64,000 bases of DNA, taken from Branchiostoma floridae (Eukaryota > Chordata > Leptocardii > Amphioxiformes > Branchiostomatidae). The stretch lies in assembly GCF_000003815.2 (NCBI RefSeq), contig NC_049979.1, positions 7,284,729-7,348,728 on the forward strand, in the 5' to 3' direction. Shown here one piece after another: positions 1 through 64,000 of the stretch. The notes beneath the pieces were generated by a model. The model was given only the letters and a program-made list of their open reading frames with translations. It had not been told where the DNA came from and made no database searches. Each line of letters starts with the position of its first letter. Within the stretch, counting starts at the first letter, position 1. A program made the translations under genes and the position numbers.

Positions 1-973
1 CTGGTCCCACAGATAAATCACATCAACCAATGGATTGGTTGCAAAGTAGTTAATCTGAGATTTGAAGTTGTGCACTAGTTGTGCACTGTATCAACAGGCA
101 AAATGATATTTGCTGTTCTTCTTACAGAAACAGTTAGACGTAGCAAGCAATAAACAGCTATCCTACATAACCAACAGTCTTCCTTTTGCAACCCTGCAAA
201 TAATACCTGGTATTATTTTCTTCCTGCTGTAGTACTGTTAGTATGTTCAGATCCGTGGTTTATGTTTGTATCTGTTGAGGTTTGTTTCAGTTATTGTCTT
301 CTATCTCTATTTTCCTTATGTAATCATCTCTGTTCCCATGTCCGAGCCATTTATGATTATTTGAAATGCAATAAATATTTTTTTAATAATAATACCAGAC
401 TTAGATACTCACTGTTTTTGAAACTGTGTCATTGGACACACATTGTTTGCCTTGTAGTTATGGAGAAGACCACGTATCCCTTCCCTCCATGTCTGAAAAA
501 ATGTTTCATCATCCTCTAAGTTTGACATGGGAAAAATGCATCATAATCAATGTGCAAAGTTTTATACTGTATTACAGTACATTGCAACGTTACACCTGCA
601 AATATACCACTTAGCATACAAATTACAATGTAACATAATACATTCAATACACTTAACTTCTTCTTTTGCAGCAGTGAAACATGAAACCAACACATCAGGT
701 GTTCCACTGTACGTGAGGTATCAATGCACGATGTTGTTCTGACACATACTATTTCATTTGCCTCGACAGACTTAGCCCATAATCCTTTCCTCTTGCGGCA
801 ATCCTGTAGCCTTGGCAGACCTTTGCCGTCTCAATGATGTAATGTTGGCTCTACAAGCTTTAACATGTTTTCTTTAGGTCTGTTAGAATTTGACTATGGG
901 TCCTGAAAGGCTTTCAACATTTCAGCAAGGGGAATGAATAGAGTTAGCCCATGGCGCTGGCTGGGTTCCTTAC
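1..973. other. Left-edge intron of the PLCB4-like gene
   Basis: Lies 3' of exon 4 in the direction of transcription. The next PLC-beta exon, the segment joining PH to the EF hands, is not recognised here. No clear repeat or other gene seen. Confidence 0.6.
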
Positions 974-1129
974 CATGGCAGTTTTTGCATCATCGGCCAC
1001 CATGTACATGATACTTAGGTTGACCATGTCTTCTGCACTGACAACAGTGATGGACCGATCATCGATTGGTCCTTTGTCATCAGACTCCAGTTCCTCAATC
1101 GACTTATCATCCAAGAGAACCTTCCCATC
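974..1129 (-). CDS. PLCB4: PLCB4-like coding exon 4 (end of PH domain)
   Basis: 156 bp, 52 residues (79-130), acceptor TTTCAG and donor GTAAGG. It starts 'DGKVLLDDKSIEELE' and ends with 'MVNLSIMYMVADDAKTAM', the PH-domain helix region (compare 'VNISxTYMVA' in PLCB4). No following exon is visible between 1 and 973, so the next intron runs off the left edge. Confidence 0.88.
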
Positions 1130-4100
1130 CTGAAAATAACACGGAAAACAGATGTACATGTAGCTTACAGGCTGATTATACAGTTTGTACTACTGTCCAA
1201 ACAGTGGTTGGTGGGGAAAATTGTGAAATTTCCTCTTTTTTATTATGCCATATTTTTTTACCAGTTGGTGGGGAGGCTGATAAAAAATTACAGCATATAA
1301 GGGAAAGGTCGTGATTTTCCCCACCAACCTCTGCTTGGAGAGAATATATACAGCATACAAGTGAATGATTTTCATGTTTTTGATCCACTTAACACACCAG
1401 GATGATCATAAGTTAACAGCTGTTATTTGCTGGCGGATAGAGGACAGCCTTGACCCCATCTTGTAAACATCAGGTGTTGTTGACCTTTGACCTCCATGTT
1501 TTCTGCCGCAGAGGTTGCCTGCTGTGCAAATCTAGCAAACCCCATGCCAGTTATGTCACAGGTCATGGCCTCAAACCACCAAATATCCTTAAGCATGACT
1601 ATTATACATTGATCATGTGGTCATTTAAGTCTGCACCCTAAAAATGGTCCCTGATGCTAATGCAATGCGATAGCTTCACCTAATGCAATTCCCAGCAAGC
1701 TTACACATCTTGTCACTCTCAGGCTCTTCATTGCTGTTGTTATGATTCATGACGAGTCTTGTGCCGTATAGATCAATGGGCTACCATTGGAGAAACGTTG
1801 ACTGTTTGGAATACAAATAACCTCTCTAAACTGGACTCAATTTTCCAATCACATATTTTTTTACAGTCACAGTTATTTGGTACTGTTGGATATAAACAGT
1901 TATGATGATCATATTTGTATCATCATGCAGATGAATGTGTTTTTCAGCACAAATAATAATATTTGCATTATGCACTAAATTGAGAGATCTTGTGTTTCCA
2001 ATCTTATGGTAGCGTTAAATACATACAGTGTTTCTTCTCATCTCTCCAAAATTTTCAATGTCATATGGTCCTGACACTTTCCAGCTATTATGAATTCCTA
2101 CTGTATGTGTCATATCCAGAATGAAAAAAAAAATTAGGATTCCTTTTCAATGTGGAAGGGGGAGGTACAATGTACGAGAGCAAATAGGTCTCAGTACAAA
2201 TTCTTCAATACAAATACCCATACAATGCACAGGACTATTCACCTTGACTGAGCAACAAGGAGAATGCACAACAAGCCATTTACATTGAACCCTGATTGAA
2301 TTACTACATTCCCGCAGGTGACTTGATGGAGTAATTTTCCACATGGAGGAAGCTAAATGACATCTTCCCGTCAAATGGACCATTTCGCTGGTCCCTTTTT
2401 TTCACTCTCACAGTGGGAATCCCCATTTGTGGGACGGCCGTGGTGCTAACTGAAATGGAATCATGCCAGACTGAAGGAGGTGATTAACGCTGGCTTGAGA
2501 GCAGCGATGTGCACAAGGACAGAGGAACAACTGCAGCAAGCAGCACTTGCACGGGTAGAAAGTGTTTGGAACAAACATTGGAGGTTAACCCTTTCTTTCA
2601 AATGGAAGAGAAAGCAACCATTCAGTAGAGTATAGCAAGTATAGCTAACTAGACAACTGGGTACAATAGACAAGTTTTCAAGTACTGTCACACCTTACAT
2701 TAATTCTGTAATGCTTACATTACAAAAATGTACTTCTGTAAATGATTCAACTGCTTTTTAAGTCCGAAATTCTAAGGAACAAGCTCATTTTTTTCCAAGC
2801 CAATAAAGTTACCCCTGATTGGTCTGTTACTCAATAATACTAGCATACAGTATGACAAAATGTCCAAAACTATAGACAGGTCTTCCATCAATAAGAAATT
2901 CCCTATCCACTCACATTATCTATGGCAACACAGCATAGCCAGTTTATTTCAGATTGGATTACAACTGGCCTTCACAAAAGAGACCAGTCTGTCATCCACT
3001 GCCACTGAGTCTAGCATATTCAGGTGTTGAGTCCAATTACACCCCTGTCAGTATGATGGAAAGGTCTGTAATGGAGTAAGATGGATGATGGAGACATGTG
3101 TATACCTGATGTTTACTGATGTTGGTACAACAGAAAGGTCATCATCTGTTGCTGTCAGCTTCAGAGATGGTGTATTGCATATTGATACTCAAGCAGCGAC
3201 CAATTTCAACATCATCATTCATGAATCTATTTTAGCACCTTGCAAAGATCTGAATATAGAATAGAGATGAAGGACAAAAATAACTAAACAAGTGCTTTTA
3301 AAAAAGCTGGCGTTTCGTCTACGTTTATGAGTGTGAACTGTCTTTTTCTTGAAGTAAAATCTGTTAGAAAAAGTCACTCAAGGGCTGTTGCGTCTATAAG
3401 AAAAATTGTTATTTTGGAAAGGAGTACTGTTTAATAGCTGGTCTTGGCTTACAACTTTATTTCAAATGTACAATAAGTTCATTATAAAATCTATCAATTA
3501 TATTCAGGTACTTATGTACACTTGAAAAAGCACCATCAGCACTGTGACAAGATTCTATCTAAATTGACTACCAAATGTCAAACCAATTAACAGCTACCTC
3601 ATCTCTATTATACTGGTTTCCGCATTTACAACATTTCTTCCTTGTTTTCCTGGATAAGTTTGCTAATATTCATGAAAATTTCCATACTTTTGTGTCGAGC
3701 GGTGTGACTTTCCACATCCGTGTTGTCTGAAAACTTCTGAATGAAGTCGATACTGAACAATGGAGCATTTGCTACTGTAAGAAAGGATCGCTGTTTTTGA
3801 TGGAGTTTCATGCAAACAACATCAAGAGCCTCTGTTTACATCATGAATAGTAGTTTAGTGGCGAGTGTTTTGCGAGAATCATCTTACCGCGCATAGGAGC
3901 CGCTGCACGATATTTTCCATTACCATGAACAGAAAAATTCGAATGCCGGGTTTGGAATCTATGAAGTCCTGTTCATAAGACAAAGGCCTTGCATATATGA
4001 AATGAATACTAAAATTTAAAAAAATGATATGTAAAAATATAATATCAATAGATAAATAGAATATTTATATATTATCTTCAATATTTAAAAAGAAAAAAAT

Positions 4101-7100
4101 CCACTCTCGGTTTCGAACCAGGGACTTTCCGATCCGATGGCCTATGACTTTACCGATTGAGCTAAGTTGTTACGTGTATTGGATATGAGTGTAGTCGATA
4201 CTTAACAATGGAGCATTTGCTACTGTAAGAAAGGATCGCTGTTTTTGATGGAGTTTCATGCAAACAACATCAAGAGCCTCTAGATCTGTTTACATCATGA
4301 ATAGTAGTTTAGTGGCGAGTGTTTTGCGAGAATCATCTTACCGCGCATAGGAGCTGCTGCACGGTATTTCCATTACCATGAACAGAAAAATTCGAATGCC
4401 GGGTTTGGAATCTATGAAGTCCTGTTCATAAGACAAAGGCTTTGCATATATGAAATGAATACTAAAATAAATAAAAAATGATATATAAAAATATAATAGA
4501 TCTATCAATAAATGAATAGAATATTTATATATTATCTTCAATATTTAAAAAAAAAAAAATCCACTCTCTGTTTCGAACCAGGGCCTTTCGGATCCGAAGG
4601 CATATGACTTTACCGATTGAGCTAAGTTGTCACATGTATTATATATAAGTGTACATTATGCTTTAACCTCACTACATAGTATTATTTATGTCGATTTTCG
4701 GTCGCTTTCTTGATAAAATCATTTTTTTTCTTGTGCAATCTTGTGGAATAGATGTTATATGGCCATTTTCCAGGATATTGAAGTCCGAAACCACAATGCA
4801 ATGGTATTTCCAAACAGTTGTAGCAGTTGCATGCGGTCGTGTTGAACCAAACCAAGCACCAAGCATGCATCCATGCATCCATGCATCCATGCATCGAAGC
4901 AAGCACTGAAGGTAAAACCCAATACATTGCGTTTCGTCGCCAGAGGGCGACGAAACGCAAAAATGAGTGTGCTAGCTGCCACAGGGAAGGCTTTTAGAAC
5001 CATGCAAAGAAAAGGCAAATAAAAAGAGTTATCCCTCACTGGGACACAGAATTGCAAACTCCAATGAGAATGGATCGTTAATGATAAAATGTTTCACATC
5101 TTCTAAGGACATGCAGTAGATTCAAAATCAAATGGTTGAAATATGTGGACAAATGTTATAGAGGTAAATTGTGTGACCTATAGATGATTTGTACATAGAC
5201 AGGTCTAGTAGCACTTACACTTATTTCAGTACAGGTCTACTATTTCTTACACCTATTTCAGCACCATAAACAGCTACTACATTAATATCAATACCAAAGA
5301 TAGGTCTACTACCAATTCTGCTTTCAGCACCACAGACAAGTCTTCAATTTCAGTACCATAGACAGGTGTAGAAGCACTAACACTTATTTCAGTACTATCA
5401 GCAGGTGTATTATCACTTACACCGATCTCAGCGCCATTGACATGTCTATCATCACTTACACCAATTTCAGCATCATAGACAGATCTGCTATCTCAACAAT
5501 TTCCGCACCATTGACAAGTCTGCTATTACTTACACTGCATTCAGTACCATAGATATGTCTACTATCACTAACACTTATTTCAGTACCATTGGAAGGTCTA
5601 CTATCACTAACACAGATTTCAGCACCAAAAACAGGTCTACTAACAATTTCATTGCTTTCAGCACCATAGACAGGTCTGACATAAATTACATCATGTTCAG
5701 TACAATAGATATGTCCCTTACACTTACTTCAGTACCATTGGAAGGTCTGCCATCACCAACACTGATTTCAGCACCATAGACAGCACATTTGACACCAGTT
5801 CAGTTCATGAATACATCTATCTTCCACAAAAGCTGAATAATGATCATAGACCTAATGATTTTAGCTCATTAGACCTTGGTTCTTCATACATGACTTCTAA
5901 GACTTAGATCAACTCTTCCCAATCATCATACATAACAACTGACAGCACATCTCTAACTTCATATTATCAAGTAATAGGAAAATCCTCTCTGTATGCTGAA
6001 GCCATCTTGGTAGCACAGATACTATAATGTTAGCAAAAACTAAAAAGTACTTTTATCCATCGTCTTTTGTTTTTAATCTCATTGAAGAACACTACCTTTT
6101 TGTACACAAACCAGGCTGTTATTTCCTCTATACATGCAATCTTATTTTGCATAGAGGAGTGAAAATTACTGACAGGGAGAAGATTTCTGAAATTTACTGA
6201 CTCTTTAATACATTGATTCAGTCAAATACTGAAAGAGTTGTTGATGTCTTTTTTCATAGCATATCTGCTTGGCAAAAATTGAAACACAGCCAAGAATCCC
6301 AAACCTGTATTACTGCAACTGAGATGCATTGCGTTAACATTTGTATGTTTCAACCACCATTTACAAAACTGACAATGTGATGCCAGGCTTTTATCTGTTC
6401 TGAAGAATCTCGCTGAGCTGGAGCACTGACAAGTCGGAGCATGCATTAACGACATTAGCGCTAACCAGTTTTTGCTTTCAATGTGGAAATCTGAACATCA
6501 CCAGCAAATTATGTGCCAATCGTCCAATGTAGCAAGGTCACCTTCCAGGAAACAAAACCCTTTCACATTTACATCTCAAAAACATCTACAATACAGGGAA
6601 GTCTCACAAGTTCATACATTGCTTCAAAGAGACATCAGTTTGTTAAACGTAAAGGAGCAGAGACTTATTCCATTTGGGTATGGCACATAAAAGATAAGCT
6701 GTATCACAAACTCCATGTTTTTATGGCATTGGAGAAGGATTTTGACACATGTTATTGAACAAGGCAATAGAGTTCTAATGCAGGGCATTGCAAACTATTA
6801 CCAAGTTACAACAACACTCGAATTATTACACTCCAGGGCTCGAAATACTGGGTGCATGTGCACCCAGGTGCACCCAAAATTGGAGCTGTGCACCCATTTA
6901 TTTTCTGTGGGTGCACAGGGCGCACCCAAATATTTTTTTAGGTTTATGTATGTAAAGATATCAAAGTACTAGTATACAACATATTCTTGACATCTAAGTT
7001 AGAAAGATAATAAAATTGTCTGTCATGGTACTTGTTTAAGAACTTGATAGCTTGTAACTAAGTTTTATTATTAGGTTATTACTTAAATTTAAGTGGTGCA

Positions 7101-10100
7101 CCCAAAATTTTTTGGGTGCACCCAATTTTTTAAGCTGGGTGCACCAGTGCACCTAATCCCAAAAATGAATTTCGAGCCCTGCATTCACTTCCTGTGAGGA
7201 AGTTACTTGTAAAAACACATCCATCTTTTGTGACACCTTTTGCAAACTGCGTTTCATAGAATACATAGTAGCCAAAATTCACAATAGAAAACGTGCTGGA
7301 AAGTCGCAATGATATTTTGGGAGCAAACAGCTTTTTTGTCTGTGACTTCCTTGCGACAAACAGCTTAAGGAATAAGACATCTGGAAACCTCATGTACTGA
7401 TAACATGTCCATGTCACTGGCATGGCAATACCTGATGAAAAATTTACCAGAAGTGGTTAATTTGAATGATGTTATGAATGCAAGTATACATGTATCTTTA
7501 CATCATCTTGATCAATGATAGATTAAAAAATCTTTAAAATCATTGAAAATATAAACTGTAGAATTTGGTTACAAAAATAAAAGGAAGAAACATGAAAATA
7601 AGACCACAACCTAATGCTGTGTACTAAGGGAAGGAAAAGGGAAAACAATCCTTAAGCTTGTTGAGTCAAAACAACCAAGCGGAAGTTAGTGCAAGCTACA
7701 AGGTTTATACAATAACATATATGCATGTTTTTTCCATAGCTTTGTTTGTAAGTTCCATGTGTGTAAAAAATGCAAGCTTTTCAATTCAGTCCTGACTGGA
7801 ACAGCTTATGGACATAAGAAGTTTCACAACTCAGCTGTTAACCATGTCAACATCACTTCCTTCTTTGCAAACTACAAAAATAACTTACTTAAAGCCTCTC
7901 TCCCTCTCTCAAAGCCTCCATCTATTTCACAGACAGATACATACTGTTTGGGTACTGAGCTCAAAATACATGACAAGCCTTGCGCTTCCCTTGTTGGGTC
8001 AGACAAAAATGATTTCATTTCAAACTACCCTGCTAAGTTTTGAGACAATCTATGGCCCAGAACAGAACTATTTCTGTATAATTGCACCATCAGAACATGG
8101 CTGTACATGTGACCACCTTTTCACACACCATTACAAAATAAAAGCCCATTTGTATAGATGGGGTTGGCAATCAGGAGATTGTCTGATTTGCAAAATGGTA
8201 CACGAGATTGTTAAATGAGTTTCCCCAGCTTTTCAGCAACAGCACATATTCTTACTCGTTAACCCTTAGTTTGCTAAGTATGGTGATTTGCCATGTGAGA
8301 CCATTAATATAATAATAGTTATTTTGATTTTTAAGACTGTGTATCTGAACATAAGGGACAGGCTAGGACACTGATGGTGCTTTTTTGTCCTTTTTTTTTT
8401 CATGAAAAATGAACTGAGTTTAAATGCAAAAAGTGTCTGAATTTGCATTAAACCTGTTCCAAAAGATAGTGAAGGATACATTGCAGAGCCTTTTGCATGT
8501 TTTTTAAAGTTTTTGAGGGGAAAAAATACACATAGTGCTACTGGTCTTTATACTCTGGTCCAGTATAAAGTATCAATCACAATGTCCAGGTGTGATAAGC
8601 TTTGCCATGAAGATTCTCGAAGGCTTAACAAATAACTTTTATTTGGAAATGATGAATGAAGTTTTGACATCATCCCTTCCCTATTCACAGTTATGTTTCA
8701 GAACATTAGAACATGGCTCTCCCATGTGACCTTACACTACTCAGCACAGGCAGATCTCATTACTTCAAAATGCAAATTAAGATGCTATCACTTTGTCTAA
8801 TTTATCAGTCATTTCAACTGGCAAAACCTTTCAAAGTTAATTGGAAAGGGTACATTGCATTGTTTAAAGAAGATATGTAAATGATCAAAATTTCTCATAT
8901 TTCAATTTGATCAGAGATCCCAATGCAATAAAGATACGCAAAGGATGAACAGTACAAAGCTATTATTAGTATTAATCTAGTGAAGGATTCTGCATGCTCT
9001 GTCCTATATTGAATTTGATAATTTTCCTGACCCAATTGCAAGATTTTAAGCCTTCATCAAACAACGTAAATTACAGACCAGTATCATACATCTACAAACG
9101 AAGTGTGACCCCAATTCATGAATCTGTGCTACAAAGGATAGCCTAGATAACTGTGTCCTGCTTGGAGTTAGTCTTTGTTTGAAGGTCACCTTGTGAGTGT
9201 CCCCAGGTAGTCAGTGATGTCTAACAATCCAGGGCTCAAAATACTTTTTTCTGCACACCTGCACTGGTGCAGGTAACATTGAAAATTACCCGCACCAGAC
9301 AAATTTTACCTGCACCACTCTGAATCTAGGAAGTATGGATCATACTAAATTTTCTAGGAACCATTGCCACTTTTTCTTTTATACTTTAAAGGCAGTAACA
9401 GTCAGTGCAGCTTATTAACAATCCATATACACCTACATCATAAGGCATTCATGTATAAAACCCTGTACATGGGCCAGTGCAGGTTAGGTGGAGATAGACA
9501 TCAGAAATACCTGCACAGCTCCAATTTTACCTGCACTAACCTGCATATGCAGGTGGTATTTCAAGCCTTGCAATCAAAATGCTTCACTTCTCAGTCAGCC
9601 ATGGATTCCCGGCTACCAGCCAACAGCCATTGCATACACATGATGTAAGATGAAATGCCCAGAATGTCTGACGAGAAGACTGGCATGACTGACTGGTCCA
9701 AATACCATGAGCGTCTGAAAACATGTCCAGAATATTCTAAAAGCAGCAAATTGATGTCTATTGAGAGTTCCAAAATGTCTGCCAAGTGACCACAATATCT
9801 AACATCAGTATAGTTCCTCTGGAATATTTGACCGGAACATTTGACCTAGATGTCTAACAAGGTGCCAGAGTGTCTGTAGGATTGACGTGATATCTGACAA
9901 GGGACCATTTAGTGACCAAAATGTCTGCCAAGTGACCACAATATCTAACATTAGTATAGTGCCCGGAACATTTGACCTAGATGTCTAACAAGGTGCCAGA
10001 ATGTCTGTAGGATTGACCATGATATCTGACCAGGGACTATTTAGTGGCCAAAATGTCTGTCAAGTGACAATAGTGTCTAACAAGTGGCCAAAATGTTAAA

Positions 10101-13100
10101 CAAGGCAGCCTGGCAGGTGTTCAAAAACGGATTACAATGTCTAACAATCAAATTCCCCCTCTTTCAAGCTGCAGCTTAGTACAAGGTTGCTTTCCAAACC
10201 TAGCTCATCAGACCTGTTCCATCCTTTTCCTATCGTTTCTTTTAAGATATCTTAAATCAGAGCTGTAGTTGGTTATGGGAGATGGAAAAGAAGAGGTATC
10301 TACTAAGGGTGTTTTCTGTGAGAGTAATGGTTAATGCTAGTTCACCTTTATTCGTAGGGTAACCTTTATCCGTTGTACTCAATACCAGGGTATTTCACTT
10401 TCAGGATATCAAGTCGACTGACGGTGGTCTCAAACTACAATATGTTGAACAAAAAAGCAATTTGAAACCACCGTCCATCTACGTGATACCCCTAAATATC
10501 CTGCTTTTTAGGTACAACGGAATTAAGTTACCCCGCGAATAAAGGTGAACTGGCGTTACATCTCAAGTAACGTGGGACTGCAGAGGATGTCATCCATATA
10601 ATCAAATCAACATAGATAATGCTCATCAGGAGACAAGATACACTGTACATCAGATGCCCTGATCACATGGTACAGCATTTAACCAATACTGTTAGTGCTT
10701 AACAAATACTCCACCTGTTTCTGCACATAAAGACAAATGCTTCCTGCTTGATTATAAGTCTACCATGGACCACATGCTAATCTTGAACACAAATCTATTT
10801 TGGAGCATTATATTTCACAGGGACTATAGAGGCATACTCAAAGGGCCTACTACAGTCAGCTTCCATTGTACTAAAGCTAGCTAGAAATTTATGACACTTG
10901 AAGTTTTGCCTGCCTAAATATCACTAGTGGCAGCACATGGTTCTACAGCTACTGTTATAACTGAACAACTGAAAAAGCATCCCAACAAGAATTGTTACCT
11001 TGTGCCTTATATTTTCCATAAGCATGGTATGGAAGACTTCCCACCATATGTATTAAATCTATAAAAAAATAATAAAATTACCGGTAACACAGTTTTGGAC
11101 TTGCATCTGATTCAGCAGGTACATGTACATGTTAAGATTCACACCTGACTACTTAGGCTAAACTCACAACGTTATGGGGACTCCGGAACATGCAAGGAAC
11201 ATTACGTTTCGTCATGCATGGCACTTCTGTCATTGTGCTACTGCAGTCTTCCTATGTCCTAACACAGGAAAAGTTGAACAATGACAGTCTACAACTAAAC
11301 CTTATTGGAAGGAAAATGCTTTTTAAAAAACTTCTTTGTGTTGCTGATTATCCAGTGCCTGTACCTACAAATTGATTTCCTCAAAGGAAGGTGCCTTGCA
11401 ATATTTGATGAAACGAAAAACCAAACAACAAGGCACCATCTGTGTTACCTTGATAGAACATTAAATGTACCCTGTGGAAAGTCTTATCTAATCAACTCTC
11501 TGCAAACTAAGATGGTACAAGCAAGATATCCGTGTAAGATTAATTCAGCTGTCAGGAGTAGAGCCGGGAGGTTTCACTATGCATCAACAGCTGCCAGGCA
11601 AGAAAGCTTGTCATCAATTACACTGATACCAAAAGAGCTTTATGTTGTCAGGGTATCCCCACACATTATTACGAGAATTTGTAGGTATATACATTGACTT
11701 GAGCCCTGAGAGCAATCGATTCGGATTGTGAAAGTGATGAATATATACTGAAATGCCTACCTCAGTGTCATCTCATACGTTTTCTCTGTTATGCTGGTTC
11801 TATTGTACTGCTAAACTTTCAGATGCATTTTTTCTTGCAAATGAAACATTTGTAAGTATCTTGTATAAATCAGATCATTTTAAACCTTTGAAAAAGTCCT
11901 GGTAAATAGACCTCAAGTTTGACCGAAGTTACCCCAGTATCCCAAAAACATAAAATATGAGATTATACTAGCTCCAAGGAACAAAACATTTGAATGACAG
12001 TTATGTGCATCTGTCATATCTCAATAATTAGCATACAGTTTACTGGTTTATCAACTCCTTAAGCTGTCCCAGTCAAACCTGTACAGGTTACCACCTCTAC
12101 GTATTAAGGACCACCTGGCTACCTCTTTCTTGGGTCCCTCAGATATTTAGACACATGCATTGAAAATCAATGCTGCCTATACTGACCACCTGTCTATATA
12201 AACCAGATTTCACTGGTCCACAAGAGGTGGGCAGTTTTGACTGTTTTGGAACAATATCTGCTATCCTCTCGCTAACAATGTTATATGTTGTTATAAAATC
12301 GATTCAGGACAACGCACTTTTGTAAGGGATAAATCTGTGTGATTGTACAAATGTCAGCCATAGTTGCACAAGACGCTATAAAAATACATCTGGTGTGTTA
12401 TTTGCAGCCAGTACGTACCTCATTTTTTAGTATTGAGGCTGATTTTTACATGCTCGAGGCACCTCCTTGAACACAGAATCCCCGTTTTTACGTTCCTTCC
12501 GAAAGACGAATCCGTGAATTCTTGGTCGGGCTACAGCATCCAGTCTTCCTTGGTGGTCTCCCATCAAGTACTGACTGGACTGCAACTTGCTTAACTTCCA
12601 AGATTGGGGGGATTGGGTGTACCAACATGCCACACGGCCGTAGCTATATAGTACTGTATTGGGAGAAGCCTGCAAATATGATTTAGAATATGAATATCTC
12701 AGTATGGTGGGAACAATAACTTGGCCACACTGACTCTCAAGTCTTATGTTTTCCTTTGTCCGTATAGAATTGACCTCTGGGCTATTAGGGTTTTAATTCT
12801 CTTCCCTTAAACAATTTGCACTTGCTGTAAACAAGTTCTCAACAGGCTTGACTACTGACTTGGCAGGCGTCAGAATCGCTGAAAAGTTCCTTTGAAGTGG
12901 ACGGGCATGAGATCTAAGAGCTACACAATGGGCGCCAGCCGTGCTTAGGTCTGCCGAGAAAGATGGAGCAATTATCTCGCAAAAAGGAATGATCAATGCC
13001 CTTCCTCAAGTACATGTCCTGCATGTTTTCATGGTAATGGGGAAAGAAGCCTAGAATCAGTCAGAACTAAAAAAATCCGGTGGTAGTAAGTATTCCAAAA

Positions 13101-16100
13101 GTTGTTTTATACAGAATTATTTCCCCACATCTAAAATCCTATATAATTACTGTTTCTTTTCTGTATAAAGTACTTAATTTTCATCTTTAAGGTTATTTCT
13201 ACATTCTTCAAGTCTCCAAAGGCTCATGAACAACATTTTGACGACTAAAATTAAGATAGTGGGGGCAATGAAAACTCATTGCAATGGCAAGGGAGTTACT
13301 GTTAATATAAATGTACAATAGTTGGTGGTGGGTGGTATGCATTAGTCTTTTGGCCTGTATAAAGATTGTTTAACACGATGAATGTTTGTAGGGCATTGCC
13401 ATCAAGAAAAAAAGTGGCCTCTTGTGACGTACAGTATTACAAATGTTTTCGAGTGACGTATCATACATGAGTGTAATTGATTATGCAAATAAGATCGCCA
13501 TTTGCATAGATTATCAGTTGATCATCTCTACCTTAATAACCCTAATTTGCATGATTTACGTCTGACAATGTTCAACTAACTTAACGTAGCTGCCAAATGT
13601 TGCTAGAACAAAATTACCATCATTTTTCACTTTCAATTTGTATTATGACATTTTATTAACAATTATTGATTAAGCCATTTGTTTAGAACTCTCGTGATCA
13701 TGTTTTCCCTGATACCTATGTATAAGGGGTCTATCAAGAGTAATTAAGCAAACACGTAAAAAGAAATTACAGGGAATTACAGATGTGTACTGTTAGAAAA
13801 GCCCAAACAATTTGATCAGAAATGTCATTTTTTTTCAGCATTTGGGGGGGGGGGGGGAGGCTCAAGAGGATTTAAGCACTTGTTAAGAAACAGTGAATGA
13901 AATTATAGTATCTTTGCACCAAATTTATCAGTTACGTCAATTTTGAAAGATCTTATAACCTATCCCCCCCCACATGAAATGGTTGCGCAGACAAATTACA
14001 GAAATTCCTGTAGAATTCCAGGAATTTTGGCCAATACGAAGTGTAGTACACTGTTAGGCTAGCCCCTGAGGTGCTGCCAAAAGTCATGTCAACTTTGTGT
14101 CATCATGTTAAGCGTATAAAATAAACAGTGAGAAACACAATGTAAAATAGTAGCCTGACCAATTGACATCAGATTCTTTAACAACTGTGAAGAATCTGTC
14201 AAAATATCCTTGAATCTCGATTGGGATCTTAACTGAAATGAAATCAGCGAATGTTCTACCCTAGGCCAAGACCTACCCCACAAAAGACATGAAAAGCCCC
14301 TTCAGCCCCTTGTAATTTTTGAAAGGTATCCTTTTCACAAAAAATTCAAACAACCAAGTGAAAATGCTTGTTACACATAGCCCCACCTGCATGGAAATAT
14401 ACCAAATTGAAGATGAAAATTATCATCATCATTCACCTGTAAGTTCCTGTCAAATGTGCAAATACTGGAACATCTAATAGTATGCACCCAAAATGTGATG
14501 CTATGTTGTCTAGGTTGGGTAATAGAAGGTTTCCACACTAGCGCCCCCACGTACATAAAACAGGCAGTGATTAGCTTGTCAGCCCGTCAGAATGTGTGCA
14601 CGAAGCCACGCACGCTTTGCTGGGGATGACTGTTAATGAAACTATAAGCCTTTAATGAGAAGTCAGGTGAAGATAAGTCCTGCCGGGATAATTCCAACGA
14701 GCGCATGTCAGTGTCAGCCTCCCCGCAGGTTTGCGCCATCCTCTACATTAGTTCTCCAGATTACCGCCTTACCTGGCATGCATGGCAACATGCAACGCAC
14801 TGCATCCTGACTTAATCATGTTGACGTTATGATGAGGTGATAACAATCTAGACTATCTTGAGAGGTAACGTTACGTCTTGTGAAAGATGCAAAGGACCAG
14901 CAGTTGGAGTGTACAATCAAAGCTTTCGGGTTGCACAAATGTAATAAGACTTGCTACAACAGCGATCGCACCTCAGGATGACAAAAGATCTTCATCATGT
15001 AGCGTGGAGAACGGAGAGGAGACACGGATGAGGTCCAGACACGTCACAGGCCCCACCATCAGGTTTAGTTTTAAGCTCTCTTGATGGTAACAAAGAAGGC
15101 CCACCCCCGTGGTCGAGTCAGTTTTAGAGTGTAACTCAATGACCTGTGTCTGGAAATCGTCCATATCTCCTCTCTGTTTTCCACACTACAGTTGGTGGCA
15201 GCAGCGGGATACAAACCCACACCATTGAATTGTAACAATGATGGAGTGTAAATGTGCACAATTTTGCCATCCTCTGGGAAAAAATCTGCAGACTGTGTAC
15301 AACATACAATATCCATAATGTAACTTGTAAATAAATATCGGTTCTCCAATATCTTAAACAAGGTACCATCTAGCTAGTACTCCAGATAGCTGGGAGCCAC
15401 CTGAAAAATCCTTGCCCTTGACAAAATCTGCTTTTACTTTAAGAAACAAAGTAAAGAGAATTTCAATATTTGTATCAAGAAGTATTATTGGTGCAGTACA
15501 GATTACTTGCAAACATGGAAGGTTCATTGACTTTAACTTGAACTCTATAACTTAAATTCAAAGGAACAAAATACAGTCTTTTTTCATGTACTAATAAAGA
15601 CTACAAATTGCAGGTGTTCCTCATTAAATAGTTTCATACCAGACAAACACAGGGGTAGATTTGGAATAATGAGCTGCTTGGAGCAACATCAACAGTGACT
15701 GTAGTCTGCTGAAGGATGCTTGCAGTAGTTATGATGCGCATAGCTCATCAATCAGAATACCCATGGGGAGTATCATGCAAGTTGCTTTTTTTCACATTTA
15801 GATATGTGCTAGAAAGCCAGCAATAATTTGGCCAATGTGAATGCAAATTAATTCTTATTATATAACTTTAAAAGTTAAGGTTACATTGACTCAAATACTT
15901 ACCTTTGCTAAAAATTCTACGGAGAAAATGGGACTTAATATTGAGACGTTACAGCCCTCATGGTGTCAATGTCTGACAATGACTGATGAAGGCATAAAGA
16001 CCAATTTCATTGCACTTTTGCATGTATGCCAATGCACTGCTTTCATACATGTGTAAGAAGGGTAGTAGAAGAACATTCTAAGAACGCTTCCATTTCACTC

Positions 16101-19100
16101 CTGCACCTGCGGACGGGCGTAGGTGTTCGACGTCGAATAGCGACGTTTGCGCTTGTTTGCAGGTGTGGTATTCGAACGCGTTCGAGATTTTGAATAAATC
16201 AGTTGAGTACAAGCATTCAAAGCGGCTGGTCGTGTCTTTCCTTGTCCGTCTCTCGGCTCTCAACACTCCGGAACGACCCGAACTTTAGGGAATCACTACC
16301 ACCAACACACATTCCCTACATTATGGCCTTGTCGGCAGGATTTCATTCTTACACATGTACCTACAAACTATACCTAGCAGTATTGTGTCAGTTATTGTGC
16401 TGGTCTGCATCCCTACACTTGACATTAAAACACAGCCTGGCCTTGCTACAACACTAACAGTTGACACTTGGTGCCAGTTGTTAGTCACCATGAGAACTTT
16501 AATCACAACTTTATTTGATATGTAGCAGCAAACGCATCTACAGGATTTCTTTCTCAGGGGAGTGAAATAAGGCCATTTACATCAGAGCGCACCAACCGAG
16601 ACGGGGGCTGATACCTACTACCAAGCACCTTTGACCCTTTGCTGATGTCACACTTCCGGTCCAGATGTGTGACCTAGGCTTTGGGTCATTTCAACTTGAT
16701 AAGGATCAGAGGACTGATCAAAAGCTTGTTGGCAAGCGCTTTATTTTGTGTACAGATACAAGGTCTTGTTGTAACATAATGTTGACTACCGTCACAGATG
16801 AACTTACATTCAGACAACTTTCCAAATCGCTGCATGTTTGCCACAAGAAGTCTCTAATTGGATTGGGGAACCTTAATGATTATGTATTGTGAACAACTTT
16901 GAGCCACATTGCTGTGTAACCGGTTTCAATCCAGGATTTTACGGAAACTAAATTTACAGCATTAGGAAGTGATGGTTATAAATGACACTGTCTATATAAA
17001 CCAGAGTGAGAATAAATCAGTCAAGTCATACAGTAGCCATGTTTGCAGCAGCTGGAGTTTCTCAGGATTTTTTTTGTTTCAAAGCCAGAGTATTCTAGGC
17101 CCAAACAAGTTAGTTACAAGGTTCTTTTGGTAAATTTTACCATTATCTTGAAGTTAATAATATTCTATCAATCTATGTCCATGGTAAAAGTTACCTACCT
17201 TTGCTTGAGCGCCAGGTCTCACATCGTTTACTGTAGAAATCTCCAGGACTTGTCCTTCCTAGATTAAAGTCAGGTGACAGAGTTAGAACAAAGGTATAAT
17301 ATATATATATATATATATACAGTATATCATTGTTCACCACAAAAATGTGCAGTCTTTGAAAGGTTCTGACATTATCATTTGATCCTAGAAGAACAAGAGA
17401 TCACACACAGTCTGTAAAGCAAACGATTTACACCAAAGTGGTAATTATCATAAAAAATATGTCATTTCATCTTTAAGATTCTAGATATTTATCTAAGAAC
17501 ATACAAAATGCAGAAGTCCATAGTAATCATCATAACTTGAAAGCTACTTGTAAACAAGAACATTATATAATGCCCTTGATGTATAGGTGCAAAACACAGT
17601 GTAGGAGTTCTATCTTTAAACTGCACTCTACAGCTGCCTTCTCAATGTCCCCATTAAGTCGTCGTAAATTACATGTTCTTCTGTTTGGAGACTCAATTTG
17701 GCTCCCTGAGTTACATGCAATTAGACCATGTAACAGACAATGTCTTTTTTTCAGTTTTGACCTTGAGTGCAGCACTTTATGCATGGCAACAGCTCTGCTA
17801 GCTATTTATATTTGACATAACAATATCAATGCAGTCAAGGACTGAATACAACAGATTCCAGCATGGAAGGGTCTGCTTGGAACCACCTCACGGCATAACA
17901 CACCAGGTTTGTGGAGAAGAGTACAAGCTGCATATTCAAACAGCTTTTGATCATTTGTTACACTCACACGGAGAAGGACCAGTACTCTTTTTGATACATA
18001 TACAGGCCTCTCAGGGGGCATTGGTTGGGGAGGGGGGTCGATTCGGGATTTTTAACCGGGAATACGCTGTGAAAGGAAAATATGCTGGGAAAGGAAAAAT
18101 GTCGAGAAAAGAATATATGCCGGGAAGCTTGTACTCGCCCCCAGCAGGCCTGCGAGCCTTCAGCAGCAACAAAGCCCCATTAAAAAACACTTATATCGTT
18201 AACCTTGGTATGGATGTGAGAACTTTCCGTCATGAACGCTACCAGCGCTAGCAGCCCCGCTCACGTCCCCTTGCGCCATGACAGTCGTCTGGGGCACACA
18301 TTTCAAAACACGGCTGGTTTGACAACAAGTTCTCACCGTAAAAAAATCTCCGAAACATGGCATTTACCAAAAATTGTCCAAGAATGAGAAGCTGAGTTGA
18401 CAGGTTTCTTGCCAATTCGTAGACATACGTCACTTTACACTATGAAAGTACATGTATGATGGGCACAATAGTCTTTAAAGTGATCAGTCTCTTTGTAACT
18501 GTCATCTTTACTGACAGAGCATTTGCTCAAAGGTTTTAAAAAGATTTTTCATGTTATTTCCTTAAATCCACTCAGAACTTTGGTCAATCATGTCATATGT
18601 TGCTCCTGACATTCTAAAGGACTTTGAACCATACAGATATACTTTTACCACCTGTAACATAAATCAGGGATTTAAGCTATGTGGTACATACACATGTTGC
18701 AATCCATACTTATATGGCACTGTATTCCCAGGATTACTAATATAATACTGCAGAAAAACATAATATATACAATGTACATGGGATAATGATATCACTTCAA
18801 GTCTATGCTTACATGCAACTTAGCTTGAATTTCCATGAACTATGATTATAGTTATTAACACATGACAATGTGAATATAAAAATACCATTATCTCAAATGA
18901 CTTCCCTTGACTGCCTTATGTATATATTTATGTATCATAACCGGTAAAGTGGCTTTACGGTAGTAATGTTAATGACCCGAATGTTTGAATCTCAGTGTAC
19001 AAAATGTATATGTTGTCCTACCCCCTGTTCCTGTGCTATAACCACGGAATAAAACCACTGAGTGAGCAAAGCGAACAAGGTGGTTTTAATTTCATGGTTA

Positions 19101-22100
19101 TAGCAAGTATCAATTGTTGTGACACCAAATACATCTCGGGGCAGGTCATTAACACTTCGTTCAATGGCTTTTTATGCATTGTTATCCATGCAGCATCACT
19201 ACTATCTTGCCTAGCATAAATCACTTCCTAATTCACTTCTAACACCTTAAGTACATTTTGTACATCCTTCAAGGGGAACTTGGGGATGGAAATGAAATTG
19301 GCTGACAGGAAATGCAGCAGATAAGAAGATTTCCTTCGTGGACAAGTTATTGCACTTGTTAATGTATTCCTGGGATAGATGACTCTCAGATATTGCATAA
19401 TCAGGGCATAGTTTCATTTTTCACATGGAAGGTCAGGCCATGCAAGTAACGTTAGTACACCTTTATCCGACTTAAACCTATATCCATTGTGTTGCTAAAC
19501 AGGGTATCCAGGGATATTAAATCGATGGACAGTAGTTTCAAATTGTACTATTTTCAAGATATTGCCGTTTGGAACCATCATCTGTGGACTTGATATCCCT
19601 GGATACATTGTTCTTAAAAAGAACGGATAAAGGTTACCCTACGGATAAAGGTGAACTAGCGTTAACTACCAGCCAGCTGTAATGAAAGCCAAAATGTAAT
19701 TAACAGTGAGCAGATTATTATTGGACTGAGCAGAGCACTTTGGACTAATGCTTACAGCCTTTTACGGCTTAAACTTAACGCTAGTTCACCTTTATCCATA
19801 GGTTGACCTTTATCCGTTGTGGTCTTTAAAAACACCACATATAGGAGTATCAAATCTGCTGGCAGTGGTTTCAAATTTGCAGTATTTTTTTTAAAGTTAC
19901 GATTTGAAACCACCGTCCGTCGACTTCGCATCCCTTAATACGTCTTTTCTTACAAACAACGAATATAGGTTGCCCTCGGATAAAGGTGAACCAGAGTTAC
20001 ATATCTAATATTTTGTGAGAAATTTCTCTGGCACTCAACGTATCATAATGACCCCCAGCAGGGGTCTTCACGCTTCATTGAAAATCGAAAAATCTTCAGA
20101 TCTATACTAAATATCTTGAAATGCTATGACTTGATCTTGAGATGTTTTGACTTAACATTAAAGATGTTTTAACTCAATCTTGAGTTTAAGAAAAATGTTA
20201 AGATGCTTTACAAAAATCTCACAATATTTTGCTTTAAAAAAGCCCCATATCTTGAGATGTATGGAAAAAATCTTAAAGATCATCTCAAGAATCTTGAGTC
20301 TTTCTGAAAGACCTTAATTGTTGTGAAAAGTAAAAGAAAGAAAAAGAAAGAAAAAGAAAGAAAAAGAAAGAAAAAGAAAGAAAAAGGACTTTCCACCAGA
20401 CGGTGATTGTGGTGATTTACCGGAACAACTTTTCACTTGCCCGAATTTAAAATGACATTTTTCTAATAATTGTCTATGTATTTTCATGTCCACCAATGTA
20501 ATTCTTTTATCATTGACTCAATTTTTCTGTATTGACCAATGATTGGTGCCATCACTGTAAAGAGTAACAAGAGTATCAAAATCTGACTCATAGAAAAATC
20601 TTACTGAGGTACGACATGCACTTGCCCAATCAGCACTTTCACTTGCCCTGGACAATCAGACTAGTGGAATTGTCCAACCCTGTATTGCACCTATATAGCA
20701 ACTGCTTCAGAAAGTTCCTGCACGACTAACCATGGCTAATGGCCCTTATGGAATGTTCATCCCTTTCAGTGAGGATATGTATACACACAGTATCAGTTAA
20801 AAGGTCAACTCTGCCCTTCACCCTTGGTCTTGATTTGGTCCTCAGCCTTTGAGGCCCCCAGGTAATTGTCAGGACTTGACACCTTCCTTGAGGAGCATGG
20901 TCACCCATGCATTTATCTGGTTTACCAGAGAGGGTGTCTTGGGAGAAACATGGTGACCCCTTGACATCGTTGTGGGCCCAGGACAGCGAACAGGAAACTC
21001 CTGTTTACTCGACATGTTACATTTGCGTCACCACCATCATGGATCTTAGGACTTGTAACTAGAACTTAAGTGCCTTCCCCATCCCTGTCAGGATCACTGT
21101 CAGGGCACTCAATGGCTTACTGATAGGGGTTGAAATGCTAGCATCACATTAAGGGAGTAGAGTGTTATTAACAGCTTATAGTGCAAGATATGCCAGATTT
21201 CTCAAAAATGTACTTCAAACGGCCACTCATGTTTGAAAGTGTTATCCAGTTTGACCTGTCTGAACTTTGAATTGTCTAATCCTTTAGCTTGCTGCAAGGA
21301 AGAAGAGCTCACAGTCTGTGTCCACGTTTCGAGGTTAGTATATTTTATGGCCTCCTTTGGTCAATATTGACCATGGTAAAATTCTAATTGATATCAGCCT
21401 TACAGCGTCGGCTGTGGCTAAATGCTATACGAGAATGCTGGGGTTAACAATGATTTAACAATGATTTATCACCAAAAGGCAACAAAGTGAGTGAAAGCAT
21501 GAAGTCCAACTAGAGTTCGGCGACCTCATACCTCCATGAAAATTTAGAGCTTTCGTAAATTTCATGCAATTGACTAGCACATTAACATAATTTATGCATG
21601 GTATTGTTCATCATTGACTAACGTACACATGTCACCATTATAAAATTCCCATTATTAATCATAAAGCGTTTTTGCAATTTTTACATAAATAATGCAAATA
21701 AGTTCCTCATTACCATATTTGGTATCTGCTTATATTCCACCTATCATAGTTAACATGTGTTACATTTATTGAAGTCCAGTTATTGAAAACAATGGAATTA
21801 TACAATTTCCTCATTAATCATGCAAATTAAGTCCTCATTTGCATAAAATGTATATCATTATGAACATATTTGCCTAAGGTACCCGCATGCCTAGTATGAT
21901 GCCAATCCATCAATCCTTTCTGCAGTTATCCTCTTTAGAATGTCTTGACAAAAATGCCCCTGCAGTTCCACAATTAAATGTTAGGGGGCTGAAACCTGCC
22001 CCACTTTGTCATGACACTGCAAGCTATCTACCAGCCAATTGTCAAGACCATATCACATCCAGGACAAGAGATACATTGAAAAAACTGCCATGATATAATA

Positions 22101-25100
22101 TCCTCATTAATTATGCAAATGTACTCCTATTTTGCATAATTAGTATTTAATCTTGTACAAAATTGTCTAAGGTACCTACATACCAAAAATGATGAAAATC
22201 CGTTGTTCCCTTCTTTAGTTATCCTCGTCAGAAGTTTTTGACAAAAATGCCCCTGCTATTCCCAAACTAGACGCTAGGGGGCCCAAACTTACGTAATTTT
22301 TTCCTGAGCACAAGAGCTATCTAATGCTTAAAAATCTTGACCATAGCATGTTCAGAACACCGAGATAGCAAAACCGGAAGTTGCGCCGCAGTACCAAGGC
22401 CACACACCAGGGGGCCCAAAATTGACCTTGACCTTCGTCTTCTCAACCCCTACCTACATACCAAATATCATCGTAGTCCATCAAGAGGTTCTCAAGTTAT
22501 GATGACCACAAATATGCGGACACACAGACACACACACAAACACACACACAAACACACACACAGACACACTCAAAACTATACCTCCATTTTTTCATGGAGG
22601 TAAAAATGTCAACTTTTTCATGTCGACTCTAAGTCACGTTCAGAAAACAGGAGGATCCTGTCTGAGAAACAGGAGGATAAACTTTAGATCCGTGTTTTCC
22701 ACAGAGGTGATTTATACCAAGATCAACAATTTAGATTTCATCATGCGGACATCAATGTTTCAACAACATTTCCAGCATGCTTTCTTGCTGTCAGTGTACT
22801 GACTGACAATACACGTAACTGCATTCCAGCTGGGCTTAAGGTATGGCTGATTGAAGACCTTCTTTTGGAGGGAGGTAAGGCCATACCAATTCAATTGATT
22901 GGTTCACGGATTCGCTCGCTCCTATTTTTTGGAAAAAAAAAATGAAAATAAAAATTACCACTCAGCAAATTTTCACCATTTATGAAACCATTCACCAACT
23001 TTCTGGTGTTAGCAAATTGGCCTTTATATTATAAGCTCCTTAAAATTTGGGTATTATTATTCCAGTTATATTCTTCATTCATGAAAAATGGGACAAACAT
23101 AAAAACTGACACTACTTTTGTAATTTTCAACGAACAGGTGCTGTTACTGTACAGTTATAGACATAAGTGTTTTTGTACTTTTTTCAAGCTGAAAACCTTT
23201 TATTCTTTATGTTTTGGATTAGCCCTTATCTTTACCCCAACCATTTTACAATTTTTATTTTTGTTTTTTTTCGCCCTATCGCTCCATATCTTTAATGAAA
23301 AAATCCTTGAACCATGGTGTGGCCTAATACTGCCTCCTGAGCAGTGTAGTATGTAAAAATTTCAGGAAAATCCAAACATAAGTATATTTTATATTTTTGG
23401 CACCAGGGAAATTTTACATCATGACATCAAAAATAATAAAATAGAAAATAATAAGAATTCCATTGCTGGAAGTGAAAATGCATAATTCATAAAAGTCACA
23501 TTTGAATTTTGGGCAGGTGAAAAATTGGTTCGGGCAAGTACATTTTTTATGTGCTTGCCCGATAGGACAACCCTGACAACTTGTCCAACCCTGACAAACT
23601 AGCTGTTTATGTTTATGTTTATGTCTGTAAAAAGTAACAAGTATATCAAAATGTCACTCAATTTCAAAATCTTACTTGCCCGATTGAGTTCGGTAGGTCA
23701 TGCACTTGCCCAATCAGCACTTTCACTTGCCCTGGACAGTAGGGCTAGTGGACTTGTCTGACCCTGTTTGTACCGATTGTCAGCAGAGGCTGATTTGTGC
23801 AGCCTGAGTAAAATGTAAGAAAAAGCTTCTACCGAGAATAATCTTGAGATGTATATTTTCTAACTTAAGTGCTTGCATGGCGGTACCAATTCAGATAAAC
23901 TACTACAGAAGTGCTGCTGGTGGAAATGCTCAGAGGGCAAATGTCCACGTCTTTCTACATCAGTCCTCACCGGGAATGCATCCACACAGACATCGGGTCC
24001 TGCACTTTCCTTACAGCTATGCCTACTTTTCCCTGATAAAGGTGAAACATACTTGATGGTGTCGGTTTTCGGAATTCTTCGCACATTTGTCATGCTTTGC
24101 AACATCATTCAAGGCTTAGCCATGGCATAATGTCAGATGTTGTTGTTGATAACACCCAGCAGAGTCATCGCATACAGTCTTGTGGTCTAGCCAAACTGTC
24201 GCCTCAGTCTTTATAGCTTTAACTGGGACACAAGGACCTTCAACCGAGTCATCCATTATCCTGGGGGTTCACCTTACTGTTCTTATGGTCAGGCATGAAA
24301 CAGACAGATAATTGGAATTCTACGAATGTTTGGGGCAATTCCAGGACTTTTCCAGATGGTATAACAGAGTTCAATATCAAACCTCTTATCTGCTTGTGCA
24401 GCAGAATCACGGAAGTGAGGGTGTTGATTAAATGTTCTCATTCTTGACACATAGGGCCAGGGGTAAAAGGGTCACACATGTGTGAACTTCAAAGTGTTCA
24501 ACATTCTATGCTATAAAACTATTAAAAGATATTTCTTGTAATATTTGCATGAATCATAGATCTTATCCGAAAGTTCAAAATATATGATACATTTTCGTTT
24601 CGACATCACTACAAAATTGTAGTGTAACTATTGTTTTGTTACGTTTGTGCCTTTGGAGAATTTCCCCCCTTTTTTAAGGTTTAACTCGTGAAGGTTAAGA
24701 AAGTGGGACACCAGTTATTATCAGTATCAAGTATCTCCATACCATAGTACACCTTGACCAGAATAGCCACAAAAATGAATTAAAGTTGGTAGGGCCTGGA
24801 GGGATACAGTCAGATGGAATAGATACCCAGTAATAGCATTTTGAGGAGAATGATGCATATGAACTTAAGTACCCTCGGGGCTACTGTAAATAAAGCTCCC
24901 ATACCTTGCCTTCTGCTTTCCAGTAGAGGAAGAAGCCATACTCATCAGTCTTGAAGGTGCAGTTAAATTCCACTGAAGATGACTCCTGGGCAGAAGAAAA
25001 GGTAAAGAAAGAGTCAGATTTAGTAAGGTCCTTAGGAATGATAAATTCCACCATAGTGATTGTTCAGAGCAGGAGTATAAGTCACTACTGGAAACTACTA

Positions 25101-28100
25101 TTCAACCTTGAATAGTCATACTATTGCTCCAGGAAATATGCTGTGTTGTACTTTCAACATTTCCATCATGGGAAAATGATATTTTTTCAGACAAATTGTT
25201 GCTTTAGGGAGATCCGTTTGCTCAATAAAGTTCATATTAGACAAACTGAATTCCTAACTTTCTTCCTAGCCTCATTCATTTGACTGTTTCACATAGAAAT
25301 TATAACTAATTATTTCAAGAAACCTTGGATAGTTTTTCAACAACGTTCTCACAATCTCAACCATGTATAAGTACCCGAACAATTCATTAAGGAATTAAAG
25401 TTCCTCCAACTGATGAAGGGTAACAGTGTAAACCAAAACATAGCTCACTGACACTAAGCTATTAACTTTAAAATTTGTATTTGTATCTAATTTCACAGTA
25501 ATCCTTATTTCATTGTTAATGTCAATGTTAAATGATACAAACAGAACATTAATTGCTAAAGCCATTTTCATGCAGTTAAACCTTTTTGAACTCATGTCAA
25601 AACAGGTTATGCTAACAGTAATTTTTGGCCCACATAGCTATATGGGATAGAACAGTTGATATTTCAGAAAATTATCTCCTATGATAAATTGATAGATTAC
25701 GTCAGTCACAAAGCAGCAGGTAAAGCCAGGAAATCTGACTTTCAGATAAGCTGTTTTGAATTTCATAGAAATGCAGTGATGCATTTCATAATGAATCAAA
25801 TCAAAATCAATCTATGGAATGCCTGTGTCCTTGGATATTGCTAGACAGGTTTTAATCATAAAAAATGTGTTAAGGCAAAGCTTTAATTTGTAATGATCAC
25901 ACTGACAAAATATGTAGACAATGGCATTGCAAAGTCTGTACAGAAGCAGGCGATGAGCCGTTGCCTAATATAGTCATAATTGTTGCTATCAGTATTTCCT
26001 GCAGTCAATGAAACTTTAGTGCCCCAAGGATCATACAGACAAGTGCCCTTAACCAGTCATGCATTATAGACAAAATATACCAGAGGCCTTGTTTGATAAA
26101 CAACACAGATCCTGGATGTTAGCATGAAACAGCCTTGTATGATGGTCTGAACTGCACGACAACTAAAATGAACACAGCAGGCTACAAACCTACAGTGGGT
26201 AGATATTCTTCATCGTACATGGGTAGATACGCTTCATGATACAACACGTAATCTAACATAGTCATTTGGTCATCAGCAAATAATATCAACTTTTGGAATG
26301 TATTCCCCTCCCCCTACAGAACAAGACTGTGACCTGCATCCCTGCAAAGACATTACAGGCCAGAAACGAGTTCTTTGACATTCAACAGTTCCCTGCAAGG
26401 CCACGGCAATAGGACTCTCTGTTTGTCAGACTGTGTGGGCTTTACAAAGATAGGAATTTTAGAAAAAAAACAATCAGACATAACAATTAGACTCAAAATT
26501 TAGATTCTAATTATGAACTAAAGGTAATAATTCATATCTTCAACTTCAAGGCTGTAACATTAAACCTTAACTAAAATAATTTGAAGGTAAAAATAAAGAA
26601 ACAGCCAAATTCATAGGTCAAGTTAAACTTTAAAGTAGAAAATCCATTTTGGAACTGGTACATGATCTATTACAACAAGTGAAGGTAAAGTGAGTGTCAG
26701 TGAGTGAGTGAGTGAGTGAGTGAGTGATGAGTGAATGAGTGAGTGAGTGAATGAGTTTGAGTGAGAGAGTGAGTAAATTTAGTGAGTGAGTGAGTGTAAA
26801 TTTAGTGAGTGAGTGTGTGAGTGAGTAAATTTAGTGAGTGAGCGAGCGAGCGAGTGAGAGTGAGTGGGCAAGTGAGTGAGCGACCAAGAGCATGATGTAA
26901 CAAACCTAGAGAGGTCTGTTGGCAAGGACACCTTAGAGCATCTCATATCATTTCTATCAAGAATAGTAATTGATGAAAGCCACTGAGGATAGGTCTCTGT
27001 GTCTAGGTGCGCACAAAAATGGAAACCTTCCCTGGCACCTAATCTCCAAGCAGACCCTACGGTGCCATAAGATAGTATCAAATCTGGCCAAGGAGTATAG
27101 CTGACCAAAGGGAGTCAAACGGGCACCGGTGGGTCTGATACTATATTACGCCACTGTGGATCTGCTTGGAGATTACCTGGAACCATGCTCCCTGCGGCTT
27201 TCCAATTTAGGTCACTTTCATCTAATCACTGGGGCTATGCCTTGGCCTAATATTTGCCGTAATCGTATTCTACTGTTGCATCCTCAGTCCTGAATGATGT
27301 TTTTCTATAATGTAAAACAACATAGTCAAAGGTTGAGTGCTGTGTTATGCACTCCAATCTTGTGTTGTCAATGCAAATGCCAGGCATATGATGCATACAG
27401 TAGTTTAAATTTTTTGTTCATTTTAATCAAACACGAATTTGCTACATTGTTGTTGAACAATTGTGCCAGATTTTTTAAAATTGATTCTGAAGAAAAGGTT
27501 TTTACATGAACATGCCCCAGACCAGGCAGTTATGCCCACTGCTATTTCCTCTAGTTGTAGTAAGTACTTTAAGTCTAGTAGTAGTAGGCAAACCGACAGT
27601 ATTGAGCACGTAGAGACAGTGGAGCAATGTGTATGTGAGATAAAGCCTCAGGCTCATCCCTGGTACGTTGAACATACAACAAACCCTGAAGGCCTTCTGG
27701 CTACCCTTTGATTTATCTTAAGCAGCTTTCACTTTGAAATCTATCCCTTGGTTTATCCAATTGAAAAACTAAAGAGACCAGTTCAAAACAGTCCCCTGGC
27801 TCCCAGGATTTGAACCCGCACCTGCAAGATTACTACCAGCTTTTACTTACCCAACATCATATTAAGCGTAAGGCCAAAAGGTTGGTGGCGCTTGAATCCC
27901 ACTGTTAAAAAAATAGTACTTTGATTCTGACCAGGAATTCAAAGATGCTTTGAAAACCTCACTGTTGTTACTGAGCATGTCATCTTCAGAAATATAGCTG
28001 ATTATTTGAGAACTGATTACTTTACAGCACCTGCCAATTCAATCTGATGGTATTAGTCTAAAGTTCATTTCTACAATACTCTGGATTTCAGAAAAGGATG

Positions 28101-31100
28101 GGATGGTGGTGCTACCAAAATTCTGTGCTTAATTTGGCATATTAAAGGAATGGTTGCAACTGACACTTCAACCCCATCCTTCCATGGATCTGCTAAGTCA
28201 TAAGGTTCTTGAGAAAAATCGTCTTTTAAAAAAGTGTAGGACAATACCAATGCACCTAATATAGCAGGGCTTGAAATACTTTTTTCTGCATACCTGCACT
28301 GGTGCAGGTAACATTGAAAATTACCTGCACAAGACAAATTTTACCTGCACCACACTGAATTAAGAAAGTTTGGATTGTACTAAAATTGTTCATGAACTGT
28401 TCCTATTTTTTTCTTTTATAATTTATAGGTGGTAACAGTCAATGCAGCTAATAACAATCCACATACACCTAGATCATATGATATTTACGTAAAAAAAAAA
28501 ACAGTACATGGACCAGTGCAGGTTAGGTGCAGGTAGACACCAGAAATACCTGCACAGCTCCAATTTTACCTGCACAAACCTGCATATGCAGGTGGTATTT
28601 TGAGCCCTGTATAGGATACCCTGAAATGATCTGATATTCCAATCTCTTCCATTAATTCCCCTTTTATTCCCATTTTACAGCACCAGGGCCCGGCATTTCA
28701 CTTGACCTCTCTGCATGCACTTTCATCGCTCACGTGCACGTCCATCAAGATCGGGGGAAAAATATTCATTATTAATGGAGCTTTGACAGAAATGACTTCT
28801 CTCTAGATGTCTCCAATCAAATCCATAATTGGTTGAGTCTTCCTCTGATTACTAATGATGATGTCTCTTCGCCTCTGATTACAGTAAAGCCATCAGTTGT
28901 CAGATAGGTCAGATTGACATTTAATAAATCCTGGCTGTCCTTACATAACACAGGTACAATGGTTGATTGGAAAGCATAATTTCCACTTCCGTTACATGTT
29001 AATGGTGGGACATCACTGCAGGAGACTGAAAAACCGTAATGACGCTAATGGCTTTTGAAACGAGTGGTTGCAAAGCTAAATGCCACAGTGCAACAGAATT
29101 CAAGTTTTCTAATGCACATGTAGCCTTTTGTACTAAATACAGGTCACCATGAATTATTAGAAGAAAAATCCTTTCCCACAACGAAATGTTGCCCTCTAGC
29201 TTCACCTGTTTTTTTCGTTGATGTATTCTGTGTACAAGCTACATTCTGCACATGCAGTTAGTCTCCAGGGATTCTGGCATGGGCCTGACCCTGACTAGTA
29301 TTAGTCAGGATCATCGTGGGCAGACATAAACATCCAAACTTACTGTCATCTCTTGATAGTAGAGCTGACAGGCAAAATCAAAGGTGTCCACCAGTTAATC
29401 TCAACGCACGCAAAAGCATGGCTAGGAATACAAAATTAACAGCTCAAGGGCCTGACCAGTTTTATTTTTTAGCTTGTATTCAATTGGACAATCTTTTTAG
29501 TCATTTAAAAAAGATCATCAAAGTGAACGAGACCCTACAATACAATGTATCTAAGCTTTCAATGAATTGATATTGCATGATTTCAATGAAATGCATATTA
29601 CATGAAAATTGTACTTAAAATAGTGTTGCTTTAGCTGTGACTGCTGATGCTTTCATCTTATTTTCAAAACAATAGCAAGCCACTCCTAGTTTTCCTGCTC
29701 CCTTTTGTTTACCATGATTGTACATCGATTAAATCAATGTTTCTCAGACACACACTTACATGTACAAGATTTCCAATCTAGGTAATACTATACAGAACAA
29801 GAGTTCGTAGACCTCAGGCCTGCATGAAATGTATTGGGTTTCTGTAGACCTATTGTGTATTTTTGCCTTTTTGTCTGTGGTACGTGGTTGGAAAAATGAG
29901 CTTTTTACCGTGTTGGTTGTGCACCATGCAAAAGTCTGACTCTGAAATTCCATTTTCTGAATTTGTAAGTTTGGACAGGGATGAACATTACTTATTTTGG
30001 ATTTCTTAAGTATGTAACCAACCACAGTACTTTGAAGTTGTTGAGACGCTACCTTTTTTTGTCTCAGATGGCCCATGCACATGTAGTTACTCTGTCACAT
30101 GATATACTAATATCTTCCTATTTCAATGTACTGACCTAATGCAGCTGCTAAGTCTCCTTGGTTTGTGTTCTTCCAATGATATTCATTAAAGATTTATTTC
30201 TGGGGTGTTATTCACTTGACATCGGAATGTTACTCGCATAATTTGACCAATGATACTTTTATCTGTAGTTCCATAGACATTAGACAATATGAATAGTGGT
30301 AGCCCCCATGCAGCAGCAACAGTTAGTCCCCAGGGTGGTATGATATTTTCATTCAATCCATCCAACCCAAACCTAAATCTCCTGTAGTATCTAAGCCAAA
30401 TTTAACAGCACAATTTACTATGAAAAATGTCCTTGTCAATCCCATTTATAGATGGCAAGCTGCTGGCAATGGAAGCTTTGAAAAGTTCAGAAGCTGTTGT
30501 AGTCAGAGCAAACACCCAGCAAACATCCCCGCAAACCAATGAGCAGTTGCTTAGAAGGGGAATTTCATCATATATTTGCCGCGACAAAATGCAACAAACG
30601 ATACTGAATTCAAAACAGAACAAAGCTAAGCCTCCACCACTTAACCCTGCCTGTACCATAGATTAAGCAGGCCCAAAAACCAAGCGAATATGACTAGCCC
30701 AAAACAACAAATTACCTGTATACAGTATGGAAATGGCATTACCAAAGAAACAAAAAGAAACACAGGACAAATCATACACATACCTTTCTCTTATGCCCAC
30801 ACTCTATACAGTTCTCCTCCACATTAGAAAATTGCATCTTCTTCTGTTTAAGTTCAAGTTCAACCATGATTGCCAACAGGGTAAAGGAACTTGTACCGGA
30901 ACTTAAAACTCAGTACTATACAGCTCTAGAAACACCACAAAGAGTAATAAGCAAACTCCAATTATACCTGACCAACAGATATATAATCTGGCACACTCCC
31001 GTCATCTGGCAAACTGTCAGTGCCACTAAGTAACCTGATACATTGAAGGTGGCCCAGGCCAGATGATGGTTCTACACCCAACCATAATCTGTTTTTAAAA

Positions 31101-32313
31101 CCAAGCAGATATTGGGAGGATGCCCCAACCACACTAAAACAGGGTCAACCTATACAGTATCAAGTTCAAGCACTAGGAGGCCCAAAATCAAACCTGACCA
31201 CCAGGACACCACAAACAACTCACGTACCAAATGGCAACACAATGGCACCTTGCGTTCCGGAGATACAGCGCACGCCCCGTGCCCGCACAAAAGGTAACCT
31301 AAAATGTCAAGTTCAAGCACCAAGGGCGCCAAAATCAAAATTGAGCATTATTCAGCCACCGCCGACACATGTGCCAAATATCATCGCGCCAGCACCAGCC
31401 GTTCAGAAGATATAACTCCGGAAACACCCCTCCCGGACACAAAATTCGACCTGTCGGGTCAAGTTCAAACGCGACAAGGCCCAAAGTCAATCCTAGGCAA
31501 CAGGCAACAACCCCCCACCCATGCACCAAAAATCGTCGCAATCGCGCGTATCGTTCCGGACACACAGCGCCAAAAGTGCCCCAAAAACACCAAAAATGCC
31601 ACCTTCAATGTCAAGGTCAAGCGCCAGGAGGCCCAAAATCACACCTGAGTGTCAGGCTACCACCCCCAACCCACGTACCAAAAATCGTCGTGCTCGCACC
31701 ATCCGTTCACGAGATACAGCGCCCTACATCCCCGGCTACCGAAAAGTTCCCACCAGCATCAAAACCATACCTGCATACATGCAGGTAATGACATTATTGC
31801 TATCATATTGTATAATATTTGAAAATTACATCTATAGTTTTGCCCTTTACCATTTGGATTGGACATTTCAAGGTTTGTAAAAATTTAATTTAGCATGAAT
31901 TAGCTAGGTTTGAAAAATGATATACTGTAAAAGAATAGATAGTACTTAAGAGTTTTGACAGACCACCAGACAGATACCCCTGTGTTCACACAGTTCTCTG
32001 AGGTTACGTTCATGCATTTAACATAGCAGTAAGGTTGCTGGCAACTAAAGTATTATGCGAAGTAGCCCAGCACTGGCATCTGACAACCTTAAAGACAACA
32101 AAAGGGGACAGTCCATCAGCCCCCCTGATATAAACAGCCTGGTGTATAACAGTGGCACATGAATGCAGTACAAACATTACATTATCATTTGTAAGGACAC
32201 TCTGAACTTTTGACACAAACCTCATCCCAGGTATGGAAGACGGCACCGTCCAGCAGAGCCTGCGGGATCTTGGGGCGCCAGCTGAACTGGTACTGTTTCT
32301 GCAGTCGCTGCAT
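974..32313 (-). CDS. PLCB4: Phospholipase C-beta, PLCB4/norpA class (N-terminal part, four exons)
   Basis: Gq-activated phosphoinositide phospholipase C, which cleaves PIP2 to IP3 and diacylglycerol at the plasma membrane. Four exons (32313-32221, 24985-24905, 17258-17199, 1129-974) join in phase 0 with GT-AG introns into 130 residues matching the N-terminal PH domain. Class-typical stretches are 'EYGFFLYWKAEGK', 'EGQVLEISTVNDVRPG' and 'MVNLSIMYMVA', closer to PLCB4/norpA than to PLCB1-3. The start at 32313 is chosen because TGA lies in frame 15 bases upstream and A is at -3. EF hands, X/Y barrel, C2 and C-terminal domain are off the left edge. norpA-class enzymes serve rhabdomeric phototransduction. 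The gene lies 14.8 kb downstream of a second PLC-beta on the same strand. Family is certain; the subclass call rests on a short region. Confidence 0.88.
1195..1345. mobile_element. Fold-back MITE with GGTTGGTGGGGAAAAT arms
   Basis: Arms at about 1198-1236 and 1305-1341 are inverted copies of 'CAGWGGTTGGTGGGGAAAAT'. The right end, read on the minus strand, includes TCTCCAAGCAGA, the same string as in the terminal repeat of the 27.0 kb MITE. No clear target duplication. Lies just upstream of PLCB4-like exon 4 in its intron. Confidence 0.6.
3746..4193. repeat. Tandem duplicated 448-bp unit, copy 1
   Basis: Starts 'GTCGATACTGAACAATGG' and runs to the matching start of copy 2 at 4194. The two copies differ by scattered substitutions and short indels. 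Each ends on the right with a tRNA-like stretch read on the minus strand. Middle part is AT-rich. Confidence 0.85.
4098..4172 (-). tRNA. tRNA-like sequence, degenerate (copy 1)
   Basis: Minus strand has 'TTAGCTCAATCGGTAAAG' (box A, D arm) and 'CCTGGTTCGAAACC' (box B, T arm) at normal spacing, but the acceptor stem pairs only in part and no proper anticodon arm forms. A tRNA pseudogene or tRNA-derived SINE head, not a working tRNA. Confidence 0.5.
4194..4655. repeat. Tandem duplicated 448-bp unit, copy 2
   Basis: Second copy, starting 'GTCGATACTTAACAATGG', with the same 'GAATGCCGGGTTTGGAATC' block and the tRNA-like end at about 4561-4632. One difference is an extra GATCTA-like insertion near 4281. 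Confidence 0.85.
4559..4633 (-). tRNA. tRNA-like sequence, degenerate (copy 2)
   Basis: Same boxes as copy 1 ('TTAGCTCAATCGGTAAAG', 'CTGGTTCGAAAC'). Where the anticodon arm should be, 'CCTTCGGATCCGAAAGG' forms a perfect short hairpin without a seven-base anticodon loop. Confidence 0.5.
4862..4895. repeat. (GCATCCAT)n short tandem repeat
   Basis: Four units of GCATCCAT/GCATGCAT on the + strand. Confidence 0.85.
5195..5795. repeat. 39-bp minisatellite
   Basis: About 15 diverged copies of a unit like 'CAGCACCATAGACAGGTC' followed by 'TACTATCACTAACACTTATTT'. Unit starts at 5542, 5581, 5620, 5659 and 5698 are exactly 39 apart, then one 32-bp unit, then 39 again. A short open frame through the array is a by-product of a period divisible by three. 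Confidence 0.85.
6844..7181. mobile_element. hAT-like MITE with CAGGGCTCG ends and iterated GTGCACCCA words
   Basis: Starts 'CAGGGCTCGAAATACTGGG' and ends 'AATTTCGAGCCCTG'. Flanks are CACTC and CATTC, a probable 5-bp target duplication with one change. Both subterminal regions repeat the word GTGCACCCA or close variants many times. No coding sequence. Ends and target size suit a hAT group with 5-bp duplications; the superfamily is inferred. Confidence 0.7.
9230..9570. mobile_element. hAT-like MITE with CAGGGCTC ends and iterated CCTGCAC words, copy 1
   Basis: Starts 'CAGGGCTCAAAATAC' and ends 'GGTATTTCAAGCCTTG'. It is flanked on both sides by the identical 5-bp CAATC (9225-9229 and 9571-9575). 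The subterminal parts repeat CCTGCAC/GTGCAGG. A related copy is at 28265. Confidence 0.75.
9650..10110. repeat. Tandem repeat of about 132 bp built from AATGTCTGNCAAG words
   Basis: 'AAAATGTCTGCCAAGTGACC' occurs at 9772 and 9918, with a variant at 10050. 'CTAGATGTCTAACAAGGTGCC'-like words recur 132 bp apart at 9846 and 9978. One copy carries a 14-bp insertion. Within each unit a roughly 20-bp word (ATGTCTAACAAG/ATGTCTGCCAAG) repeats, so it is hierarchical. Confidence 0.8.
10331..10559. mobile_element. Palindromic MITE, copy 1 of 6 (GCTAGTTCACCTTTAT family)
   Basis: About 229 bp. The left end reads 'GCTAGTTCACCTTTATTCG' and the right end is its inverse. A second pair of inverted arms inside surrounds 'GACGGTGGT' and 'ACCACCGTC'. 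The whole element can fold nearly end to end. It lies in the PLCB4-like intron between exons 3 and 4. Confidence 0.8.
12375..12644 (-). mobile_element. 5S rRNA-derived SINE
   Basis: On the minus strand it starts with a diverged 5S rRNA-like head (12644-12529), followed by a body that recurs on the + strand at 48.37-48.52 kb. Shared body words include 'GGAGGTGCCTCGA', 'CAGCCTCA' and 'GCTGCAAA'. 5S-headed retroposons are the SINE3 class, transcribed by RNA polymerase III from the internal 5S promoter. The copy is degenerate. A homologous body elsewhere separates this from a simple 5S pseudogene. Confidence 0.68.
12529..12644 (-). ncRNA. 5S rRNA-like head of a SINE (not a functional 5S gene)
   Basis: 116 bp, close to the 120 nt of 5S rRNA. 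Recognisable blocks in the right order: 'GCTACGGCCGTGTGGCA' near the start, 'TTGGAAGTTAAGCAAG' (box A), 'GTACTTGATGGGAGACC' (intermediate element/box C) and 'GGATGCTGTAGCC' at the end. Many substitutions in between rule out a working ribosomal gene. Confidence 0.7.
13483..13552. promoter_or_regulatory. Cluster of three octamer (POU-type) motifs
   Basis: ATGCAAAT at 13483-13490 and its inverse ATTTGCAT at 13500-13507 and 13545-13552: three perfect octamers in 70 bp, in the large PLCB4-like intron between exons 3 and 4. AT-rich surroundings raise the chance of coincidence. Confidence 0.3.
14985..15210. mobile_element. Inverted-repeat element with GTGGAGAACGGAGAGGAG arms
   Basis: A + strand stretch from about 14999 ('AGCGTGGAGAACGGAGAGGA', then 'GTCCAGACAC') recurs on the minus strand from about 15192 to 15132 ('AGTGTGGAAAACAGAGAGGA', then 'TTCCAGACAC'). 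The arms are about 55 bp and imperfect, with about 80 bp between. Exact ends not determined. Confidence 0.55.
16051..16310 (+). mobile_element. Possible solo LTR remnant
   Basis: Starts near 'TGTGTAAGAAGGG', is GC-richer than its surroundings, has AATAAA at about 16193 and then 'TTGAGTACAAGC' and 'GTCTCTCGGCTCTCAACA', the layout of the R-U5 end of a Gypsy-type LTR. No clear target duplication, no partner LTR and no internal genes nearby. Confidence 0.35.
17199..17258 (-). CDS. PLCB4: PLCB4-like coding exon 3 (PH domain micro-exon)
   Basis: 60 bp, 20 residues (59-78), acceptor ATCTAG and donor GTAGGT. It encodes 'EGQVLEISTVNDVRPG' plus four residues, matching the PLCB4 segment that follows 'SEGK'. 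It is too short to stand out as an open frame and was found by looking for the segment missing between its neighbours. Confidence 0.9.
17296..17322. repeat. (AT)n microsatellite
   Basis: Uninterrupted alternating T/A run in the intron just upstream of PLCB4-like exon 3. Confidence 0.9.
19036..19103. repeat. 68-bp hairpin (fold-back mini-element)
   Basis: Left arm 'CTATAACCACGGAATAAAAC' continuing to CAC, right arm GTG continuing 'GTTTTAATTTCATGGTTATAG' (imperfect). The ends CTATAACCA and TGGTTATAG pair perfectly. Could be a tiny MITE; a small structured RNA is a weaker alternative. Confidence 0.55.
19447..19664. mobile_element. Palindromic MITE, copy 2 of 6
   Basis: Same ends and inner inverted arms as the 10.3 kb copy, about 218 bp. 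Left end 'AACGTTAGTACACCTTTATC', right end 'GGTGAACTAGCGTTAA'. Only about 110 bp separate it from the next copy. In the PLCB4-like intron between exons 2 and 3. Confidence 0.8.
19776..19999. mobile_element. Palindromic MITE, copy 3 of 6
   Basis: Left end 'TAACGCTAGTTCACC', right end 'GGTGAACCAGAGTTAC', with the shared core arms 'AAACCACCGTCCGTCGACTT'. Same orientation-free palindromic design as copy 2, just to its left. Confidence 0.8.
20331..20386. repeat. A/G simple repeat (AAAGAAAGAA)n
   Basis: A purine-only run of GAAA and GAAAAA units on the + strand, adjoining the left side of the hAT-like repeat at 20385. Confidence 0.9.
20385..20687. mobile_element. hAT-like repeat with CACTTGCCC words, copy 1
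   Basis: Ends 'ATTGTCCAACCCTG', the inverse of a CAGGGTTGGACAAT terminus. It contains several CACTTGCCC words and 'CAATCAGCACTTTCACTTGC', shared with 23.7 kb. A matching left terminus is not seen, so this copy is probably truncated; it abuts an A/G-rich simple repeat. Confidence 0.55.
21530..22600. repeat. Modular dispersed repeat ending in a CCTCCAT hairpin and CA repeats
   Basis: Begins near 'CTCATACCTCCATGAAAAT' and ends with 'TACCTCCATTTTTTCATGGA'. In between are diverged modules: an AT-rich part with 'CATTTGCATAA'-like words, then 'CTAAGGTACCTACATACCAA', 'GAAAATCCGTTGTTCC', 'AGTTATCCTC', 'GACAAAAATGCCCCTGC' and 'CTAGGGGGCCCAAA'. The same module order recurs at least twice inside. No coding sequence; class unknown to me. 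Confidence 0.6.
22518..22566. repeat. (ACACACAA)n microsatellite
   Basis: ACAC runs broken by regular AAAC and AGAC units at the right end of the modular repeat block. Confidence 0.9.
23500..23767. mobile_element. hAT-like repeat with CACTTGCCC words, copy 2 (possibly two nested ends)
   Basis: Carries 'CAATCAGCACTTTCACTTGC' and ends 'GACTTGTCTGACCCTG'. Another terminus, 'CTTGTCCAACCCTG', ends at 23595 inside the block, so two insertions or a rearranged copy meet here. Words built on CTTGCCC recur throughout. Confidence 0.55.
24905..24985 (-). CDS. PLCB4: PLCB4-like coding exon 2 (PH domain)
   Basis: 81 bp, 27 residues (32-58), phase 0 at both ends, acceptor CAG and donor GTATGG. It encodes 'FKTDEYGFFLYWKAEGK', the best conserved PH-domain strand of PLC-beta. 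Confidence 0.9.
26690..26882. repeat. (GAGT)n array with TAAATTTA spacers
   Basis: GTGA/GAGT repeats about 190 bp long, broken at irregular intervals by TAAATTTA, and changing to GAGC repeats near the right end. Confidence 0.92.
27040..27175. mobile_element. MITE with TAATCTCCAAGCAGA ends and 9-bp target duplication
   Basis: 136 bp with a perfect 15-bp terminal inverted repeat, TAATCTCCAAGCAGA, and imperfect pairing further in ('GATAGTATCA' against 'TGATACTATA'). Flanks CCTGGCACC (27031-27039) and CCTGGAACC (27176-27184) match at 8 of 9 bases, suggesting a Mutator-like target duplication. Confidence 0.72.
28265..28609. mobile_element. hAT-like MITE with CAGGGCTT ends and iterated CCTGCAC words, copy 2
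   Basis: Closely similar along its length to the element at 9230. Starts 'CAGGGCTTGAAATAC', ends 'GGTATTTTGAGCCCTG', and is flanked by TATAG on both sides (28260-28264 and 28610-28614). In the first PLCB4-like intron. Confidence 0.78.
31140..31770. repeat. Four diverged modules of about 150 bp (AAGTTCAAGCRC...GAGGCCCAAAAT)
   Basis: Module starts at 31162, 31309, 31461 and 31613 are 147-152 bp apart. Each has an 'AAGTTCAAGC' start, '(A)GGCCCAAAATC', 'ACGTACCAAAAATCGTCG' and 'CGTTCxxGAGATACAGCGC' in that order. Long open frames here on both strands come from the low stop-codon content of the modules and are not genes. Confidence 0.7.
32221..32313 (-). CDS. PLCB4: PLCB4-like coding exon 1 (start codon)
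   Basis: 93 bp, residues 1-31, starting 'MQRLQKQYQFSW' and ending '...HTWDE', followed by donor GTTTGT. The sequence aligns with the start of vertebrate PLCB4, with an aromatic-x-x-W early and an 'xGAVF' motif later. In-frame TGA lies just upstream of the ATG. An A/T-rich CATAAAA about 40 bases upstream could be a TATA-like box, but the 5' end is not established. Confidence 0.85.
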
Positions 32314-34924
32314 CCTCACTGTCGCTCAGCCTACTGATCAACCGGCCCGAGTTTTATGGGTGGTGCCTTCTCTCTCTCTGTGCTTTAAGAGCTTAGATTG
32401 CACAGAACAGATTCACACCCTGGTCAGCAAGCATCCCTCAATGGAGAACGTCCCATTCCCTGTTTGCTCAGCACATAACACCGCTCAGAGACCCATGGCT
32501 TTCCTCCATTATTACCACCTCTTGATGTATGCGTCAGTGTGGTGAAAAGGGCTCAACGCCACCCCTCCACAAGATGTAAATATGTCTTGGCTGTAGCAAA
32601 AGCTGGGTTCTGGATAGATGAGCTGCCAGTGCCTGTCAAGAAAGGGGTCAATATTTGAATGTCAGTATGCCGGACAGGAAGAAACATGGCAGGCAGGCAC
32701 ACCTAGAGCCACAGCTCCAGAGTATACCCACCACACACAGTAACCAGGCACATCAAACAACTCCCTTCCACACACAGCGCCACAAATAACGGGGCATGCC
32801 TGTAAATCACAGTAATTGTACTCGTGACGCCTGATTTTTAAGACAATCTCGGAAACCGGATTCGACCTCTGGAGTGGGTTTAATCAATGGCATTGCAAAG
32901 CAGTCACAGATAGAGTGTTATAAATTCAGCGAAATTATGCTCCTTTAAAATGATAGGTAATGCTTAAGCTGCAATTAAACATGAGATCACAAAGAAGGTT
33001 AAAGACCAGATAATATGACAGCAAAGAGTTTTATCACAAGCATGCAACCCAGCTGTTTTGTTCAATATACTTTTATAATAATGTGCTCTGCCTTTTAATT
33101 TCTCTGCCTAAATCATAGCTCATAAACATTCTACTTAAGCTTTTATGAAAATGTGACATCTAACTTGGTATTTGTTCATTGGTATGTGATTAAACAATTC
33201 CACTTATTCAAAAAAAATTTTCCAGCTACCATATATATTGATGTCTAACGTAACAATCTTTTTGCTATTCTGGTTATATATTTTGCATGCTGAGATAGTT
33301 TCCCCGATACATCTATAACCCCACAAGGAGTCCCTGATGTGGGTCAGCAGGCAACATAGCATGCCAACCATCCTCTGCCCCAGGAGTGTCTTATCTCCGT
33401 GCTTTGCATGTCAATCTTCTACCGGCTCCTGGGTCAGCAGCTTGAACATTTCATGAGTAATTCTTCTGACCTGCTACCACAAAATCCCCCTCCTGATACG
33501 CTTAAGTTAAGGTGGTAAGATGTTCGAGGCAAACGAGTAATGTGCTGCCACTGATAGGGAATTTTCATGAAAATGATTGCCACAGTGCAGGCTGCGCTTG
33601 GATAGTAAGAGCAAGACTTGCAAGGATAGTACAAGGGCAAATAGCTTTCAAGGACCAATCATTTCACCTTCTGCCATCTTGTAATATTGCAAGGATGTTT
33701 CATTACATCCTGTCCTACTTCCTGCAATAGAGCCATCTGTAATTAAATCTTATCATTAAAAAAAAACGGCAACAGCAACCTTTGGATTTGAATGTTGAAA
33801 TGCAACAGTGGTGTCCTGGATATGACATTGAATGTATAACACTTCTTTTGTCACCCTCAACAGAGCCAGAGGTATAATGCTTTTTCAAGTAGCCAGAATT
33901 GGAACATGGTTAATGATAGCTGCTTATTTTGTACAATTGAAACTGTGTACAAAATAGGACATTAGCTTCTTTAGGTTAAGATACTGTTACTGAGGTTACG
34001 ATTGACAACTTCCCAGTTTGTGTTGGTAGGATTAACACCTGTTGAGTAACACCTGTCACTGTTTCAGGGAGGTTTATTTCAAGTTTGTGCTACTCCTCTG
34101 TTAAAAAAAAAATCAGACCACTGGTGGTCCGGCGGATGATGATTTTATCAAGACTACCATGGACAGGTCTGGACTAGTGCAAGTGGTCCATTCTTATCTA
34201 AAAACCTGTAGAGGACACCATTAACATAAGTTACACACTCACAAATAATTCATTGTCAAAATCCCCATTCATACTAAAAAAAAAAAAAGTGGATTAAACG
34301 TCAAATCCGATTAAACTGCAATGATCCAGATTGTTTTTTTAGTGTGAACACTCCGATCGGCTTGGTTTTTCACCGATCCGGCTCATTTGCAATCCAGCCC
34401 TGCGTCAGGTACTTTGAGACATTTGCAAACAATCCGCTTGGCTCCGAATCCTGAGTGCGAATGCGACAGGGATAGATTTTATGTAAATTCCGATTTGCCC
34501 CCAGTTAGAGGCTGTATATCCAGGTACACAGGGTCAAAGACTCCTGCACAAGGTTTGTCCCTCTTGGCGTGACTTCATACACTTGGTTGAATCAAGCATT
34601 TTAATACCTTAAGGCATCAGCTTTTGACTCATTAATTTTTTTTACCTTTCATCCGCTCTACTGGGATGGACATGTAACTTCAAATAGCTCGGAACTCTTT
34701 GCTTGTACAGAACCTTTCATACATGACTGGGGCTAGATCCATGTTCACATGTATACTGGTAAATATAAAAGGATATTAAATCTAAATACAAATGAGGAAT
34801 AATCCACATCTCGTAGATTTCGATCTACAATGAAAATAAAAATATATGTACATCTCTTGTTAATGTTAGGCCAGGTGGTAGCATCTGGGTTTATCACAAG
34901 GTACTTGTTTCTTTTTTGCTTTAT

Positions 34925-35260
34925 CTTTCAGAATCAGAGTAGAGTAGATAAGAGTTTTTAGGTTAGGCAGAAGTCTCATTCTTTGTAACTCCTTACTAGT
35001 ATTTCTCTTCAGTCAGCATAAAGTCATATTGGGTTTGTGTGATCTGTCCAGAGCTTTGTAGTTAAACATGACAGGATGATCTTCCATGGCCCTATCCAGC
35101 CTCATCTTGAAGCTGCTTACTGTTGGTGCTGTGACCACTTCTTCTGACAATGCATTCCACCATGAGGCTACTCTGTTGCTAAAAAAGTCGTGCCTTTTAC
35201 TGGTGTTTGATCTTGGCCTTGCTAAGCGTAGGCTGTGTCCTCTCGTCCTCCCTTCCCTTT
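34925..35260 (-). mobile_element. 5'-truncated LINE fragment (ORF2 C-terminus and 3' UTR)
   Basis: On the minus strand about 80 codons are open down to a TGA at 35013-35015. They include 'KRHDFFSNRVASWWNAL' and 'EVVTAPTVSSFKMRLD', the classic C-terminal tail of CR1/L2-type ORF2 proteins. The following bases end near a GAAAGATAAAG-like string, resembling an L2-type 3' end. All of the RT is missing, so this is a dead 5'-truncated copy between the two PLC-beta genes. Confidence 0.75.
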
Positions 35261-36548
35261 TTTAATTTCCGGTATGCATGGCACTTCCCTCTTAATTTTC
35301 AGTATGCATGGTATGGTTTTTAATGCACAAATATGAGAAGCAAAATATCAAATTAGTGTGGCTTTACTGTTAATTCTTACTGATCATGATAAGATTCCAT
35401 TAGTCAGGCAAGAAGAAAGATACTTGTTAAGAATCCAAAGGTCAAATTTCCAACAACTGTCACTCCAGAGCTTATTTCTCGTTTAGGAAAACAAGACTAA
35501 CTATAGCAGAAATCAAATGGTAGAAAATTGTCGGACTAAAAGATGAAACTGCTATAATTGCCATTGTACACCACAGTATTGTTTGGTAGACTATCACAGT
35601 CATCTTTTAGTTCAATGTAAAAGCCCATTCCATGGCCTGGGTTTACTTAGGAATCACTGATCATTCATTGGGGGGTTAAACTTTGGGGACTTTCAACAAG
35701 GTTTAGCACCTTTCTCTGGTTATCATCAGGTCTGTAGTGGAAACATTTTCTCTGAGATTATTTATCTCTCAATTGTCAACATTTACTGTCAGGTTTTCAA
35801 ATTCAATCCTACATGCCCTACACTGTGCAGAGCCCATACATGTGTGAAATTTGTGACAAACATTGAATCTTTCATGCATCTTGTATAATAATAAAACAAG
35901 TGTCACGGTGCTTGTTTGGAACTTGCTACAGTAGTCGAGAAAATGTCATTACCAAGAAAGAAATCAATGATCTATTAAAATGCAACATTTTTAGTTAACG
36001 TTAATGCTTGGAAAGTTCCTTTACATTGGAGTTCAGTTACATTGGAGGGTGCAAATAAAAAAGTGAAAGTTTGGTCGGGTATAACATTACACGTACGTCT
36101 ACAATCTCACCAGGTCCTCTGTTGAGATGGAAAACCGCTGGATGAAAATTTTGAAATGTTATTTACACGTTATCCCAGTATCTGCACTATAAGCACATCT
36201 TGTGACCCTGTTTTGCTGTAGATTTCATATAAACAAGAAGATCGATCTAACGACTAGACGATGTTGTGTCTGACTCCACTCCAGTCCGTTACAGCACTAC
36301 CTGACACATCGTTCATGTATTTAATATTCACTAAAGTGTGGCTGTTTCCGCCCCCACACAATTTCTCAGGCCCATATGCAGTCTGGGGAGAAATGTGGCT
36401 GTCTTATTGTGCACGGTCAGACAGGCTTTTCTACATAACGTGTTACAACACATTGCCGTGCGTGCACTCCGAGAGGAGAGAGAGCTCTAGCCGCCCTTCT
36501 CTGTCTTCTCTGCCGTGTGGTGTACGGTGGGTGTGACAGGTGACTTAC

Positions 36549-36745
36549 CTATGTTGATCACGGCGCAAGGTGAGATCCCTCTGCCTGCCGCAGCTTCCTG
36601 TCTCTGCACACTCCCTCCTGACTGATACAGGCCTGCATCGCCTGTGGGCGCCGGGTGTTACACCGGGACCGGTCCACTCCGCGCAATGGGGGTGGTCTTG
36701 GAACTGAATAATTTTTAACGCATCCCCTGCATTGGTTAGCATTTA
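36549..36745 (-). other. Candidate non-coding first exon (5' UTR) of the PLCB4-like gene
   Basis: A GC-rich, CpG-containing stretch on the minus strand ends at a consensus donor, ATAG|GTAAGT (exon end 36549). It lies 4.2 kb upstream of the first coding exon. Against it, the sequence just before the coding exon lacks a pyrimidine tract, so the joining acceptor is doubtful. Transcript data would decide. Confidence 0.3.
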
Positions 36746-39700
36746 GTACAAACAGAAGTTTAGAATTGCCCCTTATATCATGTAACTATAAATCCTTCAG
36801 AAAAATCGTGGAAACTTTGGTTGTGAAAAAAAATCAACTGTTGGTCTGTGTGGGATTTTCTGAGTAGTAACGGTCCGACATGGGCATCTAAAGGTCAAGT
36901 ACCAAACACCTGACAAACAATTAACAACAATCTATTCACATAAACGCCCGGTGTCCGCCCATCTGAGCGATTCGGAAAAGCCCGAACAAAGACCTAATAT
37001 TTGCACAGGTTTAGACCTCTGTTTTGGTACCTTGGAACAAAACAAACTGAGAGCGGGGCCAGCCCTTGCGTCCGACAGCCACTGTTCGTGTGAATGGCAT
37101 GGTGATAGGGCGCCATGTAGACTCCGCACAAGTGGTTGGCACTCGAAACATTAATAAAATGATGATGGCTTGCTCAACTAAATCCAGAGTGCATACGAGG
37201 GTAGTTTTTCACTGTCTACAATGATCATGTGTGTTTTCTACCCACACATACCCCTGTGGGCCGGGGAAATGTAACGTTAATAGTATGTATGTACCTCATA
37301 CTCAGAACATTACACAGGCAACAGGTGCTCCACCCTTGGCGGGCAACAGCTGTTCTAATACAAAGATTACGTTTCAATAGCTAGACTGTATATCGACTTC
37401 TGTAAAGGGCATAATCTTATTGAGTACATTACCGATCGGAAGGTGGAATTAGTGGTTGAGCTTAAATCGGCAGGGTCGGCTTTTTTGGGGACTTTTCTAC
37501 AGTTCTGGCTCGTGGCCATCTGCGCGATCCCAGGCGAGCCATGTTTTGAGTCAGGAAGGCAGCGTTTTTAAGGACCACCTCAGGGTAAATGTTTGAACGT
37601 GATGTACTAAGAGTATATGACTATTATACCCCAAACAGGTAAGCTAGGATCACATTATAATAGCTTCCTAGCTTACGAAAAAGTGTCTAACTGCGGTGTA
37701 GTGGCCCGGGGCAGCGCACATGGATACTGACTGCTTGTATAACGTTATAACGTTAACTCATGATCTAAGCCCACTATTTATACAGGATATGGCGCAAGGC
37801 AGAGGAACTGTAAGAAACGATTGTTCACTTAGAATAAAAAAATGTATGCAACCAAAAAGGAAAGTTTCATCTCATACTGCTTTTACAAAAAAATAAAAAA
37901 ATTACAAAAAAAATAAGGATACTAGTATTACAGGGTCATGTTGGTCTTATCTACATGGTGACATACTGGTAGGTTCATTATGAATATATATATCAAGGTC
38001 TTATAAATAGTGCTTCAAGGACAGTCGCTGTGTCCATGGGACAGACAAATCAACAACCTACATGTACCAGTCAGTCACTGTATTATGTATACGCCACGAT
38101 TCTGACTGAATGGTCGACACTTTGAACAATGCAATGAAGCTCGAACTTCCACAAGGATGGTACGAACCTAAACCTTCACTTTGACAAAATCAGAAAAGTT
38201 TGCTTTATATCTGTTACCATCGGTAAGCTAGATATCACCAATGCAACAGGATGTAAGGGAAACCAGAGAGAGTTGTATCTAAAGAGAAAGCTAGCTCGTG
38301 ATGATATTGGATTATTGGTTTGACTGTCTCAAGACCCCTGCCTTTCATGCCCAGGCGTTTGTGGTGGACTGCCAATATCGCAACAAGAAATTTACATTGC
38401 AAAGAGAGCAATCATTGTGACACTCGGCGCCGTATCACAGTGTTCAGCAAAATGTCTGTTTTCATTGTTCTCATGTTGCCGAGTCAAATTTAACATTTCC
38501 ACTTTTTCACACTCCTAGCTCAAAATGCCGTTCGTGGTAATGGAGGGAACTCAACGAATCTGGTGCGGATACTACATATACAACATCTCACAATTCTTTG
38601 ATCCGAATGATACATTGGGAAGTTATCAACTTTTGAATTCAACAACTGAGAACACTTTTGCCATGCCAAACGTAAACTCCAAACTGTCCCCAACCCATAT
38701 GCAAGGCAGCGCATTCAAACAACGGTACTTGGACAATCTATCACCGCAATGGCGTAGGTGAAGAAATACGAGGCGAGAAACATAATATGAATGGTCAACT
38801 GCAAGTCGTGATTATTCAAGTACAGAAAAAATAGCGGTTAGCACTGTGGAAATAAGCAATCCAAATGCTTTAATTTAGGAGAATGTAGACCTGATAATAC
38901 CGACACAGTCATTGTATCACAAAACGCATGAGTTGAACCATGACGCTTACGTAAGAAAAACCCTATCTACGATAGGCTTGAATACGTGTACACAATAACT
39001 TGCTATACCTTGCACTATCACAACGCAGTGCACAGCAGTTAAAACGGAAGATAGACCATCAACATATTGAGAGAGACCATGTTTCTTTATCAATGATTAC
39101 CCCCGATGTTATGTATGGTATTGCATTTTGCTGCTTTGCACTGCGCCACCTGAATATAAATTGCAGTCCCTATCGTATCCCAAAAATCATATTGAAAACG
39201 AACCCTTCCGTCAACCCTTTACAGATTTTCAGCTGCCCGTTAGGATTGTATAAGCCGATTGCGCTGACTAAAAGCCGCAACAGGTGCGCCGGATCTCAAG
39301 CTCAAATTATTCAACGAACGTTTCGTTAGAGCTTAAAAAATTCCACTTATTTCTCAATGCGCCTCTGGTTGCCTTACTTGTAAAGTGAAAGGGTTAAGGG
39401 CGAGGGCCCAGTCTTTATTAACGCGGACTTAAGAAGCCCTCGAACGCGTCAGAGGCTAATCCATCTTGCTATTTTCTCCCGCAACAAATAACGCCTACAG
39501 AAATAAATGGCCGACCTCTTTCTCTGAGGATTGTCGTGGACCATACATGCCGCCGTGTCCTGGACAGTTGGGTCTCTTGGTTAATTAGCCACTCTTACAC
39601 TGGAACATTGAATCAATAGTTACGCTACTTACGCATGATCCATGAATCAGTCTGATACTACATTCAAGCTACCCACCGTACTGCAAATCACAAGACCAAA

Positions 39701-40075
39701 GATTTCAGCGCTACCATCTGTCATGGCTGAAGTTCCAAGAAATTAAAGGTATCTAAAAAGGGAAAAAATCGCTTTTCCAAAGCTCCGTCATCACCAGGTA
39801 AGGGAGGGGGCTCTTTAGCATAAAGTTTGAACCAAAGATAAGATATGTAAGGCTCAAGGTGTGACAAGACGATCGATGTATTGCTCAGCCCCGACTCCTC
39901 CGGCTCCGACCGATGAATGCAGACGGACAGAACTATGCATGTTTCGTGCGATGATAAGTAACCACCCTTTCTGTATGGTTTCCCAAAGATTGGAGTTTCC
40001 TAAACATTGAATGGATGAATGAAAACCTTTACACCGAAAAGTAGTTACTCAAGCAACTGGATATGGTTTTGGAAA

Positions 40076-40125
40076 CGGTGAGACGTTTCGGATAGAATCC
40101 ACTATCCTTCGTCAGTGACACTGAA
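40076..40125 (-). ncRNA. Hammerhead-ribozyme-like motif (type I, minimal stem III)
   Basis: Minus strand reads CTGACGA (40115-40109), A, stem II GGATAG, loop TGGATT, stem II CTATCC, then GAAACGTC (40089-40082). This is the order and spacing of the hammerhead core CUGANGA, stem II, GAAA and a GUC cleavage triplet, with the tiny palindromic stem III (AC/GU) known from Penelope-like retroelements. Stem II is perfect. Stem I pairs only partly (one mismatch in four positions), so activity may be lost. No reverse transcriptase is adjacent. Confidence 0.5.
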
Positions 40126-40979
40126 GTGATCTGGAAGAAACAGGTCTTTTATACTCTAACCATGAATGAAGACAATTTCTGATATCCAATAGGAAACGTT
40201 GTAAGACAATTCAATCTGAAGACAATTTGGATGAAAACCTTTATTGTACATTTTTGCCCAACCGAGCTAAGTTCAGGTCACAACAAAGACAAATGATGCA
40301 TATAAAAGTATCATAGACCTTTAGTTTAACACAGAAGTTCGGCTTCTTCTACATTTTCTCAACTTTCTATTTTCAAATTTATTTCAACTGTCATTCTCCC
40401 ATTGCCATTGGTATGTAATTTCGATAATGGTATTGCTGACACAAGGATACCACACATGATACAGACATCATGGTCACCTTCACGCGTATCTGATTTCGAA
40501 AGTAAAGAACCTGACAACCAGACATGTTTTCTACTTGCAACTGCACCTTGCAATTCTGATCATGCAGGATATTTCTCCGCACAATGTTTGGAATACAACA
40601 GTCGTTTCCAAGGTTTGAGATGTCATTTTATAGCTCTATCAAGATGATAATTATTAACCTTGCACTAACCAAGTTGCACTAAGCCAAAGTTTCGCGTTTA
40701 ATACTTTTGAACATCAGTTAGCATCATAGCCAACCGCAGCTATGTCTATTTTCCTCAATATTGGGATGGAATGCTGTGCCTTTCATAGTTCTCGCCGCAT
40801 GAAGAACAAAATTATGTGAATTATGTATCCACGTCTGAGACTTTACCTCGTTTGGGTTTGGATTTTACTTTTAATCAATGAAAAGCTCACACAAGCTCAC
40901 GTCTGTTTTTAACAGCAACTGGTTTCTTAACCGAGCTGAAAACATTGCAGTTGACATTCCGCCACCCAGAGCATCGCTC

Positions 40980-41162
40980 CGAGCGAGCTCTGAGCAACGT
41001 CAAGTGTAGAAAGCCATCTCATTACCGAGGTTGACAGCTGTGATGTGAACGTTGTGAACGCCCAGCCTCCCGCATGGAGCGAACTGCCGAGCGGCCGACT
41101 ATTAAATCAGCTCTGCTTGGAAGCGCCGGGGATGGCACAGGCTGAACACGTCTGTATGAAAG
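40980..41162 (+). other. Candidate first exon on the + strand
   Basis: A CpG-rich stretch contains ATG at 41132, ten open codons ('MAQAEHVCMK') and a good donor, AAAG|GTACGT, after 41162. No downstream exon with recognisable protein similarity was found, so this may be chance. Confidence 0.22.
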
Positions 41163-43761
41163 GTACGTCTATTTGTGGACTTGTTATTGAGCATTATAAG
41201 TTTTAACGATTAAGATATCTACCGACCTATTTTGATAATAGGTATTGTCAATGGTGTTGCAGTGCATATTTGCAGCTTCTGATAGATTTCTTCCTATCCT
41301 ATGAATCCTTTTGATAACAATACGGACTCAATAAGTATGTACTTTTTCCACGGCTGCACATGATGTTAGTCCGTCGGATATTCTAAAGACTTTCTGGACT
41401 GAAAGATTGAATTAAAATTCAAAAGTGCATTTCCTGGCACGACTGTCTGCCAAAATAGAAATGGAAAAGGCCGCTATTATCTTCTAATAAGCAATCGCCC
41501 ATTTACACAGGGAAGTGTTTCCCTTTGATTTTCAGCATTAAGCAGCTTTCTGCTCATCTCTAAATGGCGTTTCATCACACACAGGTGCACAGCATTACCA
41601 GTTGAATGGTACCATTAATATATTGAGCTATTCAAGATTGTCACGACCTATTGTCACATTCTGATGAAAATGAAGCAATCAAACCTGCAATATGAAACGT
41701 CTAGCAGAATTGAAAATACGGGAGGCAATAATGACAAGATTGACCGGGCTTCATATCTAGCATACGGTATCACAATGGATCCAAGGGAGAGATCAAATGA
41801 ATATACGATACCACGCCAAAAGTACATTTTTGCGCTTTCTTTCCTCTCTATACAGGCTTTGAATTTGAACACCCTTAATGATGTAGAGATGAATACATTG
41901 ACACATAAAAAGAGGAACACAACATTTGGTGGTAAGAACAATATCCTCGGTTAGAACGAAATGTCAGCATGAAAGTATGATATTAAAAGTTAAGTTTATC
42001 CATAAGAGCGAAAAGTGTTCAGTTGCCAGCCTAAATTAGATGGGATGACCTGCCAACAGGGTTGCTGCTAGCTATAAACAGAGGAGTAAATGTACAGGAA
42101 AATGTTAGAAAGCGTTGGGCAGTTACAGTTAGCCGTTTTAGTTGCAGTTGAGGAATTCAGATATTCGTAGCATAACACTTGTGTAAGGTGATCTTTTGCA
42201 GACTAAAACACGAAAAATGTTGCATCATATGTATATTATCATGAAAAACTTAACCACAGATTGCCATGAAGGTATGACCTTGCAACTACTTTATCACTCA
42301 TGGGAGTCATGGTGCTTTAGGAAACATGCCAGATAGAAAAGAAAGGGAAGCAAGGAAAAAAAAAGACATTCGGAATGTACTGTAGCTTACTTTTCTCCGT
42401 CCTCCATGTTTTTGATATCTGATGAATACTTACCTGAACATAACATGACACTGGATTCCCTCGGGACTTAACTGGGCTGCTGTAATGACATTCTTATCAA
42501 CACCTTGTTGGGCAAACACCCAGAGCTATTCTGTATATATATAAATTTATATGTTGATAAACCTGCTCAACAACATGATGGAAACTACTGAGGGAAAATA
42601 TGAACAGCCAATACATCAATTCAGGAGGAACACATTGGGGCCGGAGGAAATATGTCAGGGAAAAAACGAGAAGATTTTCAAGGGGGTGACTGACTGATGG
42701 CCAATTTAGGGAAATATATAACGAATTACAAAAATGTCTGTTACAGTCCTAAATAAATGGAAATGACACGAAAGGTTAGTCGATAGTTGGATAAAAGATC
42801 TTCTGTTGCGTTATTCCTACCAGGTGATCGTACACTGAATATTGTTGCCACGAAAACATCCGACTGCTGTGAACCCTGCATGCTGATGCTGTAATTACGT
42901 TTTGTGGGCAATCTCATATCGTGACCTAATATGGTCACATGTATTCTTGCCTTGGATATGCTCTGTAAGGTCAGATCACAACCCTGCTTCCTGTTATTGA
43001 TAACTGCTGCATTAACGCAACATTACGTTTCAATCAAGGACGTTATATAACGTCCTTAACGGTTTCAAGTGTTTCAAAGATCGCCTTTGTGGATCAAAAG
43101 GACGTAATAACTATTTTTCCTTGGCTTATCAACAACCTCTGTTAGCTGTACAGGCTGATTCGGTGCATACAGGATTTGGATTGACTATAGCTGAGGCAAT
43201 GGTCTTTTCTGGTGTTTGAACTTTTCCATCCTTCCTTCCTCTGTCAGCAAGGTTGCTCCCTCTCCTGGCATATAACGTTACATTTACTAGTATCTACAGA
43301 CACTACTGATCGTCGAATTGGTGTATGTAGTGAAGGTGTAAATAACTGTTTATATCATCGTCTCTCATTTTAAAATGAAGACCAAGTAAGAAGAGCTGTA
43401 CAAATCACAGTATCCCTGCCTGTGCAGATGATCATGAAGTCCATCCCTGCACTGCCTTGTAACCAATCATCCACAACCAAAGTGCGTACTCAAGATAGCA
43501 TCTGAAGCTATGACCCGGAGGATAGTTGTCAGCCTGGCACTTAGTAGATGCAGTAGCAACTGCCATATCTTTAGACCTTCATGGGTCAACTGAACATGAC
43601 GTGATTGTACTTCCTGCTATGGAAATTTTGTTCTTTCGTCTTTCATAGTTACAAGCTATTTACTTTCCATCACCTACTATGCTTCTTCCCAGCACCTGAA
43701 AGACGATTTTATGCTATTTATACCAAATAGGATTTTGCCAGTGTAACAAGAAAAAGAAGTA

Positions 43762-43860
43762 AAATGCTAGTTCACCATTACCCGCGGGGTAACCTGCATC
43801 CGTCGTTTTTAAAAACAGTATTTAGGGACATGGAAGGTATTTAGGGATAAGGTTAAAAAT
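43762..43860. mobile_element. Palindromic MITE, copy 4 of 6 (truncated)
   Basis: Only the left arm is present: 'ATGCTAGTTCACCATTACCC', then 'GGGGTAACCTGCATCCGTCG' and a 'TATTTAGGGA' segment. The right arm is absent, so this is a broken copy. Confidence 0.65.
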
Positions 43861-44124
43861 CCACACCTTGAAAGAAAAACTCATGCTGTGGCTTTGCCTC
43901 CTCCCATCATTCAAATGTACTGTTACCCTTTGCAGTGGGTTGAAAGAGAAAAGCTACCAAAAAAGCTCATTGATTTGATCAAAATCATTGTTGTTCTAAA
44001 TTTAAGGAAAAACGAGTTATGAATGGGAGAAATGTCATCTTGCAATGAATCAAGTCAAAGTCAAGTAACAAAAATGATCTATATGGCCTGAACAGGGATT
44101 TTCATAAGAGGCCCTAACATGAAA

Positions 44125-44239
44125 AAGCCTGAGTATCATCCTCCGTAGTAACCGCTAGCTCACGACGTTCGCTTGCTAATCACGGAAGCAAGCGAAAGTC
44201 GTGATCCAGCGGTTACTACGGAGGATGATACTCAGGCTA
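44125..44239. mobile_element. Fold-back MITE with 9-bp target duplication (MULE-like)
   Basis: 115 bp. More than 30 bp at each end form a near-perfect inverted repeat ('AGCCTGAGTATCATCC' at the left). AACATGAAA flanks both sides (44116-44124 and 44240-44248). A 9-bp duplication is typical of Mutator-like elements. Internal sequence is only about 40 bp, so it would form a long hairpin. Non-autonomous. Confidence 0.75.
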
Positions 44240-47071
44240 AACATGAAAGGATCTTCAACTGTTACAGTATGATCATATGTTCATTGCTCATTACCTGCAA
44301 TACATTTAAAAGACACATGCGCCTTCATGTGCTCCAAAACAAAATGGCATCATCATTTCCGTGTACATCACATGATCAGAGGATGAATTGCTGTGACCTG
44401 CTCATTACAAAGTAATCTTGTGGACTTTGTAAAATGAAAAACTGGTAAATGCAATTCCTTAAAGTCATGACAGAGTCTCTTTAGGCCAAGTTGCTAAAAG
44501 AAAACATCTAGGTAAAAAGCATCTTCCTGGTCTGATGTTCAAAGAATTTAACGTAAATGTGTTGAACATAAAAAGCTGTGCTACTAAAAATGTTTGTCGA
44601 CATTTTAACACTCAGGTAACGCTAAGACATCTCAGCAGGAAGCTTAACTGTCTCAGCACCCTCCAAATTTTGGACTTCCAGATTAAATCCGGACAAGCCT
44701 TAATCATTTAAAAATTGATTAACCAAATGAGTTAACATTTGCAAGTATGGTATATCAAAAGGTAATTAATGTGTAGGTAGCAATTAGATGTCTCCAGGAA
44801 CACAGCAAATTCTGGAGAATTCTCCAATTCTGACTCAGGTTCCTAGAATTCTGGAGAATTCTCATACTCTCCAAGCTTCTCACTATCTTGTCTGAAGAAC
44901 AACATGAACAAAGATGAGTCCAGAACATTCCAGCGGTACAATAAGTAGACTTGCCATGTTTACTGAAAGTTCCACCTTCAGGAAGGGTTGACGTGATACA
45001 GACTGTGTTATCCTGTGGAGCACATTGTCACCAGACATACAGATCATTGTCAGGACAATCTACTGTGTTACACAACGTCTTGTCCATACAAATGGTAGTA
45101 AATGGTCCATGCTTGACATCTTGGTCTAGTCTACTATTGTACGTGATGTTTCATATACATTGTATAAAGTAACATGTAACACAAAATGCAGAGTTTCACA
45201 ATGTACTCGTACAATGAAAGCAATAATTAGCTTTGCACCACTGTAAAATGATACATTTCTCCGAATTACTTGCAGTAAAACAATCCTATATTCCACAACC
45301 ATGCAAGTCAGATAAGACTTTAGTATAAAACACTCCTCACATTACATGCCACATCGACAGACACAAATATATTATTAATTACCACTGTGTAGTTCCTCCC
45401 GAACTTCATAATTTCTTTCACAGATATAATATATACATACACCAGTTATTACTTCAGAAATTTGTTACCATGGCATGGTGGTGGGGAGAACACAGTCAGT
45501 CACACATGCAATTAAAAAACTAAATTAAATACAGTAAAACAAAATGAGACATTCTTCCATCTTCTGCAGCACAGTGAGGATAAGGGGACAGTTACTGAAA
45601 GCATTGCACACATGCAGCATGTGGAGCAACAAAGCAAGATTAGCCAGAACCTTCCAATAGCCAGTACCTAACATCACTTATAGAATAAAGCCTCAAAATT
45701 GCACAGTAAATATAAAATCACACTGCTTCATAAAATTGTTCTCTCAGTTCCATAATTTGTACAGCTGATAAAATCTACATGCAAACAATTTGTACTAGCT
45801 ACATTATCATATAGAAAGTCAAAGGACTATATAGAAGTATAAAAATATCCACTGTTACTGGACTGTTGCTTTACTGTGAAATTCCTTAAAATGGCCTTTG
45901 GGAGCACGTCTAGTGTCCATACCATATATCATCTACACGTTACATTTTCACACGACACAGAAGACAGTCATAGCTAATATAGAAACAAGCTCAGTTTGTT
46001 GTTTTCTTTGTTTGTTACATTCTTTTCTTCCTCTCCGAGGTGTAGAAATGTAGAGCTACATGACTGGCAAGAACATTAGCTGATTACTTGGCACAACATC
46101 AAGTACTGAAAATGCACCACAAAAATTTGTAGAGTTAACTTCTTAGAATTCTTTGACTGAACTTCTTACAATCCAAGATCTGCTAAGTTGTCAGGTTTAA
46201 TATGGTTCATCACTTTCTTAGTATGTAGCACCAACAGTATGAAAATGTTGAAATAGCTGCAGATATTTCAGCAACAACTAACCCCAGATGGTAACTCATA
46301 CCTGATCAAATCCTCCTCATCTATGCAGGAACCTCAAAACGCCTCCAGCATAATGGAAAAAGTCTTCTGGATTAAAGAAATCAGTCATTTGTAGACTTTG
46401 TTTACTGTAGTTGTCACATCAGGATGCACTCTTACATTGCCTACCAGCCCAACAGCTGTGTCAAATGCAATGCTTTCAACACTTAACTATCTGCTCATTT
46501 CAATCATGGAAAAGTCATTGATGTAAGAAAAACATGATTCCATCTCCTTGTACAATCATGAAGAAGGACATTTTCCACTAGTAAATCTCACATCAAGTTT
46601 TTTGTGTGTGATGTGGATAGCTGACAGGTATGTTTGATGCTGTGATGTCCATAATCACTGCTTGTAGCAGAGCCAAGTTTCCAATAGCCTATGTCTGAAG
46701 CCATGCTTTCATTTCATAATGATTCAAATGAGAATGATTCCTCTGTATCTGCTACTGCTTGAGTGGTCAATGTACCAGCATGACGTGGTTTAGGAAATAA
46801 AGAATCTAGAATAAGGGATGACAGTCCGACGACTACAGTCAGATTCAGCACAATTTTGACTCTTTGAACAATCACGAAGAACAAGCACTGTGTAGAGAGC
46901 AACTCTGCTGCTGGGTCAGATCAGGTTTTCCACAGGCTCGGATGCTGCAGCAATTGCAGAAGGTCTGTCCACTTGTAGCACAGTCGTATAAGTCTGCAAA
47001 TGCAGCCATCAACAGCTGTAATGAAAGCCGGAGTCTGATAGCCAATGCTGCACGTGTCTGTGGCAGGACCT

Positions 47072-47209
47072 TTACAGGGATGTTCCAGTGGGCGTGCTGG
47101 GTCCGTTAATGGAGCTGGAAGCAGCGTCCTTTTCCTCCTGTAGTGCTCGCCACGTCTCGGGGAGGTCCTTCGACTTTTTCTCATATTCCACCATGATCTC
47201 GGCATTGGC
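47072..47209 (-). CDS. PLCB1: PLCB1/2/3-like last exon with stop codon and PDZ-ligand tail
   Basis: 138 bp including TAA, residues 579-623. Starts '[20 protein letters not shown]' and ends 'PTGTSL'. The last three residues, T-S-L, fit a class I PDZ ligand, as do the tails of PLCB1 (TPL), PLCB2 (SRL) and PLCB3 (TQL). Acceptor TTCCAG. Confidence 0.9.
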   Translation of the reverse strand, partial: ANAEIMVEYEKKSKDLPETWRALQEEKDAASSSINGPSTPTGTSL

Positions 47210-50200
47210 CTGGAAAGGATCGAGCAGAACGGATCAGGTTAGACACACCTATAAGGTCACAGCAGAGTGACATGATATACAAAGTGATTCATAGACGGTC
47301 TGTTTTTGTTGCAGGATATGACACCAAAGTATCACAACAAATGTTTTAAGCATGATTCATGGGCTTGCTTCAAAGGCTAGGCTCCAGCAGTCTGTATGGC
47401 AGAAATGGTACAAAGGGAAAGCCAAATTGAATGTGTTGTTTTTTTCTAAATCATAAACTGGCTTCGTGTTGAGGTCACATGCTTTCAAAGCCTTTAGAAA
47501 TTAAACACTATTCCATTTATGCATGCCAGCAAGTCCTGTGCAACTGATACATGTACATGTTGTGTACTGCCACAGTACCAAGAATACATGTCATGACACC
47601 TCCACACACAGCACAGGTCCTCACCTTCTCCTCCTCCTTACTGATGGCCTCTTCTATTTCCTTGTGATTCTTTTGCAGTTCCTCTGTCCTGTTGGAATGG
47701 ATCTCATCCAACTGTGATAAAGAAAAAGACACAGATATCTCAGGTTATAAAAAAGTTGTAAAAAAAGAGACACTACAATTCAACGATCTCAAGCTCTGAT
47801 TCAACCTACATCTACTTCATACTGGCCATTAACGGTAAAGCCTTGCAACCTTGCATATTTGTGACACCTAACTTTCCATACTACAAAATGTACCCAGATG
47901 TAGTATTTTTACTCTGTAAATCTGACAATGATAAACAAAACACCATCCCATGGTGTTGTTGACACAACAGACAAGGTCGTAAACAACCTGCTGTAGGTCT
48001 TAAACACAACATTTTGCTTTTCTCCTTTTATTATAGAGAGCCTGCTAATATTTGCATGGGTGCCATATGGATTTGCGTTAACACCCAGAGCCCTCTCTAG
48101 CAACACGTGTGCCCTTGTAAACAGACAGGGAGGGAGTCTGACCTGTTGTCTGTGCTGCACAGCCACCTGGATGTGCTTCTGCTGTGTCTCCCTCTTCAGC
48201 CTGGCCAGCTCGTTCCTGTCCTTACATCTCTTTGCCAGCGCTCTCTCCTCTTCTTTTCTCTGCTGATCAAGTCTCTGCTTCAGGTCTTTCACCTCCCTGT
48301 AGTGTGCACAACAGGTTTGAGAAAATTAGACAAGGCATGGATTTTTTTTATACCTAGTAGTACAGTACGAAGCTTTCCACGAAATCGTTTTCCGGGAGGG
48401 ACGTAAAACGGGGGTCCCGTGCTCGAGGAGGTGCCTCGACCACGTTTAACAGCCTCATTACCCACACTTTGGGTACCTACTAGCTGCAAAATACACCCGA
48501 TATTACATCTTTTCATTACCCTTTCATTCAGAAAAATAGTTGACCTTTTAAGAATTTGTCTTTGCAATGGCTGGGGTTAAACATTCATACCCAAATAAGG
48601 AACAGATTTTCTTTTGAGTCAACACAAGTTAGACAAGAAGGAATATATGCCACTGATAGTGCTGTGTATAACTGGCATAAGCCACTGTTACAAAATGCAT
48701 GCAGAGCTGGCATGTTACGCTAGGGGGCACTTATTCCAGTGCACAACGCAGGCTCATAAGTGATTGATGATGCAATGCAAGAGAGGAACTTACTTGTCAT
48801 GTATCTCTTTGACCTTCCCCATTTGTGTCTGCTGGGAGTTGGTCATCTGCTGGTGCAGTGTCACATACATCTGCAAGGGGGCATTGCAAGGGGGGATTTT
48901 GATCAACAACCTGAACATCACTTACATACAATGTATTTTGCATTGAGAACCATAAAGTGCAATGTGACACTGAGCCTTTTACTAAATTTTGAAAATTTCA
49001 ATGGAACTTGTAGTGCAGCAGGGAATTTTCCTTATCTTCAAATAGATATTACGTTACTTGGTAAACTCAAATCAAGGCTGAATATCAGACTTTTTTAGAT
49101 AGCTTGTAGCACATTGTGACACAGCTTGTATTTTCAGCCAGGCACTTCAGTCAGGACAACCTACTCTTCTCAATAAGCACAGCCATCCAACAATTTTGCC
49201 TAAGCACAGTTGTTTTGTTCCACTGTTTTTCAAAGTGCTATGTTGACAATACAAGAGAAAGTTAGTTCAAAAGTACTATTGCTATAAGCAACATGCTTAA
49301 CAGAACCTGACAAATTCTAAGCTGTGTGCCAGTGGTTTGATTGACACAAGGATTTTTCAACCTCCTTGATTGACAGAAGTGTGCTCACCAGCCCTGTGTG
49401 CTTCATTTTCAACTCCTTCTCCTGTAGACAGTGTTCCTTCCACGTGGACAGCCCTGCCTGGTAGTGTGCTTGTCGCAGGTCCACAAGCTGGTGGACAAAA
49501 CACAGTTCACTATCAGCAACTAAAACTTACAGATATTAATATAATGTCGTAGCTGACGTGTGTGTATATAGAATAGACACTTGTTACTTTTTACTGTCTA
49601 TATCATTGCAACTAGCCTACGGGCATGGATTTGCAAATAAATTAATTTAAAAAAAATATATATATAATGTCTGACAAGTCAGACATCAATTACAGAGAGA
49701 ATGAATCAAGTATCAAAGCTCTTGATTTGTGAAAGACAATATTCTGTAACTGTTAATGCAGAAATGTTCGTGGTGGATTAATTTTTCTATAATTAGACTG
49801 CAGTCTATGGTGTTACCACGAACTTAAATCCACCGTGAAAAGTCCTTTTTCCCGCTACCGCGAAATTAAATCCCCCCAAACTTAAATGCATTTACAGTAT
49901 CATCTTACCTGCTGCTCATAATCCTTAAGAAATTTCTCCATCTCAGCAGAGCTTTTCCTCTTCACTTCCTCCTCCACAGCCCTGCAGAGAAAAGGTAGAT
50001 CCTTTAACATTCCATGCAACAGAATACATTGCATCTGACACATGACTTGACTCCAATGAAATTCAACCTATATATCATAAAAGCACTTATAATACATCTG
50101 AAACACAAAATAGAAAACAGCTATAACACTCAGTTTTCCAAAAGCCGTATATGCTACTGACTAGTTAAGCAGTACCTGCAGTTCATATACAAACAGTAAG

Positions 50201-52666
50201 AGGGAGCCCCTGACTCACCCTGCCTGTGCTTTGTTTGCCTTCTTGAGCGCTTTGGCATGGCACTTCTCCAGAGCTAACCTGTCCTTGGCCTGTAGAGTCA
50301 GCAGTTTGTCCTCCTTCAGGGTCTGACTCTTTCTCAGCATGCCTCGAATCTATGGTGGAGAGAGGTGACTCTTAAGGTGGGGTCACACATGCGTATATAT
50401 CCAAGTCCGTTTGAGGTGCGTATGATGCTCTTAGTCTCTACCAGGCTCCTCAGGCCAAGGGGAAAATAGTACAAATTGGACAAATATAGATACATAACAT
50501 GCCAGATGAGTTAGCTGACCAAGAAGTATGGTTAGCAACCAAGCTAACTCATCTGACATGTTACCTGTTTACGTTTGTCCAAATTCTATTATTTTTCCAA
50601 CGACCTGTGGAGCCTGGTGGAGGTAAATACTCCCATGCGCGCCTCATACGGACTTAAATAGATACGCACGTGTGACCCCACCTTTAGCTTCTAGCTTTTT
50701 AACTTATCATCCTAAGTTGATAAAAGGCAGCAATCATTAAAATCTATAGAATATAGGAAGGTGGTTGTTTTGTTTTTGGTGTTCAAAACATGATTTTCAT
50801 TTTCAATCCCATTGTGGCCCAGTCCTGAAATTACACTTGAATACCAGGCGTATGTGGCTCACCTTTTCTTGTTTCTTGCTAAGAGCAGCTAGTTCTTTTT
50901 GTTGCTTGTCTTGTAATTTCTTGAAAGTCTGGAATACAAAGGAGAAGATCTTTCCATTAGGAATGCTGACATCTTGTGGCTATCAAAGACACACCCATCT
51001 GTTTTGTGTAAACAAGCACACAGAAAGCTAAATAAATGGCTGGATAGATGGACAAATTGATGAATGAATAAATGAATAAATGAACAAAACAAATGTACAA
51101 ATGAATAAACAAACAAAGGAATGAAAGAAAGAAAGACTGATTGAATGAATGAATGAATGGAGAGGTTGAACAAGTTTGTTCACCTTGAGTTGTTTGAGCT
51201 CCTGGATGGTGAGAGGTTTGAAGATCTCAGCTGGCGGCTCCTTCTCGCCCTCAGGTGAGGACAGGGACTTGTTTATTGTCTGGTCTATGGACAGGCTGGG
51301 CGTGAGCACACCTGATGTGAGAGACTTCCGACCTGCAGAACACAGGAAAACAACACGCGTTAAAATCTTCCTATGATATCATCTTACCTGTGGGAACTAT
51401 CCAAACATGATTTACATTTGAGTGACATTTGCATATGATCCATATGAGTTAGTGTGACTTTGACAGGTGCAACTGAAAAATTCCAGACATGCCTGCAGAA
51501 TTTTTGGGATTTCTTGTCAAACGGATGCACATTATACTATTAGGCTAGCCCCTGAGGCGTCGCCAAAAATACACTGTACTTCACGGACCAATCAAAAGAA
51601 TACAGATAACTGATTGTTTTGCTGGATTTGCAATTTTACAGGACTGTTACAAAGCTTCTGTGCTTGCTTTTCTTTTTACTTCTCATGAACTTATCACTAA
51701 AAGAAGCCTTACTCATATGTATCAGTCAATAGCCAAGCTTCCCTACCTTTTTCAATCTGGACGGCAGATGGCTCTACTGACGTACTACTGGCCACCCTGG
51801 ACACGGCACTGTGTATGTTGGCAGTGTTTGGTGACGACCCCTTCCTTGCGTTGGCAGTGGAACTCAACTGTTCCATGTTGGTGGAACCAGAGGACAGGCT
51901 GCGCTGCACCGGTGTGCCACTGGTCTTCTCCCCTGGGGTCATCTTAGGTCGGCCGTCTTCCTCAGTTGTACTGATGTCATCATCCTGTAAATACATGTAC
52001 AGCCCGTGTCAGACCAACCTGGGAAGACAGTCTCCATGATGATTACATCAATTTGACATTTTAAGTTTACCTTCAAGTTGGTTTCCTGAGGAAATGTTTT
52101 CCATGATCCCACCAAAAGGCACACCTTTCAGGCTCACGATTACTTTGTTTGTTAAGAGTCACCATCCAACTTTCATTCAAAGAATGGTCTGCACTGGACT
52201 TAAAATACATGTATCTTTTTTTGATATTATCAAGGCAGTAGTGCTATGACTTAAACATCCAAAATTGACATCTGATTAACAAATCCTACTGACTGATATC
52301 CCCTTTCACACCCCTTTCCACACAATAATGACTTCTCCACACCTCCATAAGAGCCTCCAGCTGCTGGGCTCTCTTCTCAATCATTGCTTGGTATGCGATG
52401 GGGTTAGCCAGGGCATTGGCAAAGTCTGGACAGAGTGGGTGCAAACACAAAGGAAAATTGTCAGCAAAAATTCTACGATGCACAAATTCTAATACCTGAC
52501 AAGAATTTCCATTGGCCAGTTTGTGACACAGAATCCAAACAGTACAAAACATTTGTCAGCCACGAATGTCTAGTATCATAGATAGAATGTGACAATAAGT
52601 GGTAAATGCAAAACATCTTTCTATTAGGTATAGACATTTATCTGACAAATCCTCTACATTTTAAGT

Positions 52667-52716
<50 letters not shown>

Positions 52717-55700
52717 CCAGTAATTTATATGTTCTTCCAAGCAGTGTTGGTGCTACAACATGAAGATAAAACAATGAGTGAAGTACAGAATATAAAATAC
52801 TTCCACTTTGTGTCCATCACTTCTTCATTATTACTTTTTTTAAGACAACAATTAACAGATCAGAATATTATCAATAAAACATGTCAATTTCTATTGTCAT
52901 ATTGAACAAGAAGTAGGACCGACCTTCAAAGCTATCAGGGATGAAGTCTTTGACAGTGATGTGGACAAACACTGTGGGGAGGTTTAAGGGTTGGTTGGCT
53001 TCATTCCGCAGAACAACGTGCCTGTAGCCTATACATAAAAAGAACCATTGATACATGTAAGTTGATGCCTTGAACACAAAACTCCACAGAGTTAGAAATG
53101 AGATAAATGGTACCACAGTTAGTAGTTTGTTGTGAAAATTCATTATTGTTTTTCAATTGTACTTATACAGGTATAGGTAGTAGGACCTATTTTACCATAA
53201 ACCTGTAAATTACAAGACAGAAATCTGAATCTGAATTTTTAGGCAAAGCTGTAGTTTGAATTCTGTATGATTGTGAGCTACAATGCTGCCAGAGCCCCCT
53301 TAAAATCAATATAGTTTGGAAGAGCTCAGCCACATTGCTCAACACTTAATGCACAGATAGATTTCCTTGGAAGTCATCTACGGCCTAGATGCAAGACATG
53401 TTCCATCAGATCTACCCGGTAATAACCTGGGCGTGGGCAGCGTTGCCAAGGAAACAGTGACGTGCGTGGTATTCCCTTTCAAAGGTCAGCTTGTTTGTCA
53501 TGGAAACATCTCCAGAAATGGGAGGCAAAGGTTGAGGAGAAGGAAAGCTACAGGAGTGAGGGATTTGGTCTCCTGACTTTGGGTCTTTTCTGTGATACCT
53601 TAGTTTGTGCTTAAGAGATATGGGTAGAGATCTGATTCTTTCCTTGTGTCTGAGTAGGATTTTTGAGCTGGGATTATGTTCTCTGTGTAAGTGAAACATC
53701 ACAGAGGGATTTAAAAAATGAATGAATGTATTTTTGGTATTCTTGGAAGACACAAATGTCAAAACATGTTATAAACAGAGCCAGCTTGGCATTATCAAAA
53801 AGACAAGTGTAGAATGACCTTATTGCAAGAAGTGTCAGCCTCGTGCATTACAGAAGTATACATAAGTCAGACCATTCAAAATATGACACTGATCATGTTA
53901 TGTGCATGTGTGTAGGTGTGATCCTTGGCCTAAATGGTAATGTTGCGGGAAGTAATTTCAGCTGAGTGCAAGCTACACAGGGCTTAATGGGAGACTTAGA
54001 TCAAGGCGCTCCATGAAACCATCTGGTAAAAAATATCTGCCAACATAATCTGGTAAATGCCAAATAAATGTGCATTTTTAAGTCGGTACACCACAGTCTA
54101 ATGGACAAGCAGCGCATGACACATCTCACTAATTCTTGCTGTCTTTCTCCTGTGACATGCAGTGAATACTGATGGAAACCACAAGGGATCTTATCAGCCC
54201 ACATGCTAGGTGTATCGTAAACACCATGTGTGGATTTTCCTAAGAATATTGTATTTTATGGGTTGAATGGTGCCCCCAGCTACTTTTATCCCCTTTCAAA
54301 ACTTCAGTTTTACCATATGTAAATGAATACCGTGATGCAGTAAAAAAAAACCATGACATTAAAGCCCTACCTGGTCTGAGGCCCTCCACAGGTAGGATTC
54401 TGTGGCCTATAAATTTCCCATTCTCTTCACTCACTGAGATGCGCAGGACTGCTAAATGGGGCAGTACAACCTGGACGGTGACAGAAAAATACCAGGTCAG
54501 CAACGTGAATGAAGATAGATCCATATGACATGCTCAGACATATGTCTAATTTATGTTAAGTAGAGTGGACTCATTCCTCAAGCTACCAACATCTTTCACA
54601 CCGCATTCGGTCCTCAGTACGACATCTTGAGCCGCGTAGTTCCAGTTCAGAACTTTAATTCAACCTGTCGGCCAAACCGGTTTCATATTGTGTACAACTT
54701 CTTCAGTGGCTAGAGGCTTAATGACACATGTTCACAAACTTTGCACTTATGCCCAGTGCATTATCACACTCAGGTATATCTAACTTGAAATCATTATTTA
54801 AGGGTAAGTTCCTATAATACGAGGACTACATGGTTCCAGTTTCTTTTCTGCAGATGTGGCATAAGTGTGTACAGTGGCTTGAAGTTGTCCTTCCCCGTAC
54901 TATTGAAATTCACCCATGGTCATGCTTAGAAAAATGCCCATATTCGGACAGAAGTAAATACCCATACTACGTAATGATGATCCTACCTTTTTGAACACAA
55001 AGGGTTCCTCATCGTATATGGGGTTGATTCCATTGGCTGGGACCACCTTGGTGCGAAAGCGCTTACGGACCGTGTCTGCCGGTAAGCCATACATGTCCAC
55101 CTCCACGTACGTGCCAACTTTTTTGTCTGTCAGAAACTGTCCTGAGATCACCTACAAGGGTACAGAACAAACGTTTCACTACATATAGATATCACTTTCT
55201 GATTTCAACATGTTTTACACAAAAATATCATTTCAACACAATCAGTAGAATGTGGGGCAACTGTAATTCTCTATGGGAGGTAGAACACTTAATAATGTTA
55301 TGCAATCACATACACACATGTATGTATGTATGTATGTATGTATACATGTAGTAGTGTAAGATAGCCGGGTCATCAACATTTACTAAGCCAAACCAGAGAA
55401 TCCTTAGAATCCTTAGGTGTTGCTTCAAGGCATGTTTCTAGAAATAGCACCAAGTAGGCTTCAGTGGCCTTGTAATCAAAGGTCTTGTGGGTGAATATGT
55501 TACAGTCTATTGGCAAAATTAACTATGACTGTCTTTGCACAGCTACCAAAAGTCTTGGTTTTGCCATCTGTAAATACTAATTCCCAAATCAAAATGGGAG
55601 TAGGAAAGCCAGAATATTTATCACTGTCGACAAGCATCATTGTAAGCATCAGTAAACCCTACACTTGATTTACCTTGACTGTTACTGTTCCTGCAACAAT

Positions 55701-56228
55701 ACCATCTACGGTGGATTCTGCAAAAGGGTCGAAGTGTCTGTCTGTGCGTCTCATGAAGTCTGGCTTGAGGATATAACCGCTCCTGTTGTTGTATTCAAAG
55801 AATCCCATATTCAACTGCATGCCAAGATCTATAGGGTGAGGAGGGGGAAACAAAGGGCATACTGTTAAGGCTCAGTTGCAACTTGTCTCAGCATGATAAT
55901 TATAAACAAAAATAATCAGTTCTATGAATCTCTACAGGTTATTAGGACTTACTGAAACAATAATAGTAGAGTGGGACAAAGCATCCACACGCAAGGCAAT
56001 TAATCAATAGTGATTGTGGACAAATCCATCTAGGGACACAAACATTTCAAGCAAAACATTATCTATAAACAAGATTAGACATTTCACCAAGGAAGATGAA
56101 AAAAATAAGGAAGCATAAAAATAAGTAGCAAGTTTTAAAATAACACTAGATTTGAGTGTCCCTGACTGTGCCTTACCTAACGTTTGGAAGTTCAACGCAA
56201 CGAGCTGGCAGCCCGCATTCCAGAATAC
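47072..56228 (-). CDS. PLCB1: Phospholipase C-beta, PLCB1/2/3 class (C-terminal 623 residues, 16 exons)
   Basis: Gq- and Gbeta-gamma-regulated PIP2 phospholipase. Sixteen exons join without a frame break to 623 residues and a TAA stop. Residues 1-60 finish the catalytic Y half ('[14 protein letters not shown]', '[12 protein letters not shown]'). Residues 70-192 are the C2 domain ('[12 protein letters not shown]', '[13 protein letters not shown]'). Residues 193-340 are an acidic and Ser/Thr-rich linker. Residues 340-610 are the Lys/Glu/Gln-rich coiled-coil C-terminal domain that binds Gq and membranes. The tail ends TSL, a class I PDZ-ligand pattern like those of PLCB1-3. '[13 protein letters not shown]' and '[10 protein letters not shown]' fit PLCB1-3 better than PLCB4; one lancelet gene would be co-orthologous to all three. 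Exons for PH, EF hands and the X half are not found up to 64000. Confidence 0.93.
47625..47711 (-). CDS. PLCB1: PLCB1/2/3-like in-window exon 15 (coiled coil)
   Basis: 87 bp, 29 residues (550-578). '[20 protein letters not shown]' followed by an acidic run. Acceptor TCACAG, donor GTGAGG. Confidence 0.9.
48143..48296 (-). CDS. PLCB1: PLCB1/2/3-like in-window exon 14 (coiled coil)
   Basis: 154 bp, residues 498-549. Highly charged helix starting '[20 protein letters not shown]' and ending 'VAVQHRQQ'. Acceptor CTACAG, donor GTCAGA. Confidence 0.9.
48370..48520 (+). mobile_element. Headless copy of the 5S-derived SINE body
   Basis: Collinear with the body of the 12.4 kb SINE: 'GGGACGTAAAACGGGG', 'CTCGAGGAGGTGCCTCGA', 'CAGCCTCATTACC', 'GGTACCTACTAGCTGCAAA'. 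The 5S head is missing, as in 5'-truncated retroposons. In the intron between in-window exons 13 and 14 of the PLCB1/2/3-like gene, opposite to its transcription. Confidence 0.6.
48794..48870 (-). CDS. PLCB1: PLCB1/2/3-like in-window exon 13 (coiled coil)
   Basis: 77 bp, residues 473-498. Contains '[20 protein letters not shown]'. Acceptor TTGCAG, donor GTAAGT. Confidence 0.88.
49389..49487 (-). CDS. PLCB1: PLCB1/2/3-like in-window exon 12 (coiled coil)
   Basis: 99 bp, 33 residues (440-472), phase 0. Contains '[19 protein letters not shown]', like the 'LxxLRQEQYxxE' region of PLCB1. Acceptor CACCAG, donor GTGAGC. Confidence 0.9.
49744..49899. mobile_element. MITE with CTGTAA...TTACAG ends
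   Basis: About 156 bp. Left part 'CTGTAACTGTTAATGCAGAA', right end 'TTAAATGCATTTACAG'. Inner arms 'GTTCGTGGTGGATTAA' and 'TTAAATCCACCGTG' are inverted. In the intron between in-window exons 11 and 12. Confidence 0.65.
49909..49981 (-). CDS. PLCB1: PLCB1/2/3-like in-window exon 11 (coiled coil)
   Basis: 73 bp, split Gly415 to Gln439. Contains '[20 protein letters not shown]'. Acceptor CTGCAG, donor GTAAGA. Confidence 0.88.
50219..50349 (-). CDS. PLCB1: PLCB1/2/3-like in-window exon 10 (coiled coil)
   Basis: 131 bp, residues 372-415. Charged helix starting '[20 protein letters not shown]'. Acceptor CATAG, donor GTGAGT. Confidence 0.88.
50376..50682. mobile_element. Fold-back MITE with GGTGGGGTCACAC ends
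   Basis: About 307 bp with inverted arms: 'GGTGGGGTCACACATGCG' against 'CGCACGTGTGACCCCACC', then 'AAGTCCGT' against 'ACGGACTT', then 'GATGAGTTAGCT' against 'AGCTAACTCATC' near the centre. It sits in the intron between in-window exons 9 and 10 of the PLCB1/2/3-like gene. Confidence 0.75.
50863..50928 (-). CDS. PLCB1: PLCB1/2/3-like in-window exon 9 (coiled coil)
   Basis: 66 bp, 22 residues (350-371), '[20 protein letters not shown]' plus EK. Lys/Gln-rich helix aligning with 'FxKLQKKHxKE' of vertebrates. Acceptor TTCCAG, donor GTGAGC. Confidence 0.9.
51030..51170. repeat. Degenerate (AATGAATA)n simple repeat
   Basis: Imperfect AATGAAT, AAACAAA and GAAAGAA repeats on the + strand, in the intron between in-window exons 8 and 9. 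Confidence 0.8.
51184..51332 (-). CDS. PLCB1: PLCB1/2/3-like in-window exon 8 (linker into coiled coil)
   Basis: 149 bp, residues 300-349. Ends '[11 protein letters not shown]', matching the 'TIEELKQxK' that opens the C-terminal domain in vertebrate PLC-beta. Acceptor CTGCAG, donor GTGAAC. Confidence 0.92.
51747..51984 (-). CDS. PLCB1: PLCB1/2/3-like in-window exon 7 (acidic, Ser/Thr-rich linker)
   Basis: 238 bp, the largest exon, residues 221-299. Starts '[13 protein letters not shown]' and continues with low-complexity Ser/Thr/Asn/Ala sequence. This is the poorly conserved linker between C2 and the C-terminal coiled coil. Acceptor TACAG, donor GTAGGG. Confidence 0.9.
52343..52425 (-). CDS. 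PLCB1: PLCB1/2/3-like in-window exon 6 (post-C2 helix)
   Basis: 83 bp, residues 193-220. Contains '[19 protein letters not shown]', the conserved post-C2 helix ('ALSNPIxY...RAKQL' in vertebrates). Acceptor TCCAG, donor GTGTGG. Confidence 0.93.
52668..52711. repeat. (AT)n microsatellite
   Basis: More than 40 bp of pure alternating AT in the intron between in-window exons 5 and 6 of the PLCB1/2/3-like gene. Confidence 0.95.
52924..53028 (-). CDS. PLCB1: PLCB1/2/3-like in-window exon 5 (end of C2)
   Basis: 105 bp, split Gly158 to split Asp193. Contains '[14 protein letters not shown]' and '[15 protein letters not shown]', the last C2 strands. Acceptor TATAG, donor GTCGGT, which is acceptable but weak. 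Confidence 0.94.
54371..54470 (-). CDS. PLCB1: PLCB1/2/3-like in-window exon 4 (C2 domain)
   Basis: 100 bp, residues 125-157 plus a split Gly. Contains '[18 protein letters not shown]' then '[11 protein letters not shown]'. Acceptor TCCAG, donor GTAGGG. Confidence 0.95.
54987..55151 (-). CDS. PLCB1: PLCB1/2/3-like in-window exon 3 (start of C2 domain)
   Basis: 165 bp, 55 residues (70-124), phase 0. Starts '[19 protein letters not shown]' and ends '[10 protein letters not shown]'. Acceptor TTGTAG, donor GTAGGA. Confidence 0.95.
55316..55346. repeat. (ATGT)n microsatellite
   Basis: Repeated ATGT units in the intron between in-window exons 2 and 3. Confidence 0.9.
55674..55828 (-). CDS. PLCB1: PLCB1/2/3-like in-window exon 2 (end of Y box)
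   Basis: 155 bp, residues 18-69. It contains '[19 protein letters not shown]' and '[11 protein letters not shown]', diagnostic of the end of the catalytic barrel and the link to C2. Donor GTAAAT. Confidence 0.95.
56177..56228 (-). CDS. PLCB1: PLCB1/2/3-like in-window exon 1 (Y half of catalytic barrel)
   Basis: 52 bp, acceptor CTGCAG, donor GTAAGG, encoding '[17 protein letters not shown]' with the last codon split. This is the barrel strand ahead of the Y box. The exon before it should end in a segment like 'SSNYMPQ' and is not visible. Confidence 0.92.
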
Positions 56229-57459
56229 CTGCAGAGAGAGGAACAAACAACTTCAGCAAAACAGCACATCAAACAGTTCACTATTCAACAGTGTAGTATG
56301 AAAAATGTGAAGAATTGCTATACAATACAATTAGGCCATTGCCCTAAGCAAAATGTGATACAAGAAAATGAATCATGAAAATACATGTATGTTTAGCTCC
56401 TGTAATTTCAGCCATAATGCATGCACAGGTTCAGTTGTGCTATATCAAAAAACACAGTACTATCAACTATTGGTCTTACATGACAAAAAAGAGACTCAAT
56501 GAAATGAACAAAAATAAGAAACAAAATAAACCTGTATAGTGTAACATACATCGTATCAAAGCAATAATTTAACAATATTCTATTTAGAATGTACATTTTT
56601 ACATGCAGCTTTTTTACAATGGATTTTCTGATCCCATACATGTATCTATTGGTGAGATAGGGTTCAGATTTGCAAACATTTACAAATAAGGTCAAAAAGC
56701 CAAACTTGACACTGGATATATGTTAAGTGTAAGAAACTGGACAAGAAATTCCACTGACTATGCAGTGTTCATCACTACCTTCGATAACATATTAAGAAAA
56801 GCAGTTTTAGAATAGAATACAACTTAAATCACACAGGTGATCTACGGATATCCTACCAAGTGATACCACCAGCTATGCCGTATACATGTATCAGCCAAAA
56901 AAAAACCCTTGATAAAAAGTGACAATATCTGCTAATAATAGTAATATTTGTACAGTTCACCCAACAAGATTGCGAAAGATGCACTATAACAATAGCAGTA
57001 GGTAGTGCCAAGTAGGCAATCCTCAGAAGTGAGTACAAATAGTAAGTACTGACCATAAGGACCTGCTAATCACTGCAATGTTGTCGGCAAACCGCAAATC
57101 CAATAGATGGGATATGGTAAAACGTTCTACGTTGGAAACCTCCACTGTGTAACTATGGGTACAGTCAAGTACCAGTACCTCAGGCTACCACCCTGCTTAC
57201 TGTGTGCGTCAAGAAAACAAAGTGGAGTCTTTGGGATACATTCCGACTTTATACTGATCAACCATGGTTTATTTTGGGAACACACGCCCACATAATCCTA
57301 GTCTGTGTGTTAAAAATAACCGTCCGTTACTAAAAGCAATATTGACTTGCTAAATATAACACTCTCACACTTTGCTGAGCCACAGGTGGCCTGTCAGAGC
57401 CTGCCCACGGCTCCCGGTGCCTGGGAAGGCTCCAATTACTCTCTTTCTGAAGAAAACTG

Positions 57460-57520
57460 CGACCATATAAGGGCAGGCCTAATTCCAGGTAGGCAAACAG
57501 CCTCCCACTGACGTCAATGA
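57460..57520. promoter_or_regulatory. Perfect CArG box and CRE 36 bp apart
   Basis: CCATATAAGG (57463-57472, SRF CArG consensus) and TGACGTCA (57509-57516, palindromic CRE) lie in a GC-richer island of about 200 bp upstream of the visible PLCB1/2/3-like exons. An intronic enhancer or internal promoter is possible; motif evidence only. Confidence 0.3.
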
Positions 57521-59060
57521 CCTGTCTTCATTTCCTCTCCACCCTCTTGCGAGACGGCACACGCTGCCAGCAACACACTGTGCATCATTAATGACTTAGG
57601 CCATGTCGATTTCATTATATGGACGACATCCACGCGCGCATCAATTTCCCGCCATATCCAAAAATAATTTTTTTAAAAATTCTTTCGACCAAACTCTAAA
57701 TCGTACAAAGCAGCTTCAAAATTTCCAAAAATATGCAGTGGGTTGCAAAAATAAATATCGGAAAACGTACACTAATTTCAGAGAACATTCCAAGATCAAA
57801 GAAGATGTAAAAGGACAAAAATGAATAATCTATTGTTTGGTATAATATATTCTGTGTGTTCAATCACTTATTCAACCTTCCTGACTAATTAGATTTCATA
57901 ATGAAGGTAACTTTTATTTTGGTCAAACTTTTTTTTATTGGCACGCTCTCATCAGTTTTTGGATTCTCAGTGGATGTCATCCATATAATCAAATCAACAT
58001 GGCCTAAAGTATGGTTGGCAAGCACGACATCTGAAGCTCTGGGCTTGTGTAACCAATAACCAATGCTGCAGATTATCTAAGGCTTGATTTCCAACTGCTA
58101 ATGGTTACCTCATTAGCAGTTGGCATAGTGATCATTATGAAACGATACTTCTGATTTCATTTCTGGTTTCATAATATGCATCGTGTTTAGCTAATAGCAT
58201 TTTATCTTTCATAATTCTTACCTAAGCTACATGAAGTGTTACAATAATCAGTTTCTGGAGGATTGGTCTGTAGAAAATCTATACCAAAAATAATCATTGG
58301 CTGTTGCAGGATGTAACCATGACCATGGCCAAACATTTGAAACAGTGTCTTTATTCTTTCTTAAAGAGATCATTCTAGTTGCAGCTAGTGATTTTGATGC
58401 ACTAATTCCAGTAAATCAATGCGTATCACATTCCATGAAGCCCCAAGGATTTTGACTTAAAGCTTCCATATGGCAGGTACTCATGACTCAAAGTAAACAC
58501 GAAACCAAATCCCTGCAGCAGGTGCCACAACCTCTAACAATCCATTAACAAAAATTAAAGATAGACTCCCGGATAAGAGTGACTTTTGTGTGATATTCTC
58601 AAACAACGCTAAGTGTGATTGCATGGCGCTCAAATTTGTAAATCAAAGTCCTTGCAATCAGGCAATATCACAGTGGTAGCATACAATACTGATATTATGC
58701 TACGGTATCTATTTTACTTTCACTTTGACTTCCTGAATGAAATGAAACACTAAAGCATCTTACTACCATTTCCTATCATGTTCATTCTAATTGAAAAATT
58801 CAACACGCGTGTCTCTGCTGCCTGACACATGGGTTAATGTCCTACCCTGATATCATTATGTTACAGTGTGGAGTGTACATTATGAATACATTTGGAGGTA
58901 ATAGATCTTTGCTATTACCACATCTATAACTACTGTATGTTTTTCAGATCGTCATAATGGTAACTGACTTTGGCAAGATGATAGTGGGAAACAAAGAAAG
59001 CAGAGTTTGCACAAATCAACAAAAAAATCATTGGTTTTGATTGACGTTCTCATAGAATGC

Positions 59061-59279
59061 TAATGCTAGTTCACCTTTATCTGTGGGTTATCCTATACCT
59101 GTTGATTATAGAAAAAAAAGTTATTTGGGGATAGCAAGTCGACAGACGGTGATTTCAAACTGTATCTTGAATATCTTGTAATTTAAAACTACCATCCGTT
59201 GACTTGATATCCCTAATTACCCTGTTTTTTTTCAAAACAACAGATATAGGTTACCCCACGAATAAAGGTAATCTAGTAA
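59061..59279. mobile_element. Palindromic MITE, copy 5 of 6
   Basis: About 219 bp, left end 'TAATGCTAGTTCACCTTTAT', right end 'AATAAAGGTAATCTAGTAAT', with inner arms around 'CAGACGGTGATTTC' and 'ACTACCATCCGTTG'. Upstream of the PLCB1/2/3-like exons. Confidence 0.78.
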
Positions 59280-59754
59280 TAAATGTCTTGCTAAACACAG
59301 GCACAATCATAATACCCCTATAGACATGTGACTCTACTATGACTATTTGCGAAGTACTCCTACTACGTGCAGGATGGAAATAGGAGTGACGTATAAATGA
59401 CGTAAACTGCCAATTTTGTTTAGAAATACTTGCCAATATGCAGTCTGGAGTGACTCAATACTACTACGCAGTTCCTTAAATACGGGACCTACGTAAAACT
59501 TCCTGTTGTTATCGAGGAAACGATTTGACAGGGTATACGTAAACCTGCTGAATAACAGGGGGTGAATAAACCACAGAAGCAGCCGGATGAACATCCTTTA
59601 GGCTAATTCCCCATGCCGTTCAGGAAGAGGAAAACACATGATCATCACAGGGGGGAGGCAAAGCTCCATGGGAGTCAGGATGCAATCGAAATGCTGTCCT
59701 TTCATGTCACTGGAAAGGGTGATAGAAACTCTTTAAAAAAACTGTACAAACAGG

Positions 59755-59986
59755 TAACGCTAGTTAACCTGTATCCGCAGGGTAACCTATATTTTTTGTT
59801 TATGAAAAAAAAATCAAAAGCAGTGTATTTTGGGATGTCAAGTAAATGGACGGTGTTTTCAAACTTCTGTATTTTGAAAATATTGCAACTTGAAACCATC
59901 GTCCATCGACTTGATATCCATAAACAACCTACTTTTAAAAACAATGGATATAGGTTACCCCACGGATAAAGGTGAATTAGCATTAA
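59755..59986. mobile_element. Palindromic MITE, copy 6 of 6
   Basis: About 232 bp, left end 'TAACGCTAGTTAACCTGTAT', right end 'GGTGAATTAGCATTAA', inner arms 'GGACGGTGTTTTCAAAC' and 'TTGAAACCATCGTCC'. About 475 bp from copy 5. Confidence 0.78.
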
Positions 59987-61900
59987 CATGTCAAGTGACA
60001 GGAAAAGGCAGCTGAAGGAGTTTTTCTTTAGCTTAAAGCTTTGACTCAAAATTTTGAACTCCACGAATTTCAGCACCAAGGCCATAACTGCTGGAAGAAT
60101 TTCAAGGCCTTGTAAATGAACAGTGACATATTTCCCAAGACTGCTTGTTGCTTTTCTGGAATAGCAGGTTAACTACTAGGAACACATTTAGCCTCTGCAT
60201 CTCATCTTGTGGTCTAGAGAATATATTTTGTACCACACTGAATATCAGAGTTGCCACATACCACTCCAATTGAATTGATGGGCGAGAGAATAGATATGTC
60301 CAACTTAAGATAGCAAAGCAGAGAATAAAGTTCTGAAACCATGATTTATTTGCTTTTAATTGCATATCAAACTATTTTCTTTTCAAATAGTTTTCACCTT
60401 CTTCCATATAACCAACATTTCTCACTATCTTACATACAACACAAGCTAAAAATGACCACACTGTCAATTCCTACTACCACAAAACTATCTTAAACCATTC
60501 TATTCACAATAAATTGCCATTGTACCAACTACCAACACAAAGGACGCAGATTCCTCACTGTTCTTTGGTATTGCAAAAGTAATTGCTTTCCAACCTCACA
60601 GCCTTAAGGCTGCAGAGTGTACCGCTGAGATTGAAAGATGTCCCAAAAATAGTCTAAGAATTCATATTAGAAGTTGTTGAACTCTTCATTGACAAACCAT
60701 AAACAGTGCATGAGTATTGACTGAAGCATTGATGCTCCCATACTTTGATTACCTCCTGTATCTGAGAATAGTACTTGTTTCTCATCGTCATGTTTTCCTC
60801 TGTCTGATAAACATGCAATCAACACAAGAACTGTCATCCCACCTGTTGGTTAATTGGGTGGTTAAGAGAGAAGCTTCATGATATTTGTGTTACCTGATTA
60901 GTACTTAGTCTTGTTTCTATTTGCACATGTGTAAATTTGTTCAGCCACTTTTGGCAAATGTAAGTTGACAACAGCCAACCCACGTTCCATGCAGCAACAG
61001 CTTTGATGTTGCTCTTGCTGCCAGGCTTTACCATAACAGGACAAACGCTAACAGGACTGATCCAATTGGCAGTTCAGCGTGCCTACAGCTGTGTTGCCTG
61101 ATGTTTTGGTAAAGACAATCACCAAGGGACGCCTACAGGGGTGAAAACAACATCGGCCTTCTTCCTAAGATAGGAAAAAGGTCAATTCTGAACTAGAAAA
61201 CCTTTTTTTAAAACTAGACATTGACAGCTCCATAGAACTTTTTCTATAATTAATGTACCATTTACAAATGCCAACCTTACAATCCTAGCGAACTTTTTGT
61301 TAGAACACTATTGATTTTAGGACGGAAGCTTACATATGTAATGAAAATTACACGTCATATATGCTTTCTGTATAAAAGCTTTAGCTTCCTATCATGAAAA
61401 CTGATGCCTTTTTCAACTATTGGCTCATAAGTGTGAGACTGACAAGTACCGTCAAAAGCAAACGTCAAATCTTCCACATCAAAGCATCCTATGATCTTTC
61501 TCACCAATCACATCTAATGTTAGTGGTATTTCCTCTTGTTCTCAATGAAACCTGCCAGGATGCACGTAGTACTGTTGGATTATGTGCATCATTAGACATC
61601 ACAGCATAGAAGCAGTCAGAATCTGATGAACATCCTATTGGCTCATATCTCATTGGATTTAAAGAAGATGAAAACAAATGGTCATCAAAGACAGGAAGTG
61701 GAGATACCATGGGACTTATCCCAGAAAATCAGTGATGTCCCTAAAGACTGGTCTTCAGGCCTGGGGTAGATGGATAAACTGTGGGAGTTCAGAAGATTTG
61801 TACAGAAATCTGTTTCTTTATGTCCTGCTCTAATGACATGTTTTTACAACATCAAAAGTTGCTTTGCGTGTGGACAGCATAACTACAACACAGTGTATGG

Positions 61901-64000
61901 ACTTGATTTGATTGATTTGATTTATTGGAATTGCAAACAATACAATACACGTGGGACACAGGCAGCGATATGCTGGTGTCGTGGCCCACACATGAATACA
62001 TACATACATATCAATTTGTACAATTGTTAAAATACAATCATTGCATACAATTTAAAATTACAATACAATCTATAAATCTGGGTATCAATCAGTCAGTCCA
62101 GTTTGCCAGTCTTCGTTTAAACAATCTGAGACTACCAGCTTGCTTTATTGCCTGGGGAAGATCGTTCCAGAGGCGGGAAGCGTGCGGAATGAAGCTTGAC
62201 TGGTAAGTCTGGGTCCTGCAGCGTGGTATGTGGAGATGGGTAGAGTTGCGAAGCCGTAGGCGTGTGGTTCTGTGCTCGCCTCTTGTGGTGGGTATCAGCG
62301 GTTGCAGGTGAGGAGGGACTAAGCCATTCACCAGTTTATACATGAGAACCATGGACTGGGAATGTCTTCTAGTTGCTAGGCTGTCCCATCCAAGTTCTTG
62401 CATGACGACGCTTGATGGTGTTCGTCTAGCGGCCCCGGTGACAAGGCAGGCGGCTTGGTAGTGAACTCGCTCCAACATCTTGCTGGATGAAGAAGCCAGG
62501 TCCCCTAGCAGTACAGAGGCGTACTCCAGTTTTGGTCGAACCATCGTGTTGTACGCCATCTCTAGTGCCTCCCAGGATAGCTTGCCTCTGAGTTTCCACA
62601 GGAATCCCAGAGTTCTCCTGGCCTTGTTAGATGTAGTCTGGACGTGTTCAGTCCAACGTAAGGTCTGGTGGATGGTGGTGCCCAGGTGAGTATAGAACGG
62701 CACTTGTTCAACTATCTGTCCAGCTATGTAGATTGTAGGTAGCTGTACTTTACTTCGAGGGGACTTTATACACATGACCTTGCACTTGTCCGGATGGAGC
62801 TCAAGGCCCCAGTCAACGAACCAGGTGGAGACATGTTGAAGGTCAGTGTTTGTTGTGCTGGCCACTTCCTGAGCTGTCGGTCCGGACTTGGAAAGCGACG
62901 TGTCGTCAGCGAAGCAATTGATGTTTGAGGAACAAGGTAGGTCTTTGATGTCATTAATGTACACAAGGAATAGGAGCGGTCCTAGGATACTTCCTTGTGG
63001 GACTCCTGCCTTAGTGTGCCCCCAGGAGGATGCCACGCCGTTAATCACAACTCGTTGTTGTCGGCCCGTGAGGTAGTCTGCAACCCACATGTTGAGGGCT
63101 CCCTTAACACCGTAACGGGAGAGCTTGTAGGTGAGACCATCGTGCCACACGGTGTCGAATGCTCGACGGACATCCAGGAAGACAGCGGCAGTGCAGGCAA
63201 TGTTGGGATCGTCAATGGACTTGGCCCATTCGTCAACAAGCCGCATGAGCTGCAGTACTGTTCCGTCTCCTTTCTTGAAGCCTGACTGGTTGACGTTAAT
63301 CAGGTTGTTGTTCATAAGGTAAGCGTACAAGTGATTATGAACAAGTCTCTCCAAGACCTTGGGAACTGTAGAAAGTAAGGCGATGGGCCGGTAGTTGGAG
63401 GGATTAGTGCGATCACCCTTCTTGTAGACCGGTGAGATGTTGCACCTTTTCCACTCTAAAGGGAACTGGCCGGTTGACAAGGAAAAATTAAACAGTTCGC
63501 ACAGGGAGGCGCAGATGATAGGTGCTGCCTCCTTAAGCAGTCTGTTTGAAATCCCGTCAGGACCAGGGGCCTTGTTGGACTGGAGTGTTTGTAGGGTGCG
63601 TTCGACTTCCTCCACCGCCACTACGATTGTGTTTAGTTCTTTATTGGTGAACCTAGGAAGTCGTCTGGTACAGTCAGGGTGGGTTGCTTCACTTGTAACG
63701 TTGACGAAGATGTCGTTTAGCAGTTCAGCCTTGTCCTTGTCCTTAGCCACCACTGAGCCGTTCGCAGAGAGAGCCGGGATTGCAGACTTGCCCTTCCCAG
63801 TTGCCTGTTTGAGAACAGACCAGAACTGACGAGCACCTTCAGCAGTTTTCAGTCTCTCGCTAACGGCAGCGTAGTATCCAGCCTCGGCTTGGTGAAGGTC
63901 TTTAGTCAGGCGGTTTTTGGCCTTTGTGTAACTTTTCCAATTTTCATTGGATGGCGAAGACTTAAAAGTTTTGTACAGTTCGGTTTTGTGTTGGATAGCC
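61901..64000 (-). mobile_element. 3' part of a CR1/L2-like non-LTR retrotransposon
   Basis: The RT frame is followed by about 190 bp of 3' UTR, ending near 61901 in AATAAATC and short ATCAA repeats on the minus strand. A simple-repeat tail instead of poly(A) fits CR1/L2-group elements. The element lies upstream of the PLCB1/2/3-like exons, probably inside a large intron of that gene and in the same orientation. The target-site duplication cannot be checked because the 5' end is off the window. Confidence 0.85.
62089..64000 (-). CDS. Non-LTR retrotransposon ORF2: reverse transcriptase and C-terminal domain (5' part outside window)
   Basis: Open for 636 codons from the right edge to TGA at 62089-62091, without a frameshift. 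It first encodes a charged linker typical of the stretch between endonuclease and RT ('FWSVLKQATGKGKSAIPAL'). A complete RT follows: 'NKAPGPDGI', 'NYRPIALLS', the A motif 'DVRRAFDTVW' (about 63154-63174), the B motif 'GVPQGSILGPLLF', the catalytic 'FADD' (62902-62913) and a thumb motif 'HLGTTI'. The C-terminus carries 'ASRLWNDLP', seen in CR1/L2/Rex/Jockey-group elements. The apurinic endonuclease would lie beyond 64000. The frame is intact, suggesting a recent insertion. RT identity is certain; the exact clade is not resolved. Confidence 0.93.
   Translation of the reverse strand, partial: AIQHKTELYKTFKSSPSNENWKSYTKAKNRLTKDLHQAEAGYYAAVSERLKTAEGARQFWSVLKQATGKGKSAIPALSANGSVVAKDKDKAELLNDIFVNVTSEATHPDCTRRLPRFTNKELNTIVVAVEEVERTLQTLQSNKAPGPDGISNRLLKEAAPIICASLCELFNFSLSTGQFPLEWKRCNISPVYKKGDRTNPSNYRPIALLSTVPKVLERLVHNHLYAYLMNNNLINVNQSGFKKGDGTVLQLMRLVDEWAKSIDDPNIACTAAVFLDVRRAFDTVWHDGLTYKLSRYGVKGALNMWVADYLTGRQQRVVINGVASSWGHTKAGVPQGSILGPLLFLVYINDIKDLPCSSNINCFADDTSLSKSGPTAQEVASTTNTDLQHVSTWFVDWGLELHPDKCKVMCIKSPRSKVQLPTIYIAGQIVEQVPFYTHLGTTIHQTLRWTEHVQTTSNKARRTLGFLWKLRGKLSWEALEMAYNTMVRPKLEYASVLLGDLASSSSKMLERVHYQAACLVTGAARRTPSSVVMQELGWDSLATRRHSQSMVLMYKLVNGLVPPHLQPLIPTTRGEHRTTRLRLRNSTHLHIPRCRTQTYQSSFIPHASRLWNDLPQAIKQAGSLRLFKRRLANWTD

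Follow-up and report, generated by a model that had tools for sequence, protein, structure and literature searches.

A probable head-to-tail pair of PLC-beta genes belonging to the PLCB1/2/3 (Plc21C) and PLCB4 (norpA) classes

Both classes of PLC-beta gene, and the human pair that joins a member of each, are already known. Human PLCB1 and PLCB4 are neighbours on 20p12, in the same orientation. One report places a variant at chr20 8,683,515 within an intron of PLCB1, near PLCB1 and PLCB4 (PMC12031715). A search of titles and abstract openings, in which subscription journals are largely uncovered, returned no invertebrate report of the pair among the matches listed. In Drosophila, Plc21C and norpA represent the same two classes that we found at the locus described here, and since fly and human each own both classes, the classes predate the fly-human split. 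A further point of comparison is the PDB chain 3qr0, a cephalopod (Sepia) PLC-beta.

In a window of 64,000 nucleotides, which is the whole stretch of DNA analysed here and has the intron-bearing character of animal genomic DNA, the minus strand, left unnamed in the initial annotation, carries both PLC-beta genes, referred to herein as gene A and gene B, with gene A upstream and gene B next downstream (Table 1). The best explanation of the data is that this is an invertebrate locus with two genes of distinct ancient classes arranged head to tail, a PLCB1/2/3 (Plc21C) gene upstream and a PLCB4 (norpA) gene 14.8 kb downstream, and we put the probability of this reading at roughly 0.85. The arrangement is like that of the human locus, where the PLCB1-class gene is also upstream, the PLCB4-class gene is next, and the two are co-stranded. 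The human genes are far larger, whereas here 14.8 kb separate the stop codon of gene A from the ATG of gene B and the introns of gene A within the window measure 237-1342 bp.

Gene A is represented by its 3' part, for which a splice model of 1,845 bp without an internal stop was assembled, with GT...AG borders at all 15 introns and phases that agree throughout. The initial annotation had the C-terminal exons of one PLC-beta ending at 47072, and the last base of the gene A stop codon does lie there. Since the exon borders were picked by splice and phase rules, the model demonstrates consistency rather than giving independent proof, and the independent evidence for gene A comes from the homology matches of its joined protein. 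This protein matched PLC-beta chains in the PDB (3qr0, 1e-99; 8emv, beta-3, 4.5e-99) and the Pfam families PI-PLC-Y (59.8 bits) and PLC-beta_C (PF08703; 62.4 bits, cutoff 27.6), and its content runs from the end of the Y box through the C2 region and the Gq-docking helix-turn-helix to the C-terminal domain. The C2 region is visible by alignment to PLC-beta chains, the Y-C2 portion aligning to 3qr0 over 224 aa. The Pfam C2 model gave no match to gene A at E 0.01; PLCB1 was also unmatched, and PLCB4 and NORPA were matched. Within the splice model, the acceptor of exon 10 is weak, and the start given for this exon (50322) could be off by about 20 bp.

Above position 56228, a pattern search extending to 63990 revealed no 5' exons of gene A, nor did tblastn with four PLC-beta queries, and the 5' part, comprising the PH, EF-hand and X domains, presumably lies beyond the window. 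On the same flank, a 636-aa open reading frame at 62089-63999 on the minus strand encodes a reverse transcriptase domain (RVT_1, 116.6 bits) and continues past the window edge. This is apparently a young LINE, co-stranded with gene A and probably sitting in one of its introns.

Table 1. Positions of the two PLC-beta genes, their exons and the spacer between them within the window.
Feature	Position	Strand	Content and basis
Gene A, PLC-beta 3' part	47072..56228	-	16 exons, 614 aa + stop; splice model, PDB, Pfam
Gene A first exon within the window	56177..56228	-	Part of Y box
Gene A exons 55828-55674, 55151-54987, 54470-54371, 53028-52924, 52425-52343	52343..55828	-	Remaining Y box, C2 region, Gq-docking helix-turn-helix (ALANPI motif)
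Gene A exons 51984-51747, 51332-51184	51184..51984	-	Linker from C2 to C-terminal domain
Gene A exons 50928-50863, 50322-50219, 49981-49909, 49487-49389	49389..50928	-	C-terminal domain, PF08703
Gene A exons 48870-48794, 48296-48143, 47711-47625, 47209-47072	47072..48870	-	C-terminal domain and stop codon
Spacer between gene A stop and gene B ATG	32314..47071		14,758 bp
Gene B, PLC-beta 5' part (PH domain)	413..32313	-	5 exons, 156 aa; continues past the low end of the window
Gene B exon 1	32221..32313	-	ATG at 32313; in-frame stops upstream of the ATG
Gene B exon 2 (ESSSVEFNCTFKTDEYGFFLYWKAEGK)	24905..24985	-	Splice model; tblastn with PLC-betas
Gene B exon 3 (EGQVLEISTVNDVRPGAQAK)	17199..17258	-	Pattern search, shuffle control; absent from the initial annotation
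Gene B exon 4	974..1129	-	Splice model
Gene B exon 5	413..492	-	Splice model and comparison with PLC-betas; absent from the initial annotation

Gene B, by contrast with the 3' part that represents gene A, is represented by its 5' part. Pfam recognised the PLC-beta PH domain, PH_14, in the joined exons (118.4 bits), and comparison with PLC-beta chains in the PDB gave matches of 5.4e-16 and weaker. Chain 3qr0 was the top PDB match for the gene B fragment, as it was for that of gene A, although gene B is nearer to PLCB4 and NORPA. The start codon had been placed 14.8 kb downstream of gene A on the same strand, in agreement with the ATG and the 14,758 bp found between it and the stop codon above. 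The low end of the gene, previously set at 974, had to be moved, as another exon lies beyond it (492-413) and the gene continues past the window. Exon 3 was picked by pattern from three candidates and, being pattern-derived, was put to a shuffle control, in which it scored 104 against stretches of PLCB4 and NORPA and the best exon per dinucleotide shuffle reached at most 59 (n = 40). The first three introns of gene B, of 7.2, 7.6 and 16.1 kb, are long compared with the 0.24-1.3 kb of those in gene A within the window, and the fourth measures 0.5 kb. The EF-hands, X, Y, C2 and C-terminal domains of gene B would be expected below the start of the window.

The introns of gene B also contain repeated sequences. 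A degenerate 5S rRNA-like sequence (58.6 bits) lies at 12528-12645 on the minus strand and is followed by a tail that resembles the conserved domains of SINEs; the element is probably a 5S-derived SINE within a gene B intron. The long intron between exons 3 and 4 carries two tandem 460-bp copies with 92% matches (3738-4653) and a minisatellite with units of 39/78 bp (5347-5783).

No gene was detected in the spacer, a result that applies to genes other than those built solely from short exons, which would escape detection. Of the 13 spacer open reading frames of at least 90 aa, ten were scanned with Pfam and matched no family, and the remaining three extend into the last part of gene A or into exon 1 of gene B; at a threshold of at least 60 aa, 54 reading frames overlap the spacer, 10 of which were Pfam-scanned. 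Ten further reading frames yielded two Pfam matches, both under cutoff and judged to be due to chance, and a tRNA scan using the bacterial code found none. A MITE-like, near-perfect palindrome occupies 44126-44238 in the spacer, its two 52-nt arms being 94% complementary and 9 nt apart. The observed/expected CpG ratio of 0.45 suggests past methylation of the DNA and nothing more.

To assign the two genes to classes, we compared them with six PLC-beta references, and PLCB2 was left out of the trees. A first round of tree tests, covering placements of gene A and gene B and the branch lengths under forced placement, was unrooted. Gene B had been described as PLCB4-like, and this description is borne out by its scores of 154 bits to human PLCB4 and 123 bits to NORPA, against 77 bits or less to the other references (Sepia PLC, 77; PLCB1, 75; PLC21C, 74; PLCB3, 69), as well as by a tree in which PLCB4, NORPA and gene B grouped with 100% bootstrap. 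Attaching gene B immediately outside the crown of PLCB4 and NORPA was not rejected (AU p 0.30). Placement of gene B with PLCB1+PLCB3 was rejected (AU p 3.7e-7). At 41 alignment columns without a residue common to both classes, gene B agreed with PLCB4/NORPA in 19, with the other side in 7 and with neither in 15; identity of its PH domain to that of NORPA was 38.7%. Gene B is assigned to the PLCB4/NORPA class.

The Y-C2 region of gene A scored highest with PLC21C (340; 69.4% identity), followed by PLCB1 (335), Sepia (325), PLCB4 (318), NORPA (304) and PLCB3 (300), PLCB3 thus ranking under PLCB4 and NORPA. In the C-terminal domain the scores were 60.1 bits with PLC21C, 47.0 with PLCB1, 46.6 with PLCB4 and 44.7 with NORPA. 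Likeness to PLCB3 (62.4%) and to PLCB4 (62.6%) slightly favoured PLCB4, and the PDB chain of PLCB2 gave 231.7 bits against 338, two values that are not strictly comparable because the PLCB2 chain stops after 185 aligned residues. On the PLC-beta_C model, where gene A scored as given above, PLCB1 scored 191.6, PLCB4 37.0 and NORPA 19.4, the last below cutoff. When Sepia was put in the PLCB1/2/3 class before counting, gene A agreed with the PLCB1/3-Plc21C-Sepia side in 26 of 40 columns without a residue common to both classes, with PLCB4/NORPA in 3 and with neither in 11. Residues A858, L859, P862 and I863 are named as critical for Gq binding by PLC-beta-3 in PMC8633581, and the ALANPI motif of gene A retains the counterparts of all four. 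At the position of I863, PLCB4 has K and NORPA has R.

In the unrooted round, none of the three gene A placements was rejected. Trees rooted with PLC-delta, PLC-zeta and PLC-gamma outgroups were then used for nine placements of gene A, on Y-C2 and on Y-C2 plus the C-terminal domain (values given in this order). Four of the nine, with gene A as the lone sister of PLCB4, NORPA, PLCB1 or PLCB3, were rejected (AU p ≤2.5e-4 and ≤3e-5). The best tree placed gene A in the PLCB1/3-PLC21C-Sepia class, and the split between gene A with the PLCB1/2/3 class on one side and PLCB4, NORPA and the outgroups on the other had bootstrap values of 78% and 67%. Human PLCB1 and PLCB3 clustered to the exclusion of gene A with 100% bootstrap, so that the DNA probably comes from an invertebrate. 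The remaining placements were likewise not rejected, the AU p values being 0.56 and 0.46 for gene A as sister of PLCB1+PLCB3 jointly, 0.65 and 0.42 with Sepia, 0.11 and 0.17 with PLC21C, and 0.34 and 0.35 as sister of PLCB4+NORPA jointly, at the base of their stem. Gene A therefore best fits the PLCB1/2/3-Plc21C class, as the initial annotation had proposed, on the strength of the best tree and the rejection of a sister relationship to PLCB4 or NORPA, with the class-separating columns, the PLC-beta_C score and the Gq-docking motif pointing the same way; the proposal is qualified by the alternative that gene A may attach to the PLCB4 stem at its base.

Unlike the human locus, where PLCB1 itself occupies the upstream position, this one has an upstream gene that is not the lone sister of human PLCB1 or PLCB3. 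Together with the human order, this makes a pair already linked before the vertebrate genome duplications the natural reading. The linkage would accordingly go back to the ancestor of the human PLCB1-PLCB4 pair and likely predates those duplications. That the pair has this age was also claimed in the initial annotation, and the claim is supported as far as the two co-stranded genes and the position of gene A outside the human PLCB1/PLCB3 cluster carry it. We consider it very improbable that the genes became neighbours separately here and in vertebrates. Such an origin would sit well with Drosophila, where, unlike genes A and B, norpA (X) and Plc21C (2L) are unlinked, so that linkage is not universal; it would also call for an identical neighbour, order and orientation to have arisen by chance. 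Given two specified genes out of some 20,000, we put the odds of this at about 1 in 40,000, a figure that is our own estimate rather than one derived from data.

Tandem duplication is common, and the position of gene A at the PLCB4 stem base stays compatible with the AU tests, both of which would suit a lineage-specific tandem duplicate inside a single PLC-beta class. The branch lengths under forced placement disfavour this origin. When gene A was forced beside PLCB4+NORPA, the distance between its attachment point and the other class was zero and it carried none of the PLCB4/NORPA stem, and when gene B was forced out of the PLCB4+NORPA crown, it fell at zero distance from the crown and carried the whole stem. 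We regard a duplicate of this kind, a possibility that the initial annotation had itself raised, as slightly less probable still than separate linkage. The fragments of genes A and B cover different parts of the protein, with no homologous stretch in common and no joint alignment possible, and the question of two genes or one is therefore decided by class. A single PLC-beta gene in which mis-assembly or rearrangement had put the 3' half before the 5' half, also raised earlier, would explain why gene A is solely a 3' part and gene B solely a 5' part without homologous overlap, but its probability is equally slight, as the halves differ in class, gene B grouping with PLCB4+NORPA (100%) and gene A being rejected as a sister of PLCB4 or NORPA.

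Under the preferred reading of two genes of distinct ancient classes, genes A and B, as members of this family, are each predicted to encode a Gq-activated enzyme that would convert PIP2 to IP3 and diacylglycerol; catalysis is expected on the same grounds, the window containing neither the X domain nor most of Y. Passive retention would be sufficient to account for the linkage, and shared regulation of the pair is a possible, candidate explanation. It seems doubtful to us, though less far-fetched than the alternatives above, that a tandem duplication, head to tail, gave rise to both bilaterian PLC-beta classes and that their linkage has persisted for more than 500 million years in several lineages because one gene carries, within or near it, regulatory elements of the other. 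The locus points to an old gene pair that has been kept together, which is nothing new in kind and a modest evolutionary finding. If confirmed in other phyla, it would give the vertebrate PLC-beta genes a simple history, with a single linked pair before the genome duplications. In that history PLCB1, PLCB2 and PLCB3 would be copies that survived from the upstream gene, and PLCB4 the sole copy that survived from the downstream gene. The pair could then be used to ask whether signalling genes stay linked over long periods through shared regulation or through inertia.
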